This document shows, piece by piece, positions 1 through 64,000 of a stretch of DNA of 64,000 nt. The position numbers were made by a program, and so were the translations under genes. How positions within the stretch are numbered: position 1 is the stretch's first letter; each line of letters starts with the position of its first letter. Source of the stretch: Mesorhabditis belari (lineage: Eukaryota > Nematoda > Chromadorea > Rhabditida > Rhabditidae); contig CAUEEP010000089.1 in NCBI GenBank assembly GCA_958450365.1, forward strand, positions 434,001-498,000. The letters are read 5' to 3'. Below the pieces are notes generated by a model. It was not told the DNA's origin. It worked only from the letters and a program-made list of their open reading frames with translations, and ran no database searches.

Positions 1-1150
1 TGCTCGAGGTCAATTCTAAGCTTCTCATACAAGTGGAATTTTTATTTATTCAGCTAACCTTTTAAATTTTGCTCCAAAATGTTGGCCTAAATGTTTTCTT
101 ACTGAAATGATTTGGAATTTGGCTCGAAGCAGCGATTTCAAAAAAATGTAATGTTCTTTGTGGCTCTCATTTTTCCTCTATTCAAAAAAGCAAAAAACAG
201 GTGTCCAAAAACCAGCCAAATATGAACCATGCATATATTTAGATCCCCTGGAATAACACGCGTTCAAGCACGCTAAAAATTGCTATAAATTAGCATCAAT
301 TCAATATTTTGCTAGATTTTCGTCTGAACCAAATCGAAGGGGATTCCTTCGTTAATCGTTGAACCAAGCGAGTTTCAGGAAGACAGATTCAAGATCAAAC
401 GTGGCAATTCGATATGGCGAATGAATAGAAGCGAGAGATAAGGCCTACTTTGTTCAAGACATCGACTCTTTTCAAACGCAGCCAAATAATATTTTTTGTT
501 GACTCGATCAATCCTATCTTGCAATATAATTTGAAATTCAATTTTGTTTCTTTGTTCATTTTGATTATTTAGCAACGGCTCTTCGATTTATCTTCATTCA
601 TAAGGGTTTCGACTTAAAAACCTAACTCAAGGATTTAAAAAGAAATAAACTCTGCCAAATGATAAGTGTAACTAGATTTAGTGTTTCGCAGAGCTCAGTT
701 CAGAGCTGAATCTTCAAGGATTAGCTGTTTAGTCTAGGCAAACTGTTAGCTGGATAGAAAAATTGCTTATGAAAAGATAAAATACAAATACCCAGATGAT
801 AGATCAGCCAGATAAGGGCATCTAATGTAATAAGGTGGCTAATAAGTAATGTCGCATGCTTGAGCGCGTGTTACTTCTCGAGGCTATTTACAAATCTCAT
901 GAGCAGCGTGCTAAAATGTTGCTAAGAGCCTAGGAAATCAAAAGATATGCATGAATTTTTGAGACAATCACTGTGGAAGCCTTTATTCCGATTCTTGTGC
1001 CTTTCAAAAAAGGCACTTTTTCCGAGGTTAATTCTAAGCTTCTCATACGAGCCATGCATATATTTAGATTCCCTGGACTCTTAGCAACATTTTTGTATGT
1101 TGCTTGTGAGATTTGAAGCTAACCTCGAGAAATACTTATTAGCCACCCTG
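1..1150 (+). repeat. Dispersed repeat R1, copy a (longest copy)
   Basis: This non-coding block recurs on both strands at about 9140–9710 (−), 14815–15400 (+) and 59020–59860 (+). The best shared part here is about 320–790. The motif AATTCTAAGCTTCTCATAC occurs near 13 and again near 1029. Bases 840–960 are roughly the reverse complement of 1055–1145, so the 3' end can fold back. Short ORFs inside are not conserved between copies. The element class is unknown; a non-autonomous DNA element is the simplest reading. Confidence 0.7.
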
Positions 1151-2069
1151 CATATAGCAGAGAGAGTTTTTAGGCCTGTTTGTTTTTAGTCATCTACCTA
1201 TATGTTTAAATCTAGCCATAAGCTAGGTTCAAACATTTAACTCTGACTGTGTATATCTGTGTGAATGATTGAGCTTCGAACAAGAAAATCGCTTTATAAA
1301 ATGAAATATGTGCACCAGTAAAGTATTGGATGAACTAATAGGATTGAGCTTATTGTTATCATATCCCTCTCCATTCTCCCAAGACGCAGAATCAATGAAT
1401 ATGGGCGAAGGCAAGCGAAGAATTACTTAAATACTATTTGGATCTCGAGTTTCGATTCCCGACACTTTAATACGATTCCATTTCGAGTTCAGTTTTTCAT
1501 TCAACGAGAAATAAGCGGCTCTGATTTTTAGAACTTTATCGTCTCTTCGTATAACATTTCATTCAAATTTCAGATTTCATTCAAATCCTTCACACCATGC
1601 ATCTACTGAGGATTTTCATGCTGAAGAATGGTGCTTTTGGGCAGAGTCAAAGCCTTGACACTGTAATGGGCTCCGAAAAGTGAAACAAAGCCGAGCTGGC
1701 CCTTTATCTTCTTTTTCAGTCACTTCATTCAATCAATATGAAAAGAAACAGATAAGGCTTTTGTTCAATTCTTTGCGAAACTTTTCTTCACGACACATTA
1801 TTGCAGGCTTTAAAGGAACAAATCTTCTAAGAATGTTAAAACTAGATCCAACAATCTTCAATATAATCATTTTTCACCTTATGACCAGTCAATATAATGA
1901 TCTAACTCCATATCTATTATCTAGATCATTTTTTTGCTGAGCCTTTAGTATTATTTGCTTCTTTTCTTTGCTCTTTATTTTAACTATAAACTTTAATTTA
2001 TTCTGAAATTATTTTATTCCCAGGGACATTTGCAGTTTTAGCGGCCCACGATAAACTTTTTCATGAACT
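1151..2069 (+). promoter_or_regulatory. 5' flank of gene A, partly shared with other family members
   Basis: Bases about 1320–1410 match the 5' flank of the other members (near 34850, 59940, and reversed near 26830): a 'TATTGTTATCATATCCCTCTCC' type block followed by a CAGAATCAAT block. In genes H and K this block lies about 200 nt before the ATG; here about 660 nt of unrelated sequence intervene. A TTATTCCCAG acceptor just upstream of the ATG at 2070 leaves a 5' non-coding exon possible. Promoter activity is inferred only from conservation between copies. Confidence 0.4.
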
Positions 2070-5000
2070 ATGGCAACAAACCATCGATTCAAAGAACGAT
2101 TTATTGGTCGAGGAGCAATGGGGGATGTGTTTGAATTGGAGGGACACAAACCGTTGGTTATTTTATTGAAAAATACCGTGTATACAAGAAAAGAGGTTGT
2201 AATGTACATAAAAATGAAGTGAGCTCAAAAATGTTCTTTATTGTCGTTTAACACCTTTAAACGACAATGTTCTCGGGTCCCCATCAAGTACTCCACAACT
2301 TTTGGTAGCTTTCATTTTTAATTTCTCTTAACTATGTAAACTCAAGGCTCACATATAAATACTTTTAATCGTGAAGAACAATATGGTTATTGGTAAGACT
2401 AAAGCTTTACCTATACACATTTGAAGAAATACGATATCGAAATTAATGGATTCTTCCTTTATTTAGCCCAGCTGTGATCAAATATATGTTTTGTGGCAAT
2501 GAAGCACAATTGAAGATCTTCAAAAATGAATGTGAAGCTTTAAAGGCCGTTTATCATGCAAATGTAGTGAGAATGTTATATACAGAAGAGAATGGAAGGG
2601 AGTTGGGAATTGTAATGGAATACTGCCAGAGGGGATCACTCCGAGATGGTTCAGATTCAAAGTATATTGTTATAGTTTACAGTTTAGTAATCTTCAATCC
2701 AAAAATCAGCTATTCAATGAACCCTGTTCTCACCTGGGGAATCCAATTATTTGATGCCATTGATCACATGTATCAGAAACACAAATTGGTACATCGAGAT
2801 ATCAAACCAGACAAGTAATATTCGGTGGTATAAATGTCGAAGTTCCATTCATTTATAGCATTTTTGTAACAAATGAATACCAGCTAAAGATTGGTGACTT
2901 CGGATTGGTAAAAGTAGTGGGAGATGGAACTGTTACGGGGACGTTTATTGGAACACAACGATATATGAGTCCACCTGAAATGAAGGAGGACGGGGTACAA
3001 CGGGATGTTTATGAACAAGTAAAGGAGGCTGATGTCTCGGTTAGTTTTACATTCTTTTCAATTCTATTCAAACATAAGAAATACTTATTCCAGAATTCCC
3101 ATCGAAATGATGTCTACAGTCTGGGACTTGTTATGTGGGAAATCATCGAAAGGAGGTATTCATCTTTAAATAGTGGCCTCCTTTGAGATATAACTAAAAC
3201 TTCGAAACAACATTATTATTGTTCTAGAACCATTTTCACAAACTATGAGAGATCTGGAGTGTTTGATCGTGAACAATTCTTGTTTGATATAGCACTCAAA
3301 CGCGTTACTGAAATCGAACCACCTGAATGTCAATCGGAAATTCAAAAAATCATCTCGAGGTTTGGATTCAAGATTTTCTTTTATCTTTTGAGAATCCACC
3401 TATCAGATGTACTAACTTTCAACGTATTCATCGTCCACCAGCTTCTGAAGTTTTGGATTCCCTTGCTCAAATGCAGAAAGTAAGCTTTTCTCAAAGAAGT
3501 AAAATTTCTCGTCTACTATAATATTGAGTTGGAAAGTATGGAAAGTACGCAAATTTCCTTTCACTTATTTTACCATTATTTCTTAGTTCAAACAACGAGT
3601 AAAATACTGCCGAAAAGCGAGTTAGTTTGTAGAAATACATTTCATATGTGGGTAATTAAACCAAACATAGCCGGCTGCATGCCAGAGAGTGGGCGTTTAG
3701 GCAGTTTACGCTGAGAGAACACTTATTTTGGAGATGTTTGTCCGGAGATATGGTAGTCCTAAGAATTCTACATAAACCATGAAAATTCTAGTTATTTTAG
3801 AGGCTATTTTAAATGAGTAAATAGGAGTAAAAGGAAATTTGTGAGATTTCATACTTCCCGACAGAATAGTTGAGTAAGTTTCCTTTTTTTGGAAATTTAA
3901 AACTTCTCAAATATAATGCCCTAGGCAAATGAATTCATCTCTTCACTCCCTTTTGATCCCACAGAAGATAAAGACCAGGAAAAATTAATGAAACCAATTG
4001 GATTTGATGATAGAAAAGAATGGGTTATGGTTGAATCTGAGGAAAGAAGATATGAAAAGAGATTCGAAAAGTCTGGAAGGCATATCTTCTTTGGAATAAT
4101 GCGATATAAACTCGGAACACTAAGTTCTGCTGAAAGAGAGAAATTCTTCAAAGAAGCGCCAAATATTGTTTCAAGATTAAAAGAAGAAACTCAGACATTC
4201 AAAGATGCTCGTTATGTGATTTGGGACATATTGGAGATAGAAGAAAAGAAGAAAAATCTACATGAAAAGAATATTTATGAAATATTTGAATTGTTTGTTT
4301 TGGGAGATTTTCTAGTACAGCAATGGCAAGAAAATACCGCTTTTGAATACCTTAAAAGTCACGAGGAAATCTGGTTACCAAGCTTTAGAAATTGGCGGAG
4401 GTGTGAGAATTCGATTAACAGTTTGAAAAAAGTAAAAAGAGAGACCTATACAACAAATTTCTATTTTCGATGTTTTATTTCTCAATTGACTGGTGAGGGA
4501 TGGATTCATATAAAATGGAATTTCTTTGTAATTGAAGACTTAAGATTATGGAAACGAATACCAGGACAATGGGTAGACAATCCAAGAACTGAAATCCGGA
4601 GCTATGAAATTGAAAATGAAGACAAAAAACATGAATTGCTTCATTTTTCTCATTACAAACAAATGCCTCTTGAACGCATAATTGATGGATTTAAGAAGCA
4701 ACAAGAAAAAATGGAAAATATTATAAAATTACACTTGAAATATCTGATTCCAATAAATGATTCAGAGAAGAATAATACTCCATTCAATATTAAATCACTT
4801 CTCGATGAGTCTTCTGAATATGAAAGACCTTCTAAAAGATCTAAAAGATCAACCTCTAAATTTGACGAAGAATCTTCTTATAAGCCCTATCCCTTCCCCC
4901 ACTACCTATTCCAATTAAGAAATCCTCCTCGTCGAATTTGTCAAAAGAAGCATACAGGGAAATGTCAAATGGATGGGTTTGGAAAAGTGAGAGGATGGCT

Positions 5001-5469
5001 ATCAGATTTACCTAAAGAATTGCACATTCCAGTATGTGGTCAAATCACGCAAGCCGAGGTCCGCGTTCTGGAAAGTTACATAGATTGTATAAGACCTGAT
5101 AGAGATCCGTCTCTTTATTTCATTAAACACCCATTTCTATTTCTTTGCTGCCAAAATCTCTTAAATATTCCATTTTTGATTCTCTTGGATCATCCAAACA
5201 ATTATGAAAATGGGGAAAGTATTCCTGGATTGGATTTCAATAGGAAACTTTATCATATTGATGTTGGAGTATTAAGAGAATACTTTCAAGAGTCAAAGCT
5301 TAATGAGATGGTCTATGGTTTGATGAAGAGTGACGGATGGAGACCCTACATCCGCTTGATTGATTATCAAGGGAATCCAAAAACAGAATGGCTGGAATTT
5401 GAGAGAGTGCCCTACTCGGCTTCCTATAGCAAATTCACTAAGCAAGAGGAGGCTATAATCAGTAGTTGA
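2070..5469 (+). CDS. Family gene A: kinase plus large unknown C-terminal domain
   Basis: My eight-exon model is 2070–2152, 2467–2648, 2688–2814, 2859–3039, 3094–3155, 3228–3359, 3407–3479 and 3925–5469, giving 794 residues with no in-frame stop. Kinase signatures are the Gly loop GRGAMGDV, AVIK with the ATP-binding Lys, the alpha-C Glu in NECEALK, HRDIKPDN (Asn supplied across a 44-nt intron), GDFGLVK, YMSPPE and NDVYSLGLVMWEI. The architecture recalls PEK/GCN2-like Ser/Thr kinases, but the assignment is loose. The last exon reads in frame upstream of its first ATG (3988) to the acceptor at 3925, so it is not a separate gene. It carries CQKKHTGKCQMDGF, LDHPNNYENGESIPGLDF and LIDYQGNPKTEW. All catalytic residues are present, so activity is plausible; substrate unknown. 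The exact donor of intron 1 is the least certain junction. Confidence 0.78.
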
Positions 5470-5669
5470 ATATGAAGAAGTTACTAAAAAGGAAAGACAA
5501 AGAAAAAAGGCTGCTTGCTCTGTATCCTAACCCTAGCCTTCCTGACTTCCCAATTTCCAGGGTCTTTATTTTACTAGTGAAATTCTTGGACTTTATGTGT
5601 CCTTATTTTGTTTTTTTTTCATTTCTTTCAAATGAATAATCTGTTTATCAAAAACAGAACGTTCTTTAT

Positions 5670-5900
5670 TCTTGAAATGGGGAAAGTAGTCTTGGATTTG
5701 ATCTCAACAAGAAACTTCATAAGGTTGATGTTGGAGTATTAAGAGAATACTTTCAAGAGTCGAAGCTCAATGAGAGGGTCTATGCTCTGCTCAAGCAGTA
5801 TGGATCAAACATTCGTTTGATTGATTATCAAGGGAAGCCAGAGACAGAATGGCTTGTGCTTGAAAAAGTGCCCGAATTCGACTTCCTATTCACTTAGCAA
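5670..5900 (+). pseudogene. C-terminal stub of a family copy, tandem to gene A
   Basis: About 200 nt after the stop of gene A the sequence re-enters a second copy of the last coding segment: GVLREYFQESKLNERVYAL, then LIDYQGKPETEW. It begins abruptly at the 'ATGGGGAAAGTAGTCTTGG' region directly after a copy of the 3' flank phrase 'GTTCTTTATTCTTGAAA'. Everything upstream is missing, so it is a truncated, dead copy. The join suggests unequal exchange within the duplicated unit. Confidence 0.8.
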
Positions 5901-5984
5901 CAGGAGATGCTACACTTAGTAGTTGAAAATCAACAAGTTACTAAAATAAAAGGACAAAGAAAGAAGGCTTATTGCTCTATGTCC

Positions 5985-6440
5985 TCATCGCAGCCTTCCC
6001 GACTTCCCAGTTTCCAGAGTTTTTATCTTACTAGTTCAATTTTTGAACTCTATCCGTCTCTATGCCACTTGTTTTATTACTTTTTCTTCGAATGAATCAA
6101 GGATTTATGCAAACAGAATGTTTTTGATTCTTGAAATGTTCACAAAACCCACCATAAAACGCTCTTTGTGCCCCTTGCCAGTAATGAGTGCAATTTTCGG
6201 ATTAACACACACAAATAACAGAAAACAGATTTTCACCAAAAGAGAAATTGGAATGAGACATTTATAATCTTCAAAAAAATTTTTAAACTTATTCTAAAAA
6301 GTTAAACATGACTAAATTTAATGTGTCCAAACCTAGTCACTACCTAATTTTAGTTTTTCCACTATTTTCCCTGACTTTTTAACGGATTTCTGTTTCTTTT
6401 TCCTTTTGCTGATATGCATTTGCATCCATGGTTCAATAAA
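5985..6440 (+). repeat. Shared 3' flank of the kinase family, copy 1
   Basis: This segment recurs after other copies (about 55900–56370 and 63545–64000 on +, and reversed at about 12100–12305). Landmarks are ACACACAAATAA, a GATTTTCACCAAAAG block, a TTAAACATGACTA block, and 'TTTTTCCACTATTTTCCCTG' ahead of a GGATTTCTGTTTCTTTT tract. It shows that the duplicated unit extends well past the coding sequence. No gene is seen in it. Confidence 0.75.
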
Positions 6441-6534
6441 TTTATTACTCTCATTGATATAAGATTAAACGCAAAGTTGAATGATTGGTGAGTTTTTGGG
6501 AGTTGGATGTGGAAATTGGGAAACTTTTCTTCAA

Positions 6535-6975
6535 AACGGTACTTTTCCTTTGCGGCTACTGTGGCTTTGGTCACGTTTTAGTTCTGTGATATACTTTGTG
6601 ATCGGATCTTGTAAACACCACTTTTCTGGCGCATAGATCTCTTCGCCTTTTCTTGCAACAACGACTCGAGCACGCCAGAAAAGATGTGTTTACAAGAATT
6701 GATCACAAAGTACACAGTGAAAAAGTACCATGAGAGCTGGGCAGCTTTTGAAGATCAAAACGAATGTGTCCTAACAATTAGCAAATTGAAGACGGGAAGA
6801 GTTGAGGGATGAATGGAGGAGACAGGACGAATGATCAATGATGGAGATGGAGGGGGAGAAGCCCATTGAAATGCAGGAATTGAGGACATTGAATAGGGAG
6901 TTGACGGGACAAGGCACTCACAATCCTCGTCACCTTGATCGGAGCGACCGGAGGAAAGCTTCGAGACGATGACCT
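6535..6975 (+). repeat. Foldback element R2, copy 1
   Basis: Two imperfect arms of about 48 nt lie at 6586–6633 and 6671–6719 and are reverse complements of each other (core ACTTTGTGATC…TTGTAAACAC). Together with about 250 nt to the right, they recur inverted at about 12340–12720; one arm is present near 58620–58720. The right part also contains the conserved string 'GTCTCGAAGCTTTCCTCCGG' in reverse, which reads SKLSSG in one frame. Element class unresolved; a MITE-like foldback is likely. Confidence 0.7.
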
Positions 6976-7985
6976 GCAAACGGGAATTGTTGATGGCAAA
7001 ATTGCAAAATTGCAGTTTATATACCCTATTTGTTCTAAAAGATGACCAATTTGGCGAATAGTAACCTTGTAGTACCAGTTTTTCCGAACTACCGTGTCCT
7101 TGTAGTCAGATTTTATTGCCTCCAATTCATATCTCATCATCGATCTCATAAGGAGTCCGAAGGCTCGAAGATGAAGGAATGATGGTGATTTTCTATGCCA
7201 AATATCTCGCGCCTGCGAAACGCTCAGCAAAAACTAACAACAAAAACGGATTCGAAATCCCCATGATCCCCAGATCCCCCAAAACGGATTCGAGATTCCC
7301 GACTTTATAAGATGGACTTGGTCTCGAATCGAAAGGCCAGCCACTCACGGGAGCACAATGACCCTATTCTCCTAATGGCAGCATCAAGATGAAGTCAAGG
7401 GTCTTTTCATAGGTTTTTTGATTTCAGTAAGGTTTTCACGTGACTTGTTTATGACTTTAGGCTTTTTGGGATACAATAGAGTTTTTTAACACATAGACCA
7501 CCACGTGAGTCACGGCTGTTTCTCGTGAATGGCTGGTCCAGATCAGCTCAAAATTTGCCTTTTATATTTTTAATGTATTTTTAGGTCTTCTTTCTCGCTA
7601 GTTTCATTAGGAAGTTGTGTGATGTTTCGTAAAAAGCAGGAAAACCGGGGGTTACTTCGGATTCCATGATCGGGTGGTCTAAGGCGCGTTTTTCGTTTTT
7701 CCGTGGAGTGGATGCGTATAAAATAAAATAAAATAATTAAAACTCTGAAAAGCAACGATATGGAGTTTGTTGGTCTGAATTTAAGGCTGCATTCTTTTAA
7801 GAGTCTTTTAAGCCTACATTTCTGGCGAATTTCTGGGATTTTGTTATTCATTTTGGTCCCGGGTTTCGCAAAAGATGCGCGGTCGGCAATCTGTTAATGT
7901 TGGTATAGAGTTTTGTGTAACAGAGTATTAACAAATTATTGCACGGATTCGCAACTGAGCCCTAAGGTTGTACCACATAGTTTGT
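6976..7985. other. No gene recognised
   Basis: Only short ORFs with no recognisable motif are present (for example 6835–7230 on −). The direct phrase 'GATTCGAAATCCCCATGATC' followed by a second GATTCGAGATTCCC near 7280 hints at local duplication. I see no tRNA, promoter or transposase signal. Confidence 0.5.
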
Positions 7986-7989
7986 ACCA

Positions 7990-8686
7990 CACATCTTCTT
8001 TCATCATTTCAGGTGGACTCATATATCGTGGCGTTCCAATAAGCATCCCCGTAACAGCCACTACTTTTACCAATGCAAAGTCACCAATCTTCAGCTGGTA
8101 TTCATTGGTCACAAAAATGCTATAGATGAATTGAACTTCGACATTTATACCATTGAATATTACTTGTCTGGTTTGATATCTCGATGTACCATATTGTGTT
8201 TCTGATACATGTGATCAATGGCATCAAATAATTGCATTCCCCAGGTGAGAACAGTGTTCATTGAATATGTAATTGTTGGATCAAGGATCACTAAAATGTA
8301 TATAAGATATAACGACACCAGTCCAATCACAACCTCCCTTGAGTGGTCCCTTCTGACAATATTCCATTACAATTCCTACTCTTTTCCCTTCTTCTGTATA
8401 TCGATACAATCCGACCACATTTACATGATAGATCTTCATCAAAGCTTTACATTCATTTTTGAAGATCATCAATTGTTCATCATTACCAAAAAACACATAT
8501 TTGATCACAGCTGGGCTAAATAAGGAAGCTCATGGTACAATATAACCTCTACAAAAGACTAAATATCGAGCATAGTAGTAAATAGATCAAAAATAACCAA
8601 CGATTTGTGTCGAATCAATTCATACGCTTCTCCATATGCTACTTGCCCAATACACTTTCCCAATACAACTTGGTTTGATGTTATCA
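7990..8686 (-). pseudogene. Kinase pseudogene B of the family
   Basis: Exons 1–4 of the kinase half are recognisable on −. The Met at 8686 starts the usual N-terminus. AVIKYVFFGN and HRDIKPDK are still visible. The defects point to decay: the glycine loop reads GQVAYGEA instead of GxGxxGxV, the activation motif reads GDFALVKVV (Gly of DFG lost), and a 12-nt in-frame gap removes the residues after VV relative to other copies. Similarity ends abruptly after YMSPPEM near 7990, so the C-lobe and the whole C-terminal domain are missing. Confidence 0.8.
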
Positions 8687-8844
8687 TTTGTCACAGATAA
8701 GGCTTTAACCTAAAGAAGTAATAATATGAAATATAAAAGAGGAGATGAAATTAGAATTAGAAAAGCAGCTAGAAGGTGAGGGCAAAGAATTAACAATTAA
8801 CTACTAACAACCATCATAAGAAAGACCAATTTTATGCATTTAAT

Positions 8845-9140
8845 TTACTGACTCAAAAACTGCATTTGATTTTGCGTCGAAGCACTGTAATTTGTGTATT
8901 ATTGGTTATAATATGGTACACAAAATATAATTTGGTTTACTGGCTCAAAGATTTTATTTTGCGCCCTTTCTCACGTCGAAGTACTGTAGCTTGTGGTTTA
9001 AAAGGGGGGGGGGGGATATTAAAAGAGAATTTGGATAAAAACCTATTCTGGTTGAATGGTAGCATCTTTTTGTTGATTAGTAGAGTTAGTGACCCACCCA
9101 TCCCACCCGGATATGTTCTTTTCAGTTAGTCGGCTGGCCG
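8845..9140 (+). repeat. Dispersed repeat R4, copy 1
   Basis: Begins with TTTACTGACTCAAA and ends at 'CGGCTGGCCGAG'. A second copy lies at about 22030–22260, where it truncates the MCM4 fragment. A TTTGATTTTGCG / GAAGTACTGTAG phrase occurs twice within this copy, so it is itself partly duplicated. Contains a run of about 12 G near 9007. No coding signal. Confidence 0.65.
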
Positions 9141-9710
9141 AGAAATAGAAGACCGTGCTCAACGTTTTCCCTGGAGCGCTTCGTCACTTTCAACTGGAGC
9201 AAACGATTGCCGACATCTTCGAAAGCGAACTGGCCGACTTCACGATCAAGGTCTACAGCTGAGGTGGCAAAGAGAGATTTCACGGAAAGATTCGACAATT
9301 TCTTTATACAGTTAACAGTTGTGCCTAGATTAAACAGCTAATCCTTGAAGATTCAGCTTTGAACTGAGCTCTGCGAAGCACTACATCTAGCTACACTTAA
9401 CATTTGGCAGAGTTTATTTGCTCTTAAGTTTTCGAGTTAAGTTTTTAACTCGAAGCCCTTATTCGGATATATCGGAGAGCCGTGGTTAAAAAATCAGAAT
9501 GTACAAAGAAGCAAAATTGAATTTTACGGGTTATATTGCAAGATAGGATTGGTCGAATCAACAAAAAATATGATTTGACTGCATTTGAAAATAGTCGAGG
9601 CATTGAACAAAGCCTTATCTCACGCCTTTGTTCTTTGAATTGAAGTGTTGCGGTGTGGAGTGTTGCGTAGTCTAGCTTTGAACGCGTTTCTCTCGACACT
9701 GGTTTACGCT
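9141..9710 (-). repeat. Repeat R1, copy b, with a coding-like exon remnant
   Basis: From about 9300 to 9710 this is R1 in reverse. Next to it, + strand bases about 9160–9264 read ALRHFQLEQTIADIF then ESELADFTIKVYS. The same peptide, with third-position differences, is encoded in reverse at about 15260–15390 next to R1 copy c. That pattern suggests the repeat carried a protein-coding exon of unknown origin. I cannot name the family. Confidence 0.6.
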
Positions 9711-10477
9711 ACAATGCGCACGTAGGTAGCAAAAAATAGCTGAAATTCGGGGTTATTTTTTGAAAGTCCAGGCGCTTTGAAAAAAATGAAATACTAAAAA
9801 ACTTTCGCGACTACGCGACCGTACGAGGAGACTGTTGTACTATTAAAATGAGATGATCCTCAGTCCCGTCCAAAGCTATTGTCAAAGCACCTTAAATCCC
9901 AAATTTTGCCATTTTCTGAGAAAAGCGCATGGTAAGAGTGCAAAATCGAACGGCCAAAGTGTTTCTGTGTAATTTAGGTTTTGTTTTGCTTATTGTGAAT
10001 TTTACTTTTTTAGGCTTGAGAAAACGGCTATAAAACTTGGTTTGCGCCAAAAATTTCAGAAAAAAACCCAAGTAAGTGTTTCGTTTGGCGTTCAATTGTG
10101 TTAGTTAAACGGCTACAGGAATAGTCTGGTTCTGTGATCAGTACACTTCGCAGCTACATGAATCAAGAAACTTAAAGTAAAAGCAACTCGGAATCGTATT
10201 CTAAAACTCAATTTTCCTCAATAAACCCAAATATTGTGAATCGCTGAATGTGATCGTTGACATACAAGAACTAGTTGGTGACGAGGAAGCAAAACTCCAA
10301 ATCAATCCAAGGGCTCTTCTCAAACCTTCGCTCCATTAGATATCTAAGTGTTCAATTCGGTCATTGTGCATTGGCTGAGTCCTTTTTCCGTAAATGAACG
10401 GCTAGTATTGATTGAAGCTCAATGAATGCTCATTCATTCTTGAACATCTCACAATCTTTGTCATTTTTGCACCCTAT
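9711..10477. other. No gene recognised
   Basis: No convincing exon, transposase or RNA gene is seen. Short ORFs lack supporting splice context or motifs. Confidence 0.5.
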
Positions 10478-10560
10478 GTACTTGATCACAGCCGGGCTAA
10501 ATAAAGGAAGAATTCATTGATTTCCATATCGTCTTTCTCCTAATATGTACAAGTAAAACT
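10478..10560 (-). pseudogene. Tiny kinase-family scrap (intron 1 / exon 2 boundary)
   Basis: In reverse, the sequence reads the last part of intron 1, the TTTATTTAG acceptor, then P-A-V-I-K-Y. The intron part matches intron 1 of gene A (about 2390–2466) rather than the shorter intron 1 of genes H and K. The copy therefore derives from an A-like gene. It is flanked by unrelated sequence on both sides. Confidence 0.7.
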
Positions 10561-11855
10561 TTAGTCTTACCAATTGTAGTAAATATATTTGTGTGAGTAT
10601 ATTTATTCCCATTTATACCAATTACATAATTCATTCCAATACAATCTTTAGCCCATTCACGACCTACACAGTGGGTCTCTTTGTCGTCAACGTGTCAAAT
10701 GGCAATAAGAAATTCTTAATAAGAATAATCAAAATCATGAGAAATAAGAAAGAAATTTAGAAATTCTCAACCTTTTAACTTTAACGGATTATTTAGGACA
10801 AAATTATTTATTATCAATAAAATATAATCTTTCCATTTGATGACATCCATCTGGTTTTAGATTCGGCACAATCAACTTCTTGTTCTAGTAAGCCCGACAC
10901 GATTTCACCTTGATCACAACCCATTTCTTGAGGTTCAATGAGGTTTCCTTGATTCTCGAGTTGAATATGCTTGACCAAGATTTGTTTGATGTGTTGAAAA
11001 GCACTTCGAATCCATTTCCAGGCAATCGACAAATATTATTAGCAAAAGTTTTACAAGAATTTCTGCCAAAACCCGAAATGAGCAGCAATGCCTCTTCCTT
11101 TAAAATTCCAGCAACTATCTGGTATCCGAGCTCTTAAATCCAAGAATCTCGAGCCTCTTGAATTTGTTCAAAAAAACTATTTAGACAGTTTTGTATTTTC
11201 GGGCTCTTATAGCTCTTATATCCTCTTGTATTTCTTCAAAAAACCGTTCAGATAGTTTTTGAAAAATATAATTTCTTGGTTGGAAATTGATTGGGGGTAG
11301 CTTCGAGGAGCTCGGGCCGTTAGTATGAAAGTCGCGAAATTCTGGCTGCGGGCCATCACCATTTTGAATTCTATTTTTGGGACAAAGCTTCGAGACGATT
11401 AGCTACAAACCAGATTACCGGATTAGCCTTATGTTATACAAATTTCTACAAGGACACAAGGGCCTCTAGTGTTCAACTAATGTTGAGAATGGAAGGCGAT
11501 GGCCCATCCAGTATATAGCATACAGTTGCACTTGTTGAGACCTACAATCATAAAGTTTGGCCCACTCAGAAGAAAGTTATGGCGCAAAAAATTTGGCGCA
11601 AAGTAGCCACCCCAAATTTATGGGATAAAATTAAAAATACAAACGATTTCTGAAAATACGTGAAAATTTTCCGCTTTAAAAGCGTTGTTTGTAATTACGC
11701 GTTAGGTGGGGGTAGGGTACTATTAGAGGGGTGGGGTATTATTTCTTCCCTTCCCCTCTAGGGTGGGGTACTATTAGAGGGCGGAGGGGGTCCAATTACA
11801 GTATTTACGGTAGTTGTTTATCTCATTTCGTTTTTTAAAAAGTAAAAGTAAAACA
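10561..11855. other. No gene recognised; G-rich duplicated patch
   Basis: The minus-strand ORFs around 10814–11088 have no recognisable motif. Around 11700–11800 a short phrase with GGGTACTATTAGAGG occurs twice; a related ACTATTAGAGGG phrase sits at about 29760 beside a palindrome. This may be the end of a small mobile element. Confidence 0.4.
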
Positions 11856-12110
11856 CAGCACAGCACAGCACTAAGCACTCAGTAAAACACACTCAATTCT
11901 TTTCATATTTCCCCATTTTCATGAATACACCGGTTCTCCTTTTATTCTTTTCTTCCATTTACGGGTCTCCTTCATTTATTGGTACTCATCCTTTCTTTTC
12001 TCATCATTGCTTGTACATTTGTGAATTTTACAGATTTTTCTTCTTCTCTGCTTTTAGTAATAACAAATCAACGAGAGTAATAAAGTTATTTGACAATGGA
12101 TGTAAATGAA
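11856..12110 (+). repeat. Dispersed repeat R3, copy 1
   Basis: Matches 58760–59000 closely over about 240 nt (ATGAATACACCGGTTCTCCT near 11920 and near 58806). A shorter, diverged version lies at about 12780–12920. The short ORF starting at that ATG is similar in both copies but is low-complexity Phe/Ser-rich and is probably not a gene. Confidence 0.7.
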
Positions 12111-12305
12111 TATCTACAGAACAAAACGGAAACAGAAATGCGTTTAAAAGTGAGAGAAAATAGTGGAAAAACTAAAACTAACCAATAACCAGGTTGGAAC
12201 ACATTGACCATGTTTAATCTTTTAGAATGTTTGAAAATGTTTATGAAGCTTATAAAAGTTGATTCCAATTCTCTTTTTGGTGAAAATCTGGTTTAAACGC
12301 TTTCT
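12111..12305 (-). repeat. Shared 3' flank of the kinase family, reversed copy
   Basis: Reverse-complement match to 6110–6300, 56150–56330 and 63790–63980. No family coding sequence is attached on the expected side, so this flank fragment was moved alone or its gene was deleted. Confidence 0.7.
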
Positions 12306-12339
12306 GTTATTTGTGTGTGTCGGTCTGAAAATTGCATCT

Positions 12340-12720
12340 ATTATTGAATGGCAGGAATCGTCTCGAAGCTTTCCTCCGGCGTCTCCGATCAAGGCGACGA
12401 GGATCGGGAGTCTTCTCTACTATTTGGTAAGGGGCTTCTTCCCCTCCATCTCCATCATTGATCATTCGTCCCGTCTCCTCCATTGATCCCTCAACTCCTC
12501 CCGTCTTCAATTTGCTAATTGTTAGGACACATTCGTTTTGATCTTCAGAAACTGCCCTGCTCGATGGTACTTTTTCACTGTGTACTTTGTGATCAAATCT
12601 TGTAAACACATCATTTCTAGCGCGCACTCGAGCCGTTGTTGCAAGAATAACGGAGGAAATTTGTGCGCCAGAAAGGTGGTGTTTACAAGTTTCGATCACA
12701 AAGTATATCACAGGGGCAAC
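12340..12720 (-). repeat. Foldback element R2, copy 2 (reversed)
   Basis: Reverse orientation copy of 6535–6975. The two palindromic arms lie at about 12578–12630 and 12662–12713. Sequence around 12355–12430 corresponds to the right-hand part of copy 1 and reads VSKLSSG then SDQGDED in one frame. A further R3-like stretch follows at about 12780–12920. Confidence 0.7.
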
Positions 12721-12959
12721 ACGTGATCAAAGCTACCGTAAGCGCAAAGGAAAAGTAATATTTTAAAGAAATGTTTCCCAATTTTCACATCCAACTCCCA
12801 AAAACACAAAACAGCACTCAATTGTTTTCATATTTCCCCCATTTTTCGGAATTCACCGGTCCTCCTGTTATTGTTTCCTTCCATTTACGGGTTTCCTTTA
12901 TTTATTGGTACTCATTTTTTTCTTTTCTCATCCCTTTCTCATCATCTCATTTCCTTCTT

Positions 12960-14215
12960 CCATATCCAATATTTTCTTGATCACATAACGAGCATCTTTG
13001 AATGTCTGAATTTCTTCTTTTAATCTTGAAACTATATGTGGGGCTTCTTTGAAGAACTTCTCTCTTTCAACAGATTTTAGTTTTCCGAGTTTATATAGCA
13101 TTCTAATTTTGATACAGCTGTTCATCAATGTATAACCTGTGATACCAAATCTATCCTCCTTGAATCCCTTTTCATATTTCCTTTCCTCTGATTCAACCAT
13201 AACCCATTCTGTTCTATCATCAAATCCAATTGGTTTCATCAGTTCTTTTTGGTTTTTATCTTCTGTGGGCATAAAAGGGAGTGAAGAGATGAATTGATTT
13301 GTCTAGGTTATTATATTTGAGAAGTATAAGATTTCAACAAAAAGGAAATTTACTCAACTATTCGGTTGGGAAGTATGCAACTTCGGAAATTCCCATTTAC
13401 TCCTTTAAAATAACCTTAAAAATAACGCCCACTCTCTGGCATACAGTCGGCCATGTTTGGCTCATCTACCAATGCATTTCTACAAACTAACTCGCTTTTC
13501 TGCAGTATTTTACTCACTGTTTGAACTACCAAGTTTCCCCTTACTCCTATTTACCTATTTTACCATTAAGATAGATAGAATAGAAAACAAAGATTGCTAT
13601 GCCAGAGAGTGGGCGTTTAGGCAGTTTTCACTCAGAGGACGCTTATTTTGGACATGTTAGTCCGCAGTTCAACGTGAAAATCATCACCAAGAAGTGCTTT
13701 TCTAATTGTTTTCAACATGAAATTTGCTGAAATTTTAAGCTTAACTACTTTAAAGTTTCCCCTGAAAGAAAGCAGAACTTTTGTGATGGAACACTGATTT
13801 ACATGCCATGTGAACACAAGTCAACTTCAATCCGGCGGTTCTCAGCTCTTTTGCACAAAAGCTTTCCAAACCCTAATACTTGGCAGCCCCAAGAATTCCA
13901 CACAAACCATGGAAGCTTTAGTGATTTTTATGGTAAAATAAATGAAGGCAAAGTTGCCAGTTTCATACTTCCCAACCCAAAATAGTAAACGAGAAGATGA
14001 ACTGCTCTTAGAAAAGCTTACTTTATATGTTTTAAGCAAATCCACAACTTCAGTAGCTTTTGGACGATGAATACGTTGAAAATTAGTAGATCTGATTGAT
14101 GGATTCTTAAAATATCAAGGAAAATCTTGAATCCAAACCTCGAGATGATCTCTTGAATTTCCGATTAACATTTAGGTGATTCGACTTCAGTAATACGTTT
14201 GAGTGCAATATCAAA
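12960..14215 (-). pseudogene. Kinase-family pseudogene C
   Basis: On −, parts of kinase exon 6 (about 14215–14140; FDIALKRITEVESPKC) and exon 7 (about 14085–14030), the long last intron, and the start of the last exon (13310 to about 12960: MKPIGFDDRTEWVMV, then FFKEAPHIVSRLKEE) are in the expected order. Exons 1–5 and most of the C-terminal domain are absent. The exon 6 break sits next to a short duplicate of last-intron sequence (compare 13925–13960 with 14205–14245), followed by a mariner fragment. Confidence 0.82.
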
Positions 14216-14229
14216 CTTTGCAACTTTGC

Positions 14230-14470
14230 CTTCATTTATTTTACCATAAAAATCACTAAAGCTTTGATAAAAATCACTAAAGTGCTCTTCGACGCCAAGC
14301 CAAGCTCTTCGACAGCCAAGCTCTTCGACTTTTTTTCCTGACTGACTTTTGCCGTGTGAGGTTTTGCGTTGTCGCGGAGGAATCGGACCCAATAGAGAAC
14401 AAAGAGAAATTCGACCAATAGTAATCTTTTTATTGTGGTAATCTTTTTGGCTACGAAAACTCAAAGGCTT
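14230..14470 (-). mobile_element. mariner transposase fragment
   Basis: In one frame on − the sequence reads FLRDNAKPHTAKVSQEK, which matches the catalytic-region signature of mariner transposases (…HDNARPHxAK…). Flanking frames carry stops and no inverted terminal repeats are obvious. It is a dead internal piece, not an autonomous element. Confidence 0.75.
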
Positions 14471-14814
14471 TTTTTCAATAAACCATCTCGGGGAATTTGA
14501 TCATGAGATTGTGCGTCCATCTCGCTTGTTGTGCTATTCAGTACATCAATTCAAAGCATGCCAAATAATGAAACAATATTAGTGGCTTCGATGACATGTG
14601 TTATATATGTTCTAGCTTTTAACGACATTTTTATTGTCTTTTGCTAAGGTTAATTTTTCTTTCGAGTTCTTTTTACCAGCTGAACAATAACAATATACAC
14701 CAACTGGAAAAAGATACGCCAACGAACAGTTAATAATATGCATCCTGAATGGGTAGATGCGATGATGCATCCCCACGCTTTTTGTTCATAAAATTCATCT
14801 AACACCCTCAAGAA

Positions 14815-15400
14815 TAGCACTAAATCAAATCGAAGCGGTTTTCTTAGTAACTCGTTTCAAACAAAGACGGTTTCAGAAAGAAAGGTTCAAAATCAGTTTG
14901 ATGGCAATTTGATATGGCAGTGAATAAAAGCGCGAGATAAGGCTTTGTTGAAGACCTCGACTCTTTTCAAACGCAGCCAAATAATATTTTTTTTTTGGCT
15001 CGGCCAATTCTATAAATTGAATTTCGGTTTTTTTCTTTGTACATTCTGATCATTTAACCACGGCTCTTTGATATGTCTTCGTTAGTAAGGGCTTCGACTT
15101 CAAAAAATGAACTCAAGAACTTTGCCAAATGATAGGTGTAACTAGATGTCGTGTTTCACAGAGCTCAGTTCAGAGCTTAATCTTCAAGGATGAGCTGTTT
15201 ACTCAAAGCACAACGGTTAGCTGTATAGAGAAATTGTCGAATCCTTTAGCGAATTCTCTCCTTGCCACCCCAGCACAGCTGTAGATCTTGATCGTGAAGT
15301 CGGCCAGTTCGCTTGCTGAGATGTCGGCAATCGTTTGCTTCTGTTGAAAATGACGAAGCGCTTCAGGAAAAGCTTAAATAAATGACCATTATCGAGAAAA
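14815..15400 (+). repeat. Repeat R1, copy c, with reversed coding-like remnant
   Basis: Bases about 14820–15240 match copy a (about 310–770) and copy d. Bases 15260–15390 in reverse encode ALRHFQQKQTIADISASEL then ADFTIKIYS, the counterpart of the remnant beside copy b. The two occurrences lie in the same relative position to R1, so the coding remnant belongs to the repeat or was duplicated with it. Confidence 0.65.
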
Positions 15401-17765
15401 ATTCAAGATTTAAGTCTACTAGGAAGGGTGCGTTTGCAAAAATTTCAGCAAAAGTACATAGTTAAGAACTTGTTTCTTGTACTTACAACCTTTGGACTTA
15501 GAATCTTGGGTTCTGAAGGTTTCAACTCAAAAAACGGATCTAACTAGTCATCTTTTTAAGGGGTAGTCATGCAACAAAAAATATAATAACATTTTCCTCT
15601 CTCGACACAAACCTTAGAATAGGAAGTGCTCGAAAGCAAATTGCTTTCCTGAAAAGAAGGGAAATTGGAAAAGATTGGTGACGAGAAGAAGAAGTGAAAA
15701 GGTTTTCAAATTCAGAAATTAAAAGTGAAAAAGACATTGAACTTTGTACTTTTCATTATTTAACCGTAATCAGATATTTGTTTTTGGCAAACTTTATCCC
15801 AACACTGACTCTGGTTGTTACTCGAAAGCAACTTCAATTACCATAGCAGAGCCATGTCCATAGATTTTTCTGTTTCATAGCACAAGCATGTTAATGTTGC
15901 AGTCATTAGTTTCAATTGGGTTACTGTAACAGGGACTACGGGTTACGGTAGTCGGGCCACACTTTAAAGCCCTCGCCCGAGTCAGCGCTCGGCAAGTTTG
16001 CAGCGTACACAGGTACGTACTTGTTGTACAGAATAACATAAGTTGAGGGTAAGAAGTCTACTTTCTACTTATTCCAATTCATATTCCTTTTTGTGCTAAA
16101 ATCTCTAACCCCTTCTACAAAAGTGCTTTGAAAACCCTATCAAACCACATCAAAATCGGAAGATCTAGATAAAAATCAACAATATGGATGACAAAATAGA
16201 CTGTGTTTCCCTTGGGTTGATGTGTTTTCTAAAAGGTGCGCTTGAGAAAAACCTACCGTACTCCTAGACAAGTTACCGAACTCCCAAACAAGTTCTAACT
16301 GTTTTTGTAGCAGAAAACATTGCATCTACCTGACTGAAAGGTATTTGTCTGATCTGGCATCAGATTAAATTTAAACCTGTAATGTGATGACGATAAAAGT
16401 ACGGTAGCTTTCCCCCCAAAGAGCAACTTTTAGAAAACAGTCTACCCAAGGGGAATACAGTAATGATAAAGGATCAAAGAGATATTGGGGACTGTGAGTG
16501 AGTGGAGGGCCACGCACCTGGGTGGCCCCATACTTTGGCAAAGTTGGTGGATGATCGACACCATTCAGCCCATTTTGGTGACCATGCCCATTGATGAGCG
16601 GAGAAGTCTTCTCGAGATCGTCTAAAGAAAAACGGGTTCTCCATGGAGCGGGCAAAAGGCGGATGAATGCCTGTCGGAGTTGAAGGTTCAACATCGCGCT
16701 CAGGATCGGGTTCCAGTTCTGCAATGGATGTTTCAAGTCTCAGATTTCTTTGGAAAGATTTTGATTCATGTTGCCGAAAGAGTGCTTGATTCCATTTGAA
16801 TTGAATACCTTTGCAACCTTTGGATTGAGGTCAGGAGATCGAGCAGGCTTTGAATGCGGTCGCGAAATGAATGGAGCAGTAAGCCTGGAAATGCTGGAAA
16901 TTCTTCGGAATGCTGACTACTGTTCTTTGTGCGCGCGGACAACATAATTCTTGTTCTCACGCTTCTATAGAGGTTTTTTTATACTTTTACAAAAGCAAAA
17001 CAAAAATCAAAAAAAAACTCAACACAACGAACTAACTAAAACTAACCAACTAAAAAACTAGACGCTTATAACTCCTGGCAGACTGTTATCTAGCAAAACC
17101 GGAATACACATTCGGAATCAACATAAAATTCTGCGTCGAATGGTATTCCCCAAAAAGTAGACTAGTTAGACCAGTTTTTGAGTTAAAACCCTTCACAGCC
17201 GGGAGTCAAATCCGGCTCGTGTCCCAATTTGAGTTTCTGAGCTGATTGGGTAATTGAACCGATGGCGCTGAGTGGATGCTAAGGAATACTCGATATCTAA
17301 CCGAATTTGGTTATTGTAGTTCAACTATACTGGGAATTTGATGAAACCGCAGAAAGATTACATGAAGACTGATCACAATTAGATAACTAAACCAAAGTTA
17401 AACTAAACGAATGGGTGACTCAACCCATTGGGTAAATAAACCAAATTTCAGCTCGTTAAAGGAACCGAATTTGATTGCATTCGTTGGGTAAATTAGGCAA
17501 TTGGACCAAACTGTCAAATAAAATAAGTAGCTAAACGAAGCTTTGAGTTATTGAAGTTACTTTGGGGCTTTTTTTTAAGCCGCCGAATGACAGCGGCAAG
17601 AAAAGCCTAGGCTTGGGCAATTGAAAGAGAAAGTCGAAAGAGAAAGTCGCCAGAAAGTGCGCGTTTAGACACCACTTCACCCTACACGGTTGGAGAAAAC
17701 TGGACAAAATGAGGTCTAAAAAATAAGTCTCAAAGCCAATCTTTCTCCTTCGGAAAAAAAAGGAA
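15401..17765. other. Gene-poor stretch; unrecognised minus-strand ORFs at 16371–16960
   Basis: The only candidates are minus-strand ORFs of 121 codons (16371–16736) and 64 codons (16766–16960). Around the first, a possible acceptor (TTGCAG at about 16725) and donor (CCCAG/GTGCGT at about 16520) are seen, but the peptide matches nothing I know. The rest shows no motif. Confidence 0.4.
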
Positions 17766-18515
17766 AACTTGCCAAATCCTTATTCAAAGCTTTATTTTCC
17801 TTTAGCATAAACAGTAGATTTACTTGATTTTTTGAAGATTTTCCGTCTTTTATTTCGGAGTGTTTAGTTTTATGTAACAGTATTGACAAATTATTGCACG
17901 GATTTTCAACCGAGCCCTAGGACCAGATGCAGATCCAGATCAGTCAGAATTCGGGTCAACATCTTTTAAACCGAATCTTTTTAAACTTGTCGAAGTAAAA
18001 ACAGATCTAAACCTGATTGAACTCCAAGCTTGGGCTCGTGCGATTCGTCAACGTTGAGGCTTTGTCAATGAAAATAGAAATGTGACTCTTACTCGTTCCA
18101 TTTTCTATCCGCTTCAATTGCCCACTTGATGCACAACTCACCCGTCTAGCCGACAGTGCTTCCCCTCCTCAATTCAATTGCCATCAATTCTCTTTCATTG
18201 TCTCTCATTTCCCTTTCCCAATTGCTTCTCTCATCCCCTTTTTCTTCTCGACTTCTTTTCCGAATCACAACCGATCCCCCATTCGTGTCGATTGAAATTC
18301 CCAATGTGATCCCTAAAAAAAAGTTAAAATTAAGTAGATCTTGACTTTTTAAAAACTAAATCGGTACAACGATGTTAAGAATTTGCAAGCTCAGCCCAAT
18401 TAGTTGGATTTTCGGGGGAAAATGGCACTCCGAAATAAAAGACGGAAAATCTTCAAAAAATCAAGTAAATCTACTGTTTGTGCTAAAGGAAAATAAAGCT
18501 TTGAATAAGGATTTG
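17766..18515. repeat. Large inverted repeat, arms about 85–90 nt
   Basis: Left arm about 17766–17865 and right arm about 18427–18515 are near-perfect reverse complements (shared core: AAATCAAGTAAATCTACTG on one arm and its complement on the other). The loop is about 560 nt. It includes an unsupported short ORF at 18156–18344. The arrangement fits a foldback element or a solo inverted duplication; no transposase is visible. Confidence 0.75.
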
Positions 18516-18829
18516 GGGCCAACTTTTGGCCCGACCCGACCCGATTTCCCACGTTTAGTGCACAAAGGGGTGGATTAACCTCAGTGATTGGAGTAATAAT
18601 TGTGTACTTCATTCTAGTCATTATTTCGAAAAGTAAATTAGCGTTCGGAGTTTGTTGACGTTAAAGTTCAGCAGAGCGCCATAATCTATAGGTCATAACG
18701 AGACAAGTCTCTACCTTAAAGGCCTAAAGCGCTTTCATTTTTGTTGTTTTCTAGAATGGAACAGGCCTTGTTGATGCTGGATACCTTCTAATAATGAAGT
18801 TGTGAGTTTACTTTTTTTTGAAAGTTTAC

Positions 18830-20876
18830 TTACTTTTTGGAACTTTCTTTCAATAATATTTCTTTAGGCAACATGTCAATAACACTTCGCATATTTTCGA
18901 TGCCCGAACTTCTATGTTCCTCGAGTCTCTTTTCAAATTTTCTTTCTTCAGGTTGAACCATAACCCATTCTGTCCTGTCATCAAATCCAATTGGTTTCAT
19001 CAGTTCTTTTTGGTCCCGATCTTCGGTGGGCATAAAAGGGAGTGAAGAGATGGATTGATTTGTCTAGGTTATTATATTTGAGAAGTATAAAATCTCAACA
19101 AAAAAGAAACTTACTATTGTGAAGGAAATTTATGTAACCTCGCAAATTTCTTTTCACTCCTAGTTTCTTATTTACCATTAAAATAGCTAAAATTTCGAAG
19201 GTTTATGTCGAATTCTTAGGACTACCAAGAATTCAAGTTTCAAAAATTTTTTGTGGTAAAATAGCTGAAAAAGGCCGGATTGACGTTGACTCATGTTCCC
19301 ATGCCATGTATACCCGTGTTCCATCACTAAGTTCCTCTTTCTTTCAAAATCTACAGCGGGAATTTTAAAATAGTTAACCTTAAAATCTCAGCAAATTTCA
19401 TGGCTCAAACAACGAGAAAAATATTAGAAAAATACTGCAGAAAACCAAGTTAGTTTGTGGAAAAGCCTTTCATGCTTGTGTAACCAGACACAGCCGGCTG
19501 TATTCCAGAGAGTGGGCGTTTAGGCAGTTTGCACTCTGAGAACGCTTGCTTTGGAGATGTTTGTCCACAGATCGGCGTGAACATCATCACCAAGAAGTAC
19601 TTTTATAATTGTTTTAAACATGAATTTACCTGAGATCTTAAGGTTAACTATTTTCAAGTTCCCGCTGTATATTTTGAAAGAAAGAAGAACTTTAGTGATG
19701 GAACACGGATTTTCATGGCATGTGAAAATAAGTCACCTTGAATCCGGTCGTTCTCAGCTATTTTACCACAATTGTTATTTTTATTGCAAAATAAGGAAAT
19801 AGGAGTGAAAAGAAATTGACGAGATTTCTTACTTTCCAACCCAATATAATAGTAAACAAGAAAATCAACTTCTTCGAGAAAAGCTTACTTTATATGTTTT
19901 AAGGATATCCAAAACTTCAGAAGCTGGTGGACGAAGAATACGTTGAAAGTTAGTACATCTGATAGTTGGATTCTTAAAATATAAAGGAAAATCATAAATC
20001 CATACCTCGAGACGATTTTTTGAATCTCTGATTGACATTCTGGTGATTCGATTTCAGTAACACGTTTGATGGCAATATCAAATACTAACTGGTCACGCTG
20101 AAACCCTCCAGACATCTCATAGTTTGTGAAAATGGTTCTAAAACAGTGAAAATTTTGTTTTGAAGTCTTATAAATATCTCAAAGGAGGTCGCTATTTATA
20201 CATGGATACCTCCTCTCGATGATTTCCCACGTAACAAGACCCAGACTGTAGACATCATTTCGATGGGAATTCTGGGATGAATATGTCTTATCATTAAATA
20301 GAAAAGAAGTTAAAACTAACCGATACATCAGCCTCCTTTATTTGTTCATAAACATCCCGTTGTACCCCATCCTCTTTCCTTTCAGGTGGACTCATATATC
20401 GTTGTGTTCCAATAAACGTCCCCGTAAAGGTTCCATCTCCCACTACTTTTACCAATCCGAAGTCACCAATCTTCAGCTGGTATTCATTAGTCACAAAAAT
20501 GCTATAAATGTATTGAACTTCGACATTTATACCACTAAATATTACTTGTCTGGTTTGATATCTCGATGTACCAATTTGTGTTCCTGATACATGTAACGAA
20601 TGGCATCAAATAATTGGATTCCCCAGGTGAGAACAGTGTTCATGAATATGTAATTGTTGGATCAAGAATGACTAAACTCTAAGATATAACAATTCCAGTC
20701 CCATCCCAACCTCCCTTGAGTGGTCCCTTCTGACAATATTCCATTACAATTCCCACTTGTATTCCTTCTTCTGTATATCGATACAATCGGACAATATTTA
20801 CATGATAGATCTTCTTCAAAGCTTCACATTCATTTTTGAAAATCTCTAATTGTTGATCATTTCCACAAAGCATATA

Positions 20877-20880
<4 letters not shown>
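18830..20880 (-). pseudogene. Kinase-family pseudogene D, abutting MCM4
   Basis: Kinase exons 2–7 are present on − (KYMLCGNDQQLEIFKNE; HRDIKPD; KIGDFGLVKVVGDGT; NDVYSLGLVTWEI; ATG-less exon 6 with AIKRVTEIESPEC; exon 7). Exon 1 and the AVIK Lys region are replaced by MCM4 sequence. One base is missing in exon 3 near 20640: other copies have TATTCAATGAAC, this one TATTCATGAAC, so the frame shifts. The last exon starts at about 19065 (MKPIGFDDRTEWVMV) and is cut at about 18830. The gene cannot make a full product. Confidence 0.85.
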
Positions 20881-22029
<1,149 letters not shown>

Positions 22030-22037
<8 letters not shown>

Positions 22038-22260
22038 TGTTTACTGACTCAAAGACTGTATTTGATTTTGCGTTGAAGTACTGCAGTTTGTAGTTGAAAA
22101 AGCGGGGAAATTTGGTTGAAAATTCATTCTGATTTAATTGTGGCAGGTTTTTGGTGATGGGTCGAGTTAGTGAGCCACCCACCCGACCGAGATGTTGACT
22201 TGCGAGCTTCACGAGCTTTATTAGATATGTTCTTTTCAGTTTGTCGGCTGGCCGAGCGGA
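22030..22260 (+). repeat. Repeat R4, copy 2, at the MCM4 breakpoint
   Basis: Matches about 8845–9140 (TTTACTGACTCAAAGACTG start, CGGCTGGCCGAG end). It replaces the upstream exons expected for MCM4, so it marks, or caused, the 5' truncation. Confidence 0.65.
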
Positions 22261-23069
22261 AATTAAATACTGTAAAATCAGTAAAACTCCATTTGTAAAA
22301 AATCTGTCGGAGGGTTTTGAAAAATTTTTTTAGTTTCGTATTCAGGACACTTTTCTGTGTCGAATGGCTATTCAAACGTAAAAATCCTAGAGGCCACACT
22401 TTCGCGCGGATGTGCGGCCTTCACCCTTCACCACCTCTCCGAGGGCTAGTGAGGATCGAACCATAGAGTTATAGAGCTAGCTAGCTATAGAGTTAGCTAT
22501 AGGGCTTCGCGCGCTGCCTGAGCTCAAATCCCTCTATACCTGGGAGAAGAAAATCGAGTAGGCCGAAAGGCCTTTTAGAACTTTAGAACTCCTTCCGGGA
22601 ATAACCTGACAACTCAGATTCCGGCTCATCGTCAGATGCGCTAAGGGCGGACAGAGCAATAATTCGGAAGAGTACAGGATAGGGAAAATTATAAAAAACC
22701 CTCGCTTTCAGAGGTTACGTGCATCAATGGCGATCAATCCAAGACAAATTGACGTGAAAGTGAAGAGTGAGCCATTGAACCAAAATGATAAGAAAGATGG
22801 TGAAGCAAGACAGTTTACCGTTTTTATTCTGCTAACTTGATTTTTCTTTTGAACTCTCTTATTTCGCCCGAGTGAAAAGTTTTGCCAGCTCCTCGTTCTC
22901 TCGTCATTTGTCCTTTCTGTCCACACCGGTTTCTTGTAAATTAGACATCCAATCAGATCGGATCCAATTGGACACGGATCCGATTCGATCAAAAAAAATT
23001 CATTTACACTGCATCAGATTTTATTCACATCAATGGGCACTTATCAGAAAAAGCAATACTCAAAAACTT
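22261..23069. other. No gene recognised
   Basis: A short GAGTTATAGAGCTAGCTAG-type simple repeat occurs near 22460–22500. The ORFs at 22708–22992 (−) and 22872–23174 (+) have no recognisable motif; the latter overlaps the end of the tandem-kinase gene on the opposite strand. Confidence 0.4.
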
Positions 23070-26000
23070 TTAATCTCCTCTGGCGGAACGCTCAGACTCA
23101 TTCGTTGTAAAGTTGTGCCTATGAGTAGTAGACTGGATGGATGGGTCGGGGTGATCTTCGGTTGTTTTCTTTGACACCGGCACTCTTTCACCGCCTCCGT
23201 TGAAACCGATCGGGCGGATGAGCTCACTCGTTTGTTCGTCTTCTTCGATCATTGTCGGGAAAAATCCGCTCTATAAGTTAAAAAATTTATTTCCGAAAGT
23301 TTCTTATCGCAACAACCACTTTCGTAATCCTTAGAAAGTGTATTTCGTGATAAAGCTCTAAAGTGAGCGCACTTATTTTGTTTTTGTCTTGGGCGAATTT
23401 GTTCAAAATATGAATCCTTCTGGCAACATGCTCACTGACGGCTTGAAAGCCTTCTTTGCCGAATTGCCGAATTGCCTAATTTTCTTTATTAATAATGCCT
23501 GGTGTACTATTCTTCAAGTAGAGCCGGAGCTCACGGCTGAATAATATCAGGCATTTCCTTCTTTGTTTTTTCTTTTTTATTCCCCCTTTCTTGTTGACAA
23601 ATCAGGGTTAGATTCCCGCCTAGAATCGTTTTTCCCAAAATTCCTAAACATAACATAAAGCTTCCGTCCAATCACCCACCTCATCCAATTGTTTCAGCTG
23701 CTCGACAATCTCTTTGGCAAGAGGTCTTTTTCGATAATTGAAAACGGTGCATCTGTAATGAATGGTAAAAAAGCTCCATACTTCAACTCCATACTTTTTC
23801 ACGATCTCTTGAATTGGCTGCGGGGATTCGGGTGCGATTAATTCAGTCAGTTTGAGTAACGCAATATCGGTTATGAATCGGTCTCGCTCAAACTTCTTGC
23901 CGTACTCCATGAACACGGTGCTTTAAAAAATAAATAAATTTTGAAAAAAAAGCTTTGGAGTGAGATTCGAAACCGCGTCTTCTGCTTGAGCCGCTAATGC
24001 TCTACCCACTAAGCTACCGGAAACATTCTTTGTCAACGAGAAAGAGGGCAAAAGAAAGAAAGAAATAGATTTGAGTTAACAGTGTATATTTATGCTTTTC
24101 TTATGAGAGTGTATTATTATTTGCACCTTCTCTCAATAATCTCCCACAACACGAGCCCCATCGAATAAACGTCGTTTCGATGAGATGCCTAAAATTAATG
24201 TCAAGACTCTCAATATCACAGACGCGAGAATTAGCTGCTACTTACCTTGGAAAGATTATTTATGTCTGGATTCATGTATCGCGGCGTTCCGCTATCCGGT
24301 GTTCCGTTGTTGAGAGTCTCATCGACTTCTCGCGCTGTTCCAAAATCTCCGAGTTTTGGGTCGAAGGTCTTGTTCACGAAAATGCTATAACTCGTTTTAA
24401 CACTAAGATTTATTGGGCTCCTGATTACTTTTCCAGTTTGATGTCCCGATGAACCACTCTATGTTTACTGTAGATATAGTGAAGGGCGCCAAAAAGACCC
24501 CTGCCCCAAACGATCACTTGTCCCATTGAATAAACGATTTTGAGGTTGGATACCACTAAACGTTATACGTTTAAAGTACTGTTTTGAAAGGTTTCTTGCC
24601 ACTTTGCTCAAAAACACACTATTTGAACGATAAGTATGCACATTTCCATGGTTCCAAAGTAAAAAACCAAACCTTCTTGGAGCGTTCCTCGATCACAATA
24701 TTCCATTTCGATTCCAATTTCCTTCTCACTGAGTGCCCATGTTTTGAGATGTGCAATGACATTTTTATGCCTCAGCATCGCTAGTATCTCGTATTCTTTT
24801 TGGCGATTTTTCCGGGTGGAAAAACTTTGGCACTCGATGCTTTTGATGATCGTCTGCCTATAAGGGATAAGTGTTTACCTATAAGGGATAAGTGTTTACC
24901 TATAAGGGATAAGTGGATAAGTGTAGGGCCTATGGCCTGAGGTAAATCGTAAGTTAATAGTTTATAAAGCGATTACACTCATCAATAAAAGACCCGTTAT
25001 CAGCTATTGTGTTTTTCTGTTACAACAAAGAAATTGATTATTCGAAAGAAAACAATATTTCAATCAGGAATCGTTGCAGGAAGTTCAAAAAGCCCACTTT
25101 TCATTTTTTGTGACTAAATACACTGTCCTCCCATAACCGGCACGACCTATTGTTTTTGATCTATCAAACTCTTCAAGTTTTGCGATCGCTCGAATCCTTT
25201 TGTTATTCGTTAAAGTGGGGTCAGAGGGTTGAAAGATTTCTTTTCCCTCTTGATGATAAGCGACGACAATCTCATCTATCTCCCCATTGAAACCAATCGG
25301 TCTAATCAGAGACTTTTGTTGTTTATCTTTTTTTGGTAAAAAAGATAATGTTGAGATGAATGGATCTTTCTAGATTCTATTAATTATACCTTGATCATTA
25401 AATGTACTGACCGTTGCGATCCTCCGAAGAAGCTCCAAAGCATCACCCGCAGTCGGTCTACGGAAGCGTCGAAAATTTGTACACCTGAAAATACCGTTCA
25501 AGCTCACAATTTAAGAAAGTACCTTAGAATGATTTCTTGAAGTTCGGTTTGGCAGTTTGGTAGTTCGATTTCAAGATAACGTTTCCATACAATCTCAATC
25601 AATAGAATATCCCGATGGAAGTCTCCTTCTATTTCATACTGAGAGAAGACCACTCTGAAAATAATAATTTCTCCGAAACCATCAAGACATGGTCTTGATT
25701 TCAAAGTAACTTCAAACAGCAATTAATAATGTGCAAAATTTCTAAGTAGTAAATAACTTGAAATTCGCAGTTTTAGGTCATTGCAATAGCTTCAAATACC
25801 TCCTCTCGACGATTTCCCACATAACAAGTCCCAGACTGTAGACATCATTTCGATGGGAACACTGAAATGAATATGTCTTATCATTGGATAGAAAAGAATG
25901 TAAAACTAACCGATACATCAGCCTCCTTTAATTGTTCATAAACATCCCGTTGTACCCCATACACCTTTATATCAGGTGGACTCATATATCGTAGTGTTCC

Positions 26001-26652
26001 AATAAACGTCCCCTTAACAGTTTCATCTTCCACCACTGTTACCAATCCAAAGTCACCAATCTTCAGCTGGTATTCATTGGTCACAAAAATCCTATAAATG
26101 AATTGTACTTCGACATTTATACCACTGAATATTACTTTTCTGGTTTGATATCTCGATGTACCATTTGATGTTTCTGATACATGTGATCAATGGCATCAAA
26201 TAATTGGATTCCCCATGTGAGAACGGTGTTCATTGAATATGTAATTGTTGGATCAAGTATCACTAAACTCCAAGATCTAACAATACCGGTCCAATCCCAA
26301 CCTTCCTTGAGTGTTCCTCTCTGACAATATTCCATTACAATCCCCACTTTTATTCCCTCTTCTGTGTATCGATACAATCGGACAAGATTTTCATGATAGA
26401 TCTGCTTCAAAGCTTCACATTCTTTTTTGAAGAACTCCAATTGTGCTTCATTGCCACAATGCATATATTTGATCACAGCTGGGCTAAACAAAGAAACTTA
26501 TGGTACAATGCAACCTCTACAAAAGACTTAATATTGAACATAGCAGTGAATAGATCCAAAATAACCAACGGTTCGTGTCCAATCAATTCATACACTTTTC
26601 CATATGCTCCTTGCCCAATATAACGTTCACCAGATGGATTGGGTGATGCCAT
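23070..26652 (-). CDS. Tandem-kinase gene E (pseudokinase-like domain plus kinase domain)
   Basis: My 15-exon model on − is 26652–26570, 26483–26302, 26262–26136, 26091–25911, 25861–25800, 25654–25523, 25484–25412, 25369–25098, 24857–24673, 24555–24429, 24384–24246, 24188–24127, 23920–23795, 23752–23680, 23270–23070; it closes in frame at 674 residues. Domain 1 has GQGAYGKV, AVIKYMHC, HRDIKPEK and GDFGLVTVV: the Asn five residues after HRD is Lys, so catalysis is doubtful. The joining exon reads LIRPIGFNGEIDE, homologous to the start of the family's C-terminal domain, then opens domain 2 (GRAGYGRTV, TIIKSIE, HRDIKLEN, GDFGTAREV, YMNPD, NDVYSMGLVLWEI), which keeps all catalytic residues. It ends with a 60-residue tail, LIRPIGFNGGGERV onward, far shorter than the other members. 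Confidence 0.75.
23960..24021 (-). other. tRNA-like sequence in an intron of gene E
   Basis: In reverse it shows a D-arm-like TAGCTTAGTGGGTAGAGC and a T-loop-like GGTTTCGAATC. The T stem does not pair well and the acceptor stem is unclear. It lies between kinase-2 exons 5 and 6. A decayed tRNA or a SINE head is more likely than a working tRNA gene. Confidence 0.4.
24857..24925 (+). repeat. 21-bp tandem repeat, about 3 units
   Basis: Units of CCTATAAGGGATAAGTGTTTA start at 24857, 24878 and 24899, the last diverging into a shorter GGATAAGTG repeat. The array starts exactly at the exon 9 acceptor of gene E, whose TTATAG is part of the first unit. Each unit supplies another possible acceptor. 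Confidence 0.85.
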
Positions 26653-27100
26653 TTCCACAGATAAGGCTTTGAATCTGAATCTCATTAGTTCATTCAATGA
26701 AAGAATGAAAGTTGATATAAAAAAATGAAATGAAAATTACAAAGACAGCTAGAAGGTGAGGGCAAAAACATTTGCAAGAAAGGGATGTCTTGTCTCTTTC
26801 TTCTCTCCACTCTATTCCCATATTGATTGATCCTGGGTTTTGGAAATGAGAGGGATATGATCATAATAAACTGAATCTCATGAGTTCATTCAATGAATGA
26901 ATGAAAGTTGATATACAAAAAGGAAACGAAATGAAGACTGAAAAGGCGGCTAGAAGGTGAGAGGTAAAAAGCCTAACACTTGCCTAGCAGTTGTCAACAG
27001 GCTTTGGCATTTGCTTTTGCAAGGAAGGGATGTCTTATTTCTTTCTTCTCTCCACTGCATTCCCATATTGATTGATACTGGGTTTTGGGAAAAGGAGAAT
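26653..27100 (-). promoter_or_regulatory. 5' flank of gene E, partly duplicated
   Basis: The reverse strand carries the family 5' flank (CACCTTCTAGCTGC… then the ATCAATATGGGAATAGAGTG block). Parts of it occur twice, at about 26690–26880 and again at about 26880–27080, in tandem. Genes H and K have one copy each in the equivalent place. Regulatory function is inferred from conservation among units only. Confidence 0.45.
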
Positions 27101-27109
27101 CTTAAAAAA

Positions 27110-27515
27110 ATTCAAAAAAATTTGAATGGTCCGCCGGCCGCGATTAATAACCCTCCCCCCACAGGGAAAAGCCACAATAAGATCGACAGTTGTTGAACAA
27201 GCAACCGGCCGTGACACTTTTGCACAAGAAGGCCCCATTGGAGTTCACCTGGGGATTGAATCTTTTTTCTCGCAATCTCAATTTCAAATAGGCTCATAGA
27301 TTCTCGATCACATTTAGATCCGGTAAAAATAGTGGGGCTTTGATCAAAGAAACACGATTCATCCCAAACCATCCCGATAAATGTGCTTTTCTTTCATTCG
27401 AGAAAGTCACAAGGTGACCCATCAAAAGTTCGGTTTTGTGTACTGACGAATTATCTTCATAAAGAAAAAGTAAGCTTTCACAGCAAAAAAAACCTTTCAC
27501 TTTCCACTCCCACAT
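27110..27515 (-). mobile_element. Tc1/mariner-superfamily transposase debris (Tc3-like), rearranged
   Basis: On − one frame reads DNSSVHKTELL, then LPDLNVIENL*AYL: the DDE-domain C-terminal signature (…PDLNPIENLW…) with Trp turned to a TGA stop. Immediately next to it, on +, about 27185–27250 reads LLNKQPAVTLLHKKAPLEF. That piece matches the minus-strand fragment at 31240–31320. The two pieces point in opposite directions, so the element is inverted internally as well as broken. Confidence 0.7.
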
Positions 27516-30500
27516 TTTTGTGCATCCCCTTTATGGACTGGATTTCAAAATTTTCTCAAGACACTTTTTGAAGGATCTTGGGGTTAAAGCAAATCTCAAA
27601 CTTGGGTAATTAAACTAAAATGCGAATTCTCGGTCGATCTATCTTAAAGGGCTATGTGCCAGATACCGTTTTTCCTACGAGACACACGAAATGTGGACAC
27701 ATTCGCGTCGTCTGCGTCGCTTCAACGAGGGATTTCCCTTTCCCAGAACGAAAATTGGTTTCCCGCCACTTTTTACTTTCCCGGCTAAGCTCTAAACTGG
27801 CTAACATTTCTAAATGAATATCTAAATATATTATTTGTAAAAGCTATTCAGTAATGCCAAATTTGGTATCGATTCCCTTCTCAACGATTCCCAATGAGTC
27901 GAAAGGGTTAATATTGGAAAAATTCGGTCGAAAAGAGAATTTTCAACTCTGAAAAATCAATCGTTTGCTTCACTACAAAATTTTATTTAACGGTTTATTC
28001 GGAAAACGGGTTGATAAAGTAAATTTCTCTTTTAGCGAGTACTAATCGTCGAAACGACCATGGACTTTGAAACATGGACATGGAATGTTTCACTGCTATT
28101 GTTTCACTGAAAAATGGATCTTTTCATAAATCTTACAACAAGAATCTTTCTCTATCTCACTTCTACAGAAGTTACAACTTTCCAATATTTGTCCCTATCG
28201 TTTATTGAAACATCAGGGAGATATCGAGATTTGCAGAAAAAGGGAGCTGGAAATGAGAGAAAGAACGCATGAGAAAATTAGGAACCTCATTTCAGTACAG
28301 TGCTTTCGGAAGAGTGATTTCGTGGATGATTTGAGATTTTGCATGGGATTCGAGAGCGAAGCGAAATTCATGTATTTCTTTGTGAAACGATTGAAGTAAG
28401 GCTTGTGTTTTTTCTGATTTCTAATTCATATCAATTTTCAAAACTACCATAATCTTGACTCTAGTTTTATCTAATCTATGTACTATTTAAATCTTTTGGC
28501 GTGTTTAAACGAGTCATCAATAAGCAGATCAAAAATAAAAGTACAGATTATGGTGCTACGGTCAAGATTGCGGTATTAAGAGTCAGGATTATGGTCTTTT
28601 CCGGATTTGATTTGAAATTTACTCAAAACTTGATCGTACGTTATAGAGCTTTTCATTTCTCGGTCTGGTTGTCAATAGGTGTGCAACGGAGAAACGAGAT
28701 TTGACCACTTAACGCCAACTTTTGCGGCATTTCTTATTGCACGAAGGTGGAATTTTCAAAGCTTCATTTTCTAAAACGTAGCCGTTGAAGTGGTCAAATC
28801 GTATTTCCCTTGTACCTTGTCAAATCGTATTTCCCTTGTACACTAATTGACAATCAGACCGACAAATGAACAGCTCTAATCAGCTATAGTTTCAGAACAA
28901 AGTTGAGAACAAACATCACTTTACAGTTTAAGGTTTTGAACAAAATTTGTAAAAAAGTAATGCTTGTTTGCCTTAACTTTTGTTTTTTTAACTTACAATT
29001 TTCTTATAACATTATTGTTTCTTAGGAGTTCAGTAAATTGTTTTGAAGTTAGTGCTTGAATTCAGATTTATCATTACTTTTAAAAATTTACTCTTTAAAA
29101 AAGTGTTAGAGTTTAAGTTGAATGGATACTGCAAGTATTAGATTCTTGAAACAAATTGAGCAGCCATCCTTTTAGAAAGTCATCAGAAGTCGATACAGTG
29201 CTGGGTCAAGGGCCATCGAGATCGTACTTGTCTGAATCTCGCTTGATTTGGTTGGATCAAGTGTAAAGTAGTTAAAGATAGTGCTTGAATTCAGATTTAT
29301 CATTCATTCATTTAACAACTTCGAATTTAAATTTAGATTTGCATTTGAATTTAGCTAGATGCTAGTTTGAATTTGAATAGAATTAATATATTCTTCGATC
29401 TCTACAGTTCTTCTCTTCTTGTGTTCAATGAATTTACTATGTGTCATTTTGTGAATTAAACATGTTCCGTTGTCACTTTTTCATGCTTACATGAATAAAG
29501 TATTGATATTTACAATCGTATCCCTTCCTCCTTGACGCTGAACAGACTTTTGCAACCAAGTCGTTAAATCGAGAGTTGACTGTACTTGTAGATAGTTGAT
29601 TAGAATGTGTTCCTCTTAAGGGATCACAAGGCTCAGTCAATGATACCAAAATTGGGCTAATCGGGTGTAAATAAACGGTTGCACTATGCTAGTTTTCTGA
29701 AGTACCGTATTCTCTCTAATAGTACGGCGCCGTACTATTCTTTTGAACCCCCTCCTAGACTGCCGTACTATTAGAGGGAATGGAAAAGGATTATAAAAAC
29801 GACAAAATATATAGTATTTTTCCAAAAAAAAACTCTTACAAACAAAACAATTTTTTCTAAATTTATAAATTGATATTCAAAACAACAAAACTAGATAACA
29901 AACAGGTTAACGAGTCAAAAGATCGAACGAACGACGGCTCGATGTTGCGGTTTAGATGCTATTTTAGAACCCCAGTGTATGGTTTAGATTTGTAGTTGTC
30001 CTAATCGTGTTTATTATGTTTGTTGTTATTGTTTATTATTGGATATGGATTCTTGAAAAGAGCGAAAGAAAGCAAATGGAACGAAGCGTGCAATCGACTG
30101 ACTGATGCAGAGATTTTCTTCAAAAGAAGACACGGTTAGATGGAATCGTTTCTAAAGCGGCACCAATTGTCATTAAGAGCGGCGGCATCGACAACACACA
30201 ACATGTCAAAAGCTTCCTAGTGAGTTTGAGAAAGGACAACCATTTCCATAAATTTTTAACTGTCTCTTGTTACCTATTGCACAATCTTGACGGTTTTCCA
30301 CATCGTGTCTGAATAAACTCGATTCTGGCATATCATAAAAAAAGCGAACGAGTTCTAGCCAAGTCTAGTAATCTTAAAAAACAAACACGTCATATTTTCG
30401 CATAGCAATTAGTTTTAGACGCCTAATTGGCATGAAAATAAATGTAAATTTTAAGGCAATAAAGATTTCTGTACAATTGTTATTTTTTGAAGTTCTGTTT

Positions 30501-30604
30501 TCTCGATATCTCTCTTAATGAGAAAATATTATATTGGAGGGTGTTTTATTTTTTTCAAAACCTAAACTTTTTAACTTTTAAGGTAAAGGTCGTGCGAGTA
30601 TGTA
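27516..30604. other. Gene-poor stretch with small duplications
   Basis: No exon with motif support is seen. About 28793–28842 contains a tandem duplication of a TCAAATCGTATTTCCCTTG unit, whose reverse lies near 28690. The phrase GTGCTTGAATTCAGATTTATC occurs near 29053 and 29283. A perfect palindrome lies at 29718–29739. Confidence 0.5.
29718..29739. repeat. Perfect 22-bp palindrome
   Basis: The sequence centred on GGCGCC is identical to its own reverse complement over 22 bp. It is followed about 25 nt later by another CGTACTATTAGAGGG that repeats the left half. A palindrome of this kind is typical of mobile-element end-to-end joins, but no element is recognised. Confidence 0.8.
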
Positions 30605-31010
30605 GAATTTGAATGTAATTCACTTCCCAGATTTTCATTTTCTAGATTTTGTATCCCAGAATCGAGTATTATTTTTATTTTGTGTATTTACGGATTAGGA
30701 AAACAAATTCCTTTATTTGCATCAATTTCACAAATGTTATCACAAATTTTCTGTCAAAACCATATCGAATAGCGTTTTCGTATTCAAATGTCGCAAGATT
30801 GGTTATGCCCAGTTATATCATAACAAGTTATACCAAGGCGATGATCGCCTTGATATGAAAATTTGTGATAACTTTTGTGAAACTGATGCAAAAAAAAGGA
30901 ATTTGTTTTCCTAATCCGTAAATACACAGAATGAAAATGATAGTCGATTCTGGGATACAAAATCTAGAAAATGGAAATCTTGGAAGTGAATTGCATTCAA
31001 ATTCAAATCA
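30605..31010. mobile_element. Foldback element, arms about 150 nt
   Basis: Left arm about 30605–30755 and right arm about 30855–31010 are near-exact reverse complements: GAATGTAATTCACTTCC on the left pairs with GGAAGTGAATTGCATTC on the right, TACGGATTAGGAAAACAAATTCC with its complement, and so on. The loop of about 100 nt contains a smaller near-palindrome, AAGGCGATGATCGCCTT (about 30835). No ORF spans it. A MITE or foldback transposon is likely. It abuts a Tc3-like fragment, which may have supplied the transposase. Confidence 0.82.
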
Positions 31011-31017
31011 AAACCAT

Positions 31018-31322
31018 CTTCAGAGCGACCGTTTCATCAGCACAGAAGGCGGCCCGAACCATCACAGAACCACCGCCAAGGTTTCGAGTCCCAAACACCA
31101 TCGGATCTCGATCCCACCCATCGTAGTCAACGCCATCGTGGTCATCCAAATGCCATCTCTTCTCAGCGGAAAAGATGATCTAAACGAGAAATATTAATTA
31201 CACCTAAGTTGCTTTCTAACCTTAGACTAATCCTGGTTCATACGAGCCTTGGTGAACTCCAATGCGGCTTTCTTGTGCAAAAACGTCACGGCGGGTTGCT
31301 TGTTCAACAACTGTCATAAACG
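31018..31322 (-). mobile_element. Tc3-like transposase fragment
   Basis: On −, about 31315–31240 reads LLNKQPAVTFLHKKAALEF then TKARMNQ, and after a possible short intron about 31175–31020 reads IIFSAEKRWHLDDHDG and GGGSVMVRAAFCADET. These match the Tc3/Tc1 pattern (…IFSDEKxFNLDGPDG… GGGSVMVWGAF…). The catalytic Asp in SDEK is Ala here (SAEK), so even this piece is inactive. It is bounded by the foldback on one side and a kinase-family fragment on the other. Confidence 0.8.
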
Positions 31323-31324
31323 AT

Positions 31325-31965
31325 CATAAAATTATACTTGCAACATCTGATTCCAATAGAAGATTCGGAGAAGAAAAGTGTTCCATTTAATATTGAATCA
31401 CTTCTCGATGTAACGTCCAAATCCAAAAGATCTTATGGGCCCCATCCCTTCTCCCACTACATATTCCAATTAAGAAATCCTCCTCGTCCAATTCGTCAAA
31501 AGAATCATTCAGGGAAATGTCAAATGGATGGGTTTAGAAGGGTATCAGATTTACATAAAGGATTGCACATTTCAGTATGTGGTGAAATCACGAAGAATGA
31601 GGTTTTAATTCTGGACAGTTACATGAATTGTATAAGATCTGAAGGAGATCTTACTTTTCGTTTCGTGAATCATCGATTTCTATTGCTTTGCTGTCAAAAT
31701 CTCTTAGATATTCCATTTTTGATTCTCTTGGATCATCCAAATAATTATGAAGATAGGGAGAGTATTCCTGGATTGGATCTCAAGAAGAAACTTCATAATA
31801 TTGATGTTAGAGTATTAAGAGAATACTTTCAAGAGTCAAAGCTCAATGAGAGGGTTTATGCTTTGATCAAGAGTGATTTTGGGACAACCTACATCCGCTT
31901 GATTGATTATCAAGGCAACCCAAGAACAGAATGGCTTGATTTGGAGAAAGTGCCGAATTCGATTG
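31325..31965 (+). pseudogene. C-terminal-domain fragment F of the kinase family
   Basis: The copy starts abruptly at a point matching about 4725 of gene A (K-L-Q-H-L-I-P-I-E-D-S-E-K) and stays open to the shared end (RLIDYQGNPRTEWLDLEKV), about 205 codons. It retains NHSGKCQMDGF, CCQNLLDIPFLILLDHPNNY and REYFQESKLNERVYALIK. The kinase half and the first half of the last exon are missing. The 3' end diverges into unrelated sequence after about 31960. It lacks an initiation context, so I call it a pseudogene despite the open frame. Confidence 0.82.
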
Positions 31966-33440
31966 GCTGCGATGGTTCGTTCCTCGCTTGGATTTCCAGA
32001 CTTGCCACATAAGAGAGAAAAGTTAGACCCTGATGAGAAAGTGATTGACTCCGATGAACAGCTATTGGCTAGCAACGGAAAAATAATCAGAGTTCAGACA
32101 GAAATTCATTTTTTCGTTTTGCTGGTTTGGGGGTTGGAGAAACAAATAGAAAGCCAGATTCTACTATTCTACAGTTTGTGGAAAAATTTGCTCCACCACT
32201 TGATGACTCGAAAGCCTTTTGCAGATGCTGGTGAACACATTGACATCGATGGCCTAGTGGATCGAGAATCTCGGACCTCAATATCTGCTCACCGCCAACA
32301 GTGGCTTCATCATCTACACCGTACTCTATTTGATCGATTGCATTTTCAACAAGTTTGTCGACTTCGAGTTCCATTAAGCGTTGTTATTCAGCCTTGCCTA
32401 TCTGGTGTTGTTGCATCAAGGCAATAACGTCACCAGAGTCCTCCCTCAAGCGAGAGCACCGTTCATGACGACACTCGAGTCAAAATGGGCTCATGTGAAA
32501 CAGATAAACCTACGTGTTTCAGGCTAATTTGCTTGTATTTCAACCAAAATTTGCTTACAAATCAAGAATTTGATAATTTTTACGTGGTCTCCGATTGTCA
32601 TATAAATCTTTCTTCAAAGCTAAATAAAACACAACCTTTTTTCTTATATCGATTTTTATTTTTTATTTTTTCGCTCGAAACAAGGAGGTCCCGATGGGAG
32701 ATGTGAGGAAAAGGCTGAAAAATGTGCGTTTTTGGTCACTTGCATACTTTTAAAGAAATTCTAATTTTCTTTTCTTTTCCACTGAGAATAGCTTTAATGT
32801 TTTGCAAGAGAAATAGCTTTTTAGATAGCCTATAAAAGTAATAATTTTCAGGTAAAGAGACCGACCTCGTCTACTACAATTGCTACCACGGCGGTATAAA
32901 AAATAAAAGTTTGCAAGGGAATAAAGTTTAATTACAGATTGCTGTGCGCATTTTCAGCCTTTGCCGTACATTGCTTGGTGGATTATCGGAGCATCACTAA
33001 TCTTTTTTTGCTGTTGCGCTTTCTGCGTGTGGGTCGAGCTTCAGCATCGTTTAAATTCTAGAATCACTAGCTATTAGCATTGGTAGCAGTTTTCTATACC
33101 GAATTTTCCTATAGAAAGCTTGCTTTTAATCCTACGATGAATTGATTGGTTCAAAAGAAGAATTGAATCTGAAAAGAATCAGAGATATTATGTATTTACT
33201 TTAGACGCTGCTGTTGTTGCGGGAAGAAGGACAAGGGCCACCGTCCGACACTCCCTTATTGAAAAAACCCGATATAAAGCAGAAAAGAATTGAAGCAATT
33301 CAAAAAAATGCAAAAATGCAAAAATGAAAAAAACAAATACGATAAAGATAGATAGAGTTCAAAAATTGGACTAATAAAATAAAAACTCTGGAAATTGTGA
33401 AGTCAGGAAGATTAGGGTTCGGATAGAGAGCAATAAGCTC
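31966..33440. other. Unassigned; contains a copy of mariner-adjacent sequence
   Basis: About 32665–32800 matches 57005–57135, the 3' part and flank of the mariner pseudogene there (AAGGAGGTCCCGATGGGAG versus AAGGAAGTCCCGATTGGGG), so it is mariner-derived. ORFs at 31903–32427 (+) and 32087–32374 (−) overlap and show no recognisable domain. Confidence 0.45.
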
Positions 33441-33499
33441 TTTTTCTTTGTCTTGCTTTTTAAGTAATTTCCTTATCTTTAACTGCTGATTCTAGCTTT

Positions 33500-34015
33500 T
33501 CTTAAGTGAATAAGAAGCCCAATTCCGCCACGTCCACGGCCACGCAAAACTCTCCCATTCTGTTTTTGGATTCCCTTGATAATCAATCAAGTGAATGTAG
33601 GTTATATCACTATAGTTCTTAATCAAAGCATAGACCCTCTCCTTGAACTTTGACTCTTGAAAGTATTCTCTTAATACTCCAACCTCAATATTATGAAATT
33701 TCCTCTTGAAATCCAATCCAGGAACACCTTCCCCATTTTCATAATTATTTGGATGATCCAAGAGAATCAAAAATGGAATCTCTAAAAGATTTTGGCAGCA
33801 AAGAAATAGAAATGGAGGTTCCATGAGAACAAAAGTCCGAGCTCCATCAGATCTTATACAATCCATGTAACTTTTCAGAAACAAAACCTAATTTTTCCTG
33901 ATTTTACCACATACTGGAATGTGCAATTCTTTAGGTAAAACTGATAACCATTCTCCCACTTTTCTAAACCCATCCATTTGACATTTCTCTGAATGATTCT
34001 TTTGACAAGGAGGAT
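33500..34015 (-). pseudogene. C-terminal-domain fragment G, with a nonsense mutation
   Basis: On − it reads KCQMDGFRKVGEWLSVLPKEL, HIPVCGK, then a TAG stop at 33888–33890 where other copies have a sense codon (GAG) in the …NEV… segment, then FLKSYMDCIRSDG, CCQNLLEIPFLILLDHPNNY and LIDYQGNPKTEW. The tail ends in an unrelated SYSLKKS sequence. The upstream break is at about 34015. Confidence 0.85.
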
Positions 34016-34849
34016 TTCCCTTCTTCGGTATATCCATTCTCCAGTTTCGAGAACGCGAAGCAGAAGTGGACTCTCGAGCCTGAGATCGCTGATCACCATC
34101 GATTCAACGATCGATATGATATCGAAAAGCTCAAATCAGCACTCAAACATGATTTGATCTATTTTGTCGATTGTAAACTTTAGCAGGCGCTATTTTTAGA
34201 TTATCATTGGTTTCTTTGGGTATCTGTTCGTTTCTTCGAGTTCACCTAGGAGCATAAAGAAGTTCATTTGCTTAATTTGGCTATAAGCCTAATTTTTGAT
34301 TCTCTAGAACTTTTCTATTGACACCAAAATGGGTTTCTTCTGCAGAAAGTGCTTAAACTGGGACATCTCCAGTCCTCCATTTTTGAGTCTCACACTTGTC
34401 TCACACACAAACCAAAATCCTACTACGAAAGAGGAATCCGCAAATTGCCTGTAAAATGGGCAGAAGTCGTCAATAATAATGGAAATTATTTCGAACGAAT
34501 TTATGGTTCTATGTTGAATAAATTTTAGTACAAAGTCCGGCAGTTTTCAATTCACCAACCCAATAAATATCTCAATTTTAAAGAAATAATGAAATTTGGG
34601 CATAGCTCTAAACATTTTGGTCATTTTTGGTTAACCCGGAAAATAGGATTGATCCCCAAAAAAATTCCAGATCGGATAACGGCTCCGGAAAAATGACCGA
34701 ATCCGGAATCAGATCGTCCCCTCATTCCTGGTTTGAATTTCATCAACAAGAAGATCGAACAATTCCGATTTGCAACCTGGTTTGGCCTGCTCTATCCATA
34801 AAAAAATATAAAACATGCCTGTTGATTATGAGTATTGAATCAACTAATA
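34016..34849. other. No gene recognised
   Basis: Only short ORFs without motif or splice support are present. Confidence 0.45.
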
Positions 34850-35090
34850 AGATTCAGTTTATTGTTATCATATCCCTCTCCTTTTCCAAAACCCAGAATC
34901 AATCAATATGATATAAGAGCGGAGCAAAAAAAGAGATATGGGAATAGAGTGGAGAGAAGAACGAGATAAGGCATCCCTTTCTTGCAGAAGGCTTTACCCT
35001 CACCTGTCAGCTGCTTTTCGAGTTTTCTTTCATCTCCTCTTTTATATTTTATATTATGAGTTCTTTAGGTCAAAGCCTTATATGTGAGTA
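34850..35090 (+). promoter_or_regulatory. Conserved 5' flank of gene H
   Basis: Closely matches the region before gene K (59940–60155) and, reversed, before gene E. Shared blocks are TTATTGTTATCATATCCC, CAGAATCAATCAATATG, AGAGTGGAGAGAAG, GCATCCCTTTCTTGCA, and AGTTCTTTAGGTCAAAGCC just before the ATG. The TTCTTTAG before GTCAAAGCC could be a trans- or cis-splice acceptor about 20 nt upstream of the start. Promoter function is inferred. Confidence 0.5.
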
Positions 35091-38000
35091 ATGACAACAT
35101 CCGATCAATTTGTATTGGGAAAGTGTATTGGGCAGGGAGCGTATGGAGAAGTGTATGAATTGATTGGACACGAACCGTTGGTGATTTTGGATCAATTCAC
35201 TGCTATCTTCAATATTTAGTCTTTTGTAGAGGTTGTATTGTACCATAAGCTTCTTTGTTTAGCCCAGCTGTGATCAAATATATGTTTTGTGGAAATGATG
35301 AACGATTGAAGATCTTCAAAAATGAATGTGAAGCTTTGAAGAAGATTTATCATGTAAATGTGGTCCGATTGTATCGATATACAGAAGAAGGAATAAAAGT
35401 GGGTATTGTAATGGAATATTGTCAGAAGGGACCACTCAAGGAAGGTTGGGACTGGACTGGTATTGTTATGGCTTAGGCTTTAGTGATCCTTGATCCAACA
35501 ATTACATATTCAATGAACACTGTTCTCACCTGGGGAATCCAATTATTTGATGCCATTGACCACATGTATCAGAAACACAAATTGGTACATCGAGATATCA
35601 AACCAGACAAGTAATATTCAGTGGTATAAGTGTCAAAGTTCAATTCATTTATAGCATTTTTGTGACCAATGAATACCAGCTGAAGATTGGTGACTTCGGA
35701 TTGGTAAAAGTAGTGGGAGATGGAACTGTTACGGGGACGTTTATTGGAACACAACGATATATGAGTCCACCTGATACGAAGGAGGATGGGGTACAACGGA
35801 ATGTTTATGAACAAATAAAGGAGGCTGATGTCTCGGTTAGCTTTACATTCTTTTCTATCCAATGAAAAGATAAATTGAATACAGAATTCCCATCGAAATG
35901 ATGTCTACAGTCTGGGACTTGTTATGTGGGAAATCGTCGAAAGGAGGTATTCATGTTTCAATAGTGACCTCTTTTGAGATATAATTAAAACTTCGAAACA
36001 AAATATTTATTGTTTTAGAACTATTTTCACAAACTATGGGAGATCTGGAGTGTTCGATCGTGACCGATTATTGTTTGATATTGCACTCAAACGTGTTACT
36101 GAAATCGAATCACCTGAATGTCAATCAGAAATTCGAAAAATCATCTCGAGGTTTGAATTCAAGATTTGCTTTTATATTTTATCAATTCCCCTATCAGATG
36201 TACTAATTTTCAACGTATTCGTCGTCCAAAAGCTTCAGAAGTTTTGGATTTCCTTACTCAAACCCAGAAAGTAAGCTTTTCTAGAAATTGATTTTCGCGT
36301 TTACTATATTGAGTTGGAAATTTGCTTTCATTTATTCTTCCATTATGATGAATAGAATTTTCATGTTTTATATCGAATTCTTAGGACTATTAAGTATTAA
36401 ACTTAGTATGCGGTGCTTTTCTACAAACTAACTAGCTTTTCTGTTGTATTTTTCTCGTTGTTTGAGCCACGAAATTTGGCTGAAATTTTAAGGTTAGCTA
36501 TTTCAAAGTTTCCCTTATATAGTTTGAAAGAAAGAAGAACTTTTGTGATGGAACACGGATTTACATGGCATGTCAACATACTGTCAACTTCTAGCCGGTC
36601 ATTCTCAGCTATTTTGCCACAAAAGTTTCTGAAGCTTTAATACTTGGTAGTCCTAAGGATTTGACATAAGCCATGAAACTCCTAGTTATTTTAATGGTAA
36701 AATAATTAAATAGGACTGGAACCTGCGAGGTTACATACCTTCAAACCGAATAGTTTAGTAAGTTCCCTTTTTGTTGAAATTTAATACTTCTCAAACACCT
36801 AGGCAAATCAATTCATCGCTTCACTTCCTTTTATGCCCACAGAAGAGGAAAACCAAAAAGAACTGATGAAGCCAATTGGATTTGATGATAGAGAAGAATG
36901 GGTTATGGTTGCATCTGAGGAAAGGAAATATGAAAAGAGATTCGAAGAGCGTAGATGGGGTATCATAGTTGAGGTAATGCGTAATAAACTCCGAACAATA
37001 AATTCTGCTGAAAGAGAGAAGTTCTTCAAAGAAGCACCAAATATTGTTTCAAGCTTAAAAGAAGAAACTCAAACTTTCAAAGATGCTCGTTATGTGATTG
37101 GGGAAATATTGAGGATAGAAGAAGAGAAGGGAAATCTAACTGAAAAGAATATTTATGAATTATTTGAATTGTTTGTTTTGGGAGATTTTCAACAACAGCT
37201 CTGCGAAGAAGACATTGCTTTTCAAAGTCTTAAAAGTCACGAGGAGATTTGGATAGCAAGTTTTAAATATTGGGGGTGGTGTGAGAACCGGATTAGCGAT
37301 TTGAAAAACATAAAAAGAGACAAATACTTAACCAATTTCTATTTTCGATGTTTTGTTTCTCAATCGAATGGTGCGGGATGGATTGATATAGAAACGGATG
37401 AGTCTAAATTGAGACCGAGACCCAAAAGATTGAATAAGTTTGTAAGGGAAGACTTGAAGTTTTGGAAACGAATACGAGGACGATGGGTAGACAATCCAAG
37501 AGCTGAGATCTGGAGCTATGAAATTGAAAATGAAGACAAAAAACATGAAATGCTTCATTTCTCCCATTACAAACAAATCCCTCCTGGACGAATAATTAAG
37601 GCATTTGAAAAACAACAAAAAAGAAGGGAAATTTTCATAAAATTAAACCTGAAACATCTGGTTCCAATAAAAGATTCGGAGAAGAATAATGTTCCATTTA
37701 ATATTCAATCACTTCTCGAGGAAGCTTCTCATCAGAAATATGTTTGGTCCAATCCCTTCCCCCACTATCTCGGTGAATCTTCTGAATGTGAAAGACCTTC
37801 TAAAAGATCTAAAAGATCAACTTCTAAATTTGACGAAGGATCTGAAGCATCTTCTGATGAGCCCTATCCCTTCCCGCACTACATATTCCAATTAAGAAAT
37901 CCTCCTCGTCCAATTTGTCAAAAGAATCATTCAGGGAAATGTCAAATGGATGGGTTTAGAAAGATGGGAAAAAGGCTATCAGATTTACCTAAAGAATTGC

Positions 38001-38413
38001 ACATTCCAGTATGTAGTGAAATCACGGAAAATGAGATTTTGGCTTTGGAAAGTTACATAAATTGTCAAATATCTGATAGAGCTTGGACTCTCGTGAAACG
38101 TTGCTTTCCATTTCTTTGCTGCCAAAATCTTTTAGAGATTCCATTTTTGATTCTCTTGGATCATCCAAATAATTATGAAAATGGGGAAAGTATTCATGGA
38201 TTGGATTTGAAGATGAAACTTCATAAAGTGGATGTTGGAGTATTAAGAAAATACTTTCAAGAGTCGAAGCTTAATGAGAGGGTTTTTGCTTTGATCAAGG
38301 TTGGTGAGTGGCCTGATCGCCTCATCCGCTTAATCGATTATCAAGGGAATCCAAAGACAGAATGGTTGGAGTTTAAGAAAGCGACCAAATTCGGGTTCCT
38401 ATTCCCTGACTAA
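35091..38413 (+). CDS. Family gene H: kinase plus large unknown C-terminal domain
   Basis: My eight-exon model is 35091–35176, 35263–35444, 35484–35610, 35655–35835, 35885–35946, 36019–36150, 36198–36270 and 36803–38413; it closes in frame at 817 residues. Kinase landmarks are the Gly loop GQGAYGEV (about 14–21), Lys34 in AVIK, HRDIKPDN (about 125–132), DFG (about 145–147), YMSPPD and NDVYSLGLVMWEI. The C-terminal domain (about 282–817) has a Lys/Glu-rich helical first half, a Ser/Lys-rich linker (RPSKRSKRSTSKFDEGSE), a C-x3-H-x3-C motif in ICQKNHSGKCQMDGF, and LDHPNNYENGESIHGLD. It is the longest member because of an extra Ser/Pro-rich insert. Intron 2 holds an in-frame TAG, so splicing at 39 nt is required. 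A likely poly(A) signal AATAAA lies at 38599–38604. Confidence 0.8.
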
Positions 38414-38980
38414 CCAGCGAAGCTAGCCGTATTAGGAAGATCAAGAAGTTATTAAAGAAGAAAGACAAAGAAAAAATGCTCTGTACCCTGGCCCTACTTT
38501 TCCTGACTACACAATTTGCAGAGTTTTTATTTTACAGTAAAATTTTTGAACTCTATGTGTCTTTATGCTATTTGATCTTCTTCTTTTTTTTGCTAAACAA
38601 TAAAGTGTTGATCTAAAACAGAACGTTTTTGAATCTGGAAAGGTTCCCGAAAGCGTCCATAAAACATACTTTCTGCCCACTCTCAGTCATAAATCCTCAG
38701 TTTTTCTTCTAAATCGAGGCCTTTCAGTGAGTGTCGGGCCACGCCTGCATGAACAGCCTCGGTTCACGATCTATTTTTTATTATTTTCACTCACCCAAGC
38801 TTTTTTCTTTTTTGTCTTTAGTTGAATGTAAATCCTAGCTTTTTCGTTCATTTTCGAGCCTTCTTGATCATGACGTGGACTTTGTGTTCGGTAACAGAGC
38901 CGGCTTGATTTTGTGATGAAGAGCGCAAAGAACGTAGCAGAACCGATGAATTTAAGTTTTTGAGGTGATTGGGTAATTGA
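38414..38980 (+). other. 3' flank of gene H
   Basis: Retains the family 3' phrase (AAGAAGTTATTAAAGAAGAAAGACAAAG…TGACT…ATTTTTGAACTCTATGTGTC). It ends near 38700, earlier than after the other copies, where it is replaced by sequence leading into the SINE cluster. Confidence 0.55.
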
Positions 38981-38984
38981 ATCG

Positions 38985-39100
38985 ATTGCGCTGACTAAAA
39001 ACAAAAAGCCGCCAGGGACCGAACCCTGGTCCTGTGGGCGAAAGCCTAACGATTTCATAATATATATTTATCCACTTGGCCACCAAAAATTTGGGGTCAA
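38985..39100 (-). repeat. tRNA-derived SINE copy S1
   Basis: In reverse the sequence has a tRNA-like head: TTGGCCA…GTGGATAAAT, then ACCAGGGTTCGGTCCCTGG (T arm), followed by GCGGCTTTTTGTTTTT, the tail shared with copies S2–S4. The D/anticodon region is disrupted by an AT-rich insert. It is not a functional tRNA. Confidence 0.65.
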
Positions 39101-39137
39101 AACGGACGCTTTAAAGGGCACCTTCCTAGCGGAGGAA

Positions 39138-39285
39138 AAGATGCCTTCGTGGTCTAGTGCATAACGGCAAGATCAGGGTTCGGTCCCTGATGCGGCTCTT
39201 TGTTTTTGTTGTCCTTTTGAAACAACTTCTAGTATTTTGCAGCTAATTGCATTATGGATTTTCTTTCAATCTCTTCGATCGTATA
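39138..39285 (+). repeat. tRNA-derived SINE copy S2
   Basis: The head reads CTTCGTGGTCTAGTGCATAACGG, then ATCAGGGTTCGGTCCCTGAT. The anticodon arm is largely deleted. The tail GCGGCTCTTTGTTTTTGTTG…CAACTTCTAGTATTTTGCAG is shared with S3 and S4. Box A and box B like elements are present, consistent with Pol III ancestry. Confidence 0.7.
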
Positions 39286-39424
39286 TTGTTTACACAATTT
39301 GCGCATATTCCTTAGAATTTTACACTAAAATTCAACATTTAAATGCAAACTAAACACTCTTTTCAAAAAAACAAACCAAAACAAATTAACAAGAAACTCG
39401 ATAACAGAACACTTAAATTGAAAA

Positions 39425-39600
39425 AAGCAAAAAAAAGCATATTGTGTATCAACTTGAATGACCAATTCCTACTTTGCAAGCAATAATGCAATTAGCTGCT
39501 AGAAGTTGATCCAAAAAAGCTGCATCAGGGAGCGAACCCGAATCCTGTGGGCGGAAGTCTAATGCCTTATCCACTAGGCCACCAACGAACCTTCTCGCGC
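39425..39600 (-). repeat. tRNA-derived SINE copy S3
   Basis: In reverse: GGCCTAGTGGATAAGGCATTAG, anticodon-like ACTTCCGCCCAC, TTCGGGTTCGCTCCCTGATG, then GCAGCTTTTTTGGATCAACTTC and a tail that ends CAAGTTGATACACAATATGC. Head similarity is to an arginine-type tRNA, but the acceptor stem does not pair. It is the best-preserved head. S2 and S3 face each other. Confidence 0.72.
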
Positions 39601-41055
39601 CGAAAAGGAGCTTTTAAAGCATTCGTTTTGATGAAGAAATAAACCAAATTGTTGAAAACAATCTAGAGAATAAATTTATTAATATTAATTTTTGTTTTTT
39701 CAATGAAAAGCTTTTTAAACCATGAATTTTATTGGGTCGGCTAATTTTGGGGCGCCTTGCACTTTAATTTGATAACCAAGCACGCAGAAATAAATGTACT
39801 GGTGTCGAGATCTAAGCGTTTGTTTGAGAGTAAACTTAAACTACGCGACGCTCCTATATGCAGTTGTTTTATTAGAGCCTATACAGTAACTGTATTCAAA
39901 ACTAATTAACTCAACTTTATCACAAAGTAACAGTTGTACAGACAGAAAGTAGAAATAGATACCTAGGGAGTGCTCATACGAGTTTTTATTGCATTGAGTG
40001 GATCTCATCGAAATGCGAGGCAATTTGTCTAAGTTAGAAAATCGAAAATCATCAGTTTTTAGAACTTTAAATAGTATTTGGGAGAAATGTTGAATAAAAT
40101 CAAATTGCTAAGTGTTTTGAATGATAAGTCCTGATTCAAATATGTGCCCACATATTAGGTTGTAAAGTGTGTCTTGGCTGTGCTCAAATCATTATTTTGT
40201 GACTATGACTCCGCCCCGAAAGTCTACATTTTATTGCGCCTTTCCGCGCTCCGTTTCACAAAATACCATTTTGTGTACATTCTCGTTGGTAGGTAAGGTT
40301 TATCGGCTAGCTAGAATGTAAAGCCCTCTGGAGAGTAAAGTGAAATTTTATGAAAATAAAAGGAAATTTAGTATACTCTGAATCGAAGGCTAAATTCTGT
40401 GCGGATGATGGGTCTAGAATTTTTGTTCCGGGACCATATTCAAATACATTCACAACAAAGGGTCTAAAGTTTCCAAAACGATCTATCAACATTGGCCACG
40501 CCGGATGCGAGGTTCATTTAGGCAGCCCCAGTATACCTCTAGATTTCATAAACATTGCCAGCCTAATTGTTCCGCCAATTGAGGCTGGCGGCGGGATACA
40601 CCAGTGACGTCTCGGTTCACTCCACATTTCACAACATGCGAACGCATCCTCGCCGGCTGCGCTGGGACACGGCCATCTGGATACAAATACATTACATTCT
40701 TTATTCTTTTCGTCGGGAAACAAATCTATGTCTGCCCCTTCAAACCGTCTTAATACAGCATTTGCGATTTTACACTTAATAGTCTACCTCTCATCTAAGT
40801 CTACGAAACATAGGCACTGGCCTTGCCCCTTTGCCGAAAGGGCTGTTCCTCGTAGCGGCGCTCCATCGGCGGTTCTCCCTTCATTAGTTGTGTCGCCAGC
40901 AGAAGAGTCCCCAGATTCAATCCACGAGTCCCGAGCCAGAAGATCGACCAGATGCGACAACGTCTCTGGCCTTAGTTGAGCAACTGATCGGAGTTGTTGT
41001 TTTTAATATTAAAGTCTGATAACTTTTCAGGAGAGGCCTTTTTCCGAGTTCGAGT
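39601..41055. other. No gene recognised; several short + ORFs
   Basis: Overlapping ORFs at 40350–40607, 40567–40779 and 40728–40979 lie in locally GC-richer DNA, but they are in different frames and match no family I know. A broken retroelement is possible; there is no diagnostic motif. Confidence 0.4.
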
Positions 41056-41218
41056 TCTTACCCCAATTCAATCCGGTAAACAGGGTCTGGATTTGCTCTC
41101 TGATGCAGCTTTTTGTTTTTGTTTTTCTTTTGGATCAACTTCTAGCAGCTATTGCATTATTGCTTGCAAAGTAGGAATTGGTTATTCAAGTTGATAAACA
41201 ATATGCTTTTTCCAATTC
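41056..41218 (+). repeat. tRNA-derived SINE copy S4
   Basis: A reduced head (AACAGGGTCTGGATTTGCTC TCTGATGCAGC) is followed by the full-length tail: CTTTTTGTTTTTGTTTTTC, TGGATCAACTTCTAGCAGC, TATTGCATTATTGCTTGCAAA, GTAGGAATTGG and CAAGTTGATAAACAATATGC. The tail matches S3 over about 120 nt, which defines the 3' end of the element. Confidence 0.7.
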
Positions 41219-43435
41219 AATTTGTTGGCAGATCCGCCAACGACGTTTCTGATTCTGGCTACTGGAATAAGACGCATAGGTCGATTTCAGGATTTCAGAG
41301 TCGCAACATTCAGGGCAGGGTTGTGTGTATTGGAACATAGTAAAACTACGCTAGACCCCGGCTTTTCGGCTTGCCCGGAATTTGAGAACCCTCTTCCTGT
41401 ATGTCGGACCGAAACGAGGAATTCCCAAATCGAATCAGGGGAAGTCTGTTGATCTGGTTCCCGCAGCAGGGGCGGTTCTGTCTCTGAACAGAAATTTCTC
41501 GGTTCGGATCAGATTAGCTGGGACCGATTGCATATGTCTAGTACGTTGTCTTAGTTCCCTAAACTGTATCGACACGCTATATATATGAAAATGTGAAACA
41601 TCAAAGCTCTTTTAGTTCGATCCAGCCAATCAACGAGAACCACTTGGAAGCGGCTCTGGACTCTCTCCGGTCATTCAGCTGTATTCCCGATGTGGTTTTC
41701 TTATTTTATTTTGGCTCCCCTATATTAGCAAGGGGTTAAATCCCTAAAATGACTCTATCTAGAATATATGAGAGGATCTAAACCAATACTTTCAGGAAGA
41801 ACATGCACATCGAGCTTCGGCCGTAGAGCAAGACGAATCAAGAAGTGCTGAAGAGATGAAATTGAGAAGACCGACGCTGCGAGATCCACTTATACGTGAG
41901 TTGAATGGTCCATACTATCGATAATCTTTTGTGATTATCATCACAAAGGACTCGTATAAAGAGACAAGGAATATAGGAAATCAATGAGATATATAAGCTA
42001 AAAGTCATCCCTTTAAAGAATAACAAAAACCTATCCAAGTTTCTGAACCACAGGGTAAGTTGTTTTGTCCTTTAAAGTAGGATTTGTTATGGAAGTACAT
42101 ATAATATTTGAAAATTTAGGTAGACAATCGGTGACAGCCTCTTCAAACTCTAAAACAGAAGAAACAATTCTGAACTCTATGTTTTCGCGAGCCCTCAATG
42201 TGCTAATAAAACCAGCAAAGAATCAAATGTTTTCACTAGATTGGATCAAAAATAGTCTCTTCTATTTGCGCTTGATCGGTTAATCTTTCAGACCTAGTTA
42301 TACTGGACTTTTTGTCCGTTTGTGATTATGTTGTATTTTGAAAACACTTTTTAAATGTAAAACTGTTGTTATCTTTCCTTTTTTCATGCCAGTATTTTGT
42401 TACTTCTTCTTATTTCTTTTAAAACTGATCCCTTTCCCTTACGATTAGATAAACTTGTCTATTCAAATAAAGAGAAATCATGAAAGCACAAAGTACACAG
42501 CCAGCTTCTCAAGTTCTGCTTGCCTTTCAATAAAATAGTGCAAAAAACCAGCAAGACATTTGCTCTCACTTTGTGTCGATCTTTCAATCAATTTACCAAC
42601 AATCAGTGGGAGAATGAGTGGCGGAATTTTACGGTGATTGTAAGCTGTAAATGAGAAAAAAAATAAGGAGAAGATAAGAAAGAAAGAATCGGGGTTTGCG
42701 ATGGTTGTAACATGAGAGAAAGAAAAGATTGAAAATTAGTGATGAAAAGAACTTCTAAAGAACAAGAAAAGAACTTCTAAAAAGTGAACTATTTTTCATT
42801 AGACCAATATTTTCATTTACAGAAAAGAGGAGATAAATAAAATGAATGAACAGAGCTTTTCCTTGTTTTGGTCTGAGCTCTAAAAGTGAACTGACAAAAC
42901 AAGATTCGAAAAAAGAATAACTGCTAAAAAGTTGACTTTTCGGGGCGAGCGGAATAACAATTTACCCCCAATCTCATTGTCCAAATCACCTAATTACCAA
43001 ATAATCCAAATTACGGCACAAAATTTGCAGAGCCAAACATGAAAAATGTGTTCTCACTTTTCACCCAACGATCAAAAATCTTAAGATATGCTATAAAAGT
43101 TCAAGTAAAAAGTGATTCTGAAGCCAAAGGACTACCGTGCCAAGGAATGCCGAAACTTTGACTTTGAGGCTCTTTGTGAAAGTCTTCCCAACGTTTCTGG
43201 CTGAACCCAATAAATCTCTTATAAAAAACATTGCTAATTTGCTACTAAAACAAAGCTCTCGAAAATTGGCGCGCATTTTTGATAAAGTTAAATACATTGC
43301 CGCCCACCCTGTTTTCTTGTATAGTTAGAGAAATCAGAGTGAATAGTTTTCCAACTAGAATATCATTTAGGGAAATCTCGTAAACCCTAGCTACGGCGCC
43401 AGATTACTAATGAAGACGAGAAATTGAAATATTGT
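41219..43435. other. No gene recognised
   Basis: The DNA is AT-rich with short ORFs only. I could not link them by splicing to any known protein. Confidence 0.45.
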
Positions 43436-43439
43436 TCAA

Positions 43440-43815
43440 AGTCACCTGTGTACTTTGTGCGACCACCCAAACTTCGCTCACCTGCTGCACTGAAGTTTGC
43501 AATTTTCAGTTCAATGTGCCAGATGGTTGTCGTTTGAGAGGTAGCACAAAGTAGACATGCTTAGCGATATATTGGTATCGTTAGTATCGGTAAGCTTACC
43601 GATAACCGATACTAACAATATTCTTTCTCAGTTTTCAACGTTATTTTACGTTAGTAACATGAAAGATCTTCATTTTTACTCATTTCAAAAAAAATCTTAC
43701 GATTGTCGGGATAAAAACATGAGTTTCGTAGTAGTTCTTTGGCAATAATGTACCGTTATTATCGTTGATATCGTTTATCGGTAAGATATCGTTCAGCATT
43801 TCTTGCACAAAGTAC
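43440..43815. repeat. Small inverted-repeat region with CTTTGTGC motifs
   Basis: TGTACTTTGTGC at about 43449 and GCACAAAGTA at about 43544 bracket a roughly 100-nt insert; another GCACAAAGTAC lies at about 43806. Between them (about 43560–43800) GATAT/GGTATCG-type strings alternate in both orientations (AGTATCGGTAAGCTTACCGATAACC is itself palindromic in part). Nested MITE-like insertions just 3' of the ORF at 43828 are the likely reading. Confidence 0.5.
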
Positions 43816-43827
43816 AGTGCTTCGAAC

Positions 43828-45045
43828 TCAATTTGGGCCAAACCTGAAAAATATGTTCTCACGGGGATGTTGGTTCACATTGAATAGCTCGTGAACGCCG
43901 AGTGTCTTTCGTTGATTCTCCAATTGATTCGTTGATACAGGTAAGCAACCAAAGCCATAATCACAATCAATCGACATGCTCTCAATTCTAGATTGGTCAT
44001 AGCTTTCCGGATGATCGAGTATCAGCCGCTTTTCTGTCCCGTGCCAATGGAAATGCCAATCGTGGTGTTGCCGAATCTCGTCGAAGCGAATCTTCAAAAG
44101 CCGTCCCTCGTACGGTGTCTTTAACACCTCCGCCCCTTTCCGCTTCACGAAAAAAAACAATTTACAGATTTTCGTGTACACCTCGATCAACGATTCGCTG
44201 TCCGCACACCCTTGAATACAGCTGCAGATTCCGATTCTTTCTGAAAAATCGATCTCTTTCGGAAAGCCGGCTGTTTGAATTGGCTGACTATTGAGGCAAT
44301 TGTGTGTATGACTCGGTGGCCACTTCAGCCGAAACATGTAGTCATTTATTTGAAATTTGAACTTCTTGTTCAACGATCTGTGATAGAATATTGTTGCCGC
44401 GTGCAACTGTTTCACTCCATTGGCCACCAACTCTTGTAACTCCTCGCAACCGGTCCTGGCCCGGGGCTGCGGGTTGGCCTGGCTCACTATTCGTGCATTG
44501 GTAATCCCCCCTTCCAAATAAACCAAAACCTTGTCTCCATTTTCTTCATATTTGACCAAACTCCCCGTATGGTCACCTGCTAAGAAAGTACATGGCTTTG
44601 GACCGGAATTCGTTCGAATCATGAAGCAATCAAATTCAAACTCGATCAAATAGCCGAATTCGATGAATTTCACAAGGCTTTTATCTCTTTCTTTCAACAA
44701 CTCGAACAAATCCCAGCACCCGTAGCTGAAATGAGTCTCCGAGTTGAGATTCAGAGAACTTTTGGGCACTTTTGGCACTTTCGCCGTATCAATTAACACC
44801 TCGAAGATCAATTGAAAGAGCTTGGCTTGGTAGTTGGAATCGGCGATGAGCATCTTCTCAAAACGCCGCTCGTCTTTAGACAATCTCAGATTATGTGATG
44901 GCTTTTGCATTTCGTCGGGAAATTTCAAAAGTTTAGCATAGTTTCCCCGATGTTGAGCCACAATCTCGCCAAATGGCAAATCGATTTGGCTCACGTCGTC
45001 GTAGATTATTTTCCGAAAGTATTTCCTGTGAAAATCGGCTTCCCT
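43828..45045 (-). CDS. Divergent homologue of the family's C-terminal domain
   Basis: A continuous ORF of 388 codons from an ATG at 44994; the frame stays open upstream to about 45043, where a TTTCCAG acceptor-like site occurs, so an upstream exon may exist. It is not annotated by any known domain I recognise, but several blocks align with the C-terminal exon of genes A, H and K in the same order: DERRFEKML with EERKYEKRF, WDLFELLKERD with IYEIFELFVLGD, NDYMFRLKWPP with HYIFQLRNPP, FPKEIDFSERIGIC with LPKELHIPVCG, and LILDHPESYDQSRIESMSID with LILLDHPNNYENGESIPGLD. Base usage is less AT-rich than in the young copies. No kinase exons were found upstream; SLY1 exons lie there instead. It may be a stand-alone or ancestral form. 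Confidence 0.72.
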   Translation of the reverse strand, partial: READFHRKYFRKIIYDDVSQIDLPFGEIVAQHRGNYAKLLKFPDEMQKPSHNLRLSKDERRFEKMLIADSNYQAKLFQLIFEVLIDTAKVPKVPKSSLNLNSETHFSYGCWDLFELLKERDKSLVKFIEFGYLIEFEFDCFMIRTNSGPKPCTFLAGDHTGSLVKYEENGDKVLVYLEGGITNARIVSQANPQPRARTGCEELQELVANGVKQLHAATIFYHRSLNKKFKFQINDYMFRLKWPPSHTHNCLNSQPIQTAGFPKEIDFSERIGICSCIQGCADSESLIEVYTKICKLFFFVKRKGAEVLKTPYEGRLLKIRFDEIRQHHDWHFHWHGTEKRLILDHPESYDQSRIESMSIDCDYGFGCLPVSTNQLENQRKTLGVHELFNVNQHPRENIFFRFGPN

Positions 45046-45194
45046 ATTCTCGCAGCTGGAAACGAATCTCTACCCAATGTCACTATTGTTTTAGAAATTT
45101 AAAACAATAAGCTAAACAATTAGATTAAACAAGTTCTGCAAAGAGAAATAACCATAAAGACTCTATGAAAACTTTGAAAAGAATCGTAAAGCTA

Positions 45195-45255
45195 TAAAAA
45201 AGAAAAGAAAAGAAAAGAAATGTATAACTATAAAAAAAGAAAAGAAAGGAATCGT
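45195..45255 (+). repeat. AAAAG microsatellite
   Basis: AAAAG/AAAGA units repeat around 45200–45250, with the phrase GAATCGTAAAGCTATA(A/G)AA on both sides. A run of about 14 C lies further on, near 45534. Confidence 0.75.
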
Positions 45256-45671
45256 AAAGCTATAGAAAAGAAAGGTTAGGTTAATCAAAAGTTGATTTTG
45301 TCTGGAGAACTATTTTTCAAAGATTACCTTGATTTTGTGCTCTGGCGTGACTCTAATATGATAGACATGAACCATGAAGAAAATGAATAAAAAGACGATT
45401 CAATTCCAAACGATTTCAAGAGTAAGCAACGGAAATTGGCTGTGAAAACGGCTTCTTTTGGAGGTGTTCGTTTCCAAGCGGTTCATCAGTTCCACGCGAA
45501 AAGAGGCCAAAAGAAGAAAGAGCCGGATTGCCCCCCCCCCCCCCTAACGACTTACAAAAAAACACATCACTTGCCGCTCATTTAAGGCAAGAGGGGCAGT
45601 AATTTGACGGAGATTAGCCTGACACAGGAAAAGAGCGGAGAAAACATTAGCTTGCAACTATTGAAGGTTAC

Positions 45672-46584
45672 CAAATCTCCTTGAATGGCTTCAGCGACCA
45701 GGGGAAACGCATTTCCCTTAACAGTAAATCAGTTTATGTTTAAATAGAATTATGCATTACCTTATGCTGCGTCCAAAGACGATCGTGTCCACAATGCAAA
45801 TCGTAGTCCACCTTCTTGCCCTTGTCCGGCATGCTGACTCGATTCTGATCAAGCCCAAGTACATCATGAACCAAAGCTTGATCTGTCCAAGTGTGATGAA
45901 GCATTGTTGCCAAATCTGCAGATCTGAACATAAAGCATTCTTGAAAAACCTCTTTTTAAAGCATTTGAGAATTCAATACAAACCTATCCGCAATGATAAG
46001 TACAGGACGAGAGCTACTAAGTTGCCCAGCTCGAACACTTTCAAAGGCGAAGAGATTATTGCGTGCATCCCGTAAGTTGTCTCGGAGTTTTTGATCAAGC
46101 CTCTAAAACAAAAGTAATAGCAAAAAATAATTCAAAAAGGATTACAATTGCAATTTGTTCCGCAGCATTGTCTTTGGAAGCACGAATCACTGGCACCAAA
46201 CCAAGAGTAGCACACATCTGATAAAAGTCCTTGATTGTTGTTGAAGAATTTTTACCGAAAAGAGACCATCCGCGATGGATTCAATCATAGATTTCATTTG
46301 AGCGTCGGATGTTGAAGGATCATTGATTGCTAAATTAATTCATATAAAAATGAAACGAAAAACAAACCATAATAGGACATGGGACTTGCTTCAGAGTATC
46401 TTTTCAATACGATAAAAGCGATAAAAGTTTTCATACAATCCCTAAAATCTTCTTGAAAAAGTATTCATGGGATAAAATCACCAGCTTCAGGTCATTGCAG
46501 AGAAGTTCCACGTTTTCATCATTTGGGGCGACAAAGTAAACGGCTGGCATGTCAGGCAATTGTTCACGTTTGGAGCCAACCAAC
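45672..46584 (-). pseudogene. SCFD1: SLY1/SCFD1 (Sec1/Munc18) fragment, 5' and middle part
   Basis: Exons on − read LPDMPAVYFVAPNDENVELL (46584–46482), LYENFYRFYR (from 46441), INDPSTSDAQMKSMIESIAD (46329–46256), MCATLGLVPVIRASKDNAAE (46217–46146), RLDQKLRDNLRDARNNLF to LIIADR (46101–45984), LATMLHHTWTDQALVHDVLG to RLWTQHK (45923–45761), and GNAFPLVAEAIQGDL (45716–45672). These are consecutive blocks of SLY1, the SM protein that partners syntaxins in ER–Golgi transport. From family knowledge, some 65–70 residues between the second and third blocks seem absent. The N-terminus stops exactly where the mosaic duplicate at 46593 begins, and no C-terminal exons follow downstream. The gene is therefore broken here. 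Confidence 0.82.
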
Positions 46585-46592
46585 CTAAAAGG

Positions 46593-47096
46593 GAAAAGTA
46601 GTTAAACTTCATAAACAAAGTAATGTAATAAACAATGAGGCAGTTCAATAAGGCTTATTCCTCTCTTAGTGGATCTCTGCATTCATTCCCAACTTGTTAT
46701 TATTATTATTAATTGTTTGACTTCTTTTTTACAGATATTCGCTACACGGCAAATAATGCTTGAGAAAACAAGGCCTTGCATTGCTTGACCATAAAGGCGA
46801 ATTCCGGCATTGAAAAACTACAGCTTAATTTTGAAAAAACCATCATCGAGAAATCTGTGTAGTTCTGAAATAAAGAAGATCGCGCAAAGGTCAAAAGGTC
46901 TAAATTCCTTCAAACATTTTGGCTGTCATATATTTGTATTCGGCAGCAATAAAATATTCAGCTAATTGATTAAAAAGTTATGCTGGGAGACTGTTGATCG
47001 TTGTCGTACGTAAAAGCACCAAGGAACCACGAAGTTCAAGAAGTTTTTGATTTGCAACTATTCTCCGACCTGATTGCGATTGGGGTTTTTCTGCTT
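46593..47096. repeat. Mosaic segmental duplicate
   Basis: Bases 46593–46757 copy 49653–49817 (last intron of the RNase H gene plus about 17 nt of its last exon). Bases 46751–47096 copy 51899–52246 (DNA upstream of the F-box gene). Both matches are nearly identical and in direct orientation, and they join at an AAT-rich overlap. The donor pieces lie about 2 kb apart, so the block was assembled from two non-adjacent sources. Confidence 0.85.
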
Positions 47097-47138
47097 CAAC
47101 GTTCCACATGCATTGCGGATGTATATTTGCTTTTTCAG

Positions 47139-47454
47139 AGTTCTGCATCTGCTGCTGGTAATGCTGGTGATGGCAAAACTTTCACTTATCAAGAGGAGAT
47201 AGCGCATTTGGTGTCTTTGATCATCAAAACTTTCTACAGGTTCGTTTGAGTTTTCTTTTATGTCCACTAATTTTTCTTTTTTAGTAGCAAGGAGGCCTTC
47301 CTTCGTGAATTTTGCGATGATGTAAACAAAATATTGCCTGGAAAATTCGCGTTTCAGAAGGTTTGCAAGATTTCAGAACTCATTTTGAACTATTATATTT
47401 TAGAATCTTCTGAAAGCTTCGCAAAATCGTCTCTTCGAGCGATTGCTTGATGAG
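47139..47454 (+). CDS. Three spliced exons, unknown protein (possible 5' part of the RNase H gene)
   Basis: Exons 47139–47239, 47285–47360 and 47404–47454 join in phase to 76 codons: FTYQEEIAHLVSLIIKTFY, SSKEAFLREFCDDVNKILPG, KFAFQKNLLKASQNRL and FERLLDE. All have good donor and acceptor sites with 43–45 nt introns. The mainly helical product is not recognised. It may be the start of the next gene, but no joining exon between 47455 and 48198 is convincing; an ORF at 47954–48292 lies there in an uncertain role. Confidence 0.55.
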
Positions 47455-48198
47455 GTAAGTGAAATCAATTTTGGAATCTTTAGCTTCTGTTCTGTAAATA
47501 TTTAATTCAATCTCTCGGCCAAGTTTATCGACAGTTAGGCACACATTACGCTCCAATCCGGTCTTTCAGCTCGCTCTGAAAGGGGGGATTCCTTGACAAT
47601 GATCACGATAGGTCTTAGGAGTCGCTTCATCTGTATACCGATTTTTTGGCCTGTTTTCGACTTATCGTCTTCCAAATTACAAGAATCAGTTGGCTTATTT
47701 CAGGGTTTCCCGTATCTGTTATACTATTGTAGAGTTACTCTTGGTGCGGCTTTCAAAGTTTACGCAAAGCGCCATTTGAGGTTGTCGAGGGTTGCGCATT
47801 CAGGCATATCCAAACTTGTCTTTTAGTAGTCACAACAGAAGATATAAATAAGAAGTCAGAAATAATAAGAATCTAAATTTCTACAGCAAAGAAAAATACA
47901 TGACCTGAAAGGCCTACTCAAAATTTACGTTAGCCGAGAATTTACATGCAGAAGTGATTTACATGCAGAAGTCAGATGAATCAAAAGATCAATTCATTCA
48001 GATTATTTTTGCTTGTCGTATTCAATGGCTGGTTGTTTCAGCGCTTTCTGGAATTGGGTGTTTGGTATTCGTGCAGCTTCTACTCGACGTGGGTTTTTTT
48101 TGTTTACCAAATTTCTCTTTTTTTCTATTTTCAGGACTGTCCGCTGGAGCTGATGAAGTTGTGAGTTTCTTTTTGAAGTATGCAAATTTTTTGAATAG

Positions 48199-49923
48199 GA
48201 TCTCAAGGCGAAGGACTTCTCTTATGAAGCAACGAAATATGGTAGGTTTGATACTCTTTCTTTCTTTAGTAAGACAAACGCATCCGATCTAGCACATTCT
48301 CTTTTTCATGAATACTAGACATATGCAAATTCCGTCCCGAACCTAATTCCACCTTCGTTTTCTTGGTTGCTTCTTGATCGATTGATCAAAAATTTTGTTT
48401 ACAAGTAGTTAATGCCAGGCTCTACCTTTAGACAAGATTCCAGATCAATCGGTCAAAGAACGGCCAAGAAAACGAAAGTGAATTTAGGTTCCGGTCGGAA
48501 TCTGTACATGTCTGATGAATACTACACTGTTTTCGTTTAGGATTCGATCAAGCACATGGAAACGATGGAGATGACACTGCTTTCAATGAGACGTTCCCCG
48601 AAAATACGATTGTGGTATGTTATGTATTTTGGTCTACGTAAAGCTAGAGTTCTCTGAAGTTTGGGTTTCCTGTTATCGGAAAGGCGTTGCACACGCACAG
48701 ACAATTGCCTTTTATACATATAGTTGACTTTAGTGCTATACGGACGGAAGTTTTCAAGCTGGGGTTCCTCGGGAAGCCGTCGACTCTTCAGCTTATGCCG
48801 GGTTTTTTGGGGAAGACCACATACTCAACTTGTGAGTTTCTTATTAGTTGTCTTGATCACTCTCTTTTAGTGCTGTTCGTCTCGAAGGTTCAGAAAAAAC
48901 AACACTATCCAACAAAAAAAGGATTCCCGAAGATGACTGTGCGACTTACATCGAGATTGTGGCTGTAAAAACTGCGCTCGAAAAGTTGGCAGCACTGCCT
49001 GGCAGCACGTAAGGACCATTTGATCTGAACCTAAATAAGTTGTAGATTTGGCAACTACTAAAATATAAGCTTTAAAATAGGATCGCAGAGCTATCTAGCC
49101 TTGTCTGAATAAATTAAGCTTGTTGTATTTTTTAACATTTTCTAGCGATATGGATGTTATCGTCCGTACTGACAGCATGAACACGATCCAGGGACTAAAG
49201 AAACGTAACAAGCTCAAAATAGAAGATCTTCGTAAAGGGTTTGGAATACTTAAAATCTTCAAATTTGGTCTTTTTTTCAGAATCGATTCAATCAAGAAGG
49301 TGGTATCAAATTACCCGAGAGGAGTCCGCTTTCAACATGTATACAGCCACAATGGCGACGCGGGAAACGAGATGGTTAGGGTTTAATGTGGAGCCAGATC
49401 ATGTGTCTTTTTAGGCTGATGCCATGGCTTCTCGGGCAAGGAAAGGTTGCACGTCGGAAAAGGATTACCAGTTGGAGGAGAAATTGGTTAAACGCGAGAA
49501 AAAGTGAGACTTGATTTCTTAATTTAAACTTTCTTCGAAAGTGCAGGAAAGGAATCCGATTGTTGAGAGACAAAAAAAACTAGAGAAAGGGAAAAGTTAG
49601 GGAAAACGCCGTTTGACTTGTGCTAAATTAGTAATAAAATAACGGTTAAACTAAACTTAAAGTAGTTAAACTTCATAAAGAAAGTAATGTAATAAACAAT
49701 GAGGCAACAATAAGGCTTATTCCTCTCTTAGTGGATTTCTGCATTCATTCCCAACTTGTTATTATTATTATTATTAATTGTTTGACTTCTTTTTTACAGA
49801 TATTTGGCACACGGCAAAGAGAAATCCCAATACAAGAAGGCTTTCGACCGCGATGGAAAGCCAACTTCAAAACGATATGTATTCATCAAGCAAAATGGCG
49901 AAGCCGAAAAAAGCGATGAATAG
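48199..49923 (+). CDS. RNASEH1: Ribonuclease H1-like protein
   Basis: Exons 48199–48241, 48541–48614, 48734–48831, 48871–49008, 49146–49238, 49281–49374, 49415–49503 and 49800–49923 join in phase and end at TAG, giving 250 codons. RNase H cuts RNA in RNA–DNA hybrids. The four acidic catalytic positions are all present: CYTDGS (Asp), YIEIVAVKTAL (Glu), VIVRTDSMNTI (Asp), and GNEMADAMASRA (Asp), preceded by the HVYSHNGD His loop. The C-terminal tail, rich in Lys/Glu and ending in NGEAEKSDE, is an extension beyond the catalytic core. An N-terminal hybrid-binding domain was not seen; the exon at 48199 is internal, so the true start is upstream. AATAAA lies at 49988–49993, about 65 nt after the stop. 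Its last intron is the source of a duplicate at 46593. Confidence 0.87.
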
Positions 49924-50158
49924 CCAAAAAAGATCGCTGCAAAATAAACTGTGATTTTTTTGATGCAGACCTGTTCATGATAATTCGAATAAATTTTGTA
50001 TTAGGTCGTTTAAAAAATTATCCAATTCAGTATCAAAATTTTTATTTACTGAAATGCCTGATCAAAGCTCACACAATCACAACAATGGTACAGATTCATA
50101 AGATTTTAGAGTAGCTACATTCAAATTCGAGCTTCCATCGAGTTTAAAAAATTGTTTC
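49924..50158. other. Intergenic gap between convergent genes
   Basis: The RNase H gene (+) and the F-box gene (−) converge here. It holds the RNase H poly(A) signal and probably the 3' end of the F-box transcript. Confidence 0.6.
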
Positions 50159-51777
50159 TCAGCTCAGCAGCTCTTTAATGGGCCAAGTTTCCAAAATTTC
50201 TTCATCACGAAACTTGCGAAACCGCGTGTTGGGCAATGAAGAAACTGCTTTACGCAACCGTAATCGAGAGAGCTCCTGCTCGTAATCACAACCGTCTATG
50301 GGGGCCCACGAATAACCGAGGTAGTCGTTGTCGTAGTCCTCCAGCATCTCAAAACTGAAAGAAGATTAGTTAATCGCTTTTTAGAGAAGGTTCTCGTATC
50401 ACATTGAACGACAAGAATACTGCTTTCCAACTCAATCCAAAAGAACTTACCAAAATTCCATAGCCTCCTCTTGTTCGATCCATAGGTGGAGCTTCTTTCC
50501 GAGAGAATTCCTAACAACTATAAAATTGTTTAAAAAATCGAAACAATCGCTGTCGACCTTCGTTTCAAACTTGACATTCCAAGACAACTGGGCAAAGAAC
50601 TAAACAAGAACATCTCAAAAATTAGCTCTTTCACTCACCTCTCTGATGTTCAGGTCAGATCGAACCCGCAGTCGTATCTTTGTCACTTCTCGGATTCCAG
50701 CTCCCCATTCGTTAAGAAATGAGGCGATTCCGGCAAATGTACAAGCAGTCAAATAGCTCAGCATGAAATTCGGAGAGGCAAAATTCAACAGCACCTAAAA
50801 GCAAAGCAACAATTTGATTTAATCGTTGATTACCAATCTCCACTGTTAATAAAAGATGAATTTCAGTTGCTTAGTAGGGATATTTAATTTCACTAACCTG
50901 GTCATCAAAAGACAAATTTCTCGCACTAATCGCCAGCCCCCGACGATCTCGAATGCATTTGTCTTGCCAGAACGACGACGTCAACAGGGTAGTTTCACCA
51001 AGAATCTGAACCGGTTAGTTGAGAAATAAAAACAAGATAGTAAACCGCCAATTCGAAGTTCTCTGGTTCAAGCTGAAGTAGCATAAGTCGTAGCTCCTTC
51101 CAATCGAACTTTTGTCCCTCTGTGGCCACCAAAAGATTTTGGCATTTCACTTTGCATTCCTCCAACTTCTTCAGCAATTGATGAAACGTGGCGACGTCGA
51201 AATACTCAAGCTTCTAAAAGTTTTCATTACATTTGTTTGTACTCCACTACACTCTGAGCGCAAAATTTTGAAAGCCGTACCAAATGGAGAGTTTTAATGG
51301 ACATTCCTGGAAACATGTGATTGAATCTTTCGAGTGCCTGCCTCAATGGAGCAGCTCCATACTTCATACGGCTCCAATCTTTTTCAATCGCGATGAAGAT
51401 AGTTGGTTCAACCTAGAAGACTAGTTAAAAAAGCATTTTCATTTGAAACTACCTCGTTATGATTATTAGTAAGAGGTTCAGGGTTGACCTTCTTCTGGTC
51501 AATCGTCAGAGAATAAACTTGTACGGTGGGCAGCGATTTCCGATTCACATCAATACGTTGTTGAAAGAGACGCGAAATTCCCCGACATCTAAGCATCATC
51601 ATTGATACTTTATAAAACAAAAAGCTACTTTTCAATTTGTAATCCTGACAAGTAATTTAGTACCCGAAGAAAGGGAACATCCGGGAGAACAGCAACGTCG
51701 AGGCGAGTTTCCTAAGATATACAAGTTGTGATAAAAAATTTACACCTCACCGAACTACGAATTTCTTGGGCTTCCAT
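50159..51777 (-). CDS. F-box protein, nine exons
   Basis: Exons on − are 51777–51751, 51711–51629, 51588–51453, 51412–51281, 51213–51046, 51005–50898, 50794–50639, 50599–50451 and 50354–50159; they join in phase to 384 residues starting MEAQEIRSS. Near the N-terminus LPDVPFLRVLNYLSGLQIEKC followed by CRGISRLF is an F-box, the SKP1-binding motif of SCF ubiquitin ligase substrate receptors, in the style common in nematodes. The rest (LERFNHMFPGMSIKTLHL, WKELRLMLLQLEPENFEL, SPNFMLSYLTACTFAG, KLHLWIEQEEAMEFW) is probably the substrate-binding region; I cannot assign it to a named F-box-associated domain. All introns are 34–167 nt. Confidence 0.8.
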
Positions 51778-51898
51778 ACGACCAATCCACCAATCACAAC
51801 CAACGCTTGTAGAAAGTTGATTATCTGAAAAAGAATAGCAAAAAGGGTCAACACATCTCCCTTGATTAAAACAATAAAAGTATTAAGAAACAGAAAAC

Positions 51899-52246
51899 TA
51901 ATGCTTGAGAAAACAAGGCCTTGCATTGCTTGACCATAAAGGCGAATTCCGGCATTGAAAAACTACAGCTTAATTTTGAAAAAAAACCATCATCGAGAAA
52001 TCTGTGTAGTTCTGAAATAAAGAAGATCGCGCAAAGGTCAAAAGGTCTAAATTCCTTCAAACATTTTGGCTCTCATATATTTGTATTCGACAGCAATAAA
52101 ATATTCAGCTAATTGATTAAAAAGTTATGCTGGGAGACTGTTGATCGTTGTCGTACGTAAAAGCACCAAGGAACCACGAAGTTGAAGAAATTTTTGATTT
52201 TCAACTATTCTCCGACCTGATTGCGATTGGGGTTTTTCTGTTTCAC
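51899..52246. repeat. Source segment upstream of the F-box gene, duplicated at 46751–47096
   Basis: Near-identical to 46751–47096, with a few substitutions and a 3-nt A-run difference. It begins about 120 nt upstream of the F-box start codon, so it may contain that gene's promoter. The small ORFs in it are similar in both copies only because the copies are recent. Confidence 0.8.
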
Positions 52247-53052
52247 TGATTGCAAATAGGCAGCTTATGAAAATTTTTTTGATGTTTAAGCAAAAGCAAG
52301 TCACACAATTTATTGCATTGAATACATATAGAATAAGTGAAGATCGGAAATGAGAAAAGGGAAAGCAAAAGATATAGTCGCTTCATTGAATGATGTCAAA
52401 GAAAAAAAAAAGACTATAAAAAAATTGCAAAAGGTTTTTGAAAGACAAAATGAGGTAAAAGTTACATGCAGTAAAAATATTGCGGATGAAAGACTACATT
52501 TTGTACAGGGGGTTCAATAATTACGTGTAGCACTCAGATATGCGAACATCTTGGCACGCGTTTCCTCGGACACGCAAATTTTTGTGAAGCTGGCCTTCAC
52601 GTGAAGGCTTGGTTCCAATCATCCTTCTTCGTCAGTCCTTCTTAAAACAGTCCCCTGGAAAATCTTGTCAAAGCCTCGATATATGGTTTGTCTCGATAAG
52701 GGAGGTGCGTTAACGAGACAAGTTATATACCCGACTTTGGTAAGATTTTTCAAGGGACTATTTTAAGTTGTTGATGAGTATTTGGTATCAAATGAAAGCC
52801 TGAAACACCAGCTTTCCAATAAAGCAAAATTCAGGCATTTTCGAAATCTTTATGAAAATCTATGAGGTTGTCTCGTTAAGTCTCGTTAACTCTCGTTATC
52901 TCGTTAGTCATGTCTAATGGATACTGATGCAGCGAATAGTTGATCTTTGATAGAACTTCAATTTCAACTTTGTTTTTCAAGATTTTTCAAGAACAAGATT
53001 GGAAATGACAACGTTTAGCGGATAGCTCTTCATTTTGCTTAGCAGAAACATC
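52247..53052. other. No gene recognised; short CTCGTTA-rich patch
   Basis: Around 52680–52910 the string CTCGTTA/GTCTCG recurs several times in both orientations, like a small degenerate repeat. No coding motif is seen. Confidence 0.4.
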
Positions 53053-53351
53053 TCACTCTTTGATGACTTTGTGCTCACGGATCATCGCCAATTGAACATG
53101 ATGTGTTTGATGGAAAGTTTGCTCGTGATTCAACCCGTCAAACATTCGCTCACCCTCTTGTCCTCCGATTTGGGAATTGATCTGAAAGTTTGAAATTTCA
53201 AATATAGTTTCAAATAAATATTAGTTTACAAATAGGTTTTATTACGCTCCGTACTCACCCCTCCGCACACCAAAAATCCGACAATTTGATCCATTTTACT
53301 GTTGATAGTATAGATATGTTGGCCTCCGTAGCGCTGAAGTGAGTTTATGTC
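53053..53351 (-). CDS. Two terminal exons of an unrecognised gene
   Basis: Exon 53351–53259 reads DINSLQRYGGQHIYTINSKM, DQIVGFLVCGG. After a 77-nt intron, exon 53181–53053 reads INSQIGGQEGERMFDGLNHE, QTFHQTHHVQLAMIREHKVI, KE and a TGA stop. Phase 0 on both sides, GTGAGT donor and TTTCAG acceptor support a real gene end. Upstream exons (possibly near 53400–53520) are not certain. I do not recognise the protein; a small conserved eukaryotic protein is possible. Confidence 0.6.
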
Positions 53352-54372
53352 CTGAATTTCAATTTTAACACGATGAATGATCTGAACGAACATTCAGGTA
53401 TGAGCTTGTGTGAGGGCAATTTCCCGAATACAATCCATTTAACTGATTGCAAAGAGGCAATCCACCCAGGGCACATGCGGGCAACTGGAGACCGGTCATC
53501 TGGAATTTTCCATTAGATTTACATTTGAAAATATTTCGTTGTCTTTAAGGACTCTATTGAGCAACTAATCAGTTTTCTAAACCATGGCACTTTCAAAAGC
53601 TACCGTAACCTTGTCTCTAGCCTTTTTTACTGGCCTAATTCTATGCAGGATACGAAAAAGGCAAAAAGGGTTGGAAATAAATTAGTTGCTAGACGCTATA
53701 AGATGCTATAAGATTCATATTCCATAGACACAACTATGGAAATTCACGCATCATTTTATTTTACAGTTTTTTTTTTCGGCGATGAGTGGATGAAATTAAA
53801 TTTGGTTGCTTTTCATAGTTGTGTCTCTGGAATCTGCATGCTGTCTATGGAAATGGAAATGTCTATGGAATCTGCATGTCTATGGAATCAGAAGAATAAG
53901 GGAGAAAGATTGCGAAAGAAAGATTCCGATCCCTATCACTTCACTCCAAGAAGCCTGATATGGATAGCCTAGTATTCCTCTTTGCCTTTGAGAACGCTCG
54001 CATATCATTGTACACATTCACCGAACCAGATTTCCCCTTCACATTTGGATAATCAATGTGAAGGAGAACATAAATGAAGCGCTCAAAATGAAATCTAAAT
54101 GTGCTTTTTCTCGTGCATTACCCAATCTTTATACGTTTTGCTAGAATTTATCCTTTTGTAAGTTTCATCGCGACAAAAAACAATACAAACACAGAAATTA
54201 TGGATAGGTATATCACAGTACTTCAAAAAACACATTAACTTGAGATATTTGCGAAAAACTATCAGAAAACACACGTAAGCTTAGCCAATGCACATAAAGT
54301 AACCAATGATTAAGATAGTTTTTAAAAACAAGATTCAAACCGCTAATCTCATCGAAGAATGCCGCAATTCTG
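53352..54372. other. No gene recognised
   Basis: Contains a local repeat of CTATGGAA(A/T) units near 53700–53890. The 65-codon minus ORF at 54213–54410 is a shadow that overlaps the last SLY1 exon. Confidence 0.45.
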
Positions 54373-54745
54373 TTAAAGTTGTCCACCAAGCCGTGAAAGC
54401 TAAAAAACAAAGTTGAATATGATTGAAGCCGAAATTATACCTGTTCGATAAACTGCGATGGGCTAACAAGTTCAGTGCAACCATAAGTCACACGTTGAAC
54501 TCCTTTATCGCGTCCCCATTCAACAAGTTTTTCATACTCCACGTAATTTCCGCCCCCGACCACGAAAAGAATGACATCCGCCGGAAGATGAGGTCGCAAT
54601 TTCATCGATCTGAAATAAAAAATAAAAGTTCCACTGTTAATAAACGCACTCTTTGCTTGGCTGATGCATCATTCTCGGATCGAAATAGCGTAAATTATCT
54701 TCGGCTTGTGTTTGACTGCTTGCCATCGAACTCATTCCTACTATT
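54373..54745 (-). pseudogene. SCFD1: SLY1/SCFD1 C-terminal fragment
   Basis: On − the exons read AEDNLRYFDPRMMHQPSK (to 54650), SMKLRPHLPADVILFVVGG, GNYVEYEKLVEWGRDKGVQR, VTYGCTELVSPSQFIEQ (54609–54441), and LSRLGGQL then a TAA stop (54399–54373). These match the C-terminus of SLY1 (…YRYFDPKML… FVVGGGNYIEY… LxQLGQK). It lies about 8 kb upstream, in the direction of transcription, of the fragment holding the earlier part of the protein, so the two cannot form one collinear gene. Upstream it runs into an exon candidate around 54830 (LTNKFFKASKRAP) that I cannot place. Confidence 0.8.
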
Positions 54746-55124
54746 ACCGAGATGAGTTTGAATGGCAGCCACTTCTAGATAGCATAGGTCGTGGGCCTCT
54801 CCAACTTTGTAAATTTTAGCCGGGTGCCCGTTTGCTGGCCTTGAAAAATTTGTTGGTAAGGCTGGCTCTGTTAAACTTGAATCAAAAACCAAAACATTGT
54901 CTTCTTGGTTGAGAGCTTCCTGAAAGTTTATTTACTTCTTGGCTAAAAAACTCGTAATCACAAATTTGGATATTTGCCCAAAAGTTGAAAGAAACTTATT
55001 TTTGAACAAGAGTTGGTGCAGACAAATAAGACATAAGACATACGAAAACTAAGTTTCAAATATCTCCACTACTTGCTAAACTTTTTAATCTTTGACTTCT
55101 AAACACTTCTAAAACAGAATGACA

Positions 55125-55440
55125 GAGTCTTGAGCAAAAGAAAGTGGCCGAATTCGGCTTTCTATTCACTGACCAAGAGCAGAAGCTAGACTTAATAGTT
55201 GAAGATAAAGAAGTTACTAAAAGAGAAAGAGAAAGAAGAAATCCTTCTTGCTTTGTATCCTAACCGTAGCCTTCCTGACTTCACCATTTCAGGAGTTTTT
55301 ATTTTACTAGTCCAATTTTTGAACTCTATCTGTCTTTATGCCACTTGTTATTTTTTCTTTTTCTTCGAATGAATAAAGTATTTATTCTAATAGAGCATTG
55401 AAATATCTACAAAAACGTTCATAAAACGTACTTTATCTTC
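55125..55440 (+). pseudogene. 3' end stub plus 3' flank of a family copy
   Basis: Starts within the last few codons of a family gene (VAEFGFLFTDQEQKLDLIV style end), followed by the family 3' flank (AGTTACTAAAAGAGAAAGAG… TTTTTGAACTCTATCTGTC). Only the very end of the coding region is left. Next to it a second fragment begins. Confidence 0.65.
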
Positions 55441-55885
55441 AAGTTACAAGTTGGGAAGTTACGTGAATTGTGTAAGATCTGCTAGAAATCTGACTTTTCG
55501 CCTCATGGAAGACTCATTTCTATTTCTTTATTGTCAAAATCTCTTAGATATTCCATTTTTGATTCTCTTGGATCATCCAAATAATTATGAAAATGGGGAA
55601 AGTATTCCTGGATTTGATTTCAAGAGCAAACTTCATCATATCGATGTTGGAGTATTAAGAAAATACTTTCAAGAGTCAAAGCTCAATGAGAGAATTTATG
55701 CTTGGAGCAGGGGTGGGGAATGGACACCCTACCCCTGCTTGATTGATTATCAAGGGAATCCAAAAACAGAATGGCTTCGGTTTGAGAGAGTGCCGTATTC
55801 GGCTTCCTATAGCCAATTCACGAACCCACAGTCGTTGAAGATAAAGAAGTTACCTAGGAGAAAGACAAAGGAAAAAAAATGCTGA
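55441..55885 (+). pseudogene. C-terminal-domain fragment of the kinase family
   Basis: Starts inside the C-terminal domain at YVNCVRSARNLTFRLME and continues FLYCQNLLDIPFLILLDHPN, then RKYFQESKLNERIYAW and LIDYQGNPKTEWLRFERVPY to the usual end. It lacks everything upstream. The 145 codons are open, but the sequence has no start signal and begins directly after another copy's 3' flank, the same tandem arrangement as at 5670. Confidence 0.82.
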
Positions 55886-55899
55886 TTGCTCTGTATCCT

Positions 55900-56370
55900 A
55901 ACCGTAGTCTTCCCGACTTCACAATTTCTCGATTTTGTATTTTACTTCTGAAATTTTTGAACTTTATGTGTCTTTATGCTTGTTGTTTTCTTTCCTTTTT
56001 TTCCAGATCAATAAAGTGCTTATCTAAACCAGAACGTTCTTTATTCTTGAAATGTTCACAAAACCTAGCATAAAACGTACTTTCGGACCACTCTCAGTAA
56101 GGAATGCAATTTTCAGATCAACACACACAAATAAGAGAAATCAGATTTTCACCAAAAGGGGAATTGGAATGGAACTTTTATAATCTTCACAAACACTTTC
56201 AAACTTATTCTAAAGAATTAAACATGACTATGTTTAATGTGTCCAAACCTACTCACTACTTAGTGTTAGTTTTTCCACTATTTCCTCTGACTTTTGAACG
56301 GATTTCTGTTTCTTTTTTGATTTGTAGATATTCATTTACATCCATAGTCAAATAAATTTATTCGATATGG
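55900..56370 (+). repeat. Shared 3' flank of the kinase family, copy 3
   Basis: Matches 5985–6440 and 63545–64000 through the ACACACAAATAAGAG, TTTTCACCAAAAGG, TTAAACATGACTATG and GGATTTCTGTTTC blocks. An AATAAA-like signal occurs near 56008. Confidence 0.75.
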
Positions 56371-56525
56371 TTGGATCTGAAGAAAGGAAATATATCATGA
56401 AGATAGAATATCGGAATTTGGAATAACGGCTCTAGAATAAAGGGAGATAAACTCGGAACACCAAATCCTGTTGAAAGAGACAATTTCTACAAAGAAGCAC
56501 CAAGTATTGTTTCAAGATTCAAAGA
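56365..56525 (+). pseudogene. Scrap of the last exon of the kinase family
   Basis: Reads VGSEERKY, then, with frame breaks, ERDNFYKEAPSIVSRFKEG, which aligns with EERKYEKRF … EREKFFKEAPNIVSRLKEE. About 160 nt remain, with deletions. It is cut on the right by a mariner element. Confidence 0.75.
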
Positions 56526-56529
56526 AGGA

Positions 56530-57135
56530 CATGTGCAAACTGGTTTGTTAAATTCCGTTCTGGGGTTGAATCTTCAAAGTCGAACGGAGGGTCATCCAGG
56601 CCTTCTTTTCGCGAAATAGCAGAAGAGCTATCAGTTGATCATACGATAATACTCGAACATTGCATACAGTTGGGTTTAAACCGTATTAGAGACTTGGATT
56701 CCACATGATTTAACGAAACCCAAAATGGCAATGTGTCAGAAATCAGTGCTGCTCATCTTTCTTGCTACGGGTGCAAGTCTTTTTTTACCCCGTATTGTGA
56801 CGAAGGATGAAAATGGATTCTAACCGTCAACTTTCAAAGAAGGCGCCAATGGGTTACTGAGGGGAAAAAGCCCGAACCCGACGTCAAGCCAAATGTGCAT
56901 GAGAAGAAGTTTATGCTCTCGGTGTTCTGGGATTTGGAAGAAAATACTCGCTTCAACTCTCTGATATTCATTGTGGTGTTGGTCAGTCCAGTGGGTGCCA
57001 CCTACTCGCTCGAAGCAAGGAAGTCCCGATTGGGGGATGTGAGGAAAGCGCTGGAAAATGTGCGTTTTTTGGATCACTTGCCTACATCTAAAGAATCTCT
57101 ACTTTTCTTTTCTTTTCCAATTTAGAATAGCTTTC
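56530..57135 (+). mobile_element. mariner transposase pseudogene
   Basis: In shifting frames on + the sequence follows the mariner order: WFVKFRSGVESSKS, PSFREIAEELSVDHTIILEH, LGLNRI, WIPHDLTKP, PRIVTKDENGF (compare IVTGDEKW), MGY-GKKPEPDVKPN, KKFMLSVFWDLE. At least two frameshifts and several stops break it, and the DDD catalytic core is incomplete. It is inserted against a kinase-family scrap. A partial copy of its 3' side is at 32665–32800. Confidence 0.82.
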
Positions 57136-58615
57136 CGCAACCGCTCATTATGGAGGCTGATGACTTGGTAAAAATACGATACGATTTCCGACCTTACGTT
57201 TTACAATTTTGCTACGTTTTGCAACTTGCACAGAACTTTCTGGATCAATTGAATCCCGTATCTGAATCGAATTGAACTAATCATTTTGTAAACTGCGTTT
57301 ACTTTCTAGAAACCAGCCACCATCTTGTGCAAGGCTGGATCATACAGGGTGTCCCAAAAAAAGAGGCCTTTACCTGGGGATTTTTTGAAAAAGTTGAAGT
57401 GGCTAGAGGTGGCATTCCTGGTGTCAAAACTGTTTTTTCTGTGTCTCAATTTTTTGACTTTTTGTGAGAATTTTTGATTAGATGACTCCCTATTCGTGAA
57501 ATTTCTGAGCCTTCCTGAGCCTTCTGAAATTTCTGAGGTCACCAACATCATATGGACAACCACCATGAAACCTTTGAAGCATCATTGACAAAAGTTTCTT
57601 TTTAAAGTTTATTTCCTTTTAAAGGGTTATTCCGATACCAAAAGTGATTTCCTAGAACCACGACTATTTGTATACCAATCGACGTGTTTCAGTCTCCTCT
57701 ATAAGGATTGCATAAAGAAAAAGCTTGGAAACACCAAACATCCCGGAACAACTATGAAAAACTGTCAAAGAATGCGTCTGGGAGTCTGAAAGGCAATGTG
57801 GCGGAACCTTTATATACGAGAATTAATTCTATCGTAGTTTTCGTCTAGACCAGGGTAACAATTTCTCACCCTATAGGAAGCAGTAAGGGGCGTTAAAAAT
57901 ATTCAGCTAAGCAACTGAAAGTTAATGAACCTTTTTTTTAGTATTTAAGGAGTTTTTTTCTTTCTTTTCACCTTTTATGAAGTTTTTCGCCTTTTCTAAC
58001 CCTTCTTTATATCTTTTTTTTCTTTTAACACTCTCTAGCATACGGAATCATGAGTTCCGAAGAAAAAAGTTTCTAGTTAACGGTTTTTTTGTTTGGCTTG
58101 AAAGCTATTTAAGAAAATAGTTTTTTGATTTCAATGTTCGATAAGTTGTTTGAAAAGTATTAAGAAAATTATACTATCAGTCGATTCGAATCAAAAATTT
58201 TCGCAATTTTCCATGATTCCTAAAAGGTAGAACGATGGGAAGGTATTAATCAGAACCTTGGCTTTTTCCTTAGCTTTTCATGTGGCTTTCCTTAATGAAA
58301 GGGTAATAATTCTACATATCCGCAAGGACCTTGGCCTCCGGGAAATCGCTCCTTGAAAAATCTAATGAAAAACCAAAAAAACAAAAGCCACGTGAAAACG
58401 GACTCGGATTCGATTTGAACCGTCGAGGCGTGGCCTCGACGGTATGAACACTAACCACTCGGCCAAACCGGTAGCGGGTCCAGGCTCGCCGAGAATGGCT
58501 TATAATGGTTCGAAGCAAAAATCGGATTTCGCTTAGGACCGGAATACCCTTTAAAGCGCAAAATGTTTCACTTCCAAAGTAAAAAAAGGTTCTAAAAAAT
58601 CTTTACCGAGTATTA
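57136..58615. other. No gene recognised; tRNA-like sequence at 58400–58475
   Basis: At about 57350 the phrase CAGGGTGTCCCAAAAA resembles ends of mariner-type elements. At 58400–58475 the reverse strand reads TTTGGCCGAGTGGTTAGTG, a long-variable-arm-like GTCGAGGCC…CCTCGACGG, and GGTTCAAATCGAATCC. It looks like a Ser/Leu-type tRNA, but the T arm has extra bases, so a pseudogene is likely. No coding exon was found. Confidence 0.4.
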
Positions 58616-59000
58616 AAAAATTTGTACGCGAGAAAGGTGGGATTTACAAGCTTGATCACGAAGTATATTACAGAGCTCAAAACGTAACTATAGAGCAAAC
58701 CAAAGCCACAGCAAAGGAAACGTACCATTTTGAAGAAATGTTTCCCAACCACACATCCCAAAAACACAGTTCAGCACTCAATTCTTTTCATATTTCCCCA
58801 TTTTTATGAATACACCGGTTCTCCTGTCATTGTTTCCTTCCATTTACGGGTTTCCTTTATTTATTGGTACTCATTTTTTCTTTTTTCATCGTTGCTTGTA
58901 CATTTGTGAATTTTACAAATATCCGTTTTTCTCCGCGTTTAGTAATAACATATCAATGAGAATAATGAATTTATTTGACTATGGATGTAAATAAATATCT
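58616..59000 (+). repeat. R2 arm plus repeat R3, copy 2
   Basis: Bases 58616–58740 match one arm and flank of R2 (GATCACGAAGTATATTACAG…). Bases 58760–59000 match R3 at 11880–12115 over almost the full length. In both places R2-related and R3 sequences are neighbours, which suggests they travel together. Confidence 0.65.
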
Positions 59001-59019
59001 ACAGAACGAAAACATCCCA

Positions 59020-59860
59020 AGGATAACACTAAACCAAATCGAAGGGGTCTCCTTCCTTAATCGTTGAACAAAGAGAGTTTCAGAAAGACAGATTCAAGAT
59101 CAAACGTGACAATTTGATATGGCGAGTGAATAAAAGCGAGAGATAAGGCCTTCCTTTTTCAAGACTCTGACTCTTTTCAAACGCAGCCCGATAATATTTT
59201 TTGTTCACTCGACTTGCACGAATCCTATCTTGCAGCATAATTTGAAAAATTCAATTTTGCTTCCTTGTTCATTTTGATTATTTAACTACGGCTCTTCGAT
59301 TTGTCTTCATTAATAAGGGCTTCGACTTAAAAACTTAACTTAAGAACAAATAAACTTTGCCAAATGATACGTGTAACTAGATTTCGTGATTTGCAGAGCT
59401 CAGTTCAGAGCTGAACCTTCAAGGATTAGCTGTTTAGTCTAGGCACAACGGTTAGCTGGATCGTAAAACTTCTTATGAGAAGATAAAATATAAGGACTCA
59501 GGTCATATGATCAGCCAGATAAGGGCCCCTACAGGGTGGCTGATGAGAAATGCCGGAACGCTTGTTACTTCTCGAGGTTACTTCGAAATCTTATGAGCAA
59601 CCTGCTGAAATGTTGCTATCAGTCTAGGGACTCTAAATATAGGCATGAATGTTACAGACAATAACTGGCAAATTTTCTTGCAATTCTTGTGCTTTTCCAA
59701 AAGGCATCTTGCTAGAGGTCGATTCTAAGCTTCTCATACCAATCGAGGGTTTATTTATTTGGCTAAATTTCCATTTTTTGCTCCTAAATGTTGTCCTCAA
59801 GGTTTTCTTTCTGAAATAATTTGGAATTGGCTCCAAGTGACGATTATAAAAAAACTGCAA
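59020..59860 (+). repeat. Repeat R1, copy d
   Basis: Matches copy a from about 320 to 790 and continues through the GTGGCTGATGAGAAATGCC and TTACTTCTCGAGG blocks to GATTCTAAGCTTCTCATACC (about 59720). It is the second most complete copy and confirms that the element is at least 800 nt long. Confidence 0.72.
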
Positions 59861-59934
59861 TCTTCTTTCTGGTTCTCAAAGCCCTTTTTTGGATTAAGTC
59901 GAGTTTAAGAAACACAAAACAAAAAATGAATTTA

Positions 59935-60155
59935 ATGAACTAAAAAGATTCCGTTTATTATTATCCTATCCCCCTCCTTTTCCCTAAACCCACAATCAAT
60001 GAATCTGGGAATAGAGTGAAGAGAAAAAAATAAAGCATCCCTTTCTTGCAAAAGTTTTTGTCCTCATCTTCCAGCTGCTTTTTGAATTTTCATTTCATCT
60101 CTTCTGGTATATTTTATATTATTAGTTCTTTAGGTCAAAGCCATATCTGTGAGAA
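59935..60155 (+). promoter_or_regulatory. Conserved 5' flank of gene K
   Basis: Same block order as before gene H. TTCTTTAG/GTCAAAGCC again precedes the ATG by about 22 nt, so it may be a splice acceptor for a leader. The GAGTG(A/G)AGAGAA and GCATCCCTTTCTTGCA blocks are conserved. Confidence 0.5.
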
Positions 60156-63100
60156 ATGACAACATCCAATCCATTTGTTGAACGTTATATTGGGGATGGA
60201 GCAATGGGGCAAGTGTATGAACTGATTGGACACAAACCGTTGGTTATTTTTGATCTATTCACTGCTATGTTCAATAATTAGTCTTTTGTAGAGGTTGTAT
60301 TGTACCATGAGCTTCTTTGTTTAGCCCTGCTGTGATCAAATATATGTTTTGTGGAAATGATGCACAATTGGAGATCTTCAAAAATGAATGTGAAGCTTTG
60401 AAGAAGATCTATCATATAAATGTTGTCCGATTGTATCGATATACAGAAGAAGGAATAAAAGTGGGAATTGTAATGGAGTATTGTCAGAAGGGACCACTCA
60501 AGGGAGGTGGGGAGTAGATTCATATTGTGATATCTTATAGTTTAGTGATTCTTGATCCAACAATTACATATTCAATGAACACTGTTCTCACCTGGGGAAT
60601 CCAATTATTTGATGCCATTGATCACATGTATCAGAAACACCAATTGGTACATCGAGATATCAAACCAGACAAGTAATATTCAGTGGTATAAATGTCGAAG
60701 TTCAATTCATTTATAGCATTTTTGTGACCAATGAATACCAGCTGAAGATTGGCGACTTTGGATTGGTAAAAGTAGTGGGGGATGGAACTGTTACGGGGAC
60801 GTTTGGAATTGGAACACAACGATATATGAGTCCACCTGAAATGAAAGAGGATGGGGCACAACGGGATGTTTATGAACAAATAGAGAAGGCTGACGTATCG
60901 GTTAGTTTTACATTCATTTCCATCCAATGATAAGATATATTCATTTCAGAATTCCCATCGAAATGATGTCTACAGTCTGGGACTTGTTATGTGGGAAATC
61001 ATCGAAAGGAGGTTTTTCATGTTTGAATAGTGAGCTCCTTTGTGATCTTAATAAGATTTCCAAACAAGATTTTCATTGTTTTAGAACAATTTTCACAAAC
61101 TATGAGGTATCTGGAATGTTTTTTGATCGTGACCAATTATTGTTTGATATAGCACTCAAACGTGTTACTGAAATCGAATCACCTGAATGTCAATCAGAAG
61201 TTCAAGAAATCATCTTGGGGTTTGGATTCAAGATTTTCTTTTATATTTTATGGATTCATCTATCAGATGTACTAATTTTCAACGTATTCATCGTCCAAAA
61301 GCTGCTGAAGTCTTGGATTTCCTCAAACAAACACAGAAAGTAAGCCTTTCTAAAAGAAGTAGAATTTCTCGTCTACTATTATATTGAGTTGGAAAGTATG
61401 TAACCCGGTAAATTTCTTTTGACTTATTTTACCATTATGATGAATAGAATTTTGTTTTATGCAGGATTCTTAGGATTAACAAGTACGAAAGTTTGTAAAT
61501 CTTTTGTGGCAAAATAACTGAGAACGGTCGGATTGAAGTTGACTTATGTTCACATGGCATGTAAATCCGTGTTCCATCGCGAAAGTTCTTCTTTCTTCCA
61601 AAATATACAGGGGAAACTTTAAAATAGCTTGCCTTAAAATTTCAGCTAAATTCATGTTTAAAACAATTAGAGAAGCACCTTTTGGTGATGATTTTCACGC
61701 CGACCTGCGGACAAACATCTCCAGAATAAGGGTCCTGAGTGAAAACTGCCTGAACGCCCACTCTCTGGCATAGCTATCTTTGGTTTCTATTCTATCTATT
61801 TTAATGGTAAAATAGGTAAATAGGAGTAAAGGAAATTTCGTAGCTTAAACAACGAGTAAAATACTGCAAAAAAGTAAAAAAAGTAAATGGTAAAATAAGT
61901 AAATAGGAGCGAAAAGAAATTTGCGTACATACTTCCCAAACGCCTTTCTTTAAAAAAACGTAGAAATTTTATACTTCTCAAATATAATAACCTAGGCAAA
62001 TGAATTCATCTCTTCACTCCCTTTCATGCCCACAGAAGATAAAAACCAAAAAGAATTGAAGAAACCAATTGGATTTGATGACAGAACAGAAGGGGTTATG
62101 GTTGAATCTGAGGAAAGGAAATATGAAAAGAGATTCGAGGCAGGTAGATGGGATCACATGGGGTTTGGATTCAACAGATCGGTCAAAAGTATAATGCGAG
62201 CTAAACTCCGAACACTAAATTATGCTGAAAGAGAGAGATTCTACAAAGAAGCACCAAATATTGTTTCAAGATTAAAAGAAACTCAGACAAAAGAAACTCA
62301 GACATTCAAAGATGCTCGTTATGTGATTCAGGAAATATTGAGGGTAGAAGGATGGGAGGAAAATCTACATGAAAAGGATATTTATGAAATATTTGAATTG
62401 TTTGTTTTGGGAGATTTTAAAAAACAGGGCCTGGTAGAAAACGATGCTTTTGTACTTCTTAAAAGTCACGAGGAGATTTGGACACAAAGTTTTTACATTT
62501 GGGAATGTTGTGCGGAGCTGATTGACGATTTCACAAAAATAAAAAGAGAGACATACACAACCAATTTCTATTTTCGCTGTTTTATTTCTCAATTGACTGG
62601 TGAGGGATGGATTCATATAAAAAGGGCTCAGTTTGTAAGTGAAGACTTAAGATTATGGAAAGAAATACCAGGAAAATGGGTAGACAATCCAAGAACTGAG
62701 ATCTGGAGCTATGAAATTAAAGATGGAGACAAAAGACATGAATTGCTTCATTTCTCCCATTACAAACACATCCCTCTTGAACGAATAATTGAGGCATTTA
62801 AAAAACAACAAAAAAGAGTGGAAAATACCATAAAATTAAACTTGAAATTTCTGACTCCAATAGAAGATTCGGAGAAAAATAATGTTCCATTTAATATTCA
62901 ATCACTTCTGGATGAATCTTCTACATATAAAGGATTTGATGGACCCCATCCCTTCCCCCACTACATATTCCAACTTAGAAATCCTCCTCGTTTAATTTGT
63001 CAAAATCATTCAGGGAAATGTCAAATGGATGGGTTTAGAACCATGAAAAGATGGTCAAAGTTACCTAAAGGATTATACATGCCAGTATGTGGTAAAGTCA

Positions 63101-63471
63101 CGGAAGATGGGGTTTGGGTTCTGGAAAATTACATGGATTGTATCAGCTCTCATAGAGATCTGACTTTTGATTTCGGGCCATTCCCATTTCTATTTCTTTG
63201 CTGCCAAAATCTCTTAGATATTCCATTTTTGATTCTCTTGGATCATCCAAATAATTATGAAAATGGGGAAAGTATTCCTGCATTTGATCTCAAGAAGGAA
63301 TTACATCATATTGGTTTTGGAGTATTAAGAAAATACTTTCAAGGGTCAAAGCTCAAGGAGAGGGTCTATGCTTTGATCAAGATGGAATGGACGACACCCC
63401 ACATTCGTTTGATTGATTATCAAGGCAATCCAAGAACAGAATGGCTTAAGTTTGGGGCCGTGGCCGAATGA
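60156..63471 (+). CDS. Family gene K: kinase plus large unknown C-terminal domain
   Basis: My eight-exon model is 60156–60238, 60325–60506, 60546–60672, 60717–60900, 60950–61011, 61085–61219, 61267–61339 and 61996–63471; it closes in frame at 773 residues. Landmarks are GDGAMGQV, PAVIKYMFCGND, HRDIKPDN, GDFGLVKVV, a 1-residue insertion giving GTFGIGTQRYMSPPE, and NDVYSLGLVMWEI. The C-terminal exon has KKPIGFDDRTEGVMV, REYFQ replaced by RKYFQGSKLKERVYAL, and IRLIDYQGNPRTEW. Intron 2 (60507–60545) contains an in-frame TAG and must be spliced. The exon 5 donor (GTTTTT) is weaker than in sister genes. AATAAA lies at 63679–63684. All catalytic residues are present. Confidence 0.78.
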
Positions 63472-63544
63472 ATTATAGCTAATTCATCAACCAACGGGGG
63501 CCTGAATCAGTAGTTGAAGCTAAGGAAGTTATTAAAAAAAGAAA

Positions 63545-64000
63545 GAAGAAAATCTTGGTTGCTCTGTATCCTAACCCTAGTCTTCCTGATTCCACAATTT
63601 CCAGATTTATTTTACTAGTCTAATTTTTGAACTCTTTCTGTCTTTATGCCAGTTGTTTTCTTTTATCTTCTACAACTGAATAAAATAATTATCGACATCG
63701 AACGTTTTACATTCTTGAAATCTTCACAAAACCGTCCATAAAACGTCCTTTCTTCCCACCGTCAGTAATAAATGCAATTTCCAGATGAACACACACAAAT
63801 AAGAGCAAGCTTTTAAAACGGATTTTCACCAAAAGGAGAATGGGAATGAAACTTTTAAAATCGTGATAAACATTTTCGAAATTATTCTAAAAGATTAAAC
63901 ATGGTGAATGTGTTCATACTTAGTCCATATTTAGTTTTAGTTTTTCCATCATTTTCTCTGACTTTTAAACGGATTTCTGTTCCTTTTTCGTTTTGTAGAT
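63545..64000 (+). repeat. Shared 3' flank of the kinase family, copy 4
   Basis: Follows gene K and runs to the window end. Same block order as after gene A and at 55900. The window ends inside the GGATTTCTGTTCC block. Confidence 0.75.

Follow-up and report, generated by a model that had tools for sequence, protein, structure and literature searches.

Plant receptor-like, cytoplasmic, and tandem kinases serve as immune sensors, relays, and decoys. By analogy, the kinase family analysed here comprises a similar mixture of one type of Ser/Thr kinase in receptor, soluble, and tandem form; its ectodomains are different, and no shared descent is claimed. Expansions of sperm kinases occur in worms. 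In nematodes, one meeting report describes krma, kinases carried as cargo by Maverick transposons (PMC10680173). The family resembles krma, which are described there as mobile cargo, in consisting of nematode kinase genes. Mesorhabditis belari, the semi-asexual nematode in which we find the family, is given as auto-pseudogamous in PMC7433073.

The original prediction described, at one M. belari locus, a recently expanded gene family joining a kinase domain to a large unrecognised C-terminal domain. That observation is partly confirmed by the analysis below, and the interpretation attached to it is partly supported, as far as sequence comparisons go.

Genes A, H, and K and their copies in the window

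In the M. belari window, by which we mean the whole 64-kb stretch of DNA analysed, A, H, and K are intact genes of two parts, all on the + strand. Their models, rebuilt from splice sites, bear out the earlier reading: each gene has eight exons and seven of seven introns of the GT-AG type, the intron phases are identical in all three (2,1,2,0,2,2,0), and the frames are open, with no internal stops. The spliced proteins have 794 (A), 817 (H), and 773 aa (K), to which exons 1 to 7 contribute kinase parts of 280, 281, and 282 aa, respectively.

2070-5469, + strand: gene A, whole (rebuilt eight-exon model)
2070-2152, 2467-2648, 2688-2814, 2859-3039, 3094-3155, 3228-3359, 3407-3479, + strand: gene A exons 1-7, protein kinase domain (open spliced frame)
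3480-3924, + strand: gene A intron 7, phase 0, 445 nt (donor GTAAGC, acceptor CCCTAG)
3925-5469, + strand: gene A exon 8, tail (~34 aa) and C-terminal region, 514 aa plus stop (open frame)
35091-38413, + strand: gene H, whole (rebuilt eight-exon model)
35091-35176, 35263-35444, 35484-35610, 35655-35835, 35885-35946, 36019-36150, 36198-36270, + strand: gene H exons 1-7, kinase (rebuilt model)
36271-36802, + strand: gene H intron 7, phase 0, 532 nt (splice sites read)
36803-38413, + strand: gene H exon 8, tail and C-terminal region, 536 aa plus stop (open frame)
60156-63471, + strand: gene K, whole (rebuilt eight-exon model)
60156-60238, 60325-60506, 60546-60672, 60717-60900, 60950-61011, 61085-61219, 61267-61339, + strand: gene K exons 1-7, kinase (rebuilt model)
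61340-61995, + strand: gene K intron 7, phase 0, 656 nt (splice sites read)
61996-63471, + strand: gene K exon 8, tail and C-terminal region, 491 aa plus stop (open frame)

The catalytic motifs (Gly loop, Lys, HRD, DFG) are all readable in the three spliced translations. In that of gene A, the Gly loop, AVIK, HRDIKPDN, and DFG are visible, HRDIKP being a mark of Ser/Thr-type kinases. The gene A kinase gave 780 matches among PDB sequences at E 1e-10 or better, led by NEK2 (2.5e-21), and no single named kinase family stood out among them, chains of NEK2, EGFR, and B-Raf being nearly equal (79-75 bits). A Pfam run on the relatives P0001 and P0002, two M. belari predicted proteins from other contigs, matched PF00069 to two stretches of each.

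A phase-0 intron had been proposed to link the kinase to the last exon, and this is what we find. In A, H, and K, intron 7 is bounded by CAGAAA/GTAAGC and CCTAG/GCAAAT, the TAG of its acceptor shuts the exon-8 frame upstream, and exon 8 opens 21 (A) or 10 (H, K) codons ahead of its own first Met. The same join is present in P0001 and P0002, where the predicted kinase runs directly into ANEFISSLPF or TNQFISSLPF; what follows the tail in these proteins is not the C-terminal region but another kinase, which falls outside the clade. The opening A-N-E-F-I-S-S-L-P attributed to every last exon does stand at the acceptor in A, H, and K, but two fragment copies open with T-N-Q. The splice reading holds because of the shared GT-AG sites, the phase 0, and the acceptor TAG that closes the exon-8 frame, and the predicted union of kinase and C-terminal region in one gene is supported for A, H, and K.

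Were the two parts separate genes, an unspliced kinase would terminate inside intron 7, 6-15 codons past exon 7, and the last exon would be expressed independently from its own ATG, for which a Met is available at residue 11 or 22 of exon 8. We regard this as highly improbable, because the residues ahead of that Met are conserved and part of the family's kinase tail, and because relatives hold kinase, tail, and C-terminal region in a single predicted protein. None of the M. belari predicted proteins returned by our searches is A, H, or K (kinase-only predictions of less than ~449 residues fell outside the kinase search), so public gene models give the fusion in these genes no support. Public gene predictions appear to miss the C-terminal region in these three copies.

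The tandem-kinase relative noticed previously in the window, E, could be identified as the annotated protein P0005. The first 28 residues of this protein are letter-identical at 26652-26569 (-) and the last 40 at 23192-23073 (-), further pieces are also identical, and the tail motif occurs at residues 225 and 549. A tblastn search of the 64-kb window with gene H located eight partial copies, close to the count of about ten fragments given before.

23070-26652, - strand: E, tandem kinase gene (annotated P0005, 596 aa), tail motif behind each kinase (start, end, and stop codon located)
18833-20906, - strand: partial copy, kinase exons 2-7 and first ~77 aa of exon 8 (tblastn)
12931-14216, - strand: partial copy, kinase exons 6-7 and first ~124 aa of exon 8 (tblastn)
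7990-8687, - strand: partial copy, kinase exons 1-4, stops in the aligned frame (tblastn)
5502-5891, + strand: partial copy, 3' end of exon 8, immediately behind gene A (tblastn)
31320-32012, + strand: partial copy, second half of exon 8, continuing into other sequence (open frame, tblastn)
33546-34016, - strand: partial copy, exon 8 end, one stop in the aligned frame (tblastn)
55424-55882, + strand: partial copy, exon 8 end (tblastn)
56366-56538, + strand: partial copy, short early exon 8 piece (tblastn)

Synonymous distances among A, H, and K of 0.16-0.30 indicate that these copies are young. The recent expansion with decay that had been proposed is thus apparent in young, duplicated copies, some of them decayed.

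An orphan exon at 43831-45069 (-) is identical, across all 413 residues, to the M. belari predicted protein P0003, which identifies the window as DNA of this species. This exon and its relative P0004 share with the C-terminal region the order F-x-L-x2-PP ... LDHP-x2-Y, from which came a claim, since dropped, that they are distant copies of that region. Pairwise shuffles (Z of -0.7 to 2.5) and hhalign (probability of 1.9%) lend this claim no support. A hidden Markov model (HMM) that included the tail put P0004 (6.4 bits) and P0016 (9.5 bits) above the highest of 1000 shuffles (4.3 bits). Once the tail was removed from the HMM, the score of P0004 dropped to 4.7 bits, below the 8.5 bits reached among 3000 shuffles, and neither P0016 nor the orphan exon was among the best 25 rows. 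Rfam and tRNA scans of the window returned no match.

The C-terminal region: relatives, fold, and pace of change

The whole last exon had been taken for an unrecognised domain. Its start, ~34 residues up to PIGFD and slightly past, turned out to be a kinase tail common to tandem and receptor-type members of the family; the unrecognised part therefore begins after PIGFD, and to that part the description still applies. Among 15 family proteins examined by eye, 10 (P0001, P0002, P0005-P0011, and P0016) have a PIG/PLG tail following the kinase, and none was seen in P0004, P0012, P0013, P0015, and P0018.

An HMM built from A, H, and K alone matches the post-tail part of P0011 (1.3e-18), P0007 (3.5e-16), and P0009 (2.1e-11), the best of 1000 shuffles reaching 0.04. 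These significant matches imply that the C-terminal region is older than the window cluster. They also contradict its supposed restriction to this young cluster, since the relatives lie behind kinases encoded on other contigs. Like A, H, and K, the three soluble members P0007, P0009, and P0011 have kinase, tail, and related C-terminal region within one predicted protein; they show 47% identity in the searched kinase region and 22-25% to K exon 8. Unlike A, H, and K, the gene models of P0007 and P0009 stop before the Cys/His part. The C-x3-H-x3-C motif there, said to be kept in all copies, is found only in A and H: K has C-x2-H-x3-C, P0011 has C-x1-H-x3-C, and in the fragment at 31320-31961 the first Cys is replaced by R. 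The conserved part is H-x3-C. As had been claimed, the region holds no domain that can be named: exon 8 of A, H, and K matched no Pfam family up to E 10, and the C-terminal region no PDB sequence up to E 10.

Structure prediction of the last exon, suggested earlier as a check, gave a model with no clear known-domain match in Foldseek or VIA. This AlphaFold2 model, of K exon 8 from nine sequences, has a mean pLDDT of 50 and a pTM of 0.50, with pLDDT of 51-79, by tens, over residues 61-280. (A model of gene A exon 8 from seven close sequences, with a mean pLDDT of 37, was discarded.) Between residues 58 and 284 there are six helices, five of them long, then seven strands and a helix that closes the unit. 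Seven strands and a helix are the make-up of a PH-type domain, and this low-confidence model suggests a helical bundle followed by a possible PH-like barrel. The C-terminal region might then be no new domain but a diverged form of a known module, be it an exchange factor of DH/PH type or some other arrangement of the PH superfold. We give this the weight of a lead, less likely than not; besides the layout of the model, it draws on Foldseek, where the top two rows are DH/PH modules (E 0.088 and 0.13, TM-score about 0.12) and 17 of the best 50 of 304 rows are, by their titles, DH/PH, PH, RanBD, FERM, or PTB. The VIA Z for the model did not exceed 7.1. The absence of a clear listed fold is no evidence of a new fold.

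The frame of exon 8 is under selection in A, H, and K, as indicated by its gaps and its missing stops. In pairwise DNA alignments, the length of the gap runs is a multiple of three in 22 of 24 cases for exon 8 and in 13 of 29 for intron 7; the three pairs have sequences in common and are not independent. Simulations that placed half of the observed changes at random (2000 runs) led to an expectation of ~8 stops per lineage in exon 8, with 1, 0, and 1 stop-free runs; no stop is observed in A, H, or K.

The fast evolution once surmised can now be given in numbers. Nei-Gojobori dN/dS is 0.71-0.94 in exon 8 (A-H 0.71, A-K 0.82, H-K 0.94), against 0.40-0.48 in the kinase (0.48, 0.40, and 0.41). The bootstrap intervals for exon 8 (0.52-1.01 A-H, 0.60-1.14 A-K, 0.69-1.29 H-K) and for the kinase (0.31-0.74, 0.26-0.61, and 0.24-0.73) overlap in all three pairs, barely so for A-K and H-K, and exon 8 has the higher value in a fraction of 0.920 (A-H), 0.998 (A-K), and 0.996 (H-K) of the resamplings. 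A dN/dS close to 1, as in exon 8, could also come from a relaxation of constraint. In 8 of 24 blocks of 70 codons dN exceeds dS, and because dS in these blocks is small (0.03-0.18), we make no claim of positive selection.

A wider kinase family in M. belari

We searched the protein database with the kinase and tail of H and obtained 36 proteins at E 1e-15 or better, of which 14 are from M. belari, on contigs of 13 different lengths. Among the 22 others, the organism is named for five (a ciliate, a grass, and three bacteria), none of them a nematode, and the best of these 22, P0014, has an E-value of 4.0e-35 and 30% identity. Taking the nematode coverage of the database as given, the kinase family was found only in M. 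belari within the searches made.

These results bear on whether the family consists of krma kinases, moved between nematodes as selfish cargo of Maverick transposons. Such an origin would agree with the cargo role reported for krma in PMC10680173 and with the arrangement of the copies in the window, which are dispersed and in both orientations. Against it, M. belari is the only nematode named in the kinase search, and 152 pattern matches in viral contigs included no relative of exon 8. A Pfam scan of 109 window ORFs (108 of the 133 ORFs of at least 66 aa, 105 of these 108 confirmed as identical in letters, and one further ORF) matched only Sec1, MCM, Transposase_1, RNase_H, RapZ-like, and DDE_3. 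No Maverick-type gene was among these 109 ORFs, a difference from the krma setting that weakens this explanation; we judge it very unlikely.

A tree of 25 kinase rows unites 19 of them, the long-branched P0004 included, as the family; support for this group is 91/93, just below the tool's star. Within it, a tight group of seven (100/99) gathers the window genes and the first kinases of P0001, P0002, P0005, and P0006, these four being the tandem kinases. The order of the older branches is not settled by this tree. P0016 is a kinase with a long low-complexity extension, and six members (P0008, P0010, P0012, P0013, P0015, and P0018) are of single-pass receptor type: a single strongly hydrophobic segment precedes the kinase. 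This segment starts 49 to 84 residues ahead of the Gly loop in the five models where the loop was found, and HRDIKP is readable in four of the six. The receptor-type proteins belong to the same kinase clade as A, H, and K, and P0008 and P0010 have the tail; they differ from these genes in their ectodomain and hydrophobic segment. Their models, which may be cut short, end in or soon after the kinase or enter other sequence, and by our reading, the C-terminal region is in none of them. Pfam gave immunoglobulin (Ig) matches, below its cut-offs, in P0008 (I-set, 4e-4) and P0012 (V-set, 8e-4), and none in P0010, P0013, P0015, and P0018. When the P0012 ectodomain was compared with the PDB, the titles of most of the best 60 of 261 rows named Ig chains (lowest E 0.0025). 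We think it rather probable, from these relationships, that A, H, and K branched off most recently in an M. belari kinase family with receptor-type and tandem members.

Possible roles of the family

In the explanation that we favour, with some reserve, A, H, and K are genuine genes, each encoding a soluble Ser/Thr kinase that would use its C-terminal region to dock a fast-changing partner. In the proposed layout, a motif-complete kinase encoded by seven exons would be followed, in one last exon, by the ~34-residue tail and a C-terminal region of ~450-500 residues, itself passing from a helical bundle through a possible PH-like barrel to a Cys/His-containing end. This region would dock to the partner and be switched by it, and the docked region would gate or aim the constrained kinase. 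The proposal builds on the junction of a constrained, motif-complete kinase with a frame-kept, faster-changing region, as if catalytic output were stable and the contact surface were not. Candidate partners may be pathogen-related, reproductive, or selfish. The analysis establishes the structure of the genes, the maintained frame, the kinase motifs, the difference in evolutionary rates, and, within the reach of the gene models, the composition of the family. Enzyme activity, docking, gating, and partner are what we infer from this arrangement, as is the role in defence or reproduction that the original prediction had raised.

One possible setting, which we consider doubtful, is innate-immune signalling, in which the members of one kinase clade, whether receptor-type, soluble, or tandem, would act as sensors, relays, and decoys against pathogens. 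In its favour are the union of the three forms in a single kinase clade (91/93, below the tool's star), the fast evolution of the C-terminal region, and the turnover of copies; yet the plant parallel is an analogy, and the Ig matches concern two of the six receptor-type proteins, both below the Pfam cut-off. It is unlikely that the likeness extends to a full animal equivalent of the kinase-based immune network of plants, which would comprise a private clade, receptors with Ig ectodomains, soluble relays with a new fast-evolving recognition region, and tandem decoys, all subject to duplication and decay.

The family might, less than probably, act instead in the activation of sperm or egg, a process that is unusual in this auto-pseudogamous species and would be the cause of the family's fast evolution. 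The reports on M. belari biology (PMC7433073, PMC10456839) speak for this reading through auto-pseudogamy. Expansions of sperm kinases in other worms would be in line with it. No feature of the sequences hints at the germ line.

The accessible literature on Mesorhabditis belari, Mesorhabditis kinases, and Ig receptors yielded no description of this kinase family. In practical terms, the analysis reveals a fault in annotation: three intact genes of ~800 residues each are missing from the predicted proteins returned. If the favoured account of A, H, and K as soluble kinases with a docking region is true, a single nematode would have a kinase family that joins receptor-type and tandem kinases with soluble ones whose C-terminal region evolves fast and is of no recognised type. 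The window would then offer a concrete locus for asking why, in an auto-pseudogamous animal, signalling genes are gained and lost so quickly.

Repeated DNA upstream of the kinase copies

The duplication extends beyond the coding exons. Four stretches of DNA lying upstream of kinase copies were found by sequence comparison to be repeated, with 77-83% identity:

1-1050, repeated upstream DNA
9166-9636, repeated upstream DNA
14800-15371, repeated upstream DNA
59011-59880, repeated upstream DNA

Because this upstream DNA is itself repeated, non-coding DNA is part of the duplicated units.

Sec1-family pieces and the P0003 gene

Profile matches and the annotation place the following features on the minus strand:

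54438-54668 (-), Sec1-family piece, end of the profile (528-575)
45743-45955 (-), Sec1-family piece, middle of the profile (210-269)
43831-45069 and 45743-46217 (-), exon region related to the predicted protein P0003, by annotation and identity to P0003

On this strand the profile-end piece lies upstream of the profile-middle piece, and between them are two 98% identical copies of a 265-nt repeat (46834-47098 and 51981-52245). The Sec1-family pieces look rearranged or duplicated. The annotation joins Sec1-family exons and a 413-aa exon, which is identical to the end of P0003 (43831-45069), into one gene. A relative of this exon (74% identical) is found in the predicted protein P0004, where it is joined to a divergent kinase. 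The P0003 gene is possibly mis-joined or chimeric. A relationship between the 413-aa exon and the C-terminal region of the kinase genes was considered: the motif order is similar, but statistics give no support.

MCM and transposon matches

The Pfam scan of 109 window ORFs returned:

21072-21278 (-), MCM P-loop domain match (4e-15) in a 69-aa stretch that stands isolated
27297-27530 (-), weak DDE_3 match (0.0064)

A Transposase_1 match (4e-12) was found in one of the ORFs. This match and that to DDE_3 represent DNA transposon remains.

Receptor-type members of the kinase family

Six predicted proteins of M. belari (P0008, P0010, P0012, P0013, P0015, P0018) have a single strong hydrophobic segment, preceded by an ectodomain and followed by the kinase, and HRDIKP is readable in four. 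The model of P0018 ends, after a truncated kinase, with a weak RING-type zinc-finger match (residues 587-636), either a fusion or an annotation artefact. Two of the six have weak Ig matches; an Ig ectodomain on a Ser/Thr-type receptor would be unusual for animals.
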